Virus record (IMG/VR): IMGVR_UViG_3300046499_000102 | Coordinates: 1 to 42,204 of that record | From: a virus | DNA: 42,204 nt | Direction: 5' to 3' (one strand) | Shown here: positions 1 to 42,204 of the stretch, piece by piece | Numbering within the stretch: the stretch's first letter is position 1 | How the letters are laid out: each line of letters begins with the position of its first letter | Position numbers and translations under genes: made by a program | The notes under the pieces: model-generated | The model's database searches: none | Told to the model about the DNA's origin: nothing | Seen by the model: the letters and a program-made list of their open reading frames with translations, nothing else

Positions 1-60
1 AGGCGATTTCTCTCCCCGAGGTTTTTTTCCAAGCCGGACCGATGAAAGCGGGTGGTTTTG

Positions 61-351
61 ATGACTGTCAAGCGTCCCCTGCGTGCTGTTTCAGCGGATG
101 AAAAGCCCCCCGCGCCGAAGTCGGTTACTGAGGCTGCTAAGAGTGGCACTACCCGCGAACTGTTGTCTGCTATGCGGGGCCGGATTGCTGAGGCTGTTGA
201 GGATCCTATGACTCCGGCGCGTGACCTTGCTGCTTTGACGAAGAGATTGGTTGAGGTGGTGCGGGACATCGAGGCGATTGACGCCCGTACTGAGGAAGCG
301 GAGTCTCATGCCACGGTCGAAGACGGAAAGTTCGACGCCACGGCTGTCTGA
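61..351 (+). CDS. terS: terminase small subunit (actinophage type)
   Basis: About 96 residues, mostly helical and charged. The central segment (residues ~20-75, ...VTEAAKSGTTRELLSAMRGR... then TPARDLAALTKRL) resembles the short DNA-recognition subunit found before the large terminase in many actinophages. It would bind packaging-site DNA and load the ATPase-nuclease. Its 3' end overlaps the large-subunit start at 308 in another frame. I chose ATG 61, after GGGTGG; GTG 52 in the same frame is possible and adds three residues. The position and segment support the call; no catalytic motif is expected. Confidence 0.72.
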   Translation: MTVKRPLRAVSADEKPPAPKSVTEAAKSGTTRELLSAMRGRIAEAVEDPMTPARDLAALTKRLVEVVRDIEAIDARTEEAESHATVEDGKFDATAV

Positions 352-1786
352 GGCTGCCCGTGAGCTGGTGATTCCTGAGGGGATTGTGACGACTGCTTGG
401 CCGCGGATTGTGGCGAAGTGCGCTGAGATGGGCGTTTCGTTCGATTCCTGGCAGCACGGCATCGGCTCTATTGCCTTGGGGAAGCGGAAGTCTGGGAAGT
501 ACGCGGCGACTGTCGGCGGAATTGTGATGTCGATTCCCCGTCAGGTTGGTAAGACGTTCCTGGTGGGCATGATCATGATTGCTTTGTGCGTCATATATCC
601 GGGCTTCACGGCTTTGTGGACTGCGCACCGCACGAGGACGGCGTCTATGACGTTCGCTTCGATGCAGGCGATGGTGAAGAAGAAGAAGATTTGGCCGCAT
701 ATTGATGCGATCCGCACGTCTAACGGCGAGCAGGAGATTCGTTTCAAGAACGGTTCTATCATCATGTTCGGCGCTCGTGAGCAGGGTTTTGGTCGCGGCT
801 TCGACAAGGTTGATGCCGAGATTTTCGATGAGGCTCAGATCCTCAGCGAGAAGGCGCTAGAAGATATGGTGCCCGCTGCTAACCAGTCCACGCAGGAGGC
901 CGGCGCACTGCTGTTCTTCATGGGAACGCCGCCGCGCCCTGCTGACCCTGGCGAGGAGTTCTCTAACCGACGCTCTAAGGCCCTTTCGGGCAAGGCGAAG
1001 AACATTGTCTACGTCGAGTTTGCCGCGGATCCTCAGGCTGACCCTGATGACCGTGAGCAGTGGGCGAAGGCTAACCCGTCGTTCCCGCATCGTACGCCTG
1101 TCGAGTCGATAGAGCGCATGCGGGAGAACTTGACGGACGATGATTCGTTCAAACGTGAGGCTCTGGGCATCTGGGATGCCGAGGATTCGGCCCGCGTCAT
1201 TGATGAGGTTTCGTGGAATCTGGCAGCGGATCCGGCATCTATGGCTATTGACCGCCTTTCGCTTGCTATTGACGTTCCGCCTAACCGCTCGATTGCGTCC
1301 GTAGCTTTGTCGGGTCAGCGTGCGGATGGGCGCTGGCATGTGGAGCTTGACGACAGTCGTAAGGGCGTTGATTGGGTTATCCCGTGGGTTGTTTCGCGGG
1401 CCTCTAAGAACCGCTTGCACGCAGTTGTCGTGGACGAGATGTCGGGCCTTGTGGAGCGCCGGCGCGACCGTAACTATCTGATCGGCACGGACATCGTTGT
1501 GACCCTGGCTGCTGCTGAAGGTAGGGATATGGCTATCGCTTGTGCGAAGTATTACGACGGCATCATTGACCGTTCGGTTCTCCATACGGATCAGCCGCAG
1601 GTAAACGTGGCGTTGTCCTTGGCTCGGAAGCGTCCGCTTGCGGGCGGCTGGGCTTGGAACCGTAAAGATGCAGCATCCGATATTACGCCTGTTGTGGCGG
1701 AAACTCTTGCCCTTTGGGGCGCTCAAAACGATAACGTGCATCGTCCTTCGCGGCGTGCTGGATCTAGGACGGCGGTGGTTCTATGA
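308..1786 (+). CDS. terL: terminase large subunit (ATPase-nuclease)
   Basis: 492-residue packaging motor that pumps DNA into the prohead and cuts it. Walker A is SIPRQVGKT at residues ~75-83, Walker B with catalytic acid is IFDEAQ at ~172-177, and an MGTPP coupling motif lies near 205. The C-terminal half has RNase H-like nuclease acids: the Asp of LAIDVPP (~322) and VVVDE (~376). The open frame extends up to 251, but ATG 308 follows GAGGAAGCGGAG and gives a normal family length. It ends in a 4-bp ATGA overlap with the portal gene, so translation is probably coupled. Confidence 0.95.
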   Translation: MPRSKTESSTPRLSEAARELVIPEGIVTTAWPRIVAKCAEMGVSFDSWQHGIGSIALGKRKSGKYAATVGGIVMSIPRQVGKTFLVGMIMIALCVIYPGFTALWTAHRTRTASMTFASMQAMVKKKKIWPHIDAIRTSNGEQEIRFKNGSIIMFGAREQGFGRGFDKVDAEIFDEAQILSEKALEDMVPAANQSTQEAGALLFFMGTPPRPADPGEEFSNRRSKALSGKAKNIVYVEFAADPQADPDDREQWAKANPSFPHRTPVESIERMRENLTDDDSFKREALGIWDAEDSARVIDEVSWNLAADPASMAIDRLSLAIDVPPNRSIASVALSGQRADGRWHVELDDSRKGVDWVIPWVVSRASKNRLHAVVVDEMSGLVERRRDRNYLIGTDIVVTLAAAEGRDMAIACAKYYDGIIDRSVLHTDQPQVNVALSLARKRPLAGGWAWNRKDAASDITPVVAETLALWGAQNDNVHRPSRRAGSRTAVVL

Positions 1787-3186
1787 CTTTCGAGAAGCTG
1801 TCTGTTCCTGGGCTTAGCGATGATGAGTTGGCGACCCTGAACCGGTGCGCTGAGGAGTTGGCTAACAAGTCTCGGCGGAACCTTTTGCGCTCGTCTTACT
1901 ATGACGGGAAGCGGGCCGCGCAGCAGGTCGGCAGTGTCATTCCGCCGCAGTACGCGAATATCGGGCTTGCGCTCGGCTGGGCGGCTAAGGGCGTCGATGG
2001 TTTGGCGCGGCGCTGCAACTTGGAGAAGATGATTTGGGCTGGCGGCGATCTTGAGTCGCTGGGCATGTCCGAGCTTGAGGAAGGCAACTTCCTACTCTCG
2101 GAGATCTCGCAGGGCCGCACTGATTCGCTGCTTCATGGCGTCTCGTACCTGATTACGACTAAGGGCGACGAGTCCGCGGGCGAGCCGGCGGCTCTAGTGC
2201 ACGCTAAAGACGCTCTGAACGCGTATGGCGAGTGGAACACCCGCCGCCGGTCGCTGGATAACCTCCTGTCAGTTACGTCCCGCGAGGACGGCAAGATCAC
2301 TGGCTTCGTCCTGTACTTGGATGGCCTGACGATCAGCGCTGACAAGGTGGATGGCGAGTGGCGGGTGTCGCATTCAGAACACCCCTGGGGCGTCCCTGCC
2401 GAGCCGCTGGTGTACCGTCCGCGTGGTTCCCGCCGGATGGGTCGTTCTCGGATTACGCGGCCTGTAATGAGCCATCAGGACTCAGCGCTGCGTGCGCTGG
2501 TTCGGCTTGAGGGTCACATGGACATCTACACGATTCCTAAGCTGATCCTCCTAGGCGCCGACGAGGGTATCTTCAAGAACGCGGACGGTTCCACGAAGGC
2601 GTCTTGGCAGATTGCTCTTGGGCGCACGTTTGGCATCCCTGACGACGAAGAAGCGGTTACGCCTCGCGCTGATGTGAAGCAGTTCGATGCTCAGTCGCCC
2701 GATTCTCACCTGGCGCAGTTGAATGCGCTGGCTAAGTTGATGGCGCGGGAAACGGACCTGCCTGACTCTGACTTTGCGCTGACTGACATGGCTAACCCGA
2801 CGAGCGCTGATTCTTATTCGGCGTCTCGGGAGAACCTGATTTCTGAGGCTGAGGGCACGATGGATGACTGGTCGGTGCCGATTCGGCGCACGGTCAACCG
2901 GGCCCTGGCAATTCAGAATGGCCTCACGGAAGTACCTGAAGCGTGGGGCTCCATTGAGACTAAGTGGCGCTCTCCGATCTACCTCTCCAAGGCGGCTGCG
3001 GCTGATGCTGGCGCTAAGCAGATCAGCGTTGTTCCGTGGCTTGCTGAGACTGAGGTCGGGCTGGAGCTGCTGGGCTTGGATGAGCAGCAGATTCGGCGGG
3101 CGATGGCGGATAAGCGTCGGGCTGCTGGGCGCGCTGTTGTCGCGGCCCTGACTCCCACGCCCCCGGCAAATGCTAACGGCGGGTGA
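1783..3186 (+). CDS. portal protein
   Basis: 467 residues, the normal length for SPP1 gp6-like portals in actinophages. The dodecameric portal forms the DNA channel at one capsid vertex and docks the terminase. Recognition rests on its place between terL and the MuF-like gene, its length, and family-like segments such as the N-terminal ANKSRRNLLRSSYYDG helix and the C-terminal part PTSADSYSASRENLISEAE. The start overlaps terL by 4 bp; the end overlaps the next gene by 17 bp. Confidence 0.9.
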   Translation: MTFEKLSVPGLSDDELATLNRCAEELANKSRRNLLRSSYYDGKRAAQQVGSVIPPQYANIGLALGWAAKGVDGLARRCNLEKMIWAGGDLESLGMSELEEGNFLLSEISQGRTDSLLHGVSYLITTKGDESAGEPAALVHAKDALNAYGEWNTRRRSLDNLLSVTSREDGKITGFVLYLDGLTISADKVDGEWRVSHSEHPWGVPAEPLVYRPRGSRRMGRSRITRPVMSHQDSALRALVRLEGHMDIYTIPKLILLGADEGIFKNADGSTKASWQIALGRTFGIPDDEEAVTPRADVKQFDAQSPDSHLAQLNALAKLMARETDLPDSDFALTDMANPTSADSYSASRENLISEAEGTMDDWSVPIRRTVNRALAIQNGLTEVPEAWGSIETKWRSPIYLSKAAAADAGAKQISVVPWLAETEVGLELLGLDEQQIRRAMADKRRAAGRAVVAALTPTPPANANGG

Positions 3187-3847
3187 GTCTAAGGCGGCGT
3201 TGCAACTTGTAACCGCCGCCGCAGTGAATGCGGTCACGTCTCTACTCGGCAGGACTTCGGGAACTCCCGAGCAACGCCGCGCCTTGCTGCTCGATGGCGT
3301 CCCTGAGGTTGTCGCTTACTACTCGGCAGGGTCTTCCGCGCTGGCGGCTGACTTCTATGACGATGAGCGGGAACGCGCCGCGCCTCCGAGGCTGTATCTC
3401 GCTGAGCCAATAGTCATCGACCGCACGGAGAAGATCCGCCGGGCTGTCGCTTGGGCTTCTGACCCGCTGTTCGCTGGTGATCCTGGGGCTACGGCGGCGA
3501 GGCTCGCTGACGTTGTGCAGTTGGAGTCGGCGCGTCCGTTCCGTGACACGGTGCTGACGAACCGGCGGCGGGATCCTTCCGCGGTCGGTTGGCGGCGGGT
3601 GACTAATGGCGGTTGCAAGCTTTGCGTGATGCTCGCCTCTAGGGGCGCCGTCTACCTGGACAGCACGGCTCGGTTTGCTACCCATACGAACTGCAAGTGC
3701 ACTGCACAGCCGGTGTTTTCGTCTAACGATTACGGCGACGAGGCAAACGCTATGCAGTATGTGGCGAGCCGCAAACGCAGGACGCCGGAGCAGCAAGCGA
3801 ACCTCCGCGAGTACCTGAACACTAACTTTTCAGACTTCCCCGGATAA
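3170..3847 (+). CDS. MuF-like minor capsid / capsid maturation protein
   Basis: 225 residues. The C-terminal half has the MuF signature: GGCKLCVMLASRGAVY (Cys149 and Cys152) followed by HTNCKC (His172, Cys175, Cys177), a likely metal-binding cluster. In related phages this protein sits next to the portal on the inner capsid face, and the slot is often annotated as capsid maturation protease; no protease triad is evident to me. ATG 3170 lies inside the portal 3' end with only a weak upstream purine stretch, so it probably relies on coupling. Confidence 0.75.
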   Translation: MLTAGESKAALQLVTAAAVNAVTSLLGRTSGTPEQRRALLLDGVPEVVAYYSAGSSALAADFYDDERERAAPPRLYLAEPIVIDRTEKIRRAVAWASDPLFAGDPGATAARLADVVQLESARPFRDTVLTNRRRDPSAVGWRRVTNGGCKLCVMLASRGAVYLDSTARFATHTNCKCTAQPVFSSNDYGDEANAMQYVASRKRRTPEQQANLREYLNTNFSDFPG

Positions 3848-3917
3848 CCGGGGGCAGCGCTACGGTCGCGCTTCAAGACCGGTCTAATGTCCGACGGGAC
3901 GGAAACGGGGCAATCCG

Positions 3918-4424
3918 ATGAGTAACGAAACCACGAACGCCGAGCAGCAGGCCGCACCGGAAGGCGCGCAGGAAACTGAGCAGCCGTCGCCGGGGCAGTC
4001 GTTCACGCAGGCTGACGTTGACCGCATCGTTCGCGAGCGGCTGGCGCAGCAGGCAAAGAACAAGTTCGGCGACTACGACGATCTGCGTTCCAAGGCTGGC
4101 GAAACCCAGAGCCTGGAGCAGCGAGTCAAGGAAATGGAAACCAGGGCGCAGCAGGCCGAAGCCGTGGCGCTTCGGTCCAGTGTGGCGGCTGAGTTTGGTA
4201 TCAGCACGAAGAAGGGCCCGAAAGGCGAGCCGTCTGACGCTGACCTGTTCCTCACCGGAGCGGACCTCGACACCCTCACCGCGCAGGCGCAACGCCTTGC
4301 GGGCCGGGTAGAAGACCGCAAGAAGCAAGGCAACTTCGCCCCGAAGGAAGGCCAGTCCCCGAGCACCTCGGGTGATGGCGCAGACCTTCGGGAATTCACC
4401 AAGAAACTTTTCAACAAGGAATAG
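3918..4424 (+). CDS. capsid scaffold protein
   Basis: 168 residues, very acidic and Gln/Glu/Ala-rich. A predicted coiled coil spans ~35-80 (ADVDRIVRERLAQQAKNKFG then LEQRVKEMETRAQQAEAVAL), and the tail is disordered (~130-160). This composition and a position directly before the major capsid gene are typical of internal scaffolds removed during maturation. The 70-bp gap before it holds a short palindrome (GACCGGTC) and no clear promoter. Function is inferred from composition and synteny. Confidence 0.78.
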   Translation: MSNETTNAEQQAAPEGAQETEQPSPGQSFTQADVDRIVRERLAQQAKNKFGDYDDLRSKAGETQSLEQRVKEMETRAQQAEAVALRSSVAAEFGISTKKGPKGEPSDADLFLTGADLDTLTAQAQRLAGRVEDRKKQGNFAPKEGQSPSTSGDGADLREFTKKLFNKE

Positions 4425-4433
4425 GAGGCCCTC

Positions 4434-5333
4434 GTGGCCGCTCTTACCACTGGTTCACTGACCATCCCCACTCAGCTCCTCGACCCGTGGGTAAACAACA
4501 TCCACAAGGGCTCGACCATCTCCCAGCTCTCGGGCGCAACCCCGATGAAGTTCGGCAAGGGCGAGGCGTTCGTTTTCGATTCCGGCGAAGCTGAGTACGT
4601 CGGCGAAGGCGCGAACAAGTCCTCGAACGACATCACGAAGACGACCCAGACGGTCGAGAACTTCAAGTTCCAGAAGACCATCCGGTTCACGGAAGAAGTC
4701 AAGTGGGCCGACGAGGATCACCAGCTCGGAGTTATCCAGCAGATCCTCGACCAGATCCAGCCGGCGCTTTCCCGCGCACTGGACTACGGCGTCATTCACG
4801 GCATCAACCCGAAGACCGGCGCCGTGGTTGCCGGGATGACTCAGAAGCTGACGGCGGCTACTACGTCGGTTGAGCTTGCCGCTGCCGATGCGCCTTACGT
4901 GTCCGTCGATGCGGCTGTCGCTGCACTGCTGGCCGCGGATGGCGTCCCGAACGGTATTGCCATCGACCCGAAGTTCGCCGCGAAAATCTCCGGTCAGCGC
5001 ATCACCACTACCGGCCAGAAGCTCTACCCGGACTTCACTTTCGCCAACGAAACCTCCGTCTTCGAGTCCCTGCGTGCAGCGACTTCCAAGACGGTCGGCG
5101 CTACTGGCGTACTGGCCGTTGACACGAAGCTCCGCGCCATCGTGGGCGACTTCACCGCTGTCCGCTGGGGTGTGCAGAAGGCTATCGGCCTGGAGCTCAT
5201 CGAGTTCGGCGACCCGGACGGCAACGGCGACCTCAAGCGCAACAACCAGATCGCTTTCCGCGCTGAGGTTGTTTACGGCTGGGGCATCGCTGAGGTCAAC
5301 CGCAACTTCGCCAAGATCGTTGACCTGGTCTAA
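4434..5333 (+). CDS. major capsid protein (HK97 fold)
   Basis: 299 residues; the main shell subunit. The N-terminal part (SLTIPTQLLDPWVNNIHKGSTI...), a central region of long strands (FVFDSGEAEYVGEGANK) and the C-terminal FRAEVVYGWGIAEVNRNFAKIV resemble HK97-fold capsids of actinophages. No long N-terminal delta domain is present, consistent with a separate scaffold gene. Start is GTG 4434 after AGGAGG, the strongest ribosome site in the head operon, as expected for an abundant protein. Codons are rich in C-ending synonyms compared with the T-ending choices of the flanking genes. Confidence 0.93.
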   Translation: MAALTTGSLTIPTQLLDPWVNNIHKGSTISQLSGATPMKFGKGEAFVFDSGEAEYVGEGANKSSNDITKTTQTVENFKFQKTIRFTEEVKWADEDHQLGVIQQILDQIQPALSRALDYGVIHGINPKTGAVVAGMTQKLTAATTSVELAAADAPYVSVDAAVAALLAADGVPNGIAIDPKFAAKISGQRITTTGQKLYPDFTFANETSVFESLRAATSKTVGATGVLAVDTKLRAIVGDFTAVRWGVQKAIGLELIEFGDPDGNGDLKRNNQIAFRAEVVYGWGIAEVNRNFAKIVDLV

Positions 5334-5494
5334 TGCCGCGCCTGCGTAACGAGTTGACCGGCGCTGTTATGTCTGTCGAGGATTCCACCGCCGCCCTTCT
5401 GGGTAGCGAGTGGGTCGCGGCTGATAAGGCTGACGAGAAGCCCGCAGCGCGCCGCAAAGCTTCGGCTTCTGCGGATTCCAAAACCAGCGAATAG
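5333..5494 (+). CDS. small protein after capsid gene
   Basis: 53 residues; start overlaps the capsid stop as TAATG, so it is translated by reinitiation. The N-terminal half (LRNELTGAVMSVEDSTAALLGSEW) resembles small proteins often found directly after actinophage capsid genes. The C-terminal half is a low-complexity Lys/Ala/Ser tail. Possibly a capsid accessory or decoration piece; function unknown. Confidence 0.6.
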   Translation: MPRLRNELTGAVMSVEDSTAALLGSEWVAADKADEKPAARRKASASADSKTSE

Positions 5495-5509
5495 TAGAAG
5501 GGGGCGGTC

Positions 5510-5983
5510 ATGTCTGTGACGCCAAATATGATTGCGGTTGCTCTTGGGCAGACCGCCCCCGAGCCGGACTCGGTAACTGACGAGCAGTGGAAGTTGTGGA
5601 TCGGTGATGCAGAAATGCTCATCGAAGCGCGGCGGGTCTTGCTCGGCGCCGAGGTGCCGGATGGGGCGCGGCTGGATTACGTTGTTCGCGAGGCTGTGGC
5701 GGCGCACATCAAGCGCCCTGATGACGCAACGCAGGTAACTGTAGCCGTCGATGACGGGTCTTCTTCTCGGTCTTACAAGTCTGGGAAGGGTCGCGTCACG
5801 ATCTTGGATGAGTGGTGGGCGCTGCTGGGGCTGGTTGAGACTAGCGGCGCGTTCTCGGTGGACATGGTCGGTCCCCGCTCAGGCGCTCATCTTCCCTGGT
5901 GTTCGCTGATGCTCGGCGCGACTTACTGCTCTTGCGGCGTGGACATCGCCGGCGTTCCGATCTATGAGGGCGGCGACCTGTGA
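5510..5983 (+). CDS. head-to-tail connector protein
   Basis: 157 residues. The helical N-terminal region (~15-60, VTDEQWKLWIGDAEMLIEARR) and its place directly after the capsid genes fit gp6/gp15-type adaptor proteins that sit beneath the portal. The C-terminal third contains several Cys residues (near CSLMLGATYCSCG), unusual for an adaptor. It begins at ATG 5510 after GAAGGGGG and overlaps the next gene by 4 bp (GTGA). Assignment is by order in the head-tail module. Confidence 0.65.
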   Translation: MSVTPNMIAVALGQTAPEPDSVTDEQWKLWIGDAEMLIEARRVLLGAEVPDGARLDYVVREAVAAHIKRPDDATQVTVAVDDGSSSRSYKSGKGRVTILDEWWALLGLVETSGAFSVDMVGPRSGAHLPWCSLMLGATYCSCGVDIAGVPIYEGGDL

Positions 5984-6387
5984 CCTTCGCTGATGACGTG
6001 ATTGGCGTCCTGCCATTCCTGCGGGCTCAAGCCGAGTCGCTAATGATCGACACCTGCACCGTAACCCGCCCCGGCGACCCGGTAACGGATCCTGAGACGG
6101 GCAACGTAACCCCCGGCTCGACGCCGGTCTACAGCGGCCCGTGCAAGGTGCAGCAAACCATTTCGCAGGCGTCGAATCCGAACGCGGGCGGGCATGCGTT
6201 TACGGTGCAGGATTCGCGGGTTGATTTCCCGGTTGCGGCTGGTCCGTTGATGGTGGATGACGTTGTGACTGTCACGGCCTCGGTTCTGGATCCGCAGCTT
6301 GCTGGCTCAACGTACCGGGTTGTCGAGTTGTTCCATAAGTCGATGGCTACGGCGCAGCGTACTCGGGTTGAGCAGGTTACGGAGTGA
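5980..6387 (+). CDS. head-tail stopper (DUF6093-like)
   Basis: 135 residues, mostly beta after a short N-terminal helix; the ...MIDTCTVTRPGDPVTDPETG... opening followed by YSGPCKVQ is a pattern I associate with DUF6093-type stoppers in actinophages. A stopper closes the portal channel after DNA packaging. GTG start with a 4-bp overlap on both sides. No motif confirms the role beyond family resemblance and order. Confidence 0.68.
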   Translation: MTFADDVIGVLPFLRAQAESLMIDTCTVTRPGDPVTDPETGNVTPGSTPVYSGPCKVQQTISQASNPNAGGHAFTVQDSRVDFPVAAGPLMVDDVVTVTASVLDPQLAGSTYRVVELFHKSMATAQRTRVEQVTE

Positions 6388-6773
6388 GCGCGGACGCGTC
6401 GGAGCTTGATGGTTTGGCGCGGGCGTTTCGTGCGATTCCGGCGGCGATGGTTCCGAAGATGCGCGGCGTTGTTGCTAGGTCTGCGCTGAACACGAAGAAC
6501 GCGATGCGCAAGGATGCTCAATCCTCACGCCACTTCAAGCAGTTGGCGCCGAAGATCAGCTATGACCTGAAGGTGCACGCATTCGGTGGTGATGGCGTGA
6601 TTGAGGCGGAGATTGGCCCCACCCCGGGCGGCTCGGGCTCCCTCGCTGGCATCGCCTACTACGGCACGTCTCGCCCTGGTGGCGGGACGGTTCGCAACCC
6701 GGAGGACGCGATGCTCGAGGAAGCCCCGAACTTTTACGAGTATGCGTTCAAGGCTACGGAGGGTCTGCTGTGA
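6384..6773 (+). CDS. tail completion protein (HK97 gp10-like)
   Basis: 129 residues. N-terminal helices (RAIPAAMVPKMRGVVARSALNTKNAMRKDAQSS) and a later Gly-rich turn region (PTPGGSGSLAGIAYYGTSRPGG) fit gp10-like proteins of the neck. Starts with GTG in a GTGA overlap. Probably a neck or tail-completion factor; this is inference from order and general shape. Confidence 0.65.
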   Translation: MSADASELDGLARAFRAIPAAMVPKMRGVVARSALNTKNAMRKDAQSSRHFKQLAPKISYDLKVHAFGGDGVIEAEIGPTPGGSGSLAGIAYYGTSRPGGGTVRNPEDAMLEEAPNFYEYAFKATEGLL

Positions 6774-7183
6774 TCAAGGAGCATTACGACGCGGTGAAGG
6801 CGCTCATGCCTGCGGGCTTGACGGTTTATCGCGGCTCGGTTCCGAGCACTCCTACTTACCCTTACGCGGTGTTGTGGGGCGATCTTGGCGAGGAGTCTTC
6901 CGGCGGTCCTGACGGTGACAGCCTGGAAGACGTGCCAGATGTCCTGTCGTTGCGCCCGCGGGTGACGTATGCGGGCCTGACGTTTGATTCGGTGCTGATT
7001 GTCGCTAGGAACGTGCGTGCGGCCCTGAATCGTAAGACTCCCGTGGTTGCCGGTTGGCGTCCGGGGAAGCTGCGACAGTCGCCCCTGATGGACGTTCAGA
7101 CGGACACGAGCGTTACCCTCACTGGCGGCGCTAACCCGGTGTTCGCGGTTGACGAGTTCGCTCTCGTCTCTACCAAACTTTGA
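6770..7183 (+). CDS. tail terminator protein
   Basis: 137 residues, compact alpha/beta. Segments such as the opening EHYDAVKALMPAGLTVYRGSVPSTPTYPYAVLW and the middle VLIVARNVRAALNRKTP match the general form of tail terminators (lambda gpU/HK97 gp9 type), which cap the tail tube and bind the neck. GTG start in a GTGA overlap with the previous gene. Function assigned by position just before the major tail gene plus shape. Confidence 0.7.
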   Translation: MIKEHYDAVKALMPAGLTVYRGSVPSTPTYPYAVLWGDLGEESSGGPDGDSLEDVPDVLSLRPRVTYAGLTFDSVLIVARNVRAALNRKTPVVAGWRPGKLRQSPLMDVQTDTSVTLTGGANPVFAVDEFALVSTKL

Positions 7184-7197
7184 CCGAAAGGCTGCTC

Positions 7198-7368
7198 ATG
7201 ACTGAGTTCATTGACGCTTACTCGAAGACGACCGGGGCTAAGCAGGTGGTTCCGGCTTCTTGGCTGGAGCGGACTGATGCCCCGTTCAACGACCTTGCTA
7301 AGACTCCCCGGCAGAAGTCGCGGGAAACCCCAAAGCCGGCCTCGCCGGAAACGAAGGAGGCCAACTGA
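7198..7368 (+). CDS. small protein before major tail gene
   Basis: 56 residues, Lys/Pro-rich C-terminal half (TPRQKSRETPKPASPETKEAN). I chose ATG 7198 (good site GAAAGGCTGCTC) rather than the in-frame upstream start at 7180. It ends by TGATG overlap with the major tail gene. It contains the segment KQVVPASWL, seen in small proteins at this position in other actinophages. Function unknown. Confidence 0.6.
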   Translation: MTEFIDAYSKTTGAKQVVPASWLERTDAPFNDLAKTPRQKSRETPKPASPETKEAN

Positions 7369-7880
7369 TGGCTCGCGTTCTTGCCGACGGCAAAACAAAA
7401 TTCACCATTCTCACCACGAAGCCCGCGAACCCGGCAGCCCCCACGGCTACCGAGCTGAATGCCGGCATCGACCTGTCCTGCGACATCCTGTCGAGCGACT
7501 TCACCTGGGGCGCGACGGATTCGGACAAGGTTGCTGAGAAAGCCCTGTGCGATGAGGGCAACGCCAACGCTATTGGCGCGTCGAACTATGCTGGCGGGTT
7601 CACTCTCTGGCGCAAGTTCGCAACGGGCGGCGGGTTCGATGAGGCTGGCGAAACCGGCTTCGCTGCGGTCAAGGAGAAGGGCACCACGCTCTACGGTTAC
7701 GCCCGTCAGAGTGACAAGGACGCGACCGACACTTGGGCCGCGGCTGACGAGATCTACCTCGGCGGCGAGTTCATCACGGACACCCCGCAGCGCACTGACG
7801 GTTCCGGCTTCATCAAGTACCGGGTGCCGGTTGAGGTCCAGCGCGGCTACCCCTTCATTGAGGTTGCTGCCGGCGCCTAG
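7368..7880 (+). CDS. major tail protein
   Basis: 170 residues; forms the tail tube. The order of predicted strands, acidic loops and a late segment (DEIYLGGEFITDTPQRTDGSGFIKYRVPVEV) fit tube proteins of siphoviruses. The ribosome site GAAGGAGG lies 7 bases before ATG 7368. The codon bias differs from the preceding T-rich genes and resembles the capsid gene, as expected for a highly expressed product. A strong stem-loop follows it. Confidence 0.85.
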   Translation: MARVLADGKTKFTILTTKPANPAAPTATELNAGIDLSCDILSSDFTWGATDSDKVAEKALCDEGNANAIGASNYAGGFTLWRKFATGGGFDEAGETGFAAVKEKGTTLYGYARQSDKDATDTWAAADEIYLGGEFITDTPQRTDGSGFIKYRVPVEVQRGYPFIEVAAGA

Positions 7881-7888
7881 TTAGACCA

Positions 7889-7923
7889 GTTGGCGGCGCG
7901 TGATTAGGCTCCGCGCCGCCAAC
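7889..7923 (+). terminator. stem-loop after major tail gene
   Basis: A perfect 12-bp stem (GTTGGCGGCGCG with its complement) closes an 11-base loop, followed by TCTCACTTT. The T-run is weak, so it probably attenuates rather than stops transcription, raising major tail mRNA relative to the downstream chaperone and tape-measure genes. Confidence 0.6.
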
Positions 7924-7968
7924 TCTCACTTTCCAGAGCCTATCCCACCGCGAAATGGAGCCTAAACC

Positions 7969-8484
7969 ATGAGTGCAACACCCCAGGATTTTGATTTTGA
8001 TAAGTGGCTTGATGATGCGGAGCGCCCTGAGCGGGCTGTGACTGTGTATCAGAAGGCGGGCCTGATCGCTGAGCTTGACCGGCTCGAGGCGCAGATCACG
8101 AACGCTGACGAGGATGAGGTTGACGGCCCGTCCATGGGTGGCGGCGTTGGCAAGCTTCACGCCGAGTACGCGAAGGTCGCTAAGCAGTTCCACGATTCGG
8201 CGCTGACTGTCACGGTTGGCGGGCGCAGCGATGATGAGAAGCGCGAGTTTGCCGCGGCGAACCTTGACGTGAAGCCGGAGGATATGGGCTATGCGATCTT
8301 GGCGGACGCGATCAGTTCCCCGAAGGTGACGCCGGCGCAGTTGAAGCGGTTTGAGAAGAAGGTTGGCCCGGCACAGTTCGGGCTCATTCTCGCCGGCTTC
8401 AAGAACGCTTCCGAGGAACTGCCTTCTGTGAGCGCCGATTTTTTGCCGAAGCCCTCTTCACGGGGCGATGGTGGCGAGTCCTAG
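7969..8484 (+). CDS. tail assembly chaperone (G, unshifted)
   Basis: 171 residues, acidic N-terminus (DFDFDKWLDDAERPER) and helical body; the shorter product of the tail chaperone pair that coats the tape measure during tail assembly. The ribosome site is weak (GGAGCCTAAACC). A T TTT TTG slippery heptamer occurs 14 codons before the stop, allowing a -1 shift into the next open frame. Position between major tail protein and tape measure is diagnostic. Confidence 0.88.
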   Translation: MSATPQDFDFDKWLDDAERPERAVTVYQKAGLIAELDRLEAQITNADEDEVDGPSMGGGVGKLHAEYAKVAKQFHDSALTVTVGGRSDDEKREFAAANLDVKPEDMGYAILADAISSPKVTPAQLKRFEKKVGPAQFGLILAGFKNASEELPSVSADFLPKPSSRGDGGES

Positions 8485-8795
8485 CAGCCCTTAAGACTGC
8501 CGAGCGATTCCAGCGCCCGCCGTCCTCGTATCTTGGGCCGTTGCCTGAGCGCAAGGACAGGCTGCTGGAGTTCGCCTACACGCTCTACATCGAGGGCTTG
8601 TGTGATTGCGGGCGCCCCAAGTTTGAGTGCCGCAACGAGGCTAACGCGGGCCTGTATGAAGTCTCCGACGTTACGTGCCATGCGCAGGCGGCGGTTGAGG
8701 AACATACGGGGCAAAAGAGTTTCAAGCCCGAACCGGGCCAGCGTTTCTACGCGACCGAGATTGACGAAGACCTGATAACCCGCAGGTCACTCTAA
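7969..8795 (+). CDS. tail assembly chaperone (GT, -1 frameshift product)
   Basis: Fusion made by slipping back one base at 8439-8445. I checked the -1 frame: from GCC at 8445 it stays open to the stop at 8793-8795, giving about 275 residues in total. The T part has a Cys-containing segment, EGLCDCGRPKFECRNEAN, resembling a small metal site. GT:G ratio matters for tail assembly in lambda-like phages. The T frame has an internal ATG at 8541 but no good ribosome site, which favours frameshift expression. Confidence 0.85.
8439..8445 (+). other. -1 programmed frameshift slippery site
   Basis: The heptamer T TTT TTG fits the X XXY YYZ rule exactly in the chaperone reading frame: codons GAT TTT TTG. 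After slippage the tRNAs re-pair on TTT TTT. No stop occurs in the -1 frame between the site and the T open frame. Confidence 0.87.
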
Positions 8796-8809
8796 CCCCT
8801 GGAGGAACT

Positions 8810-11800
8810 GTGGCGGATCGCCGTGTCAAGGTCGTATTTTCGGCTGAGATCCAGAACTACAAGGCCGCCATGGAAGCCGCTGCCAAGTCCACCGAGAAGG
8901 TCAAGAAGGCTTCGGAGGATGCGGGTACAGCGCAGGAGCAGGCTGGTAAGAAGTCTACGAACGCTTCTAAGGAAGCTGCTGTTGCGGCGAAACTGGCCGC
9001 GAAAGCCGCAGCTGAGGCGGCTAAGGCTGAGGCGGAAGCTGCGAAGAAGCGTGCTGATTCCCTCCAGGAAGTGGGGCAGGCTGCCGCTATTGGCGGCGCC
9101 GCTTTACTGGCTGGTGTCGCGCTGGCGACTAAGGGCTACGCGGATTTCGACAAGCAGATGTCTTCGGTTGACGCAGCTACTCATGAGACTTCCGGGAACA
9201 TGCAGCTTTTGCGTGACGCGGCGGTCAAGGCCGGTGCTGACACGGCGTTCTCCGCTTCGGAGGCCGCGCAGGGTATCGAGGAGATGGCTAAGGCTGGCGT
9301 GTCCACTAAGGACATTCTGGGCGGCGGCCTGACTGGCGCGCTGTCTCTGGCGGCTGCTGGCTCGCTTGGCGTTGGTGATGCTGCTGAGATTGCGGCGTCT
9401 GCCATGACGCAGTTCAAGCTTTCTGGCGACAAGCTACCCCATGTTGCCGACCTTTTGGCGGCTGGTGCGGGTAAGGCGCAGGGTTCGGTCGCTGACATGG
9501 GCGCGGCACTGAACCAGACTGGCCTTGTTGCCGCGTCTACGGGCCTGAGCATTGAGGAAACCACGGGCGGACTTGCGGCGTTCGCGTCGGCAGGCCTGAC
9601 CGGCTCCGATGCTGGAACGTCGTTCAAGTCGATGTTGCAACGCCTCACCCCGCAGTCGCTCGAGGCTAAGAACAAGATGGCCGAGTTGGGCATCTCCGCC
9701 TATGACGCTCAGGGTAACTTCATTGGCTTGTCTAAGTTCTCCGAGAACCTGAAGCAGTCGATGAAGGATCTGACTCCCGAGGCGCGTAACGCGGCAATGG
9801 GTGTCATCTTCGGCTCTGACGCCGTCCGTGCCGCGAATGTCCTGTACGAGCAGGGCGGCGAGGGCATTGAGGAGTGGACTGGCAAGGTTAACGATGCGGG
9901 TTACGCGGCTGATACCGCGGCCCGGATGCAGAACAATCTTGCTGGCGATCTGGAGAAGCTGGGGGGATCGTTTGATACGGCCCTGATTCAGTCCGGATCC
10001 GGCGCTAACGATGTTCTCCGCGGGCTCGTGCAGGGTCTCGAGGGTTTGGTTGACGCGGTCGGCAAGGTTCCGGGTCCGGTCCTCGGCGTTGCGACTGGCT
10101 TGACGGCGGTTGTCGGTGGGGCTGGCCTGCTCGCTGGCGGGCTCATAACTGTCATTCCGAAGATCCAGGCGACCCGTGAGGCGATGGACCTCCTCGCCCC
10201 GGCTGGCTCGCGTGCTAACGCTGCGCTTTCCCGTACGGGGAAGATTGCTGCCGGCGCGGCTACCGGCCTGGCTGCCGTGGCTGCGGCCTCAGTGATTGCG
10301 AAGCCCGCTCTCGATAACATCCTGAAGCCGACCGGGGAAACCGGGGACGCGCTGGAGGCGTTTGGCGGGCAGGCGGCTATGGGCGCTGTCGGCGCTGACA
10401 CCCTCAATAAGTCTTTCCAGGATCTTGTGCAGCACAAGGACGGAGTCGGCGACTTCCAAGCCGCCATCGAGGGCATCGCGGATCCAGGACTGATGGGGAA
10501 CATTGACAACATTGTTGTCGGCGGCATCAAGATTCTCTCCTTGGGCATGGCTGACGTAACGTCAACGTCTGACAAGGCGCGGGAGCGCATGAAGGCCTTC
10601 GGCGATCAGCTTGCGTCACTCGATGCCGCCAAGGCTGCGAAGTCGTTTCAGGACATGGCTGCCGCGACGAACGGGTCAGACGAGCAGCTAAAGCAGCTCC
10701 TCGACCTGATGCCAGGCTACCGGGCGAAGCTTGAGGAGCAGGCCAAAGCGTCCGGGCTGGCGACGGACGATCAGACTCTCCTCGATATTGCCATGGGCAA
10801 GGTCAAGGGCTCCACTGAGAGCGCCGCGACCGCAACGGAGAACTACACCACGAAGGCCGGGAACGCGGCCCCGATCACCGAGGAAATGGCAAAGCAGCTC
10901 GAAGAAGTTGGCCTTAGTGCCGAGGGTGCAGTGACTGACGTTGACGCGTTCGCTAAGTCTCTGTTCGCCGCCGGGCTGTTGTCGCTGTCTGCATCTGACG
11001 CGTCTATCGCGTATCAGGATGCTATCGACAAGATAACCGAGTCCGTCAAGACAAACGGCAAGACGCTCGACGTCAACACCGAGAAGGGGCGGGCCAACCA
11101 GTCCGCCTTCAACGGGCTCGCGCAGGCCGCGATGACGACCGTGGAAGCTCACGCGAAGGAGACCCTGGCATCCAAGGGGTCTGCTGAGGCGCAGAAGGAG
11201 TTGCAGGCTGGTCTCGGTCAGAGCTACAAGGATCTGATCACAGCGGCGGGCCAGCTCGACATAACCGGTGACGCGGCGGACACGATGGCGCGCAAGGCTC
11301 TAGGCATCCCGAAGAACGTCAACATTGATGCTTGGATCGCAGACCATGCAACAACAACCCTCGATGGCATCAAGGGCAAGGCTGATGGTCTGGATGGCAA
11401 GAAGGTCTACATCGGCATCTACACGACGGAGTATTTCGACCGCGTCGACAAGAGGTCGGCCCCGACTGTCGTGGACCCGAACAAGCTTGGCGGCCACTAC
11501 GCTACTGGCGGGCGCCTGCCTGCCTTCGCGGACGGTGGGCAGCTGCCTACGTCCGGGCCTGGCACTGGCATGACTGACGGGTTCCTTGGCATCTCGAGCG
11601 CTGGCGTTCCGTTGGCGCGTGTTGATGCTGGTGAGTGGATCATCAATGGTCGCAGCTCGAGCACGTATAACCGGGAGCTTGCGGCGATCAACGCTGGCAC
11701 GTTCCCGAAACTGCCAGGGTATGCGAATGGTGGGCGTGAGTATTCGGCGCAGTCTTCTGCGATGCGAGCCTCAGCGCCCGGCACGACTATCAACCTGAAT

Positions 11801-11902
11801 CAGCACATCAACGGCACCACAGCACCGCGTGAGGTCGCTGATGAGGCTATGGGCATGATCCGTTGGGAACTACAGAAGCAGGGTGTCAGTCTTGGCAAGT
11901 GA
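8810..11902 (+). CDS. tape measure protein
   Basis: 1030 residues, the longest gene here; sets tail length, about 150 nm at 0.15 nm per residue. The N-terminal ~85 residues are Ala/Lys/Glu coiled coil. A TP901/PhageMin-type tail domain follows (~100-330, from FDKQMSSVDAATHETSG through EMAKAGVSTKDILGG), then hydrophobic helices (~415-450 and 475-500) that may cross the membrane at DNA entry. The C-terminus carries the actinophage motif VDAGEWIINGRSS..YNRELAAINAGTFPK. GTG start after GGAGG. It overlaps the distal tail gene by 20 bp. Confidence 0.95.
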   Translation: MADRRVKVVFSAEIQNYKAAMEAAAKSTEKVKKASEDAGTAQEQAGKKSTNASKEAAVAAKLAAKAAAEAAKAEAEAAKKRADSLQEVGQAAAIGGAALLAGVALATKGYADFDKQMSSVDAATHETSGNMQLLRDAAVKAGADTAFSASEAAQGIEEMAKAGVSTKDILGGGLTGALSLAAAGSLGVGDAAEIAASAMTQFKLSGDKLPHVADLLAAGAGKAQGSVADMGAALNQTGLVAASTGLSIEETTGGLAAFASAGLTGSDAGTSFKSMLQRLTPQSLEAKNKMAELGISAYDAQGNFIGLSKFSENLKQSMKDLTPEARNAAMGVIFGSDAVRAANVLYEQGGEGIEEWTGKVNDAGYAADTAARMQNNLAGDLEKLGGSFDTALIQSGSGANDVLRGLVQGLEGLVDAVGKVPGPVLGVATGLTAVVGGAGLLAGGLITVIPKIQATREAMDLLAPAGSRANAALSRTGKIAAGAATGLAAVAAASVIAKPALDNILKPTGETGDALEAFGGQAAMGAVGADTLNKSFQDLVQHKDGVGDFQAAIEGIADPGLMGNIDNIVVGGIKILSLGMADVTSTSDKARERMKAFGDQLASLDAAKAAKSFQDMAAATNGSDEQLKQLLDLMPGYRAKLEEQAKASGLATDDQTLLDIAMGKVKGSTESAATATENYTTKAGNAAPITEEMAKQLEEVGLSAEGAVTDVDAFAKSLFAAGLLSLSASDASIAYQDAIDKITESVKTNGKTLDVNTEKGRANQSAFNGLAQAAMTTVEAHAKETLASKGSAEAQKELQAGLGQSYKDLITAAGQLDITGDAADTMARKALGIPKNVNIDAWIADHATTTLDGIKGKADGLDGKKVYIGIYTTEYFDRVDKRSAPTVVDPNKLGGHYATGGRLPAFADGGQLPTSGPGTGMTDGFLGISSAGVPLARVDAGEWIINGRSSSTYNRELAAINAGTFPKLPGYANGGREYSAQSSAMRASAPGTTINLNQHINGTTAPREVADEAMGMIRWELQKQGVSLGK

Positions 11903-12644
11903 ACTGATTACGTGGGCGGGCCGAACGCTTTCCGGTTCTGACCGGTTCGGCGATTGGGTCACGCAGGCTGACAAGTTTGATGGCTGGTGGGATTCGCCGG
12001 ACCCTAAGGGTGAGACGGTTGATAGGCCGAACGCTGACGGTGATTATGATCTGCCTGTTTATAACCAGGCGCGCCTGATCACTATCGGCGGGAACCTTCA
12101 TGCCAAGAGCCACGAACAGCTTCACGAGGCGGGGACGTTTTTGACGGGTCCGATGCGCGGGCGTTTCACGGTTGCGGGGCATGGGTCCACTCAGTGGGCT
12201 GACGCTGTCCGTAATAGCGGGGTCAAATTCACACCGGTTACTGACACGCTCGCCCAGTGGCAGGTTCGGCTGAAGTGCCCTGACCCGAGGAAGTACGGCG
12301 ATTCGCGGACCGTCCCTTTGGTGACTGGCTCCTATGTGGACTTGTTTCACCGCGGCAATTACAACGCCTCGGCAACGGTGAGCGTCACGGGTAACGCTCC
12401 GGGCGGGTACACGATCCGCGAACCTGGCGGCGTCTATTACGAGGTCACCGGCTCACTGAGCCCCGGCGAGACGCACACCATCGATTTCCGCACGGGCATT
12501 TTCCGCATCAACGGTTATATCGTCGCGGGGGAAACCGGCGTAAGCGATATCTGGTACATCGAGCCGGGCATGAACAAGCCGATGAAGATCACCAGTTCAG
12601 GCACGGTCAACGCGACGGCGACCGTAGTAGACACCTACATCTAG
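11883..12644 (+). CDS. distal tail protein
   Basis: 253 residues, largely beta, in the position of Dit-type proteins directly after the tape measure. The N-terminal ~130 residues (DRFGDWVTQADKFDGWWDSP...) would form the ring and the C-terminal ~110 a galectin-like beta sandwich; this division is inferred from Dit families. GTG 11883 lies in the tape-measure end; TTG 11892 is an alternative. Probably links the tail tube to the tip. Confidence 0.75.
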   Translation: MSVLASELITWAGRTLSGSDRFGDWVTQADKFDGWWDSPDPKGETVDRPNADGDYDLPVYNQARLITIGGNLHAKSHEQLHEAGTFLTGPMRGRFTVAGHGSTQWADAVRNSGVKFTPVTDTLAQWQVRLKCPDPRKYGDSRTVPLVTGSYVDLFHRGNYNASATVSVTGNAPGGYTIREPGGVYYEVTGSLSPGETHTIDFRTGIFRINGYIVAGETGVSDIWYIEPGMNKPMKITSSGTVNATATVVDTYI

Positions 12645-12653
12645 GAGGCCCTT

Positions 12654-13745
12654 ATGGCGTGGAATGTGTGGCTGGTTGACACAACCACCGGGGCTAACCG
12701 GATCAAGGTGTTCCCACAGTCGAATTCGTGGAAGCGTGTCATCAACGCCGGCGGCTCGGGGCAGACGGTCTTCAATATCAGGGACCTTGCCACGGCGCAG
12801 GTCATCAACTGGAACAGCACCCGCCCGCTCCAGAAGACAATCGTCGTTGACTGGGACAAGACGGTTGTGTACGCGGGGATCATTTGGGGTCGGACGTACA
12901 ATCGCCGATCCGGCACGCTGACCGTGACGCACGCGGATCCGTGGAAGCTGATGACCAAGCGGCACGTCCTAGCCTCGAACGGGGACGGCTTTCAGCAGCA
13001 GACCGTGACGTGGTCGGGGCTGTCTTTGGCTACCTTGGCTAAGCGGGTGATGCAGCAGTGCTTCGACCCTGCCAGTGACCGGTACAAGCTGCCGTTCACT
13101 TACGCAGCTGATGTTGCCGGCACACAGTCCCGGACGTACAAGGGTTATGAGGCTACGACAGCGGCGGACGCTATTCACGATCTGATGACCACTGACGGCG
13201 GGCCGGACATTGACATTCGGCCCTACTGGACGTTGGATCACGAACTCAGGTATGACTTCCGCGCCGGGAACCTGAACACGAAGACGAATGAACTTTACGT
13301 CACGGGTTCGGGTGCCGGCGTGTTCGACCTTGACTTTGAGGACAGTGCCGACGATCTGGCGAACATTGCGTTCGCGCTCGGGCAGGGTTCTGAGAAGGAC
13401 GTGAAGGCCCGCGTGATGTTCGGCGGGGACACGTCCTACCCCGTTGTTGAGTCGGTCCTGAACCTGTCCGGCGAGGCAAGCCTGGCGAAACTGGACTCCG
13501 CCCTGTTCGAGCACGTCACCGTGTACGGGCAGCTCGCCACGCAGATGACATTCGACATCGACGCGGACAGCACCGCGTCGGGCGTGGGCGTGGCAACGCT
13601 GATGATTGGCGGCAAGGCTGACCTGTACTACCAAGGCGACATTTGGGTTGCGCCGGGCCGGCACGGGGACCGCGTTATCGAGTTCTCAGGCGACCTTAGC
13701 CCAACGATAAAAGTCTCCACGCAACCGATGAGATTGGACGCCTAA
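12654..13745 (+). CDS. tail tip / baseplate hub protein
   Basis: 363 residues. The N-terminal part (DKTVVYAGIIWGRTYNRRSGTLTVTHADPWKLMTKRHVL) resembles the ReqiPepy6 Gp37-like hub proteins of actinophages, the equivalent of Tal/gp27. No peptidoglycan hydrolase motif is visible, so the adsorption enzyme is probably elsewhere, perhaps the SGNH protein. ATG after AGGAGG at 12645. It ends immediately before the next ATG at 13746. Confidence 0.75.
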   Translation: MAWNVWLVDTTTGANRIKVFPQSNSWKRVINAGGSGQTVFNIRDLATAQVINWNSTRPLQKTIVVDWDKTVVYAGIIWGRTYNRRSGTLTVTHADPWKLMTKRHVLASNGDGFQQQTVTWSGLSLATLAKRVMQQCFDPASDRYKLPFTYAADVAGTQSRTYKGYEATTAADAIHDLMTTDGGPDIDIRPYWTLDHELRYDFRAGNLNTKTNELYVTGSGAGVFDLDFEDSADDLANIAFALGQGSEKDVKARVMFGGDTSYPVVESVLNLSGEASLAKLDSALFEHVTVYGQLATQMTFDIDADSTASGVGVATLMIGGKADLYYQGDIWVAPGRHGDRVIEFSGDLSPTIKVSTQPMRLDA

Positions 13746-14819
13746 ATGGGTGCAGTAAACAACCTGAACCAGGGCGACGTTGCGGAGATTTGGCGGGCGA
13801 TCCGTCAGCTTCAGGTCGCTACCCCGTTGAACTCTGCGTCTATCGGCGCCGGGGGCCTCCGGGTCTACGACGGCGGCGTTATCACCATCCAGAACGGCGG
13901 ACTGTCCGTCACGGGTACGGCGTCCATCCTCGGCACTTTGATCGCCTCTGGCGTCATCACGCTAACCGGCACCCTAACCCAGTCCGGGCCGACCACGTTC
14001 ACCGGGGATACGAAGCTGAACGGGCCGACCCACATCAACGGCGCGACCGACATCACGGGCAACACCACCGTGACGGGCGACTTCAAAGTCACCGGCCCGA
14101 CACACCTTGAGGGCGCAACCGACATCAAGGGCACCTTGTCAGTCGAGGGGGCAACCACCCTAAAGGGTGACATGACCCTGACCACCGGCAAGATCAAGGC
14201 CGGCGGCATGACGATTGACCCAGCCGCCGATGGTGGCAGCGTCGTCTTCTCGGGCGGCGGCGGCGTGCAGGGCGTGTCAGGTGTCACGGTGCTGAAGGGC
14301 GGCGGAAACGCTGGCTTCACATCCAACACGTCCGCATCGATGTTCGCTGCCGCCAACTCTGTTGGCGTCACTTCCACAGCGGTCACGATCACGGGCCCCA
14401 CGACGGTTACGGGCAACCTGAACGCCAATGCGGCGATCACTAACGCGGGCATGCCGACCACCACCATCGCGGCAAACATGTACGCCAGCGGCAGCAACAC
14501 GTTCTACAAGGTGACCTCAGCCGCCAAGTTCAAGGTGGACCCGCAGCCCATGAACCTCCCGGACTCCCTGCTGGCCGTGCGCGTGAAGGACTGGCTTGAC
14601 CGCGGCGAAGTCGAGCGGGGCGAAGCGGTGCGCAGAGTCCCAGGCGTGATCGCGGAAGAAGTTGAGGCGGCCGGCGGGGCGGCATTCGTTGCATACGACG
14701 ATGACGGCGAAATTCAAGGTGTCGCCTACGACCGGTACGCACTGGCCCGCACCGAAATTCTCGCCCGCCGACTCGATGAAGCAGAGGCCCGCATCAAGGA
14801 ACTCGAAGACGCCGCTTAG
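13746..14819 (+). CDS. tail fibre-like protein with S74-like C-terminus
   Basis: 357 residues. An N-terminal ~35-residue anchor is followed by ~15 short strands of the type TGPTHINGATDITGNTTVTG (residues ~65-240), the pattern of a trimeric beta-helix. From ~255 (TSAAKFKVDPQPM) a C-terminal domain ends with VPGVIAEEVEAAGG, then YDRYALARTEILARRLDEAEARIKELE: the layout of S74 intramolecular chaperones, with a final coiled coil. A Ser-x-x-Lys pair in TSAAK could be the self-cleaving dyad, but this is inference. Likely a receptor-binding or side fibre. Confidence 0.78.
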   Translation: MGAVNNLNQGDVAEIWRAIRQLQVATPLNSASIGAGGLRVYDGGVITIQNGGLSVTGTASILGTLIASGVITLTGTLTQSGPTTFTGDTKLNGPTHINGATDITGNTTVTGDFKVTGPTHLEGATDIKGTLSVEGATTLKGDMTLTTGKIKAGGMTIDPAADGGSVVFSGGGGVQGVSGVTVLKGGGNAGFTSNTSASMFAAANSVGVTSTAVTITGPTTVTGNLNANAAITNAGMPTTTIAANMYASGSNTFYKVTSAAKFKVDPQPMNLPDSLLAVRVKDWLDRGEVERGEAVRRVPGVIAEEVEAAGGAAFVAYDDDGEIQGVAYDRYALARTEILARRLDEAEARIKELEDAA

Positions 14820-15142
14820 CGGCAAAGATACCGCTTCGCTGCGGCGGCGACCGTGAGGTGATCGACTGCCAGGCGGGTGTCGGCGTATTGCTTCATGACG
14901 CCATCGCGGTATGCGTCCTTGCTCTGGAATACCAGTGACATGCAGGCGCCGTAAGCTTCGCTGACCAGTTCGCTATCGCTGGCCTTCAGTGTGGTCATGA
15001 GTGGGCGTAGCTCGTTGAGCATGTCGCCTTGGGCGCTGGTCGCTGGCTGGATATTAGCCGCGGGTTCCACAGCCATCGACGGGGAAGTGCACCCGGTTAG
15101 GCCGAGTACGGCTACCAACGCGAGTCCCCCAACTTTCCCCAT
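14816..15142 (-). CDS. minus-strand lipoprotein (DUF732-like)
   Basis: 108 residues: Lys-containing start, hydrophobic helix (LALVAVLGL) and lipobox LTGC with Cys18, so it is predicted to be a membrane-anchored lipoprotein. The body ends with DHLTVAAAAKRYLCR, and together with an earlier Cys (GACMSLV) it resembles the DUF732 fold of actinobacterial secreted proteins. It runs against the tail operon and overlaps the fibre stop by 4 bp. No ribosome site precedes the ATG; a TAAACT -10 lies 6 bases away, suggesting leaderless mRNA. Candidate lysogenic-conversion or superinfection-exclusion gene. Confidence 0.8.
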   Translation of the reverse strand: MGKVGGLALVAVLGLTGCTSPSMAVEPAANIQPATSAQGDMLNELRPLMTTLKASDSELVSEAYGACMSLVFQSKDAYRDGVMKQYADTRLAVDHLTVAAAAKRYLCR

Positions 15143-15148
15143 GTGCCG

Positions 15149-15154
15149 AGTTTA
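15149..15154 (-). promoter_or_regulatory. putative -10 for lipoprotein, leaderless
   Basis: TAAACT on the minus strand, 6 bases before the ATG at 15142. There is no purine-rich ribosome site. No convincing -35 element at 16-18 bp. Such spacing places the transcript start at or beside the ATG. Confidence 0.4.
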
Positions 15155-15226
15155 ACGGATCGGTTCACAGATTAAAACCCCCACCGCCTAGCGCGGGATT
15201 CCCCCATGCCCTAGGAGGCGCCCCAC

Positions 15227-15700
15227 ATGACGAACGTTACCGGGAAACTACTCGACGCAGGGTTGGCGAGCATCAACGGGCTAAACCCCGTCCTCGTCTT
15301 TCAAGTGAACAAGCCAGCCCTCACCGATTCGGGCACGTTCATAGTCACCGACCCCATTGAAGTTACGCCCGCCAGTGACGGCACGTTCACGGTCAACCTG
15401 TCGAATACTGACACGCTCCTAACCGATGACGTGTACTACACGATGTCTGCGGAGTGGCGGGCCCCTGACCTGAACTATGCGCGAGCCGACTTCCCGGACT
15501 GGAAAGTCTACGTGCCCACCGGCGGCGGCAACCTCGCTGACCTGATCAAGCAGCCCGTCAACCGGTCAATGGTCATCAAGTCACCCACGAACCCTGGACC
15601 CTACTTCGGCAAGGGCGCGATGTGGCTACAGATCGACCCCGCAGACCCTGACAACCCCCTGAACCCCGGCAACACGGGCGACCTCTACGAGATGAAATAA
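15227..15700 (+). CDS. minor tail protein
   Basis: 157 residues, beta-rich, with a strong site AGGAGGCGCCCCAC before ATG 15227. The opening (TNVTGKLLDAGLASINGLNPVLVFQVNKPAL) looks like an immunoglobulin/FN3-like strand set, followed by a Pro/Asn/Gly-rich tail (PADPDNPLNPGNTGD). Located between fibre and SGNH genes, so probably a tail-tip component. No specific family recognised. Confidence 0.68.
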   Translation: MTNVTGKLLDAGLASINGLNPVLVFQVNKPALTDSGTFIVTDPIEVTPASDGTFTVNLSNTDTLLTDDVYYTMSAEWRAPDLNYARADFPDWKVYVPTGGGNLADLIKQPVNRSMVIKSPTNPGPYFGKGAMWLQIDPADPDNPLNPGNTGDLYEMK

Positions 15701-15710
15701 GGAGCGCCCG

Positions 15711-17633
15711 ATGGCATTGACTTGGGTAAAAATTGGCAACCTCAAAGGCCCCAAGGGTGACCTAGGCCCCCAGGGCGTAGTGGCATGGAAGGCGAGCACC
15801 GCCTACCTTGCTGGGCAGACCGTTGTCTCGCCGGGCGGCGACCTTGTCACGGCAAAGACAGGCTTCACGTCCGGCGCGTCCTACAACGCGTCGAACTGGA
15901 ATCCATCAACGCAGGACGGGCGCATAGCCGCCGCGGAGTCGAAGAATACGGCACAGGACGGGCGCCTCACAACCAATGAGTCGGCCATCGCGGGCCTGCA
16001 ATCGCGCGGCGTCCTCCCTGACGGCACCGACCTGAACACCCTGAGCGGCACTGCCCATGTGGGCACGTATGGGCTGCTGACGACATCCACCTACCCGAAC
16101 GCGCCGGCGGTCACAATGACCTCCACGGGCGTCCTGGAGGTCCAGCGAGGGGCCGGTAATGCCGCGGTCCAGCGGATCACCTTTGGTTCGGTGCTGCTCT
16201 GGCGCGAAGCCGTGGACACCACGGCTGGCACGTGGTCCGCTTGGGAGCAGGCCCAGACAAAGGCAGCCGCGGACGCTGCCGCCGCGGCACTTGCCGCCGC
16301 CGGCCCACTCACCGGGGCCAGCACGACCACAAACCCGGACGTCCCGTTCAGTGTCACTGACACTTCCGGGCGCCGCTCGTGGCTGGAAGTTGACGCGGCT
16401 GGCGGGCCGACCATTGCTGCCGCTGCCGCAATCGCGGCATCCCTCCCCGCAGTCGAGTCGGTAACGCCGTCACTCGTTGACGACACCGCCGTCTATTCGG
16501 TAACCGACTCGAAGGGCCGACGTTCCTGGCTCGAAGTGGACGCGAACGGCGGACCCACCTTCCACTCGGTCGGGCTGCTCAAAGCAGCAGGCGTCGTCAC
16601 CGGCGCCGGCGTCGGTGCCGTAGCGGAGGCGGACCTTGACCCTGCGCTGGCTGCACGCATCCCGGCAGCGTTCAGCGTGGCCGACGCGAAGGCAGGCAAG
16701 ACCCGGGCGCTAACCGTCCGTGACAGTGCCGGACTGGTCCGCCCGCTCACGTCCGACCCGCTCCAGGTTTCATTCTGGGGCGACAGCCTGTTCGACGGCT
16801 ACCCCGTTCCGCCGTACAACGCGGACCGGTCAGACTCGCTGCCCGGGGTGTTCGCGACCCTCTACCCTGCGGCGACCGTTTACAACGGCGGCAAGCAGGG
16901 CCAGTCCGCTGATGAAATCGCGATCCGGCAAGGCGGCATCGTGCCAATGCTGACCGTTACGGGCGGATCCATCCCGGCGTCGGGGAGCGTCACCGTCACC
17001 AGCCCCGCAGTGTTCGGCTGGCGGCTTGACCGCGCCGCCGACTCAGCAACCGGCACCCTCGCCGGAGTGCCCGGCACGCTAACGTTCGTCCGCACCGCAT
17101 CCCCTGACATGACCTTCACCCGCACCACGCCAGGCACGGCTGTTCCGGTTACTGGCGCGGTTCCGTGGGAATCCACTGGACGGGCCTACGCAGGCGGGCT
17201 GCAAGTCATCATGGCGGGCCGGAACGACATCGGCTACAACTCCCCCGTTGGAGTGCCGAGCGTTGACCGCGTCGTGACCGCAACGGTAGCGATGGTCGAA
17301 TCCCTGACCCCAATGAACCGCCGCGTGCTGCTCCTGGGCGCAACCACCAGCACCGCAGAAATCACCGGCACCAACGGCTACAACCAAGTCACCGCCATTA
17401 ACGCCGCACTCAAAGCCCTATACCCCCAGTACTTCTGGGACTACCGGGCGTGGCTGGTCAAAGAGGCGATCTACGAACTCGGGCTCACGCCGACCGCGGA
17501 TGACCTGACAGCGATGGCTGGCGATACCCTGCCGCCCTCGATCATGACCGATCCGGTGCACTACTCCCCCGCGACCGCAGCGAAAGCCGCCGCCCGCATC
17601 AAGACCGAACTGACCAACCGAGGATGGATCTAA
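15711..17633 (+). CDS. tail protein with SGNH/GDSL hydrolase domain
   Basis: 640 residues. Order: short collagen-like GPKGDLGPQG (~13-22); carbohydrate-binding-like module (~25-65, WKASTAYLAGQTVV to YNASNWN); pyocin-knob-like region (~100-185); two copies of a motif ending GRRSWLEVDAxGGPT (~220 and ~275); and a C-terminal SGNH hydrolase (~345-640) with block I WGDSLFDG (Ser near 358), a Gly in NGGKQGQS, block III GRNDIG and catalytic DPVHYS near the end. Likely deacetylates or de-esterifies host surface polymers during adsorption. Confidence 0.87.
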   Translation: MALTWVKIGNLKGPKGDLGPQGVVAWKASTAYLAGQTVVSPGGDLVTAKTGFTSGASYNASNWNPSTQDGRIAAAESKNTAQDGRLTTNESAIAGLQSRGVLPDGTDLNTLSGTAHVGTYGLLTTSTYPNAPAVTMTSTGVLEVQRGAGNAAVQRITFGSVLLWREAVDTTAGTWSAWEQAQTKAAADAAAAALAAAGPLTGASTTTNPDVPFSVTDTSGRRSWLEVDAAGGPTIAAAAAIAASLPAVESVTPSLVDDTAVYSVTDSKGRRSWLEVDANGGPTFHSVGLLKAAGVVTGAGVGAVAEADLDPALAARIPAAFSVADAKAGKTRALTVRDSAGLVRPLTSDPLQVSFWGDSLFDGYPVPPYNADRSDSLPGVFATLYPAATVYNGGKQGQSADEIAIRQGGIVPMLTVTGGSIPASGSVTVTSPAVFGWRLDRAADSATGTLAGVPGTLTFVRTASPDMTFTRTTPGTAVPVTGAVPWESTGRAYAGGLQVIMAGRNDIGYNSPVGVPSVDRVVTATVAMVESLTPMNRRVLLLGATTSTAEITGTNGYNQVTAINAALKALYPQYFWDYRAWLVKEAIYELGLTPTADDLTAMAGDTLPPSIMTDPVHYSPATAAKAAARIKTELTNRGWI

Positions 17634-18583
17634 TGCCCGGAATCAAGCTTCAAATCCCGACCGCCTTTACCAACCTCGCGCTACCGACGCTGGGCAATGA
17701 CCCGATGCTTTCGGCTGGTTCCCTGGCGCTGTATGAGATCGGGCACCCCGGCACCGGCATCGGCGGTGTACCCGCCAACAACGCGCTGATCCCGAACATT
17801 GCCGCGACCGAAGCTAAGGCGCTGATTCCGGGCGCAACCGACGGAGACCTGTCGGCGACGTTCAAGACGGCATCGACCGAACCGACAAAGATCCTCGTGG
17901 AACGCACCAGCAAGGGCGCCCTTCACGTCATTGCGGCCAAGGCGGCACCGGCTACGGCGGGCGCGGCTTACGCCGGCCTGTACGGGCGGGACAAGCTGGT
18001 CCAGTACGTCCGCGACAACGTCGGGCACCAGTTCTACATCTCCTACTGGGGCAAGGAGACCCGCTCCCCGATCAGCGGCAACGGTGGCCTGGCTGGCCTG
18101 TCCTTCGCCACCAGCCCCAGCGGAACGAACCTGCACCACGTCCTCAGCCACGACGGCAACAACTACCCGACCAGCCCCAGCTACCGCACCGGGTTTGCTC
18201 GGGAAGCGAACGCTGCTTCGGGCGTCGGGGTCATGGCGGACACTAACTCCACATGGCCTCCTAGCCTCCCGGCTGACATTCGCCTCTCGGTCGGCGTGGC
18301 AGGATCTGCCAGCGCCACGGACCGGACCACAGCGAACGTCGTGTCCGGCAACTTCTTCAAGATTTTCAGCTTCGGTAACACGTCTGAACTGTTCACGCAG
18401 CCGGTAACGGGCCCGTCTTCGGGTATCGCGTACCGGTACTACATGGAGGACCTGACCGTGTCCGGTCGGTCCTTCGCCACCGTTGACGCTTTGGACAAGC
18501 AGCTCTACACGAAGCATGTCCGCACCGTGGGCGGACGCTACTACGGAGACACGTACACCAGCCCCGCCGCGTACGTCGCCTAA
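17633..18583 (+). CDS. minor tail / receptor-binding candidate
   Basis: 316 residues with mixed beta content and aromatic-rich segments (YGRDKLVQYVRDNVGHQFYISYWGKETRSP). The last tail-module gene, hence a candidate receptor-binding protein. I chose ATG 17633, overlapping the previous stop as TAATG, with GAGGATGG upstream; the open frame begins at 17624 without a usable site. Length and composition resemble actinophage minor tail proteins, but no catalytic motif is visible. Confidence 0.65.
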   Translation: MPGIKLQIPTAFTNLALPTLGNDPMLSAGSLALYEIGHPGTGIGGVPANNALIPNIAATEAKALIPGATDGDLSATFKTASTEPTKILVERTSKGALHVIAAKAAPATAGAAYAGLYGRDKLVQYVRDNVGHQFYISYWGKETRSPISGNGGLAGLSFATSPSGTNLHHVLSHDGNNYPTSPSYRTGFAREANAASGVGVMADTNSTWPPSLPADIRLSVGVAGSASATDRTTANVVSGNFFKIFSFGNTSELFTQPVTGPSSGIAYRYYMEDLTVSGRSFATVDALDKQLYTKHVRTVGGRYYGDTYTSPAAYVA

Positions 18584-18588
18584 AAGGG

Positions 18589-18741
18589 TTAGTGGTCGCC
18601 GTCGTAGTCGGGTTCGCTCAGATGCGGCCCGGCGTGGCTCACGTCCCGGAAGCAGGCGCGATTCGCCGGCGGCTGCCCTGACGGCGCCCACACATGGACG
18701 GGCGCGCCGCACTGCGGGGCTCCACTCAGATCAATAGTCAT
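18589..18741 (-). CDS. small Cys/His protein, minus strand
   Basis: 50 residues with CGAPVHVW, later CFRDVSHAGPHL, a possible zinc-binding layout seen in tiny actinophage proteins. It faces the tail operon, leaving a 5-bp gap to the convergent stop. The ATG at 18741 has no ribosome site; TATGCT lies 6 bases upstream, again a leaderless arrangement like the lipoprotein. Longer upstream in-frame start codons have no supporting site. Function unknown. Confidence 0.55.
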   Translation of the reverse strand: MTIDLSGAPQCGAPVHVWAPSGQPPANRACFRDVSHAGPHLSEPDYDGDH

Positions 18742-18747
18742 ACCCAA

Positions 18748-18753
18748 AGCATA
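18748..18753 (-). promoter_or_regulatory. putative -10 for the 18741 gene, leaderless
   Basis: TATGCT on the minus strand (4 of 6 matches to TATAAT), 6 bases before the ATG at 18741. The -35 region is GC-rich and lies in the stem-loop at 18760-18792, which may act as an operator. Confidence 0.4.
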
Positions 18754-18759
18754 ACAAAC

Positions 18760-18792
18760 GTGTGGCCCCGGACTTGCGCTCCAGGGCCACAC
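18760..18792. repeat. 9-bp inverted repeat between tail and lysis genes
   Basis: GTGTGGCCC and GGGCCACAC separated by 15 bases. It lies just upstream of the minus-strand gene and before the lysis operon. No T-run follows on either strand, so an operator or weak terminator are both possible. Confidence 0.45.
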
Positions 18793-18850
18793 AGCACCAA
18801 CCCTATACGACCGCCAACCCGGCAGGTCACAACACGCCGGGAGGCAACCT

Positions 18851-19264
18851 ATGCGCAACAAAATCAACGGGCGCAGAGGCGCCTTCCAGCTCGTCTACGC
18901 AGGCGTCTACCTCGTCGTTGGCATCAGCTTCGTCCTCAACCCGGACGCAGCCAGCAGGCAACAGGCACTCCGCTGGCTCTCAGACCTCGGCGCCGTGTCC
19001 CTATTCGGCTGGTTGTGGATCATCGCCGCAGTCGTCGCCACCGCCGGTGCGTTCATGCCCCGCCCGCAAGACTGGTTCAGCTTCTTCATGCTCGTATTCG
19101 CCCCCGCAGTATGGGGCGGGCTGTTCGTCATCGGAGTATGCGCCGGCGCCGCACCATTCGGGCTAATCAGCGCCGCCATCTACTGGCTGTTCGCCGCCTC
19201 ACCCATGATCGTCTCCGGCATGCAAGGCCCGGGAGACAGAGACTACAGGCGGATCATCATATGA
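18851..19264 (+). CDS. four-helix membrane protein, lysis region
   Basis: 137 residues with about four predicted membrane spans: ~13-30 (LVYAGVYLVVGISFVL), ~48-66 (SLFGWLWIIAAVVATAGAFM), ~76-98 (FFMLVFAPAVWGGLFVIGVCAG) and ~102-122. The N-terminus is basic (MRNKINGRRG). Ribosome site GGGAGGCAACCT. It overlaps the next gene (ATGA) and lies directly before endolysin and holin, so a role in lysis or membrane remodelling is plausible. Not a recognised holin family. Confidence 0.7.
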   Translation: MRNKINGRRGAFQLVYAGVYLVVGISFVLNPDAASRQQALRWLSDLGAVSLFGWLWIIAAVVATAGAFMPRPQDWFSFFMLVFAPAVWGGLFVIGVCAGAAPFGLISAAIYWLFAASPMIVSGMQGPGDRDYRRIII

Positions 19265-19629
19265 ACGTAGAACCCTGGCTCGGCATCGCCGGGATCTTCA
19301 TCACGGGCGTCCTCTCCTACGGCGCCGCACGGTACGCGGGCAAAGCGTCAGTGAAAGTCAAAGAGTTGGACGTGGACGGGCAAGCGTACATCCGCGCCGA
19401 GGGCATCACGCAAGGGCTTATCGAGACGCTGCGGAAGCAGATCGAAGACCTACAGAACGACCGCGCCTCAGACCTTGCGCGCATCGAAAAGGTAGAGCTC
19501 GAGGTTCGCGAAGTCCGCGACCACAACAACGCCCTCATCCGCTACTGCTACCGGCTTGTAGACATCCTCCGCACCGTGGGCCACGGCGACAAAATCCCCA
19601 CCCCGCCCCCCACCGGCATCCACCTCTAG
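19261..19629 (+). CDS. single-span membrane protein with coiled coil
   Basis: 122 residues: one N-terminal membrane span (~5-22, PWLGIAGIFITGVLSYGAA), then a long charged coiled coil (~30-95, LIETLRKQIEDLQNDRASDLARIEKVELEVREV) and a Pro-rich end. The layout recalls small lysis-cassette proteins of actinophages that accompany holins. Start ATG 19261 overlaps the previous gene by 4 bp. A second holin-like or spanin-like role is inferred, not shown. Confidence 0.65.
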   Translation: MNVEPWLGIAGIFITGVLSYGAARYAGKASVKVKELDVDGQAYIRAEGITQGLIETLRKQIEDLQNDRASDLARIEKVELEVREVRDHNNALIRYCYRLVDILRTVGHGDKIPTPPPTGIHL

Positions 19630-19637
19630 GAGCAGGC

Positions 19638-20408
19638 ATGAGACAGCTCATCACCCCGAACCCGCATATCCCGTGTCAGCCGGGCTGGTGCCTGCAATAC
19701 GTCCGGCAGGCGTTCAACCTCCCCGCCGCGTACCCGACCGCGACCGCCGCCTGGGAAGCATCCTCGAGCAAGCACCGCGACCGTAAGTTCCCCGCCGGCG
19801 TCTGGGTGCCGGTCTGGTTCTCCCTCGCCAACGAGCCAGCCGGGCACGTCGCACTCATGGCCCCGGACGGTTCCGTGTACTCCACATCCGACCTCGGGAC
19901 CGTGCCGCACCAGCACCTCGACCTGTCCGACCTCATGAACTACTACGCCCGCTACGGCATGACCCTCACCTACCTCGGGTGGACCGAAGACGTAGCCGGC
20001 TACCCCGTACTCACAGACGGCAGCATCGCCGCACAAGGCACCATCACCACATCGGAGGATGACGAAATGATTTCAGCGGAAACTCAGGCGTGGCTCAAAG
20101 CCAACCTGCTCAATAAGGATGACGGCTCACAGCTCCGCCGCGACCTCGCCTACCAGAACAACACCCTGTTCTCGAAGGCTGACGGCGCCTACCAGAACAA
20201 CCTGAGCGATGCACAGCACGCCGAAGTTCTGGACGCCCTCGGGAAGACCCTCAACAAGGACGACGGCGGCTACATCGTCAAGCTCGTCCAGGCGATCAAG
20301 CCCGGATCCACGGATGTAAAAGCAGTGGCCGACGCGCTCGCCGGCATCATCCCCGCAGGCATCGCCAAAGAAGTCGCCGATGAACTCGCCGCAAGGCTGG
20401 TGAAGTGA
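19638..20408 (+). CDS. endolysin (CHAP-like cysteine peptidase/amidase)
   Basis: 256 residues. The N-terminal ~130 residues look like a CHAP/NlpC-type domain: candidate nucleophile Cys18 in PGWCLQYVRQAF and candidate His70 in EPAGHVALM. The rest has two similar segments starting LNKDDGSQ (~155) and LNKDDGGY (~208), perhaps cell-wall-binding or multimerisation repeats. It would cleave peptidoglycan after holin release. ATG after AGGAGCAGGC; its stop overlaps the holin start. Confidence 0.82.
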   Translation: MRQLITPNPHIPCQPGWCLQYVRQAFNLPAAYPTATAAWEASSSKHRDRKFPAGVWVPVWFSLANEPAGHVALMAPDGSVYSTSDLGTVPHQHLDLSDLMNYYARYGMTLTYLGWTEDVAGYPVLTDGSIAAQGTITTSEDDEMISAETQAWLKANLLNKDDGSQLRRDLAYQNNTLFSKADGAYQNNLSDAQHAEVLDALGKTLNKDDGGYIVKLVQAIKPGSTDVKAVADALAGIIPAGIAKEVADELAARLVK

Positions 20409-20650
20409 TGTTCACCCTCACATTCTGGAAAGCCGCAACCGAGCGGGCCGTGAAGTCCGCCGCCCAAACCCTCATCCTGCTTATCGGCACGGGCGCTGTC
20501 GGCATCACGGCGCTCAACTGGCCCGAGTTGCTGAGCCTCACCGCAACGGCGGCGCTCCTGTCCGTACTCACGTCGGTAGTATCCGGCGCCAAGGACGGCA
20601 ACCCGTCCGCAACAAACGCCGAAACCACGCCCGGAAAACACGTAGCGTAA
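20408..20650 (+). CDS. holin (r1t-like, two spans)
   Basis: 80 residues, basic N-terminus (KAATERAVKSAAQ), two hydrophobic segments (~17-37 and ~40-60: LLSLTATAALLSVLTSVVSG) and a polar tail, the form of phage r1t-type holins. It would permeabilise the membrane at a set time. ATG overlaps the endolysin stop (TGATG); GTG 20405 is a possible alternative. Last gene of the rightward late unit, followed by a terminator. Confidence 0.82.
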   Translation: MFTLTFWKAATERAVKSAAQTLILLIGTGAVGITALNWPELLSLTATAALLSVLTSVVSGAKDGNPSATNAETTPGKHVA

Positions 20651-20674
20651 GTATGCGTAAGTAAGCGTGTAGTA
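20645..20674 (+). repeat. three tandem decamers GCGTAAGTAN
   Basis: GCGTAAGTAT, GCGTAAGTAA and GCGTGTAGTA follow one another with exact 10-bp period, starting inside the last codons of the holin gene. Ten-bp phasing suggests a protein-binding array, perhaps for integrase or excisionase. A small TAGT-ATCG-ACTA hairpin overlaps the third copy. Confidence 0.6.
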
Positions 20675-20731
20675 TCGACTATCGTGCGTCAGGGAACCCA
20701 ACGCCCCAGACGCGCCGCGCGCGCACAACAA

Positions 20732-20763
20732 AGCCCCCACTGTCCTAACGGATAGTGGGGGCT
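20732..20763. terminator. bidirectional terminator between holin and integrase
   Basis: Ten-bp stem AGCCCCCACT / AGTGGGGGCT with a 12-base loop; TCTTT follows on the plus strand and TTG on the minus strand. It separates two convergent units, the late genes and the integrase. Confidence 0.85.
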
Positions 20764-20771
20764 TCTTTGCG

Positions 20772-21923
20772 TTAAGAGGCTAGCTCTGGGACCTCGGGCA
20801 GTTCGCCTAGGGCCTTGGCTGCGTGTTCGGCGCCGCGGAAGTGAGCATCGGGAACCAGGTGCGCATAGAGGTCGGCGGTGATCTGAATAGAGTTGTGCCC
20901 CATGCGCGTTGACAGTTCATAAAGGCTCATCCCCGCGTGCAACATGATTGCCGCATGGAGATGCCTGAGCGAGTGAACCACGACGTGCTTCTCATCGCCG
21001 ATCCCCAGCCCGGCCTTCTTCCTGGCTGGTTGCCAAGCGCGATTGTAAAAGGCTTGTGCCGTGAACTCGCCTTCCTCCTTCATGCGGAAGACGCGGCCCT
21101 TATCCTTCATGGCCTGCTCAACGAGTGGGCGCACGGCGTAGACGGTTGACGGTGCGAGGCTGACCTTCCGCCGGCTCTTAGCTGACTTCGGTTCACCAAC
21201 GTACCGGGCCTCACCTTCGCCGCCGAGCTTGTGCGCTTTGGTGATGAACACGAGGGGCGGCTGGTTGTCTAGCTTGAAGTCTTTCCCGACAAGCGCGGTC
21301 GCCTCACTGAACCGGCAACCCGTCCCAACAAGGAACTCGAGGAACGGTTTGAAGTGTGGGTCTATGCGGTCACGTATGGCTTTGTAGTCGTCTAGGTCGA
21401 TGTCGTCCCCATCGTCACCCACCCGGACTTTCTTAGGCAGCCGCACGCCCTTACACGGGTTCCTGCTGATGGTCCCGTAACGGACCTGAGTCTCAAACGT
21501 CGCCGACAACAAGCCGTGCTTGTCGCTGATCGTTTTAGGCCCCAGCCCGCGACCCTGCATCCACTTAATCCAGGCAATGATCGAGTCGTACGTCACCGCC
21601 TTGACCTTCATCTGACCCAACGGCCCGTCGAAGTGCAACCGGATCGAGTCACGGTAACGCTTCAACGTGTACGGCGTTGTTCCGACGAGCTGATCAACAT
21701 GCGCGGTCATCGCCTCAGCAACGGTCGGCCCGTCGTGTTGGGAGTCCTCGTAGACCTTCGTCGCGGCGCCTAGCGAGTTTCCATTGGCGTCAAGCAGCCG
21801 CTTCCACATCTCAGCCTCGGAGCGGTCGTCAAAGGTGATCGAGTCGCCCTTGCCATTCTCACGCCACATCACCTGATGCGCTTCCGACCCGTCAGCGCGG
21901 GTCCTGGTGCGGATACTAGCCAC
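20772..21923 (-). CDS. int: tyrosine integrase
   Basis: 383 residues, normal length. Arm-binding N-terminus (~1-60, starting ASIRTRTRADGSEAHQVMW), SAM-like core-binding domain (~65-165) and catalytic domain with Arg204 (GTGCRFSEA), His317-x-x-Arg320 (HSLRH), His343 (MGHNS) and nucleophile Tyr353 (ADLYAHL). Performs attP x attB recombination. Start chosen as GTG 21923, which overlaps the upstream small gene by 8 bp, so expression is likely coupled; the longer frame up to 22061 has an Arg/Pro-rich, non-conserved start. Integrase therefore depends on the promoter upstream of 22463. Confidence 0.93.
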   Translation of the reverse strand: MASIRTRTRADGSEAHQVMWRENGKGDSITFDDRSEAEMWKRLLDANGNSLGAATKVYEDSQHDGPTVAEAMTAHVDQLVGTTPYTLKRYRDSIRLHFDGPLGQMKVKAVTYDSIIAWIKWMQGRGLGPKTISDKHGLLSATFETQVRYGTISRNPCKGVRLPKKVRVGDDGDDIDLDDYKAIRDRIDPHFKPFLEFLVGTGCRFSEATALVGKDFKLDNQPPLVFITKAHKLGGEGEARYVGEPKSAKSRRKVSLAPSTVYAVRPLVEQAMKDKGRVFRMKEEGEFTAQAFYNRAWQPARKKAGLGIGDEKHVVVHSLRHLHAAIMLHAGMSLYELSTRMGHNSIQITADLYAHLVPDAHFRGAEHAAKALGELPEVPELAS

Positions 21924-22170
21924 GGGGAACCATGAACGGCGCTGCGGCTTCGAGGGCCTTGGTTGCCTCGGCTCGCAGGTAGTCCTTGTAGGTTGGGAAT
22001 TCCGTGGCCCACTCATCGTCATGCTCGTTCTGGTGCCACAAAGCCCGCGCCGCCGCCTCAACCGCCTCGTCCGGGATCACTTGGCAAGCCGACCTAGTTG
22101 GCTGGCCGAAAATTGGGGCACTGAAGTAGTCGTGCATTGCATCCACCAGCCGCTCATTGAAATCACTCAC
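21916..22170 (-). CDS. VIPD-family small protein upstream of int
   Basis: 84 residues. GTG 22170 follows AGGAGCAATCT. Residues ~30-42 are CQVIPDEAVEAAARAL and the end is ALEAAAPFMVPRG: the hallmarks of a small helical family that recurs five times in this window (see 22167, 22789, 23013, 37539). Start overlaps the previous gene by 4 bp (GTGA); end overlaps int. Function unknown; being co-transcribed with integrase, a role in lysogeny is possible. Confidence 0.65.
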   Translation of the reverse strand: MSDFNERLVDAMHDYFSAPIFGQPTRSACQVIPDEAVEAAARALWHQNEHDDEWATEFPTYKDYLRAEATKALEAAAPFMVPRG

Positions 22171-22463
22171 AGATTGCTCCTGTAGGGGTTGTGCGTGCCA
22201 TCGCATCGAATACCCGCGCGGATGCCCGCATCCCACGCCTGCGCCAGCAGATATGGGTTCGCGATCTGCGTGGTTGCTTCGAAGTCTTGACTGAGGCCCA
22301 CCTCGCGCCCAGCTTCCCACGCCCGGGCGAGCATGTGCGGGGCGGCGGCTTCGAGGGCAGCACGGGCCATCTCACCCAGCGGAATCCGAAGTGCTAAACA
22401 CGACTCAAGAGTTCTGCCCGCCGCCTCAACCGCCGCGTCCGGGATCACTTGGTTTTCTCTCAT
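22167..22463 (-). CDS. VIPD-family small protein, first of int operon
   Basis: 98 residues: ENQVIPDAAVEAAGRTL at the start, then RAALEAAAPHMLARAWEAGREVG, and a C-terminal repeat of the AW-x2-G-x3-G form (LLAQAWDAGIRAGI) ending HNPYRSNL. The AWxxG and NPY segments also occur in the genes at 25594 and 37539. I favour ATG 22463; GTG 22478 is also possible and would start inside a CAGTGAAAG element. First gene of the leftward integrase unit. Confidence 0.62.
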   Translation of the reverse strand: MRENQVIPDAAVEAAGRTLESCLALRIPLGEMARAALEAAAPHMLARAWEAGREVGLSQDFEATTQIANPYLLAQAWDAGIRAGIRCDGTHNPYRSNL

Positions 22464-22474
22464 GCGCCTGTCTT

Positions 22475-22480
22475 TCACTG
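22475..22480. promoter_or_regulatory. single TCACTG element before int operon
   Basis: TCACTG on the plus strand reads CAGTGAAAG toward the integrase operon, the same 9-mer as found at the start of the Cro-like gene (24779-24787). A candidate site for the same regulator. A possible minus-strand -10 TAAACT lies at about 22509-22514. Confidence 0.4.
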
Positions 22481-22584
22481 TTAGTGGTAGTAGTGCATCA
22501 CCTTAAGTTTAACCTAGGCTTGGCAGCAGATCTACCCCTTGTGGCAACGGCGGCTAAAAGTTCCTTGATTTCTAGGGCCTAAAT

Positions 22585-22620
22585 CGGTGGAGCTAAGGAG
22601 ATTCGAACTCCTGTGAATAC
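22585..22620 (-). other. candidate attP core: tRNA-Ala/tmRNA 3' end
   Basis: On the minus strand: a perfect T-arm AGGAG-TTCGAAT-CTCCT (22596-22612), then acceptor 3' strand TAGCTCC, discriminator A and CC. The acceptor TAGCTCCACC is that of tRNA-Ala and tmRNA, which pair it with a 5' GGGGCTA including G3:U70. No such 5' strand exists here, so it is not a complete tRNA. A tRNA 3' end near a tyrosine integrase is the classical attP core. The 5'-side flank (22621-22660) has a D-arm-like stretch but does not fold properly. Confidence 0.62.
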
Positions 22621-22660
22621 CCTGAATTGTAGCGGGTTTACCACTAGAACATAGGGTTTT

Positions 22661-22690
22661 TTGTCTCCGTTTGTATCGTTTTGTCTCATC
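22661..22690. repeat. three tandem decamers beside attP
   Basis: TTGTCTCCGT, TTGTATCGTT and TTGTCTCATC repeat at exactly 10 bp, 40 bp from the tRNA-like core. The arrangement is that of integrase arm-type binding sites. No copy was found on the other side of the core. Confidence 0.55.
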
Positions 22691-22704
22691 CATTCCATCC
22701 TGTT

Positions 22705-22719
22705 GTTGCCCTTGGCAAC
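22705..22719. repeat. inverted repeat GTTGCC-CTT-GGCAAC
   Basis: Perfect 6-bp arms with a 3-base centre, 21 bp before the tandem TCACTG element. Possible operator half of the promoter region for the 22789 unit. Confidence 0.4.
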
Positions 22720-22739
22720 GCCACGTCAACGGTAAACTC

Positions 22740-22755
22740 TCACTGTGATTCACTA
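22740..22755 (+). promoter_or_regulatory. tandem TCACTG site before the 22789 unit
   Basis: TCACTG TGAT TCACTA: two copies at 10-bp spacing with one mismatch in the second. The end lies 21 bp before the TACACT -10 at 22777, the same distance as at the 28048 site. Confidence 0.65.
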
Positions 22756-22776
22756 TCTCGGCGCCGTGATTTCGGG

Positions 22777-22782
22777 TACACT
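22777..22782 (+). promoter_or_regulatory. -10 of a leaderless promoter
   Basis: TACACT sits 6 bases before ATG 22789. No ribosome site exists, so translation probably starts at the 5' end of the transcript. A -35 is not obvious, which would fit an activator or operator at 22740-22755. Confidence 0.5.
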
Positions 22783-22788
22783 AGACAC

Positions 22789-23016
22789 ATGAGCGAATCA
22801 AAAGAAGTGATCCCGGAGGCTGCGGTCGAGGCGGCGGTGAGGTGCTTCCCTGGTTACGACCCCGATTGGGAAGCTGACGAGCTGGACCGCGCAGAGAATG
22901 CGGCGATCCGATCTAGAGCACTTCAAATCCTTGAAGCCGCAGCCCCGTTCATCGCCACTGAAGCGTGGCACCGGGGATATGTAGCGGCGCTAGATGGACG
23001 GGAGCCCACCAAGTGA
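22789..23016 (+). CDS. VIPD-family small protein (rightward)
   Basis: 75 residues: EVIPEAAVEAAVRCF, then ILEAAAPFIATEAWHRGYVAAL. Same helical family as the genes upstream of int, but encoded on the opposite strand. Frame is open upstream to 22681 but the only supported start is ATG 22789, where a -10 element implies leaderless mRNA. Its end overlaps the next gene by GTGA. It lies between attP and the terminator cluster; function unknown. Confidence 0.62.
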   Translation: MSESKEVIPEAAVEAAVRCFPGYDPDWEADELDRAENAAIRSRALQILEAAAPFIATEAWHRGYVAALDGREPTK

Positions 23017-23159
23017 TCCCGCACGAGGCAGTCGAAGCAGCGGCGCGGGCTACGCGCGCCGTCGCACTCCCCTCCGGGCATTCAAAGACGGAATGGCTTG
23101 ACTACCACAATGCCCTCGCCCGCGCCGCCCTCGAAGCCGCGGCCCCGTATATGAAGTAA
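23013..23159 (+). CDS. VIPD-family miniprotein
   Basis: 48 residues: starts with GTG in AAGTGATCCCGC, giving MIPHEAVEAAARAT, and ends RAALEAAAPYMK. It is the shortest family member, reduced to the two conserved blocks joined by a 20-residue linker. Coupled to 22789 by a 4-bp overlap. Confidence 0.6.
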   Translation: MIPHEAVEAAARATRAVALPSGHSKTEWLDYHNALARAALEAAAPYMK

Positions 23160-23257
23160 CTAGATGGCCTGAAGCGGCAGGTAAGTACGTGGGCAAGCGC
23201 GCTGGCCGGGTTGGGCGCGAACGTCTTCTTCTGGTCCACGTCGCCATGTAACACGGG

Positions 23258-23286
23258 AGGCCCCCACCTGCCAGTGGGGGCCTTTT
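23258..23286. terminator. terminator 1 of triple cluster
   Basis: Ten-bp perfect stem AGGCCCCCAC / GTGGGGGCCT with a 6-base loop and TTTTG on the plus strand. Ends the rightward 22789-23159 unit. Confidence 0.85.
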
Positions 23287-23296
23287 GTTGGCCCAC

Positions 23297-23334
23297 AAAA
23301 AGCGCCTCAACTCTCCATTGAGTGGGGGCGTTTT
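23297..23334. terminator. terminator 2 of triple cluster
   Basis: Imperfect stem (GCGCC with GGGGGCG outside, CTCAA/TTGAG inside). Minus-strand tail CTTTTTG, plus-strand tail GTTTTG: works in either direction. Confidence 0.65.
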
Positions 23335-23344
23335 GCTGTGCCCA

Positions 23345-23385
23345 CAAAAAAGCGCCTCCCGCTTGCTGCAAAACGGGGGCGCTTC
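23345..23385 (-). terminator. terminator 3, for the repressor/ImmA unit
   Basis: Stem AAGCGCCTCCCG / CGGGGGCGCTT followed on the minus strand by six T residues. It lies 3 bp after the stop of the ImmA-like gene, ending leftward transcription. Confidence 0.82.
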
Positions 23386-23387
23386 TG

Positions 23388-23792
23388 TTAGTTCTGTGCG
23401 GCGACCATCCGCTGGGCCCGCATCGCAATGGCGGGGCATAGCTGGCAGTCCCAACAGCCGGCGCGGCTTGCATCGGCATCGGTCAACGTTGCGGCCCGAT
23501 CCATCAACACCCGCTTCGTCACCCCGAGCCCTTTAGCAATCTCGGACAGCTTCTCACCCTTACAGGATCCGATGCGTTCCATTGGCAGCATCCGCCGGGC
23601 AGTCTCATACCTGACAGCCATCTCCTCCGACTCCAACTGCCGGGTAGCGTGCCCCCGCTCAACGTGAATCAGCTCATGCATCAACGTGCACAGCAACTGC
23701 CTGGCGTTCAACCTGTCATCAACGTAAATCTTCACACCGTCCGTGTACCCGTGAACACCATCGGGCAAACGACCAACAACAACCTGCGGCAT
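23388..23792 (-). CDS. ImmA/IrrE-type metalloprotease
   Basis: 134 residues. Zinc protease motif HELIH at 39-43 inside CTLMHELIHVERGH, with a downstream acidic cluster (ESEEMA, ~55-60) supplying the third ligand. After it an HTH-like segment (KLSEIAKGLGVTKRVLMDRA, ~81-100) and a Cys cluster CWDCQLC (113, 116, 119). ImmA-type enzymes cut the cognate phage or ICE repressor to trigger induction; the adjacent HTH gene is the likely partner. Ribosome site AGGGGACAGTT. The Cys cluster is unusual and may sense redox or metal state. Confidence 0.83.
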   Translation of the reverse strand: MPQVVVGRLPDGVHGYTDGVKIYVDDRLNARQLLCTLMHELIHVERGHATRQLESEEMAVRYETARRMLPMERIGSCKGEKLSEIAKGLGVTKRVLMDRAATLTDADASRAGCWDCQLCPAIAMRAQRMVAAQN

Positions 23793-23905
23793 AACTGTCC
23801 CCTACTACGCAACCGACCAGCCCCAACGACTGTTCGTGCACTAAACATAGGGCTGGGGTACGACCGCTTCAGACCAAAAGTCGCATTTCAGGTGTCACAA
23901 ATTCA

Positions 23906-23930
23906 TTACCGAAAAGTGAGGGTTCGGTAA
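23906..23930. repeat. inverted repeat TTACCGAA-N9-TTCGGTAA
   Basis: Perfect 8-bp arms in the 211-bp gap between repressor and ImmA-like gene. Could be an operator controlling separate expression of the protease, or an mRNA hairpin. The rest of the gap shows no open frame. Confidence 0.5.
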
Positions 23931-24003
23931 CACGGACGTAACGGTGCAGGTCAGGGCCGAAGGACCCTAGTTGGTGAACTTTTGTTGCCGTGTTGCGGGT
24001 CAC

Positions 24004-24477
24004 CTAGTCCCGGTCATCCTCGCCCTCAACGTGATCGTCCGAAGCGGCAAGGTCGAAGTGTTCGCGCATGTCAGCGGCTCCTAGGCCGACCTGCAACGAC
24101 TCGATGCGCTGGGCGACCTCACGCAGCAGTTCAGCCGTGGAGAACGCCGACAGCGGGCGCGGGGCAGGCACCTCAGCGGGCTTGTCCAGGTCAGCGAACG
24201 TAATCTCAGAAGCCTTCAACCATGTTGACTCAGTCATCTCGTCAATAACCTGGTTGCGCCACCCCAGCGCCACCTCCAACTTGCGGAGAGTCTGAGGACG
24301 CGGCCACCGCTGACCAAACTCAAACTGCTGCACCGTGCTATCGGAACCCAGCCCTGCCAGCTCTGCGAAGGCGACCCTTCCCAGCCCAAGCTCCTCGCGC
24401 CGCTGCTTAGCCAGAAGACCCAGCCGCCGCATCATCGCTTCCTGACCGTAATCGCGTCCTTCAAGTGCTGCACTCAT
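24004..24477 (-). CDS. HTH immunity repressor (XRE family)
   Basis: 157 residues. HTH of the XRE/Cro-C1 type at ~16-70 (LGLLAKQRREELGLGRVAFAELAGLGSDSTVQQFEFGQRWPRPQTLRKLEVALGW), then a linker and a C-terminal helix (AELLREVAQRIESLQVG) likely for oligomerisation. It lacks a LexA-type peptidase domain, consistent with inactivation by the neighbouring ImmA-like protease. ATG 24477 follows AAGAGGTTTTG. Divergent from the Cro-like gene across a 294-bp control region; likely maintains lysogeny. Confidence 0.82.
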   Translation of the reverse strand: MSAALEGRDYGQEAMMRRLGLLAKQRREELGLGRVAFAELAGLGSDSTVQQFEFGQRWPRPQTLRKLEVALGWRNQVIDEMTESTWLKASEITFADLDKPAEVPAPRPLSAFSTAELLREVAQRIESLQVGLGAADMREHFDLAASDDHVEGEDDRD

Positions 24478-24621
24478 CAAAACCTCTTATCCGCCGCCGG
24501 CTCAATGGCGACTCTAGGTACTGCTGTTGGGGCGGCCTGGTCTTAGATGCCTGCCGTGCCCCTTGCTCAATGACCAAACTCAAACACGCCACCCTCGGTA
24601 GCAGCAAAAGTTTTTTCTAGT

Positions 24622-24649
24622 AGTTTATCCAGTGAAAACCGGTAGCCAA
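24622..24649 (-). promoter_or_regulatory. repressor promoter (leftward)
   Basis: Minus strand: -35 TTGGCT (24644-24649), 16-bp spacer, -10 TAAACT (24622-24627). The spacer contains TTCACTGG, the TCACTG element (24630-24635). The transcript leader of ~140 nt carries no open frame. Confidence 0.55.
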
Positions 24650-24701
24650 GGGTGAAACGTACCCGAACAGATATTCGAAACTACTTGATTTCACCGCGTA
24701 A

Positions 24702-24784
24702 TCACTGGGATTTGGTACGTGCTACTGCAAGTCACTTGCGTAGTGGACAAATTGCTACTAGAGTCACTGTCATGCAAACAGTGA
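24702..24784. promoter_or_regulatory. immunity operator cluster
   Basis: TCACTG at 24702-24707; palindrome GCAAGTCACTTGC at 24727-24739 with extra matching flanks (CTAC and GTAG); and an inverted pair TCACTG (24764-24769) ... CAGTGA (24779-24784) across the Cro-like start codon. Together with 24630 this surrounds both divergent promoters. Probable binding sites for the repressor and/or Cro-like protein. Confidence 0.6.
24736..24764 (+). promoter_or_regulatory. early rightward promoter, leaderless
   Basis: -35 TTGCGT (24736-24741), exact 17-bp spacer, -10 TAGAGT (24759-24764), then 7 bases to ATG 24772. No ribosome site. The -35 lies in the GCAAGTCACTTGC palindrome and the -10 touches TCACTG, so a bound repressor would block it. 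Confidence 0.62.
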
Positions 24785-25038
24785 AAGCCAGTAAGGCTAC
24801 CAAAAACCCGGAAATGGTCCGCGTTGGTCGGACACTCTCAACTCTCCGTGAGCGCTACGGATACACGCAGCAGGGACTAGCTGACGCACTCGGCGTCTCC
24901 CGCCCTTACATCAGCCTCATCGAACTCGGCAGGAAGCCCCTCCAGGATCGCCTCCTCGCCAGGGTCGCCGACATCCTCGAAATCACACCCCTCGCAATCA
25001 AGACCTACGACCACGAAGAAATGATGGTGGCGGCATGA
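24772..25038 (+). CDS. Cro-like HTH regulator (XRE family)
   Basis: 88 residues. XRE HTH at ~17-72: VGRTLSTLRERYGYTQQGLADALGVSRPYISLIELGRKPLQDRLLARVADIL. First gene of the rightward early unit and divergent from the repressor, the usual Cro place. The frame is open from GTG 24652, but a promoter lies between, and ATG 24772 is 7 bases after the -10. Ends in a 4-bp overlap with 25035. Confidence 0.8.
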   Translation: MQTVKASKATKNPEMVRVGRTLSTLRERYGYTQQGLADALGVSRPYISLIELGRKPLQDRLLARVADILEITPLAIKTYDHEEMMVAA

Positions 25039-25364
25039 GCGCCCGTGACGAGTTGGCAGAGATCATCCAGGACTGCGGGGAATACATTCCCGGATCGCAT
25101 GCCGACGACTATGTGAGCCCAGACAAGGCCGCCGACGCGATCCTCGCCGCGGGCTACTCGAAGCCCCGCACGATCACAACCGCCGAAGAACTGGACGCGC
25201 TGCCGGTCATGTCCGTGGTGCTTGACCGGCTCGACATCTGCTACCGGCTATATCGCGACACGGCCTACCGCGAGCCCGTCTGGTGCGTCGTGGGCGAGAC
25301 CTCACCCAGCAGCCCGCACGCATGGCTCCCCGCCACCGTCCTCTACGAGCCCAAGAGCGCATGA
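25035..25364 (+). CDS. MSARDELAE-family protein, copy 1
   Basis: 109 residues. Shares with the gene at 26014 the start MSARDELAE, the core AADAILAAGYSKPRTITTAEELDALP, and the end LPA-x-VLY. The variable middle differs, as after duplication and divergence. The family is common in Arthrobacter-type phages; no known function. ATGA overlaps on both sides. Confidence 0.68.
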   Translation: MSARDELAEIIQDCGEYIPGSHADDYVSPDKAADAILAAGYSKPRTITTAEELDALPVMSVVLDRLDICYRLYRDTAYREPVWCVVGETSPSSPHAWLPATVLYEPKSA

Positions 25365-25597
25365 CCGTTTTTGATGAACGGTTCATGACGGTTCAGGAAC
25401 TCGCCGGCTACCTCGGCATCTCCACAACCAGCGTTTACAACCGGCTCCACGAGTGGCCGCACATGAGGACGACGGCGAAGGGGATCATCCGGTTCCGCGA
25501 AGCACACGTCGAACAAATCCTCGAATCCATGACCAAAAAACCCGCACCACCAGCGACCCGGCCCAACGTCGGGACCAGAGCCAGGAGAGGCCGATGA
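25361..25597 (+). CDS. excisionase-like HTH protein
   Basis: 78 residues. Helix-turn-helix of the HTH_17/MerR-like type at ~10-45: MTVQELAGYLGISTTSVYNRLHEWPHMRTTAKGIIRF, then a basic Pro/Arg tail. Small proteins of this kind are often phage excisionases, so it may direct prophage excision; it may instead be a repressor. ATG 25361 overlaps the previous stop by 4 bp. Third in the early rightward unit, as expected for Xis. Confidence 0.65.
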   Translation: MTVFDERFMTVQELAGYLGISTTSVYNRLHEWPHMRTTAKGIIRFREAHVEQILESMTKKPAPPATRPNVGTRARRGR

Positions 25598-25740
25598 ACG
25601 ACGAAGACGAAATCAGCCCGGAACTGCGGAAGCTTCTGGCGGCGGCGTGGGAGTCCGGATACTGGGCCGGCACCTCCCACACAGGCCCGCTGAACGACGC
25701 CGCAGTGAGCGCCCGCAACCCATACAGGGAAGCCGCGTGA
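25594..25740 (+). CDS. small AWxxG/NPY protein
   Basis: 48 residues. Contains KLLAAAWESGYWAG and RNPYREAA, the same C-terminal blocks as the VIPD-family genes at 22167 and 37539 but without the VIPD part. ATG 25594 after CAGGAGAGG; 4-bp overlap upstream. Function unknown. Confidence 0.58.
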   Translation: MNDEDEISPELRKLLAAAWESGYWAGTSHTGPLNDAAVSARNPYREAA

Positions 25741-25898
25741 TGGGGATGAGTACCACGGTTCGCAGCACAACCGGGACGGCGCCCCTCATCATCACCCGAA
25801 TCAGCCCAGACAAAGTATTCATCCAAACCGAAGACGGCGCGGCACAAGAGTACTGGGTAACCGAAATCCGAGCAGCAATCGAAGGAGAAACGAAATGA
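25740..25898 (+). CDS. hypothetical small protein
   Basis: 52 residues, mostly beta (APLIITRISPDKVFIQTEDG) then a short helix. Start by TGATG overlap. Not recognised. Confidence 0.52.
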   Translation: MGMSTTVRSTTGTAPLIITRISPDKVFIQTEDGAAQEYWVTEIRAAIEGETK

Positions 25899-26017
25899 CC
25901 ACCACAGCTAAGCACCGCAGCACCTGGACCGCCGAACGGTTCAGCGAAGACCTGATCAAAGCCGTCCACGTCGCAACCGGCAAGCGCGTAGACCTCATCA
26001 AGGGGTACCGGAAATGA
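25895..26017 (+). CDS. hypothetical 40-residue protein
   Basis: Basic peptide with the helix AERFSEDLIKAVHVATGKRVDLIKGYRK. ATG 25895 after GAAGGAGAAACGAA; overlaps both neighbours by 4 bp. Short but well placed in a coupled operon. Not recognised. Confidence 0.5.
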   Translation: MTTTAKHRSTWTAERFSEDLIKAVHVATGKRVDLIKGYRK

Positions 26018-26346
26018 GCGCCCGGGACGAGCTGGCGGAGACTGTTGGCGCATGTATGGGGCCTTGGGACGTTCCCGGGAATTTAGATGAATGGGAGATG
26101 ATCGCCGACGCAATCCTCGCTGCTGGCTACTCGAAGCCCCGCACGATCACCACCGCCGAAGAGTTGGACGCGCTGCCGAATGGGTCCGTCGTCCTCTCCG
26201 ACGTCTACAGGGCGCACCACGGGCAGGCCATTTCGTTCCAGCGGTGGGAAGACGGCTGCTGGCATCGCGGCGCACGGTCCTCCGACACGCACCCGGACAA
26301 CTTCCTGCCTGCCATCGTCCTCTACTCCCCGAAGGAGTCCAAGTGA
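26014..26346 (+). CDS. MSARDELAE-family protein, copy 2
   Basis: 110 residues, paralogue of 25035: identical opening MSARDELAE and core AILAAGYSKPRTITTAEELDALP, then a divergent part with WEDGCWHRGARSS and the end FLPAIVLYSP. The two copies flank four small genes, so recombination between them could delete those genes. ATG overlaps the previous stop. Function unknown. Confidence 0.68.
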   Translation: MSARDELAETVGACMGPWDVPGNLDEWEMIADAILAAGYSKPRTITTAEELDALPNGSVVLSDVYRAHHGQAISFQRWEDGCWHRGARSSDTHPDNFLPAIVLYSPKESK

Positions 26347-26714
26347 TCCCCGCAAGCAACATGCACGCCCGCTGGTTGGTGCGCCATTACGCAAAGCAGC
26401 ACGTGACGGAAACCGAATGGAATGAGTCGTCGTATTCCTGGATCGCACGGGCCAGGCGTACCCAGGCGGCGATGAACGCGGCTATCGGGGCGCGCATCAA
26501 CGGCGCCGATTTGAACCAGCTCATCACCGACTTTGAGGAGTTGGAGTCTGTCGAGTGCGGCACCCACCCGGATCTTGTCGTGAACAACGCCGGCACCGTG
26601 GACAACACCCTCGAACTCACCGAGCGCGTCACGGCCCAGATCAACGCGTCCATCACCGAACTGTTGGCCTGCGCCGAACCGTTCGCCCGAGCAGAAGAAA
26701 AGGTAAGCGCATGA
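26343..26714 (+). CDS. hypothetical helical protein
   Basis: 123 residues; GTG 26343 in AAGTGATCCCC, the same junction as in VIPD genes but encoding MIPASNMHARW. Helical with conserved-looking HARWLVRHYAKQHVTETEWNESSY. No recognised domain. Confidence 0.58.
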   Translation: MIPASNMHARWLVRHYAKQHVTETEWNESSYSWIARARRTQAAMNAAIGARINGADLNQLITDFEELESVECGTHPDLVVNNAGTVDNTLELTERVTAQINASITELLACAEPFARAEEKVSA

Positions 26715-26863
26715 ACGACCACGACGCCATGGAAGCCGTGAATGCGGTCCTGGAGCAGTTTTTCGACGGCGAGTTTGACACGGCGGGCGCACTGAACCGG
26801 ATCGCCCAGATCAGCGACGAAAACAAGATCAGCCACAGCGAAGCAAAGGACGCCCAGAAGTGA
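26711..26863 (+). CDS. hypothetical acidic small protein
   Basis: 50 residues, acidic, helical (DAMEAVNAVLEQFFDGEFDTAGALNRIAQIS). Overlaps both neighbours by 4 bp (ATGA, GTGA). Not recognised. Confidence 0.52.
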   Translation: MNDHDAMEAVNAVLEQFFDGEFDTAGALNRIAQISDENKISHSEAKDAQK

Positions 26864-26946
26864 CCCTCATCCTGCTTTGCGCAGTCGTCTTCACGGGCAT
26901 CGAGTCGGCCCGCCTCATCACCCAACCAGCCAGGAGGAATAAGTGA
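26860..26946 (+). CDS. 28-residue hydrophobic microprotein
   Basis: MTLILLCAVVFTGIESARL... then a basic tail PARRNK. One short hydrophobic stretch could insert in the membrane. GTG start overlaps the previous stop (GTGA); its own stop overlaps the next GTG. An AGGAGG-like site for the next gene lies in its last codons. Real because it exactly fills the operon phase, but unproven. Confidence 0.42.
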   Translation: MTLILLCAVVFTGIESARLITQPARRNK

Positions 26947-27113
26947 ACACGCCTGACGTAGAAACTCAAGCAATTCTCGCCCTGTGCCACCACCAAGAAG
27001 GCCGATTCCACGAGGAATGCGAGGCTTGCATCTTCCGGCAGGCCGCAGCCATCGAGCACCTGCAATGCCTTGTATCGGGCCTTTTGACATCACTAGACGG
27101 AGAGCCCTCATGA
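26943..27113 (+). CDS. small Cys/His protein
   Basis: 56 residues with CHHQEGRFHEECEACIFRQ (~15-33), a possible zinc-binding Cys/His layout. GTG 26943 follows CAGGAGGAATAA. Not recognised. Confidence 0.52.
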   Translation: MNTPDVETQAILALCHHQEGRFHEECEACIFRQAAAIEHLQCLVSGLLTSLDGEPS

Positions 27114-27238
27114 GCCACATCCCAACATGCCAGATCCGCCGCGAGCTTACCGGCAACATATGGACCTACTACTCAGACCCTGACCCGGCATGCAACGACC
27201 GCAGCCACCACGACGCATACATGGAGGAAACCAAATGA
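27110..27238 (+). CDS. hypothetical 42-residue protein
   Basis: Short peptide ...CQIRRELTGNIWTYYSDPDPACNDRSHHDAYM... Overlaps by 4 bp at each end. Not recognised. Confidence 0.48.
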   Translation: MSHIPTCQIRRELTGNIWTYYSDPDPACNDRSHHDAYMEETK

Positions 27239-27594
27239 GCAGCGAACTTCTCGAAAAGTACGACTACGAAACGAACCAATACGTACCGATCCCCGGCACT
27301 GAGGACTGGGTAGAGGTTGCCAAACTGGGCGATCAGGGCGGCTACGACTGGAGTGACTTCAACGCCTTCTACTCGCCGTCAGCTCGCCGCTACTTCTGGC
27401 GCGGTGACAGTGGATGCTCCTGCAACTCATGGATCGATGACATTCACGACGCCGCCAGCCTCGAGAACGGCGACCGCGATGCACTGCTGCGCGCATGGGA
27501 CACGTTCGCCAAGGAGCACGAGTACAGCATCCCGCTCAGCGTCTACCTGCCGGGAGTATCCGAAATCCGCAACTTCGCGGAGGCCACCAAATGA
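27235..27594 (+). CDS. hypothetical acidic protein
   Basis: 119 residues, acidic and aromatic-rich: PIPGTEDWVEVAKLGDQGGYDWSDFNAFYSPSARRYFWRGDSGCSCNSW. The low pI and aromatic content recall DNA-mimic or anti-restriction inhibitors, but no family was recognised. 4-bp overlaps. Confidence 0.58.
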   Translation: MSSELLEKYDYETNQYVPIPGTEDWVEVAKLGDQGGYDWSDFNAFYSPSARRYFWRGDSGCSCNSWIDDIHDAASLENGDRDALLRAWDTFAKEHEYSIPLSVYLPGVSEIRNFAEATK

Positions 27595-27761
27595 ACGCCC
27601 AGCACCCCCAGAACAGCAACGTCCAGCAGGCCCGCACGTTCAGCAAGCAGGCCGTCCTGAACCATGTCCCGCGCAACCTGGAGGAGGAGCGGCTGGCGTT
27701 GCGGTTCCTCGACAAGTGGGCCCCGGATCTGGTCGGCGTCATCATGGGTGGCGTGCTGTGA
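27591..27761 (+). CDS. hypothetical 56-residue protein
   Basis: Contains HVPRNLEEERLALRFLDKWAPDLVGVIMGGVL, an amphipathic helix and hydrophobic end. Coupled by 4-bp overlaps. Not recognised. Confidence 0.5.
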   Translation: MNAQHPQNSNVQQARTFSKQAVLNHVPRNLEEERLALRFLDKWAPDLVGVIMGGVL

Positions 27762-27898
27762 GCCGCGCATGGGAAGCCGCAGTCAACGCCGAGTTCGTCG
27801 CAAAGGTGAAGAAGATCGTTGAGGAATGGCACAACGACGAGACAACCAACTTCCAGGCCATGCAAGAAATCGAGTACGTCGTGGAGACTCACGGATGA
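27758..27898 (+). CDS. hypothetical 46-residue protein
   Basis: GTG start in GTGA overlap; helical (EFVAKVKKIVEEWHNDETTNFQAMQEIEYVVE). Not recognised. Confidence 0.48.
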   Translation: MSRAWEAAVNAEFVAKVKKIVEEWHNDETTNFQAMQEIEYVVETHG

Positions 27899-28032
27899 CC
27901 CCGAACCCACTCGACCCCACCGAGCAGGCCGCATTCCGGGAACTTGACCAGCTACGCCGATGCCCCGACAACTGCCCGTGTAGGACCGATGACGCCATGA
28001 CCACCCCGCTCGACCTGGACGACATCGAATAA
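27895..28032 (+). CDS. hypothetical 45-residue protein
   Basis: Contains a CPDNCPC cluster (~23-29) and an acidic end. Last gene of the first coupled early block; a tandem TCACTG site follows 15 bp later. Not recognised. Confidence 0.5.
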   Translation: MTPNPLDPTEQAAFRELDQLRRCPDNCPCRTDDAMTTPLDLDDIE

Positions 28033-28047
28033 CTTTTGCCCACCGAC

Positions 28048-28077
28048 TCACTGCGAATCACTGCAAAAAGTCAGTGA
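28048..28077 (+). promoter_or_regulatory. tandem TCACTG site, block 2
   Basis: TCACTG (28048-28053), TCACTG (28058-28063), then inverted CAGTGA (28072-28077), 8 bases from the second copy. It precedes the -10 TAGAAT at 28085. Confidence 0.72.
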
Positions 28078-28084
28078 AACAGGA

Positions 28085-28090
28085 TAGAAT
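28085..28090 (+). promoter_or_regulatory. putative -10 for the HNH/recombination block
   Basis: TAGAAT (5 of 6 to TATAAT), 21 bp after the second TCACTG. The 18-bp-upstream hexamer CTGCAA, part of the operator, may serve as a poor -35. Start of transcription ~28097 leaves a short leader with AAAGGAC before ATG 28115. Confidence 0.52.
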
Positions 28091-28114
28091 CAAAGAACCG
28101 AACAAAGGACAACC

Positions 28115-28735
28115 ATGAGCTGCATGCCTGGCATATGCTCCATCCCCGAATGCGGCCGTGACGTTCGGGCCGCCGGATATTGCAACCGTCACTACTTACG
28201 ACTCAAGCGCCACGGCGATCCACTTGCGGGCGGATCGCCCAGCATGGCCGGGATGAGCCTGCCCGACAGATTCTGGGCAAAGGTCCAGCGTGCCGACGAT
28301 CCATCTAAGTGCTGGGCATGGACCGGCTCGCACACGTCGGCGGGCTACGCAAACCTAAACCTCGGATCGGGCAATTACGGATACGCGCACCGCGTGTCAT
28401 ACGAGCTACACCATGGCGCCATCCCGGACGGTTTCGAAATAGACCATATCTGCCGAAATCGCGGCTGCATGAATCCCGAGCACCTCAGGCCCGCGACTCG
28501 GAAACAGAACAACGAAAACCTCTCGGTGGAATCGCCGAACAATAAGACCTCGGGAACCCGCGGGGTCAGCTACGACAAGTCGACGCGATCCTGGATGACC
28601 TATACCGGACACAACGGCCAGCGGATCTACGGCCCGCGATTCTCCAACCAGCAAGACGCAGCCGAGTACTCACGGCAACTGCGGCTCTCACTCTTCACGC
28701 ACAATGACGCAGATAGGAAAACCCATGCCCTTTAA
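28115..28735 (+). CDS. HNH homing endonuclease with AP2-like domain
   Basis: 206 residues. N-terminal zinc finger (Cys8, Cys13, Cys23, His26: CSIPECGRDVRAAGYCNRHY), HNH core EIDHICRNRGCMNPEHL (Asp110, His111, Asn120, His123), and a C-terminal AP2-like DNA-binding segment (TRGVSYDKSTRSWMTYTGHNGQRIYG). Clear paralogue of 38721. Likely a selfish free-standing endonuclease, inserted at a block boundary right after the regulatory site. Its last codons overlap the next gene. Confidence 0.88.
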   Translation: MSCMPGICSIPECGRDVRAAGYCNRHYLRLKRHGDPLAGGSPSMAGMSLPDRFWAKVQRADDPSKCWAWTGSHTSAGYANLNLGSGNYGYAHRVSYELHHGAIPDGFEIDHICRNRGCMNPEHLRPATRKQNNENLSVESPNNKTSGTRGVSYDKSTRSWMTYTGHNGQRIYGPRFSNQQDAAEYSRQLRLSLFTHNDADRKTHAL

Positions 28736-29552
28736 GCCAGGCATCTACCCGGACGTTTCAAATAGCACGTATCACGCGGACCCAGCACTCGGCTCCACGT
28801 CACTGAAGACGCTAGCGACCCGCACGCCGGCGCACTACCAGCACGACAAGACGCACCCGAAGTTCTCCGACGCCTTCACCTTGGGCACCGCGGCGCACTC
28901 GCTGATCCTCGAAGATGACACGTCGGGGATTGAGGTTGTGGACGCTGAGAACTGGCTGACCAAGGCGGCCAAGGAAGCCAAGGCCGAGGCGTTGGCTGCG
29001 GGCAAGCAGCCGCTGCTCAAGAAGGAATGGCTTCAAGTGGTCACCATGTGCGCATCTGTCCTGGCGCACCCCGTAGCCCGCGACCTGTTCACTGACCACC
29101 GCGCCGAGGAGTCCGTCTTCTGGGATGAGGATGGCCTGACCCTGAAGTGCCGGCCTGACGCGTGGAAGCCCGGTGTGCTCGTTGACCTGAAGACGACCCT
29201 CAACGCGGACCCCAACGAGTTCGGCAAAACCGCGCACAACTTCGGCTACCACCAGTCAGCCGCCCACTACATCGACGGCGTCAAAGCAGCGACCGGCGAA
29301 GAACTACCCTTCCACTTCGTACTCGTTGAGAAGACCGCGCCCTACCTTGTGTCAGTGGTCGAACTCGACATCGAAGCCGTCAACATCGGCAGGCAGCTCA
29401 ACGACCGCGCCAAGCGCATCTACCGGGAATGCGTCGAGTCGAACACCTGGCCCGGCTACCCCAGCGCCGACCTCATCAGCCTGCCCATGTGGGCCATCTA
29501 CCAAGCCGAAGCAATCCTCGGCATCAACCCCGACATCGAAATGAGCATCTGA
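28725..29552 (+). CDS. RecE/Cas4-like PD-(D/E)XK exonuclease
   Basis: 275 residues. N-terminal PGIYPDVSNSTYHADPALGSTSLKTLA is typical of RecE C-terminal-domain-like phage nucleases; catalytic residues are in CRPDAW (~145) and VLVDLKTT (~154-161), with YHQSAAHY later. It would resect double-strand ends for recombination. I chose ATG 28725 (after ATAGGAAAACCC) rather than 28704. It lies before a hypothetical protein, SSB and other recombination genes. Confidence 0.85.
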   Translation: MPFKPGIYPDVSNSTYHADPALGSTSLKTLATRTPAHYQHDKTHPKFSDAFTLGTAAHSLILEDDTSGIEVVDAENWLTKAAKEAKAEALAAGKQPLLKKEWLQVVTMCASVLAHPVARDLFTDHRAEESVFWDEDGLTLKCRPDAWKPGVLVDLKTTLNADPNEFGKTAHNFGYHQSAAHYIDGVKAATGEELPFHFVLVEKTAPYLVSVVELDIEAVNIGRQLNDRAKRIYRECVESNTWPGYPSADLISLPMWAIYQAEAILGINPDIEMSI

Positions 29553-29995
29553 TGGAGATGGGCCTTTCAGCGAATGCCATTGCCTACGGTGGCCGCGATC
29601 ATCCGTGGGACCCGAGCGACCTGCTGCGTTGCATCAACTACTGCGAGGGCCGGATCAGCACGCCGGACCTGCAAGCCCGAATGGCTGGACGCTCTATCTA
29701 CTGGGACCGTCTACTGCCTGAATGGGACAACCTGGCCGAACTCCTACGCCATGAGATGAAGACGCGAACCGACTACACGGCACCGCGAACCTACGCCGAG
29801 ATGAAGCGGGTCCTCAACGCCGGTGGACCTTGTATTGCTTGCGCCTCAACTGGCCGCGGGGCCGAGTGTGGCAAGTGCAAAGGAACCGGCAAGCGCTCAG
29901 GCGGAAGATGCCGGGCGAAGAACTGCTACCAGGGCGCCGACTCCTGCTCTTCATGTCATGGCGTCGGATACATACCTACCGAGAAAGTGAATTGA
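29552..29995 (+). CDS. protein with DnaJ-like zinc ribbon
   Basis: 147 residues. N-terminal helical part (DPSDLLRCINYCEGRISTPDLQARM) and a C-terminal set of CxxC motifs: CIACASTG, CGKCKGTG, CSSCHGVG, as in the DnaJ Cys-rich domain. Two related paired ribbons probably bind two zincs. TGATG overlap with the nuclease. Role unknown; perhaps a nuclease partner or chaperone-like adaptor. Confidence 0.7.
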   Translation: MEMGLSANAIAYGGRDHPWDPSDLLRCINYCEGRISTPDLQARMAGRSIYWDRLLPEWDNLAELLRHEMKTRTDYTAPRTYAEMKRVLNAGGPCIACASTGRGAECGKCKGTGKRSGGRCRAKNCYQGADSCSSCHGVGYIPTEKVN

Positions 29996-29997
29996 TA

Positions 29998-30537
29998 ATG
30001 GACCTTACAGAGAGCATCGCCCCGAAGTCCGACCAGCTCAACGCTGACGACCTTATCTCGGGCCCGGTGACTGTGACCATTGCCGAGGTCGCTAAGGGCA
30101 CGCCTGAGCAGCCGGTGGATGTTCGCCTGGTTGAGTTCCCCGGACGCGCTTACCGGCCGTCTAAGAGTATGCGGCGGGTCATGGTCAGCGCGTGGGGAGC
30201 AGAGGCAAGCACTTACCCCGGGCACCGCATCACCCTGTTCCGCAACCCCGAAATCACATTCGGGCGGGAAAAGGTCGGCGGCATCGAAATCAGCCACCTC
30301 TCCCACATCGACAAGCCGCTGACGATTGCACTCACCGCGACCCGTGGCAAGCGCAAGAACTTCACCGTGACACCACTGCCCGCAGTTGTGTCCCGCGACT
30401 TCCTGGCCGAAGCCAACGCGGCAGGCGAGGACATCGGCCTCCTCCGCACCCTATACACCGCAGCACAGCAAGCCGGCGAACCAGCCGACACCCTCGCCGC
30501 CATCAAAGCCCTCGCAACACCAACCGAAGGACAGTAA
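29998..30537 (+). CDS. hypothetical recombination-cluster protein
   Basis: 179 residues, beta-rich (LISGPVTVTIAEVAKGTPEQPVDVRLVEFPGRAYRPSKSMRRVM...FRNPEITFGREKVGGIEISHLSHID) with a helical tail. Located between the RecE-like nuclease and SSB, so it occupies the place of a single-strand annealing or DNA-binding partner. I see no RecT or Erf motif. Conserved-looking but unnamed. Confidence 0.62.
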   Translation: MDLTESIAPKSDQLNADDLISGPVTVTIAEVAKGTPEQPVDVRLVEFPGRAYRPSKSMRRVMVSAWGAEASTYPGHRITLFRNPEITFGREKVGGIEISHLSHIDKPLTIALTATRGKRKNFTVTPLPAVVSRDFLAEANAAGEDIGLLRTLYTAAQQAGEPADTLAAIKALATPTEGQ

Positions 30538-30804
30538 GTGCCCCGCATTGTCACCCTCTACACGTCGCCAGGATGCCAGCCCTGCATGGCAATCAAGCGC
30601 TGGTTCAAGAAGAACGACGTCGCCTACACCGAGAAGGACGTAACCAAGGACCCGATGGACCTAGCCGCCGTCAAGGAACTCGGCTACAAGTCGGCGCCCG
30701 TCCTCATCGTCTCCACCGGGGATCCCGAAGTCGAAATCCACTGGCAAGGCCTCCACATGGCAAACATGGAAAAGTACATCCACTCAACGAAAGAAGCAGC
30801 ATAA
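30538..30804 (+). CDS. thioredoxin-fold NrdH-like protein
   Basis: 88 residues. Redox motif CQPC (~14-17) after VTLYTSPG, then KRWFKKNDVAYTEKDVTKDP and the cis-Pro region SAPVLIV, as in NrdH redoxins. It would reduce ribonucleotide reductase or other targets. GTG 30538 directly follows the previous stop. No phage nrdE/F genes are in the window, so it must act with the host enzyme. Confidence 0.82.
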   Translation: MPRIVTLYTSPGCQPCMAIKRWFKKNDVAYTEKDVTKDPMDLAAVKELGYKSAPVLIVSTGDPEVEIHWQGLHMANMEKYIHSTKEAA

Positions 30805-30806
30805 CA

Positions 30807-31244
30807 ATGAGCATCATTACTTTCACCGGCAACATTGGCAAGTCTCAGGGCCTCAAGTTCAGCAACGACGGCAAGCCCCGCCTGTCGTTCTCCGCGGCTG
30901 AAACGGCACGCGTCAAGGACCAGTCCGGGCAGTACGTGGACGGCGGGACCACCTGGTTCAACGTGACACTGTTCGGTTACACCGCCGAAGCCCTCGACGC
31001 GCAGATCGCAGCTCAGGGCGGCAAGGGCAAGGTCATCGTCACTGGCCGCATGTCAACTCGCGAATACGAACACAACGGTGAGAAGCGCGAATCGTTGGAC
31101 GTGGTCGCCGACTCGGTCGGACTCGTCCCACGCAGCCAGCAGCGGGGCCAGGGTCAGCCGCCGGCACAGCAGAACCAGTGGGCAGCAGCACCCCAGCAGG
31201 CACCCGCGAACCCGGCATGGGCTCAGGGCGAGGCTCCCTTCTAA
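30807..31244 (+). CDS. ssb: single-stranded DNA-binding protein
   Basis: 145 residues. OB fold (~1-110) with ITFTGNIGKSQGLKFSNDGKPRLSFSAAETA and WFNVTLFGYTAEALDAQI; a Gln/Pro/Ala linker (QQRGQGQPPAQQNQW) and an acidic-ending tip GEAPF. The C-terminus lacks the DDDIPF tip, so contacts with host repair proteins may differ. ATG 30807 is 2 bp after the previous stop. Ends the recombination block. Confidence 0.88.
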   Translation: MSIITFTGNIGKSQGLKFSNDGKPRLSFSAAETARVKDQSGQYVDGGTTWFNVTLFGYTAEALDAQIAAQGGKGKVIVTGRMSTREYEHNGEKRESLDVVADSVGLVPRSQQRGQGQPPAQQNQWAAAPQQAPANPAWAQGEAPF

Positions 31245-31260
31245 AGGCTTGCTAACCAAG

Positions 31261-31276
31261 TCACTGCATTTCACTG
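31261..31276 (+). promoter_or_regulatory. tandem TCACTG site, block 3
   Basis: TCACTGCATT TCACTGCATC: two copies at 10 bp. No -10 element at the usual distance; the hairpin at 31289-31312 lies there instead. Suggests action on elongation rather than initiation. Confidence 0.7.
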
Positions 31277-31288
31277 CATCAACCCAGT

Positions 31289-31312
31289 AGGCGCCCCCGA
31301 AAGGGGGCGCCT
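31289..31312 (+). terminator. 10-bp GAAA-loop hairpin
   Basis: AGGCGCCCCC-GAAA-GGGGGCGCCT: perfect GC-rich stem capped by a stable GNRA tetraloop, 19 bp before the methylase start. No T-run, so it could protect mRNA, attenuate, or terminate with help. Confidence 0.6.
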
Positions 31313-31330
31313 GGACCCCAAGGAGGCACC

Positions 31331-32017
31331 TTGAAGTTGCTTGATCTTTTCTGCGGAGCGGGAGGCGCCGGCAAGGGATATATGGAGGCCGGATTCGACG
31401 TTACCGGCGTTGACATTGCCGACCAGCCCGACTATCCCGGAACGTTCATCCAGGGCGATGCACTCGCCTACCTCGCCGCGCACGGCCACGAATACGATGC
31501 GATCCACGCAAGCCCGCCATGTCAGGCATCATCCGCGCTGAGCAAAGGCACCAACAAGGGCCGCGAATACCTGAACCTCATCCCCGCAACCCGCGCACTC
31601 CTCGCCCTGCACAACAAGCCCACCGTCATCGAGAACGTCCAAGGATCCGACCTGCGCCGCGACCTCACCCTCTGCGGCGAAATGTTCGGGCTCGGCGTCA
31701 TCCGTCACCGTTACTTCGAAGTCTCCGGGTTCGCCGCGCTGCCGCTCGAGCACAAGGCGCACCGCGGAAGGGTTGCCGGCTGGCGTCACGGCGAATGGTT
31801 CGACGGCCCGTATTTTGCGGTCTACGGAGACGGCGGTGGCAAGGGCACCGTGGCTGAGTGGCAGGACGCGATGGGGATACACCACACGAGCAACCGCAAG
31901 AGCATCGCCGAGGCCATCCCGCCAGCATTCGCCCGATTTGTCGGAGGGCAAATCATGCAGTACCTCGAATCCAAAGAGGCCATTCGGCAGCTCAGGGAAG
32001 AAGTCACTGCCGCGTGA
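31331..32017 (+). CDS. C5-cytosine DNA methyltransferase
   Basis: 228 residues. Motif I LLDLFCGAGGAGKG (3-16), motif IV SPPCQ with catalytic Cys64, motif VI ENV (101-103), and a motif VIII-like IRHRYFE. Short for the family, with little target-recognition domain. Transfers methyl to cytosine, probably protecting phage DNA from restriction. Starts with TTG 31331 after AGGAGG. Overlaps the next gene by GTGA. Confidence 0.82.
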   Translation: MKLLDLFCGAGGAGKGYMEAGFDVTGVDIADQPDYPGTFIQGDALAYLAAHGHEYDAIHASPPCQASSALSKGTNKGREYLNLIPATRALLALHNKPTVIENVQGSDLRRDLTLCGEMFGLGVIRHRYFEVSGFAALPLEHKAHRGRVAGWRHGEWFDGPYFAVYGDGGGKGTVAEWQDAMGIHHTSNRKSIAEAIPPAFARFVGGQIMQYLESKEAIRQLREEVTAA

Positions 32018-32226
32018 TCTTCCCCTGCGAACCATGCCAGGAGCTTTACGACGGCTGGAGCATGTACCAGAAGCCAGCCACGCGCTGGATCCAGTACATG
32101 AACCCAACAAGGTCCATCGAGGCCCGCAGTAACCAGATCGAAGAGCATTACAAACTCATCAACCAGCAATGCGCGGCAATCAAAGAATCCTGCCGGCGCA
32201 AAGGATGTTTAGAGGAGAAGCAATGA
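32014..32226 (+). CDS. small Cys-containing protein
   Basis: 70 residues; GTG start. CEPCQELYDGW near the start, a helical middle (SIEARSNQIEEHYKLINQQ) and CAAIKESCRRKGC at the end. Possibly zinc-binding; coupled by 4-bp overlaps. Not recognised. Confidence 0.55.
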   Translation: MIFPCEPCQELYDGWSMYQKPATRWIQYMNPTRSIEARSNQIEEHYKLINQQCAAIKESCRRKGCLEEKQ

Positions 32227-32369
32227 GCAAGTTTCATCTCACCGTGGCGGACAACATGGCCGCACTCGCAAAATGGCATACGGTCGAGCACCCGCTCACA
32301 TCATGGGCTGCCTGCCCGCACAGCCCGTGTGACCACATGGACACCGAGTTCCGGCGGTGCTGGAAATGA
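32223..32369 (+). CDS. hypothetical 48-residue protein
   Basis: Has KWHTVEHPLTSWAACPHSPCDHMDTEFRRCW, a Cys/His-rich half that could bind zinc. 4-bp overlaps. Not recognised. Confidence 0.52.
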   Translation: MSKFHLTVADNMAALAKWHTVEHPLTSWAACPHSPCDHMDTEFRRCWK

Positions 32370-32701
32370 GCTACGAATATGGCGCCTCGGTCAACAAGCC
32401 GCAGGTCCTCCGCAAAACAGCCGAGCAGATCCGCGCCGACCTCGAACACCTCCGCCGCATCGAAGCGCAGATCATCGAGGAAACCGCGGCCAAGGATCGG
32501 GAGCTTGCCAGGATCCGGGCCGCACGGAAGAAACTCGAACCCAAAGCAACGTACCTGCCCACAGCCGAAGCCCTCGCCTACTGGGAAGCCCACCACGAAG
32601 CCGTAGCCGCCCAGCCCGCGCCACTCCACGGCGGACCCGCAGGACTCCGCAAAGCCGCAGCAGAAGCCGCCAGCTACGACGCGCAAAGGAACGCCGCATG
32701 A
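32366..32701 (+). CDS. coiled-coil protein
   Basis: 111 residues. Long charged helix ~15-60 (VLRKTAEQIRADLEHLRRIEAQIIEETAAKDRELARIRAARKKLE) and an Ala-rich tail. Possibly structural or an adaptor. ATG 32366 overlaps the upstream stop. Not recognised. Confidence 0.58.
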   Translation: MSYEYGASVNKPQVLRKTAEQIRADLEHLRRIEAQIIEETAAKDRELARIRAARKKLEPKATYLPTAEALAYWEAHHEAVAAQPAPLHGGPAGLRKAAAEAASYDAQRNAA

Positions 32702-32910
32702 GCACGCCGGACCCGGTAAACCACCCCAGCCACTACGTAAGCCACCCTAGCGGCATCGAGTGCATCCAAGTCACAGAACACATGGGCTTCAACCTCGGCA
32801 ACGCCATCAAGTACGTGTGGCGTGCGGACCTGAAGGACGACGCGCTCGAGGATCTGCGCAAAGCCGCGTGGTACATAAGCCGGGAAATCCAGAAGCGGGA
32901 GAGGGCATGA
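32698..32910 (+). CDS. DUF3310 protein
   Basis: 70 residues with the family signature: NHPSHYVSHPSGIECIQVTEHMGFN, then GNAIKYVWRADLKDDALEDLRKAAWYISREI. Such proteins are widespread in phages and are sometimes annotated as nucleotide kinase-like, without firm support. 4-bp overlaps. Confidence 0.85.
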   Translation: MSTPDPVNHPSHYVSHPSGIECIQVTEHMGFNLGNAIKYVWRADLKDDALEDLRKAAWYISREIQKRERA

Positions 32911-32999
32911 GCGCGGCCACGGAGGAACGCAAGGCCCAGCGCCGGCAAGCAGACAAGGCCCGCAAAGAAGCGCACAAAATCCAAAGGATGAGCAAATGA
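32907..32999 (+). CDS. 30-residue basic microprotein
   Basis: MSAATEERKAQRRQADKARKEAHKIQRMSK: a single strongly basic helix that could bind nucleic acid. Coupled at both ends by 4-bp overlaps, which supports it as a gene. Confidence 0.45.
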   Translation: MSAATEERKAQRRQADKARKEAHKIQRMSK

Positions 33000-33328
33000 A
33001 GAACCCCACCGTCCACCGCGACATCTGCGGGACAGTCCCCGGCTACCGCGCCCACACCAAACGCGTAGAGGAAAGGTGCCAGCCCTGCAAAGAAGCCTGG
33101 ACAATCCGCTGCCGCAAATACACCAAACCCACACCCACCCTGCCCACCGCCGCCGAAGTCATCGCCGAAATTGAATGGATGCTCGACCTCAACCAGGGCA
33201 CCGGCTACATCCTCAAAGCCATCGGCTACACCGGGCGCGAAGACAGCCTCCGCGCACGCCTCCAAAAATGGGGACGCCTCGACGTATACCACCGCCTCAT
33301 CGGCGAAGAATACTGGGCGGCGGCGTGA
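32996..33328 (+). CDS. hypothetical protein, HTH-like
   Basis: 110 residues. N-terminal GTVPGYRAHTKRVEERCQPCKEAWTIRCRKY (Cys-x2-Cys) is the pattern of small actinophage regulators; the C-terminal helices (GTGYILKAIGYTGREDSLRARLQKWGRLDVY) suggest DNA binding. Last gene of block 3. Confidence 0.6.
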   Translation: MKNPTVHRDICGTVPGYRAHTKRVEERCQPCKEAWTIRCRKYTKPTPTLPTAAEVIAEIEWMLDLNQGTGYILKAIGYTGREDSLRARLQKWGRLDVYHRLIGEEYWAAA

Positions 33329-33336
33329 GAACCGAG

Positions 33337-33352
33337 TCACTGCAAATCACTG
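33337..33352 (+). promoter_or_regulatory. tandem TCACTG site, block 4
   Basis: TCACTGCAAA TCACTGAAAG, in a gap of only 39 bp; ends 15 bp before ATG 33368 and overlaps its ribosome site GAAAGGAC. No room for a -10. Binding here could block elongation or, as RNA, translation. Confidence 0.7.
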
Positions 33353-33367
33353 AAAGGACTACAGCGA

Positions 33368-34234
33368 ATGGCTGACAAGAGGGCGTTTGCCCAATTTGAT
33401 GTCGGCTACCTGGACAACCCGAAGATCATGGACGTTCTTGACGAGTCCCCTACTGCTGTCCTGATGCACGCGGCGTCGGTCCTGTATTGCGCCCAGCACC
33501 TCACGGACGGCGTTATCGCATCCGGCCCCATGCAGCGCAAAGTAGGCGGCTCAGGGGCTGATACAAGGCTCCTCATCGACAAGGGGCTGTGGCACATCCC
33601 GGGTCACGAATGCCAGTTCTGCCCCGAGGTCGAAGACGGCAAGGTCTACGTCCATGACTACACCGAACACAACCGCACATCCGAGGGCGTGAAGCGCAGC
33701 GTGGAGGCCGGCAAGAAGGGAGCCGCCGCCAGATGGAACAAAAATGCGGTACCCAATGCGGATCGCATGCGAACCGCATACGAATCGCATAGCGAACCGC
33801 AATGCGATTCTTCCGAAATCGCAATGGCTAGAGAGAGAGAAAGAGAGAGAGAAGAAGAAGCTAAAGCTTCTTCCCCGAAGATTGATCGGCCCGACATTGA
33901 TCAGGTCATTCAAGGCTTCTCCGAACTACTCACAGCCAACGACGTAAAGCACAAGGCGAACGACTCCTGGCGCAGAGCGGCGAGGCTCCTGATCGATAAG
34001 GACGGGTACACCCCAGAGCAGGTCTTGTTTGTCGCAAGGTATGCAACAACGGACGAGTTCTGGATGTCGAACATCCTGTCCCTGCCGAAGCTGCGGGAGA
34101 AGTTCGAGGCACTAAAGATCAAAGCGCAGGGAAATAAACCGAAGACCGGGTCGCAGGTCAGGCTTCAGGCAGGCTTTGACCTCCTTCAGGAAACAAGGGC
34201 CGAGATGGCCGGACAACTAGAACTAGGAGCATGA
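33368..34234 (+). CDS. replication initiator / helicase-loader-like protein
   Basis: 288 residues. N-terminal winged-helix-like region (~8-110, FAQFDVGYLDNPKIMDVLDESPTAVLMHAASVLY to VYVHDYTEHNRTSEG), a repetitive charged linker (RERERERE, ~156-163), and a C-terminal helical domain (~175-270) of DnaD or loader type. Probably starts phage DNA replication. The linker DNA holds repeats and purine tracts that may be the origin. Followed by a second short replication-type gene and RusA. Confidence 0.75.
   Translation: MADKRAFAQFDVGYLDNPKIMDVLDESPTAVLMHAASVLYCAQHLTDGVIASGPMQRKVGGSGADTRLLIDKGLWHIPGHECQFCPEVEDGKVYVHDYTEHNRTSEGVKRSVEAGKKGAAARWNKNAVPNADRMRTAYESHSEPQCDSSEIAMAREREREREEEAKASSPKIDRPDIDQVIQGFSELLTANDVKHKANDSWRRAARLLIDKDGYTPEQVLFVARYATTDEFWMSNILSLPKLREKFEALKIKAQGNKPKTGSQVRLQAGFDLLQETRAEMAGQLELGA
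33743..33873 (+). repeat. candidate replication origin inside the initiator gene
   Basis: 33743-33825 holds about ten copies of ATGCG/CGCAT and two of GCGAACCGCA. Next, 33829-33860 is almost pure purine (GAGAGAGAGAAAGAGAG...). Then a perfect 9-bp hairpin GAAGAAGCT-AA-AGCTTCTTC (33854-33873). Iterons plus an asymmetric tract inside an initiator gene is the lambda O layout. Confidence 0.55.
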
Positions 34235-34235
34235 G

Positions 34236-34652
34236 ATGCAGCTTGACGAGACGGTGGCCCTGATAACTTGGATCAACCAACACGACCCTCGGGTGCAGGT
34301 CACGAAGGGCGCCCGTGACATCTGGGCTCACTCGCTGGCCCCGGTGACTTACAGCGAGGCGCAGCAGGCGGTCCTTGAGCATTACCGGGCGAACGATCAG
34401 GATCTTCCGAACCCTGGGACGATCCGTAAGCGGGCGTTGGCGATCCGGGCGTCACGCGAGGCAGGGCAGCGCGCCATTGAGGGCCCTGCGCAGCCCGTGA
34501 AGCACCCTCTGAGCTGGCGGAAGCGCAATCCGGAGGAATGGGACCGCCTGTTCGAGCAGGGGCGGCGTGAGGGCAACGAGGAGCGCCGCCTGGCTACCGA
34601 GGCCCGCAAGGGCGACGCCGAGGAAAACCACGACGGATGGATGGCGGCGTGA
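34236..34652 (+). CDS. replication-associated protein
   Basis: 138 residues, helical: ALITWINQHDPRVQVTKGARDIWAHSLAPVTYSEAQQAVLEHYRAND, then a charged C-terminal half. The first half resembles small loader/inhibitor proteins that accompany phage helicases. No ATPase or helicase is found in this window, so host DnaB is the probable partner. Inference from position. Confidence 0.58.
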   Translation: MQLDETVALITWINQHDPRVQVTKGARDIWAHSLAPVTYSEAQQAVLEHYRANDQDLPNPGTIRKRALAIRASREAGQRAIEGPAQPVKHPLSWRKRNPEEWDRLFEQGRREGNEERRLATEARKGDAEENHDGWMAA

Positions 34653-35002
34653 CCAGCCTTCAAATTTTCGTCCCGAAGCCGACCGACTGGCTCAACAGCA
34701 ACCAGCGCCTGCACCGGATGGTGAAAGCAATCCGCGTGAAAGCGTGGCGGGCAGCAGCAGCCGAAGCAGTCCCGCCAGGATGGTCGTTCGATCACCCGGT
34801 ACGGATCGTTGCGCACGTCTGGAAAGATCGGGCCGGCAGGTATGACCCGAACAACCTGAACACCACCACGAAGGCGTGCGTTGACGGGTTCGTTGACGCG
34901 GGCCTACTCGTGGACGATGACTGGAAACATGTAACCGGCCCGGACCACCGTCACGGCGGAAAGGGTGAACCCGGCATTATTTTCTCGTTCGAGTCACTGT
35001 GA
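34649..35002 (+). CDS. RusA-like Holliday-junction resolvase
   Basis: 117 residues. RusA pattern: RYDPNNLNTTTKACVDGFVDAGLLVDDDWKHV, with acids at Asp66, Asp79, Asp89-91 and Lys75. Would resolve recombination intermediates before packaging. GTG 34649 overlaps the previous stop; the in-frame ATG at 34637 is inside that gene. Last gene of block 4. Confidence 0.85.
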   Translation: MTSLQIFVPKPTDWLNSNQRLHRMVKAIRVKAWRAAAAEAVPPGWSFDHPVRIVAHVWKDRAGRYDPNNLNTTTKACVDGFVDAGLLVDDDWKHVTGPDHRHGGKGEPGIIFSFESL

Positions 35003-35009
35003 TTCACTG
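34994..35009 (+). promoter_or_regulatory. tandem TCACTG site, block 5
   Basis: TCACTGTGAT TCACTG. The first copy starts inside the last codons of the RusA gene, so the element is not coding-neutral. It ends 11 bp before TAAGAT. Confidence 0.72.
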
Positions 35010-35020
35010 TCCAAACAGGG

Positions 35021-35026
35021 TAAGAT
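35021..35026 (+). promoter_or_regulatory. putative -10 for block 5
   Basis: TAAGAT, 21 bp after the first TCACTG. The leader (~35033-35075) has a hairpin CCCACC / GGTGGG before the ribosome site GGAGATGAG. Confidence 0.5.
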
Positions 35027-35075
35027 AGCAACAGCCCCACCCTTGCGCGGTGGGCACGAAATGGAGATGAGCACC

Positions 35076-35267
35076 ATGATTTTTATCTACGCAGAGAACG
35101 AACTGGACATCACTGTCGAGCCGATCAGCCTCAACGGCAGGCCTGGCGGTGTGAGTCTCACGGATTCCGAAGACGACCTTGACATCACGTTCGAAAACAT
35201 TAGGACGGCCCGAGCTTGGGCGAAGAAGCTAACCAAGAAGCTCGAGAAGTTCGAGGCAACGTCATGA
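35076..35267 (+). CDS. hypothetical 63-residue protein
   Basis: IFIYAENELDITVEPISLNGRPGG... with a basic helical end (ARAWAKKLTKKLEKFEATS). I chose ATG 35076 because GGAG lies 9 bases upstream; 35061 and 35067 are possible. Contains two similar DLDITxE segments. Not recognised. Confidence 0.55.
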   Translation: MIFIYAENELDITVEPISLNGRPGGVSLTDSEDDLDITFENIRTARAWAKKLTKKLEKFEATS

Positions 35268-35401
35268 CCGCCCTTCAAGAGCTGATAACCCTCGTGGACA
35301 GCCTAGATGAGGACCAGCACGATTACCGCGATGTGCGTGCCATCAAGCGCATCGCCCACAATTTGCAGAAGATCGCCGAGAACATGGAGCCCGCAAAATG
35401 A
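35264..35401 (+). CDS. hypothetical 45-residue helical protein
   Basis: ELITLVDSLDEDQHDYRDVRAIKRIAHNLQKIAENM: two amphipathic helices. 4-bp overlaps. Not recognised. Confidence 0.5.
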   Translation: MTALQELITLVDSLDEDQHDYRDVRAIKRIAHNLQKIAENMEPAK

Positions 35402-35625
35402 GCATGTCCGAAGTTGGACTAATAGCCGCCGCGCTAAGGATGGCCGCGGACAAGATCGAAGGGGCCATTGCCGCCGGTGATATTGCCGAGTGCGCCGCGC
35501 CTGTAGAAGGCGAGAGCGGACGTTACGAGGCTGTCCAATCACGTGACCTGGCGCAAGAAGACCCAGCCGAATGGCTCAGGTGCGAAGCTGACGCGATAGA
35601 AGCTGCTGATGAGGTGGAGATATGA
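35398..35625 (+). CDS. hypothetical acidic 75-residue protein
   Basis: Helical and acidic (LIAAALRMAADKIEGAIAAGDIAE...EWLRCEADAIEAADEVEI). 4-bp overlaps on both sides. Not recognised. Confidence 0.52.
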   Translation: MSMSEVGLIAAALRMAADKIEGAIAAGDIAECAAPVEGESGRYEAVQSRDLAQEDPAEWLRCEADAIEAADEVEI

Positions 35626-35837
35626 GCTACAACGAGCACCTGATCAGCATGGCCGGCGGGGACGGGGATAGATCTGAGCGGAAGAAGGCCCTCGGAAGAC
35701 TCCGCGCAAGTCTCATCGCCGAACTCTGGCCGGAGATGAACTGCTCTTACTTCGAGTTGCCAACCTGGGCTCAGGAATACGTTGACACGGCCCTCGACCA
35801 ATCCATCGCCGCACTCACCGCCCCGGACGCATCATGA
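35622..35837 (+). CDS. hypothetical 71-residue protein
   Basis: Helical (RKKALGRLRASLIAELWPEM) with an acidic end. 4-bp overlaps. Not recognised. Confidence 0.52.
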   Translation: MSYNEHLISMAGGDGDRSERKKALGRLRASLIAELWPEMNCSYFELPTWAQEYVDTALDQSIAALTAPDAS

Positions 35838-35977
35838 GCGAGGACATCCGCGCCTACCAGGCCAGCATTCAGCGTGACGGCGCGGACCTTGCGGCGGCGA
35901 TCATGACCCGCCGGCGCAGGAAGTGCATCGCGGAAGGATGCCACATCGACGGGGCATGCGGGAGGTGCGGGCTGTGA
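35834..35977 (+). CDS. 47-residue Cys-rich protein
   Basis: Basic helix TRRRRK then CIAEGCHIDGACGRCGL: four Cys and a His could bind zinc. ATGA overlap upstream, GTGA downstream. Similar short C-x4-C...C-x2-C peptides occur in actinophages. Confidence 0.5.
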   Translation: MSEDIRAYQASIQRDGADLAAAIMTRRRRKCIAEGCHIDGACGRCGL

Positions 35978-36129
35978 CCGACCGCACGAACAATTACGAC
36001 TTGCTCCTGGCCCGTGAGTCAGAATCCCGCGAACGGATCGCCAAAGCGTTGTACGAAATCGAACTGCAACGCGGCAACGGGGTCCACTGCCCATCAGCCA
36101 TTACACACATACTCGAGGGGGGCAAATGA
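35974..36129 (+). CDS. hypothetical 51-residue protein
   Basis: GTG start in overlap; helical (YDLLLARESESRERIAKALYEIELQRG). Not recognised. Confidence 0.5.
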   Translation: MTDRTNNYDLLLARESESRERIAKALYEIELQRGNGVHCPSAITHILEGGK

Positions 36130-36479
36130 GCAGCGATGGTGAACTGTACGACGGCGACGGATACCCAACTGATGCCGCGATAGCCAAGCTTGAATCATTC
36201 CGGGGAACCGCCGAGGAGATGGCCGATTACATCCAGTCACTCATGCGCAACGGTGGCGCAAAGGTTGAGGACTACCTTGACGAATGGAGCCGCGAACATA
36301 AGCGACTGACTCTCGTGAGCATGGGTTGGTCCGGGTGCGAGTCCGTTATTGGCGCACTCGACGGCACCATGTTCCACTATCTTTTCTGGGAATCGTCATT
36401 CCGCGGCGGGCTGCACACTTACACATTTTCGCTGAAGCAGTGGGAGATGGAATCGCAATGGGGCAAGGTGACGGCATGA
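36126..36479 (+). CDS. hypothetical 117-residue protein
   Basis: Acidic N-terminal half (GELYDGDGYPTDAAIAKLESFRGTAEEMADYIQSLM) and an aromatic C-terminal half (FHYLFWESSFRGGLHTYTFSLKQWEMESQW). The mix suggests a small soluble domain. ATG 36126 follows GAGGGGGGCAA. Not recognised. Confidence 0.55.
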   Translation: MSSDGELYDGDGYPTDAAIAKLESFRGTAEEMADYIQSLMRNGGAKVEDYLDEWSREHKRLTLVSMGWSGCESVIGALDGTMFHYLFWESSFRGGLHTYTFSLKQWEMESQWGKVTA

Positions 36480-37276
36480 CCTGCAAATGTGGCGCTGAGA
36501 ACGCCGAGGGAATCTACCTCTGTCACGCCTGCTGTGCCCGCCTGGAACAGCTCCTGTGCGAACTGGACAGCATCGTCAACGATCTGGTGTCGGCGATTCC
36601 GCGGGCGTCCCTGACAGCCTCGTATGGTGAACGTGTATCCGCCTCGGGTAGCCTGCACGCACCGTTGCCGATCAACGACACGGCGTTGGATGCAAAGATC
36701 GCGTTGGACAAGTACCTGATGCGTACCTGCCTGGACCTCGCCAGTTTCACCAACATTCACCTCAGCCGGCGCGACTCGTCAGGGCTCGCAAGTTACCTGC
36801 TCGCCAACATGGGGAAGTTGCGGGGAATGGACTGGGCCGGGACTATTGAGGGCGAGCTGGGCAAGTTGCTGCGGGAGTGTGAGGATGTGACCCGCGTGCA
36901 CGAACAGAAAGTGTTCGCCGGGACATGCGCTGAGGACGGGTCAGACCTGTACGCGGTCAAAGGTGCGGACACGGCCCGGTGCAAGACGTGCGGGCTCAGC
37001 TACGAGGTGGCCAGGTGGACGGCGTACGCGAAGACGGCGCAGGAATACTACATCGGGACTGCTGCGGACCTGTCACGGAAACTGTCCGCGCCGCAATACG
37101 GGTACCTCATCACCGCCGACCAGATCAGGAAGTGGGCGACACGGGGCAAACTCGACCGCGCCAACCCTGACGCGGACGAGACAGGCAAACCCATCCCGCC
37201 CGCTTATCGGCTCGGGGACGTGCTCGGGCTCAGGATCGACAGGTACAAACAATTTCCGATCAATGGAGCGGCATGA
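36476..37276 (+). CDS. zinc-ribbon / winged-helix DNA-binding protein
   Basis: 266 residues. N-terminal ribbon CKCGAENAEGIYLCHACCARLE (Cys pairs at 3, 5 and 16, 19), a central helical part, a second zinc pair (CAEDGSDLYAVKGADTARCKTCG), and a C-terminal winged-helix-like segment PQYGYLITADQIRKWATRGKLDRAN...PAYRLGDVLGLR. Likely a phage transcription or DNA-binding factor; this gene type is regular in Arthrobacter phages. Confidence 0.68.
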   Translation: MTCKCGAENAEGIYLCHACCARLEQLLCELDSIVNDLVSAIPRASLTASYGERVSASGSLHAPLPINDTALDAKIALDKYLMRTCLDLASFTNIHLSRRDSSGLASYLLANMGKLRGMDWAGTIEGELGKLLRECEDVTRVHEQKVFAGTCAEDGSDLYAVKGADTARCKTCGLSYEVARWTAYAKTAQEYYIGTAADLSRKLSAPQYGYLITADQIRKWATRGKLDRANPDADETGKPIPPAYRLGDVLGLRIDRYKQFPINGAA

Positions 37277-37542
37277 TGGCATCAGAAGTAGAAACCTTGG
37301 AATACCAGTCCCATGTACTCGTTGAGGGCATGGTCAAGGAATGGGTTAAGCAAGCCGCAGACGCAACGCGCGAGGGTGCTGGTGAGTTGACGGCAAGTGA
37401 GGCCATCCAGAGGATGCAGTGGCTGTACCTCGCCGAGCCGTGGCTTATCACGGACAAGATCATCAATGCGCTCAAGCTCTCGGGCTGGATCGCACCAGAA
37501 GGGTGCATCCAAGTCACCTATCAGAAGCAGGCCACCAAGTGA
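37273..37542 (+). CDS. hypothetical 89-residue protein
   Basis: Helical (LVEGMVKEWVKQAADATREGAGELTASEAIQRMQWLYLAEPWL). Ends with CAGGCCACCAAGTGA, joining to the GTGATCCCGGA module of the next gene. Not recognised. Confidence 0.55.
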   Translation: MMASEVETLEYQSHVLVEGMVKEWVKQAADATREGAGELTASEAIQRMQWLYLAEPWLITDKIINALKLSGWIAPEGCIQVTYQKQATK

Positions 37543-37871
37543 TCCCGGACGCTGATTGCGATGGCGGGTATACGTGTCCGTCCAGTGGGCATATCGAGGG
37601 GTGCTTCCGTCCTCACGTTGAACGTGAGCTACTCCCATCAACTCACCAAGTGATCCCGGACGTGGCGGTAGAAGCGGCGGCGAGGGCAATCGCGGCGCAG
37701 GACATGAGGGGCTACGACTGGGAGAGCTTCATTCCAGATGCAAAGGCGGCGCTCGAAGCCGCAGCCCCGCACATGCTCGCGGAAGCCTGGGATCTAGGCC
37801 ACGTGGCAGCGGCGGTTGATGCCAAATATGGCGGCAAGGAAGCCCTCAACCCCTACGGGAGCCAAGGTTGA
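37539..37871 (+). CDS. VIPD-family protein with duplicated start block
   Basis: 110 residues. GTG 37539 begins MIPDADCDGG, a truncated copy, then Cys/His-rich CPSSGHIEGCFRPHVE; a second VIPD block (QVIPDVAVEAAARAIAAQ, ~37-54) follows at the same DNA junction CCAAGTGATCCCGGA (37534-37548 and 37644-37658), then ALEAAAPHMLAEAWDLG and NPYGSQG. So it looks like a chimera of two modules. Function unknown. Confidence 0.66.
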   Translation: MIPDADCDGGYTCPSSGHIEGCFRPHVERELLPSTHQVIPDVAVEAAARAIAAQDMRGYDWESFIPDAKAALEAAAPHMLAEAWDLGHVAAAVDAKYGGKEALNPYGSQG

Positions 37872-38533
37872 GCGTCTACTATCAAGACGATTGCGTGACG
37901 CTGTACCACGGCAACTGCCTCACCGAGCATCGCGAATGGCTGGCGGCTGATGTGCTCGTCACTGACCCGCCGTATGGGATGGCATACGAGGCGAACTTCA
38001 ACCGACACAGGAAGTCCCGCCCCAGCGTTGGCCGCCCCGTCGCTGGCGACGCTGACACCGTAGCGCGAGACGGCGTCCTCGAAGCGTGGGCAGATAAACC
38101 GGCCCTCGTGTTCGGTCGCTGGAACTGTCCCCGCCCGGCCGGCACAAGGACGCGGCTGATATGGGACCGCGGCTATCATGGCATGGGTGATCTTGCGCTC
38201 CCGTGGGGTCCGACTGATGAGGAAATCTACGTCATTGGCTCCGGCTGGGTTGGCAAGAGAACCGCCAGCGTATTGCGCGTCCCCGCCCTGATGTCAGGAG
38301 ACCGGGAACGTCCGGCCCACCCGACTCCCAAGCCGATCCCACTCATGGAGCGGCTGATCGAGAAGTGTCCACCAGGGACTATCGCCGACCCGTTTGCAGG
38401 ATCCGGCGCGACACTCATGGCGGCAAAGAACCTGGGCCGCAAAGTGATCGGCGTTGAACTCGAAGAGAAGTACTGCGAGATCATCGCGAAACGCTGCTCT
38501 CAGGAAGTGTTCGACTTCGACATTTCCGCGTAA
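37868..38533 (+). CDS. DPPY-type DNA methyltransferase (N6A/N4C)
   Basis: 221 residues. Motif IV DPPYG (Asp33-Tyr36) before motif I ADPFAGSGATLMAAKNLGRKVIGVELEEKYC (~175-205), i.e. beta-class order, and HPTPKPIPLMERLI as in phage MTases. Modifies adenine N6 or cytosine N4. TTG 37868 overlaps the previous stop by TTGA, with GGGAGCCAAGG upstream. No cognate nuclease, so an orphan methylase, probably against host restriction. Confidence 0.85.
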   Translation: MSVYYQDDCVTLYHGNCLTEHREWLAADVLVTDPPYGMAYEANFNRHRKSRPSVGRPVAGDADTVARDGVLEAWADKPALVFGRWNCPRPAGTRTRLIWDRGYHGMGDLALPWGPTDEEIYVIGSGWVGKRTASVLRVPALMSGDRERPAHPTPKPIPLMERLIEKCPPGTIADPFAGSGATLMAAKNLGRKVIGVELEEKYCEIIAKRCSQEVFDFDISA

Positions 38534-38541
38534 CCATCGAG

Positions 38542-38571
38542 TCACTGTAAGTCACTGTTGCCACGCAGTGA
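38542..38571 (+). promoter_or_regulatory. tandem TCACTG site, block 6
   Basis: TCACTG (38542-38547), TCACTG (38552-38557), inverted CAGTGA (38566-38571) 8 bases on: the same three-part form as at 28048. A -10-like TAGTCT lies at 38581-38586. Confidence 0.72.
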
Positions 38572-38580
38572 TTTGTCCTG

Positions 38581-38695
38581 TAGTCTGAAGATAGTGGAAG
38601 TACTGGACGGGAACGTAGCAGGCCCACAAACTTAATAGAATCCGCGATTGATCCTCGCGGTCAGAGAGGCCCCGTCATCCAGAGTGACGGGGCCT
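38581..38695 (+). ncRNA. possible short transcript or attenuated leader
   Basis: From the -10-like TAGTCT (38581) a transcript would hold hairpin CCGCGA/TCGCGG (38642-38660) and end at the terminator at 38667-38695 after about 100 nt. No open frame. Could be a small RNA or an attenuator for the HNH gene. Confidence 0.42.
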
Positions 38696-38698
38696 TTC
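38667..38698 (+). terminator. terminator before HNH gene
   Basis: Eleven-bp perfect stem AGGCCCCGTCA / TGACGGGGCCT with a 7-base loop, then TTTCG. A complete intrinsic terminator upstream, not downstream, of a gene. Confidence 0.8.
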
Positions 38699-38720
38699 GC
38701 ATGCCCTCTGGAGGAACCCG

Positions 38721-39293
38721 ATGAAGATTTGTTCTGTATCTGACTGCGAAACCAAGTCACGCGCCGCCGGCTTCTGCAACGCGCACTATAAGAAGAACAA
38801 GATCTACGGTGATCCACTTGGCGGCAAGCCGGGCCTAGAGGAGCGCTTCTGGGCGAAGGTTGACCAGTCCGGAGAGTGCTGGAACTGGATCGCCTCGACG
38901 TATCCAAATGGCTACGGCCAGTTCGGCATGGACGGGTCGATGCGTTGCGCCCATAGGGTCGCGTACCGGCTGGCAGTGGGACCAATCCCCGAAGGTCACC
39001 ATATAGACCATATCTGCCACAACAAACTGTGCTGCAACCCGGAACACCTGCGGCCAGTTACGAACAAGCAGAATATGGAAAACCGCTCAGGCCCCACGAA
39101 GCGCAGCGTTTCGGGCGTTCTTGGGGTTAGCTGGTCACCTACATGCGGCGGCAGGTGGCATGCTCGCGTCCGCCACAACAAGCGCGACAATCATGTTGGC
39201 TACTTCAGTAGCCTGGAGGATGCTGAAGCCGCCGTGCTCGCTAAGCGCCTAGAACTATTCACCCATAATGACCTAGACCGCATAGCGGCGTAA
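38721..39293 (+). CDS. HNH homing endonuclease with AP2-like domain, copy 2
   Basis: 190 residues, paralogue of 28115. Zinc finger Cys4, Cys9, Cys19, His22 (CSVSDCETKSRAAGFCNAHY), HNH HIDHICHNKLCCNPEHL (Asp96, His97, Asn106, His109), AP2-like end GVLGVSWSPTCGGRWHARVRHNKRDNHVGYF. ATG 38721 after TGGAGGAACCCG. It sits just after a terminator, as an inserted selfish gene would. Confidence 0.88.
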   Translation: MKICSVSDCETKSRAAGFCNAHYKKNKIYGDPLGGKPGLEERFWAKVDQSGECWNWIASTYPNGYGQFGMDGSMRCAHRVAYRLAVGPIPEGHHIDHICHNKLCCNPEHLRPVTNKQNMENRSGPTKRSVSGVLGVSWSPTCGGRWHARVRHNKRDNHVGYFSSLEDAEAAVLAKRLELFTHNDLDRIAA

Positions 39294-39304
39294 GGAGGGC
39301 CGCG

Positions 39305-39499
39305 ATGGCTTACGATCCTTCCAAGCGCCCGCGTCATCCAGTCCAAGTAGCTGAACTCAATGACGGGGTAGCCCTTCGGGGCCTCGTGACTCGCATTGAT
39401 GAACTGCTTGACGGCCCGCTGACCACCGCCGGCTGCCGATCAGGAGCCATGCACGCGCGGGCCATCCTCATCGGGACCATCAAGGCGACAACCCCCTAA
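39305..39499 (+). CDS. hypothetical 64-residue protein
   Basis: PSKRPRHPVQVAELNDGVALRGLVTRIDELLDGPLTTAGCRSGAMHARAILIGTIKATTP; ribosome site AAGGAGGGCCGCG. No family recognised. Followed by a 226-bp gap with a long inverted repeat. Confidence 0.58.
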   Translation: MAYDPSKRPRHPVQVAELNDGVALRGLVTRIDELLDGPLTTAGCRSGAMHARAILIGTIKATTP

Positions 39500-39503
39500 G
39501 TTT

Positions 39504-39601
39504 CCTCTCGCGTGGTCAAGCGTGTAAGCCGCGATGTGGACTATGTCCTTTCCGTGCCGTGCAAGCCGCCGGCTGCTCACCGAGAGCTGCCACGCGAGAG
39601 G
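39504..39601. ncRNA. possible structured RNA closed by a 12-bp stem
   Basis: CCTCTCGCGTGG (39504-39515) and its exact complement CCACGCGAGAGG (39590-39601). Inside are hairpins GGAC-TAT-GTCC, AGCC-GCC-GGCT and GCTC-ACCGA-GAGC in series, giving a multi-branch, cloverleaf-like fold. It does not fit a tRNA. The frame at 39512 through it overlaps the next gene by 140 bp and is unlikely. Confidence 0.5.
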
Positions 39602-39725
39602 GATTCACTTCCGGGAAAGTCACACAACCATGCGGCCCCGGCAAGCAAAACCGCACCTTATCGCCCTAGTTCAGCGGAAGCATCCAGAACGGGCACACTT
39701 CACCGATTGAGCAACGGGAGCGAAC

Positions 39726-41006
39726 ATGAGCAAATGCCGTTACGGTTCCACATGGACACCGAACACCGAAGCGATGACCTCACGGCAAGCCGCCAAGTTC
39801 CTTGGCATTGGCAAGTCCGGTATCAATGCCCACCGTGCAGGCAAGTGCTCATGCGAGCAGGCTAAGCCTGCTGCCGCCGAGCCTGCCACGGGACGCCTTG
39901 AACTATCGTCTGATGGCGGTTCCTTCACTGGCATTGAGGTTACTGAGCCGATCCGTGGCGACTGGTCCGCAGTGTTCGCCCGCTTCAACCTTGACCCCGC
40001 AGAGTTCGTTATCGCTGACGACACGGTCAAGATGTCGTCATGGCAGTCCTCGAAGCGCACCGACGACGGCGACCGCGACATTGTCTGGCTCTACTCATAC
40101 TCGGCCCGGTTCACCCGCAAGAGTGTTGAGTCGCGGCTAGACCTGCCGGCGCTGTATGCGGCTGCTAAGAACGCAACGCCGAAGTCAACGCCTCCCTACG
40201 AGGAACGCGCAACGGTCGTCGTGTGGGCGGATCCGCAGATCGGCAAGACCGGCTCCAGAGGCGGTACTGCTGCGCTGATCGAACGCTCCGAAGTGATCCG
40301 GGGAAAGCTTTACGCTCTCCTCGGTGAACGCAGCCCGTCGCAGATCCTTATCGCTGATGCTGGCGACGGTATCGAGGGTTTCGAGTCCGGCGGCAACCCG
40401 ATGTTTACGAACGACCTCAGCCTGTCGGGCCAGCTTGATACTTACGGTACCGAACTGTTCGAGTACATCAACGTGGCGCACAGCTTCGCGCCGGTCACGG
40501 TTGCCGGGATTCCGAGCAACCACGCCGCTTGGCGTTGTGGCAAACAGAACCTTGGACGTCCGAGTGACGACCTTGGGCTGTTCATGCACAAGCAGGTTGA
40601 GAAGGTCACTGACGCATCCGGCATGAACGTCTCATGGACCAAGCCCGCCGAGTACGACGAGAGCGTGTCTGTGGACTTCTACGGCACCAAGATCGGCCTC
40701 GTTCACGGCAACCAGTTCGGGCCCGGACAAGGCGTCACCTGGTGGCAGAAGCAGGCATTCGGGGCACAAGCCGCCGCTAGTGCTGACGTTCTCGTGCACG
40801 GCCACTATCACTCGTTCAGCGCCTCGGTAGCTGGACGTAACCCGGTCAGCGGGCGTCAACGGTACTGCCTCGGCGCGCCCACGCTCGACAACGGATCCGA
40901 CTGGTTCAGGCAGACGCAAGGCCGCGACAGTGATCCGGGGCTCATGGTGTTCGACGTAACCGCGAACGGGTTCGACCTTTCATCCTTGACGATTCTTACG
41001 GCATAG
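39726..41006 (+). CDS. metallophosphoesterase (SbcD/Mre11-like fold)
   Basis: 426 residues. N-terminal HTH-like part (~15-45, EAMTSRQAAKFLGIGKSGINAHRAG), then calcineurin-like motifs: DPQ (169-171, in VVVWADPQIGK), GD (213-214), SNH (264-266), VHGN (326-329) and GHYH (359-362). The usual DxH and GNHD are changed to DPQ and SNHA, a variant seen in phage enzymes. Likely a nuclease or phosphodiesterase acting on DNA ends. ATG after AACGGGAGCGAAC. Confidence 0.82.
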   Translation: MSKCRYGSTWTPNTEAMTSRQAAKFLGIGKSGINAHRAGKCSCEQAKPAAAEPATGRLELSSDGGSFTGIEVTEPIRGDWSAVFARFNLDPAEFVIADDTVKMSSWQSSKRTDDGDRDIVWLYSYSARFTRKSVESRLDLPALYAAAKNATPKSTPPYEERATVVVWADPQIGKTGSRGGTAALIERSEVIRGKLYALLGERSPSQILIADAGDGIEGFESGGNPMFTNDLSLSGQLDTYGTELFEYINVAHSFAPVTVAGIPSNHAAWRCGKQNLGRPSDDLGLFMHKQVEKVTDASGMNVSWTKPAEYDESVSVDFYGTKIGLVHGNQFGPGQGVTWWQKQAFGAQAAASADVLVHGHYHSFSASVAGRNPVSGRQRYCLGAPTLDNGSDWFRQTQGRDSDPGLMVFDVTANGFDLSSLTILTA

Positions 41007-41014
41007 GAGACGCA

Positions 41015-41167
41015 ATGAGTGAGACTCGCGCCAACGCCCGAGCCCGGATACTAGCGGAGGCTGTAGCCCGAGCCGCGCATATCTCGGCGGCTAACTTAGC
41101 CCTCCACGAATACGCGGCAAACGAAGCCGCAGAAGACGCGAAGTTCATCCTTAATCCGAGATGGTAG
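41015..41167 (+). CDS. hypothetical 50-residue Ala-rich protein
   Basis: Single long helix (ARARILAEAVARAAHISAANLALHEYAANEAAEDAKF). ATG 41015 after TAGGAGACGCA. Not recognised. Confidence 0.55.
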   Translation: MSETRANARARILAEAVARAAHISAANLALHEYAANEAAEDAKFILNPRW

Positions 41168-41173
41168 GAGCGC

Positions 41174-41344
41174 ATGATGAAACTGATTCAGGCGATCATC
41201 GAACTCCTCGAAGCCAAGGCCGAGAACATCCGCGAGGACACTGCAACCATGCAGCTCGGCGTTTACGCGCGCGGCTACAAAGACGGTCAAGACGACGCCA
41301 TGGACTTCGAGTTCGTCCTCACCGACGAAACCGAGGACGATTGA
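41174..41344 (+). CDS. hypothetical 56-residue acidic protein
   Basis: MMKLIQAIIELLEAKAENIRED then YARGYKDGQDDAMDFEFVL; the YxxGYxDG form is common in small phage proteins. Start 41174 (41177 possible) after GGTAGGAGCGC. Not recognised. Confidence 0.55.
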   Translation: MMKLIQAIIELLEAKAENIREDTATMQLGVYARGYKDGQDDAMDFEFVLTDETEDD

Positions 41345-41370
41345 TATTCAACTATCAGTCACTAATGGCT

Positions 41371-41402
41371 AACCCTGAATAGCGGCGAGACTATTTAGGG
41401 TT
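41371..41402. repeat. 12-bp stem-loop in 223-bp gap before HNH
   Basis: AACCCTGAATAG and CTATTTAGGGTT pair over 12 bp (one G-T) around CGGCGAGA. The rest of the gap (41345-41567) has further pairing (TAACCA/TGGTTG enclosing AGGCG/CGCCT) and no open frame. Could be a structured RNA or part of the packaging region. Confidence 0.5.
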
Positions 41403-41567
41403 GAGGGCCAAACAAAGACTAACCAGGATGAGGCGCGCTACCGCCTTGGATGGTTGGAATAAAGGATAGGTAACGAACTCCCAGGAGGTCACTATCTGCC
41501 GCGCTGGCTTACGCGCAACGCCTACCGCTGAGAAGCAGGCAGGCACACTAACTTACGTGGAGGGCTG

Positions 41568-41834
41568 ATGGTCAAGCGCAACAGTGCCGCACGAGCCCGT
41601 GACCGCGCCCGTATTGCACGCGATAAGCCAGCCTGCCACATCTGCGGCAAGGCCATCGACTACACGCTCCCACACACAGACCCCTGGTCATACGTGCTGG
41701 ACCATGTCATGCCATTGGCCAAGGGCGGGGCTGATGCGATCAGCAACAAGAAGGCCGCGCACCGTGAGTGCAACAGCAAGAAGCGCGCCCGCATCGTAGC
41801 CCCAATCGTTCGACGGTCAGGCACCCTCGACTAA
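41568..41834 (+). CDS. HNH endonuclease near the terminase end
   Basis: 88 residues. CHICGK (zinc Cys pair), catalytic LDHVMPLAKGGADAISN, and HRECNSKK complete the HNH fold. In cos-type phages such HNH proteins beside the terminase take part in DNA packaging. ATG 41568 follows GGAGGGCTG. Confidence 0.85.
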   Translation: MVKRNSAARARDRARIARDKPACHICGKAIDYTLPHTDPWSYVLDHVMPLAKGGADAISNKKAAHRECNSKKRARIVAPIVRRSGTLD

Positions 41835-41850
41835 TACAAAGCGAGGCAGT

Positions 41851-42204
41851 ATGTGCGTGGAAGACGACTGCACCCAGCAGGCAAGGGCAGATCGTAAGCT
41901 CTGCGCAATGCACGAGATGCGGCGATACCGGGCATCCAAGCGAGACGCACACTGCACCGAGGCTGACTGCGAGTCAGTGCCATACGCGCGAGGGCTATGC
42001 AGCAAGCACTACAACGCGCGCAATAGGGATGAGCAAGGGCGCGCAGTATCGCCTAGTGATTCGTGGCGCAACCCCAAGAAGATAGCGCGCAACAACCTGC
42101 GCAAGGCACTGACGCGAGGCGCACCACATGGCGAACTCATCGTCAACGCGGACATCTTCGATAGAGATGGATGGGCATGCCAACTATGCGCCCACCCAAT
42201 AGAC
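41851..42204 (+). CDS. double-zinc-finger HNH protein (cut by window end)
   Basis: 118 residues visible, open to the last base. Two zinc fingers (CVEDDCTQQARADRKLCAMH and, after ASKRDA, HCTEADC...ARGLCSKHY) of the same type as in 28115 and 38721, a helical linker, then DIFDRDGWACQLCAHPID, the start of an HNH domain with its first Cys pair. The catalytic DH and N/H residues must lie beyond the window. Ribosome site GAGGCAGT. Confidence 0.75.
   Translation, partial: MCVEDDCTQQARADRKLCAMHEMRRYRASKRDAHCTEADCESVPYARGLCSKHYNARNRDEQGRAVSPSDSWRNPKKIARNNLRKALTRGAPHGELIVNADIFDRDGWACQLCAHPID

Follow-up and report, generated by a model that had tools for sequence, protein, structure and literature searches.

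Tandem TCACTG sites as candidate dispersed operators of an XRE immunity protein in a temperate Arthrobacter-type phage

Introduction

Six sites, each made of two TCACTG-type repeats with a 10-bp period, are found on a 42-kb virus record. Do they serve to repress promoters, to stop elongating polymerase, to recruit it, or do they act in the transcript? An earlier note on this DNA had taken them for a possible new operator/stoperator system. Few groups of phages are known to have dispersed operators, and the known stoperators come mainly from the cluster A mycobacteriophages and phages related to them. The reading favoured here, which we hold to be fairly probable, is that an immunity and early-control XRE protein of the phage itself uses the six sites as dispersed operators. 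This protein would likeliest be the product of the gene at 24004, and the sites are possibly shared with that of the gene at 24772.

The window, i.e., the whole stretch of DNA analysed (42,204 nt), encodes a terminase that shares 91% identity with its counterpart in Arthrobacter phage Pitbull, and a prophage of Arthrobacter sp. ES3-54 encodes a repressor 83% identical to 24004. Judged from these two homologies, the window comes from a temperate siphophage of the Arthrobacter type; it encodes an integrase, a repressor read leftward and, divergent from it, a Cro-like protein. Gene calls and promoters are predictions; gene calling was completed by hand, short ORFs starting on ATGA or GTGA overlaps being added. 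The coding fraction is about 90% in the genomes used for site collection.

Site sequence and architecture

The exact pair TCACTG-N4-TCACTG is present at 28048, 31261, 33337, 34994 and 38542, and a pair with one mismatch at 22740. All six are on the + strand, i.e., they read along transcription, as had been noted earlier. The pattern search agrees on these positions with a matrix of 34 columns trained on relatives only, which recovers in the window these six sites and no other: they score 25.9-44.6 bits, the seventh-best match 8.0 bits and the best of 60 shuffles 21.6 bits. When up to two mismatches are allowed, 14 pair matches are found in the window vs. a mean of 3.0 and a maximum of 9 in shuffled sequences. 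In an unbiased 6-mer search of the right half of the window, TCACTG is the sole 6-mer found in at least three tandem pairs with spacers of 3-7.

The alignment of 57 exact sites (window and relatives) gives the consensus T(-11)...A(-2)-TCACTG-YRWW-TCACTG-N8-CAGTRR; it must be noticed that these sites were collected by exact TCACTG pairs, so that variation within TCACTG is hidden, and that their counts are not independent since sites in relatives are homologous. A third half-site, inverted and at a fixed N8 after the tandem pair, belongs to most sites. The earlier note had seen an inverted CAGTGA in two sites only: this is exact for CAGTGA itself (at 28072 and 38566) but too narrow for the third half-site. 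CGAG or CAAG does precede the first copy in four sites, as was claimed. A fourth half-site, again inverted, is seen at +34 in some of the sites. In one relative, the site placed between the genes for the repressor and the integrase has four half-sites that form a complete palindrome, with N9.

Placement in gaps and at promoters

The early region (25,035-38,720) is a continuous run of overlapping ORFs except for five gaps (28033-28114, 31245-31330, 33329-33367, 35003-35060 and 38534-38720), and each gap has one site. Our own gene calling, with small overlapping ORFs included, agrees on this point with the earlier description. Among the 57 exact sites, 48 are in gaps, 9 at gene edges and none inside genes, and the relatives have sites in the same gaps; neither comparison goes against the earlier proposal. 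Sites lie on the strand of the next gene in 52 cases out of 57, and one site class is inverted in three relatives. The sites of the window are 15-163 bp from start codons.

A -10 hexamer of the form TANNNT starts at +37 (16 sites), +27 (10), +39 (5) or +38 (3) after the start of the first repeat, i.e., in 34 of 58 sites, while the median count at other offsets is zero. In the window the offset is +37 for sites A and B, +27 for site E and +39 for site F. Site A (22740..22769, TCACTG-tgat-TCACTA-N8-CCGTGA, 25.9 bits) lies upstream of a predicted leaderless gene (ATG at 22789), with the -10 TACACT at 22777. Site B (28048..28077, TCACTG-cgaa-TCACTG-N8-CAGTGA, 43.8 bits), in the gap 28033-28114, is followed by TAGAAT at 28085. 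Site E (34994..35023, TCACTG-tgat-TCACTG-N8-GGGTAA, 38.8 bits) overlaps the last codons and stop of the upstream RusA-like ORF, and its -10, TAAGAT at 35021, overlaps the third half-site. Site F (38542..38571, TCACTG-taag-TCACTG-N8-CAGTGA, 39.0 bits) is followed by TTGCCA-N17-TAGTCT and then by an intrinsic-terminator-like hairpin (38664..38698, + strand; 15-bp stem, CCTTTC tail).

In the two other sites, C and D, none of the offsets tested has a TANNNT. Site C (31261..31290, TCACTG-catt-TCACTG-N8-CAGTAG, 44.6 bits) is in the gap 31245-31330; a strong hairpin with a GAAA loop (31289..31312, + strand), kept in relatives, adjoins its 3' side and could be a terminator or a processing element. Site D (33337..33366, TCACTG-caaa-TCACTG with a degenerate third half-site, 28.8 bits) is directly 5' of the ribosome-binding site of a RepA-like gene. 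The offset scan thus bears out the -10s reported earlier at 22777, 28085 and 35021 and the lack of one at 31261 and 33337. A generic sigma-70 scan calls no + strand promoter or terminator at the sites, a result that tells nothing either way.

With the -10 at +27, +37, +38 or +39, half-sites fall over the -35 region, over the spacer or over the -10 itself. In the +27 sites the -10 and the third half-site are merged (CAGTAGACT in relatives), and several +37 sites have such a fusion with a fourth half-site (CAGTAGAAT). This position on core promoter elements supports the operator reading. The same offsets may also be read in terms of an activator, i.e., a phage protein bound near -41.5, or one turn closer, that recruits polymerase to early promoters with a weak -35. 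Lambda CII acts in this way on direct repeats spaced by 10 bp. The centre of the pair is at about -41.5 at A and B and about -31.5 at E, exactly one turn apart, and these three sites have good -10s and poor -35s. However, no -10 accompanies sites 31261 and 33337 or their homologues, the promoter at site F is nearly complete, and the inverted third half-site falls on the -10 or between it and the -35, so that a protein bound there would be an obstacle. Moreover, the 10-bp phasing is also explained, with no activator, by the fusion of -10 and half-site (CAG[TAGAAT]), though an activator remains compatible with it. We thus consider activation unlikely.

A function mainly as L5-like stoperators, in which oriented bound sites stop elongating polymerase inside the early operon, would suit the presence of one site per gap, the strand bias (52/57), the promoterless sites 31261 and 33337 and the hairpins just after C and F. 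Such a reading is less probable still, since the majority of sites lie over promoters, with fixed offsets, three relatives have one class in the inverted orientation, the int-proximal site is palindromic in one relative and the repressor is not of the cluster A type. The hairpins close after C and F may be terminators that act together with the bound protein.

Can the sites act as RNA, e.g., as a nut/put-like antitermination site or a leader hairpin? TCACTG is able to pair with the inverted CAGTGA, so that TCACTG-N8-CAGTGA would fold in the transcript, and hairpins follow sites C, E and F. On the contrary, A, B and E are upstream of their own predicted transcription starts, and inverted and palindromic examples exist in relatives. 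The replacement of CAGTGA by CAGTAG breaks the stem with no matching change (among sites collected by exact TCACTG), and the folds of sites B and D are unremarkable (z of -1.15 and -1.45) and leave the TCACTG/CAGTGA stem unused. An RNA element is therefore very improbable. The only known RNA family matched in the window is tmRNA, weakly, at attP.

Distribution among phages and host genomes

Among 2.9 million viral contigs, the tripartite motif has 34 sites in 18 stretches, and all the contigs concerned already belong to this phage family or share its genes. The control with an N11 spacer gives one match in the same 2.9 million contigs. In the 4.8-Mb genome of the ES3-54 lysogen, the seven exact pairs (7/7) are inside the prophage. 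This genome is the only one of 398 Micrococcaceae genomes with the tripartite pattern (5 matches) and also the only one with a close repressor homologue (E 5e-92). The site positions of one of the relatives, G002, are shifted by a constant offset against those of the ES3-54 prophage; the two are apparently one element, to be counted once.

These counts bear directly on a host regulator of the OmpR/PhoP type. Such regulators bind direct repeats, and the direct-repeat form with its 4-bp spacer is reminiscent of them. Yet no exact pair lies outside the prophage in the lysogen genome, the 149 other genomes of the genus contain about 0.36 exact pairs per genome with unrelated spacers, and the tripartite form is absent from the 397 other Micrococcaceae genomes. 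The whole-genome counts largely refute this reading, and it was rejected as hardly credible.

No relative of the 24004 repressor was found in the isolated phages of the collection searched, and the DNA of site C has no match in isolated phages. The motif is undescribed in the open-access literature searched, where the papers containing the motif letters are, among the matches listed, all unrelated.

Candidate binding proteins

The immunity region encodes (i) an XRE/HTH_3 repressor candidate (24004..24477, - strand; about 157 aa, Pfam HTH_3/HTH_31 only); (ii) a divergent Cro-like XRE protein of 88 aa (24772..25038, + strand); (iii) an ImmA/IrrE-like metalloprotease with a HELIH motif (23388..23792, - strand), which is predicted to inactivate the repressor. 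The domain and fold searches both give an XRE HTH for 24004 and 24772. The predicted model of 24004 has a moderate pLDDT (72) and resembles the XRE proteins C.BclI, SinR and DdrO; no cluster A repressor is found among the 50 matches listed, and no match has an E-value <0.001.

Wherever a motif contig extends into the immunity region, it has a gene for the 24004-type repressor, for the 24772 Cro-like protein, or for both. The repressor gene is present in seven contigs (window included) and the cro gene in eight. In motif contigs the identities are 52-90% for 24004, 52-88% for 24772 and 78-86% for the 23388 protease, except where a contig is cut; structural genes vary independently. A MerR-like HTH protein (36476-37276), 27% identical in Pitbull, is also common to the motif family. 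Co-occurrence with the motif gives no choice between 24004 and 24772; the MerR-like protein co-occurs as well and is a further possible candidate. The residues of the recognition helix were also compared as a way to choose between 24004 and 24772: in both proteins they differ between subgroups that are 52% identical, with an unchanged TCACTG motif, and the comparison did not discriminate. We regard 24004 as the leading candidate for the binding protein and 24772 as the second.

The rep-cro control region itself contains a cluster of variant half-sites, CTACTG/CAGTAG. A reversed tripartite site (24764..24794, - strand; TTACTG-N4-TCACTG-N9-CAGTGA) covers the start of the cro-like gene and is a candidate autoregulatory operator; its matrix score is low (7.6 bits) because of the N9 spacing. 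A degenerate tandem pair, CTACTG-caag-TCACTT (24722..24737, + strand), is upstream of a candidate cro promoter, read from the sequence as TTGCGT-N17-TAGAGT at 24759.

Pitbull shares structural genes with the window and has neither 24004-type and 24772-type proteins nor TCACTG pairs; it has a dispersed palindrome, GTTCCNNNNGGAAC, in 10 copies vs. 1.9 expected, mostly in gaps. In G274, a distant prophage with related repressor, Cro and protease, GTTACTCCA occupies the matching place at the cro promoter, after TTGACA-N11; its three exact copies are confined to the control region and not dispersed. Different sequences go with different regulators in Pitbull and G274, as might be expected if operators changed along with their regulator, but the 52%-identical subgroup keeps TCACTG. 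In G274, AGACGAAAAA was also considered as a dispersed motif and dropped, its four copies being mostly in coding DNA. No co-varying dispersed motif was found in the distant repressor prophages G236, G214 and G340.

Comparison with known systems

In the operator/stoperator system of cluster A mycobacteriophages (L5, TipsytheTRex), the sites are asymmetric, 13-14 bp long and more than 20 in number, and the L5-type repressor binds as a monomer with two DNA-binding domains (PMC9283540). The present phage is also a temperate actinophage with a repressor of similar length. Its short sites are likewise numerous; they occur in gaps or at the ends of genes, nearly always along transcription, and lie at promoters in some cases only. 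The phage differs by tandem and inverted half-sites, a single-domain XRE candidate, 5-7 sites, a partly palindromic core and a less strict orientation. The L5 motif GGTGGMTGTCAAG has 4 matches with 2 mismatches in the window vs. 2.2 expected by shuffling, none of them at the sites. Site sequence, strict orientation and repressor type all fail, and on the predicted model the phage is not a member of the L5 system, since the fold search returns XRE repressors and, among the matches listed, no cluster A repressor. The operator part of the earlier proposal is well supported (the sites are phage-specific, locked to gaps, cover core promoters and co-occur with the XRE pair), while the one-way analogy with L5 is reduced to a strong tendency.

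Phage P1 has 22 asymmetric 17-bp C1 operators dispersed over its genome (PMC8546580); one repressor with many dispersed operators would be the common point, while the P1 site sequence and the phage itself are unrelated. The SPBRE repeats of SPbeta, intergenic and first recognised from sequence like those described here, were later shown to be the sites of the master repressor MrpR (PMC10516654), which differs in being tyrosine-recombinase-like with a 15-bp motif. In cluster K, the start-associated sequence GGGATAGGAGCCC (SAS) lies 3-7 bp before start codons, and ESAS adds inverted repeats (PMC3203893). These repeats too lie in early-half gaps and follow the direction of transcription; however, SAS has only chance matches in the window, and the present sites are 15 bp or more from starts. 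Dispersed operators have been predicted too for MabJ prophages (PMC9934374) and for Rhodococcus cluster CA (PMC13313380). The idea is already known from L5, P1 C1 and SPbeta; what is new is the site, its architecture and the protein family. The general feature of dispersed-operator immunity is present, i.e., a phage-specific site repeated over early promoters and the early region.

Discussion

In the favoured reading, TCACTG-type half-sites would make up the operator: a tandem pair, then, 8 bp on, one that is inverted, and sometimes a fourth, also inverted. Two protein units bound to the pair would lie on the same helix face, and the inverted half-site would complete a dimer site. In the lysogen, the bound protein would cover the -35/-10 of the early promoters at 22740, 28048 and 34994 and block initiation; 38542 and the cro promoter would probably be covered likewise. 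In the promoterless gaps 31261 and 33337 it might hinder polymerase that has started further upstream, or keep weak starts silent. If the repressor were lost, perhaps by the action of the ImmA-like protease, all early blocks would be released at the same time.

Repression of initiation at promoter-linked sites by a phage XRE regulator is the best supported part of this scheme. Stoperator action, i.e., a roadblock, is plausible at sites C and D. An independently evolved stoperator system, in which an XRE repressor outside the cluster A repressor family would use tandem 10-bp half-sites both as operators and as roadblocks to elongation, is possible, though we doubt it. Against the repressor reading itself, it must be noticed that (i) 31261 and 33337 have no promoter to repress; (ii) the control region has mostly variant half-sites, not the consensus; (iii) the 27/37 phasing and the weak -35s at A, B and E also suit an activator; (iv) the motif stays the same between the 52%-identical subgroups in spite of their different recognition-helix residues in both proteins.

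Most likely, one repressor docking at many early gaps would silence many places at once. This Arthrobacter phage family is apparently a separate case: its site is defined, there are two candidate proteins, and a soil lysogen has been sequenced. With it one can test directly whether a whole early operon can be silenced by repressors from other families, be it through a block of initiation or of elongation. In metagenomes the tripartite motif is, in addition, a marker of this immunity group, with hardly any background.

Probable integration site and leaderless genes

At 22585-22946 on the minus strand, adjacent to the integrase gene, lies a weak tmRNA family match (15.3 bits, i.e., below the family's threshold), the 3' end of which resembles a T-arm at about 22590-22650. 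This tmRNA-like stretch is likely attP, so ssrA is probably the integration target of the phage. Only 6-7 bases separate the end of a -10 hexamer from the start codon (ATG) at 24759-24772, for the cro-like gene, and at 22777-22789, for gene 22789 downstream of site A; both genes are thus probably translated from leaderless mRNA.

Surroundings of the candidate tandem operators

Two HNH endonuclease genes, related to each other (28115-28735 and 38721-39293), are localized immediately after the operator gaps of sites B and F, respectively. They are often missing at these positions in relatives, which suggests homing insertions beside the candidate operators. At site F, the stretch 38579-38698 holds a promoter-like TTGCCA-N17-TAGTCT and, about 80 bases on, a strong terminator-like hairpin, and together they possibly specify a short RNA or an attenuator. 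A terminator-like hairpin is present in relatives too.

The repressor homologues of contigs G010 and G006 (L089, 8166-8819, and L085, 15194-15847) have an additional N-terminal HTH domain, thus a single chain holds two HTH domains. The tandem half-sites of the operator are unchanged there despite this extra domain.

Dispersed sites in other phages

GTTCCATATGGAAC-like palindromes are dispersed in gaps of the related Arthrobacter phage Pitbull (L075; 20953, 21740, 23186, 25172, 25889, 34951, 36502 and 39918) and are probably a separate set of operators.

The extended start-associated sequences (SAS) of Mycobacterium phage Pixie (L159; 23288, 23923, 29753 and 31956) may be repressor operators on promoters instead of translation signals. 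They can be read as two TGTTGA-N4-TCAACA palindromes, one of which includes TTGACA (-35-like).
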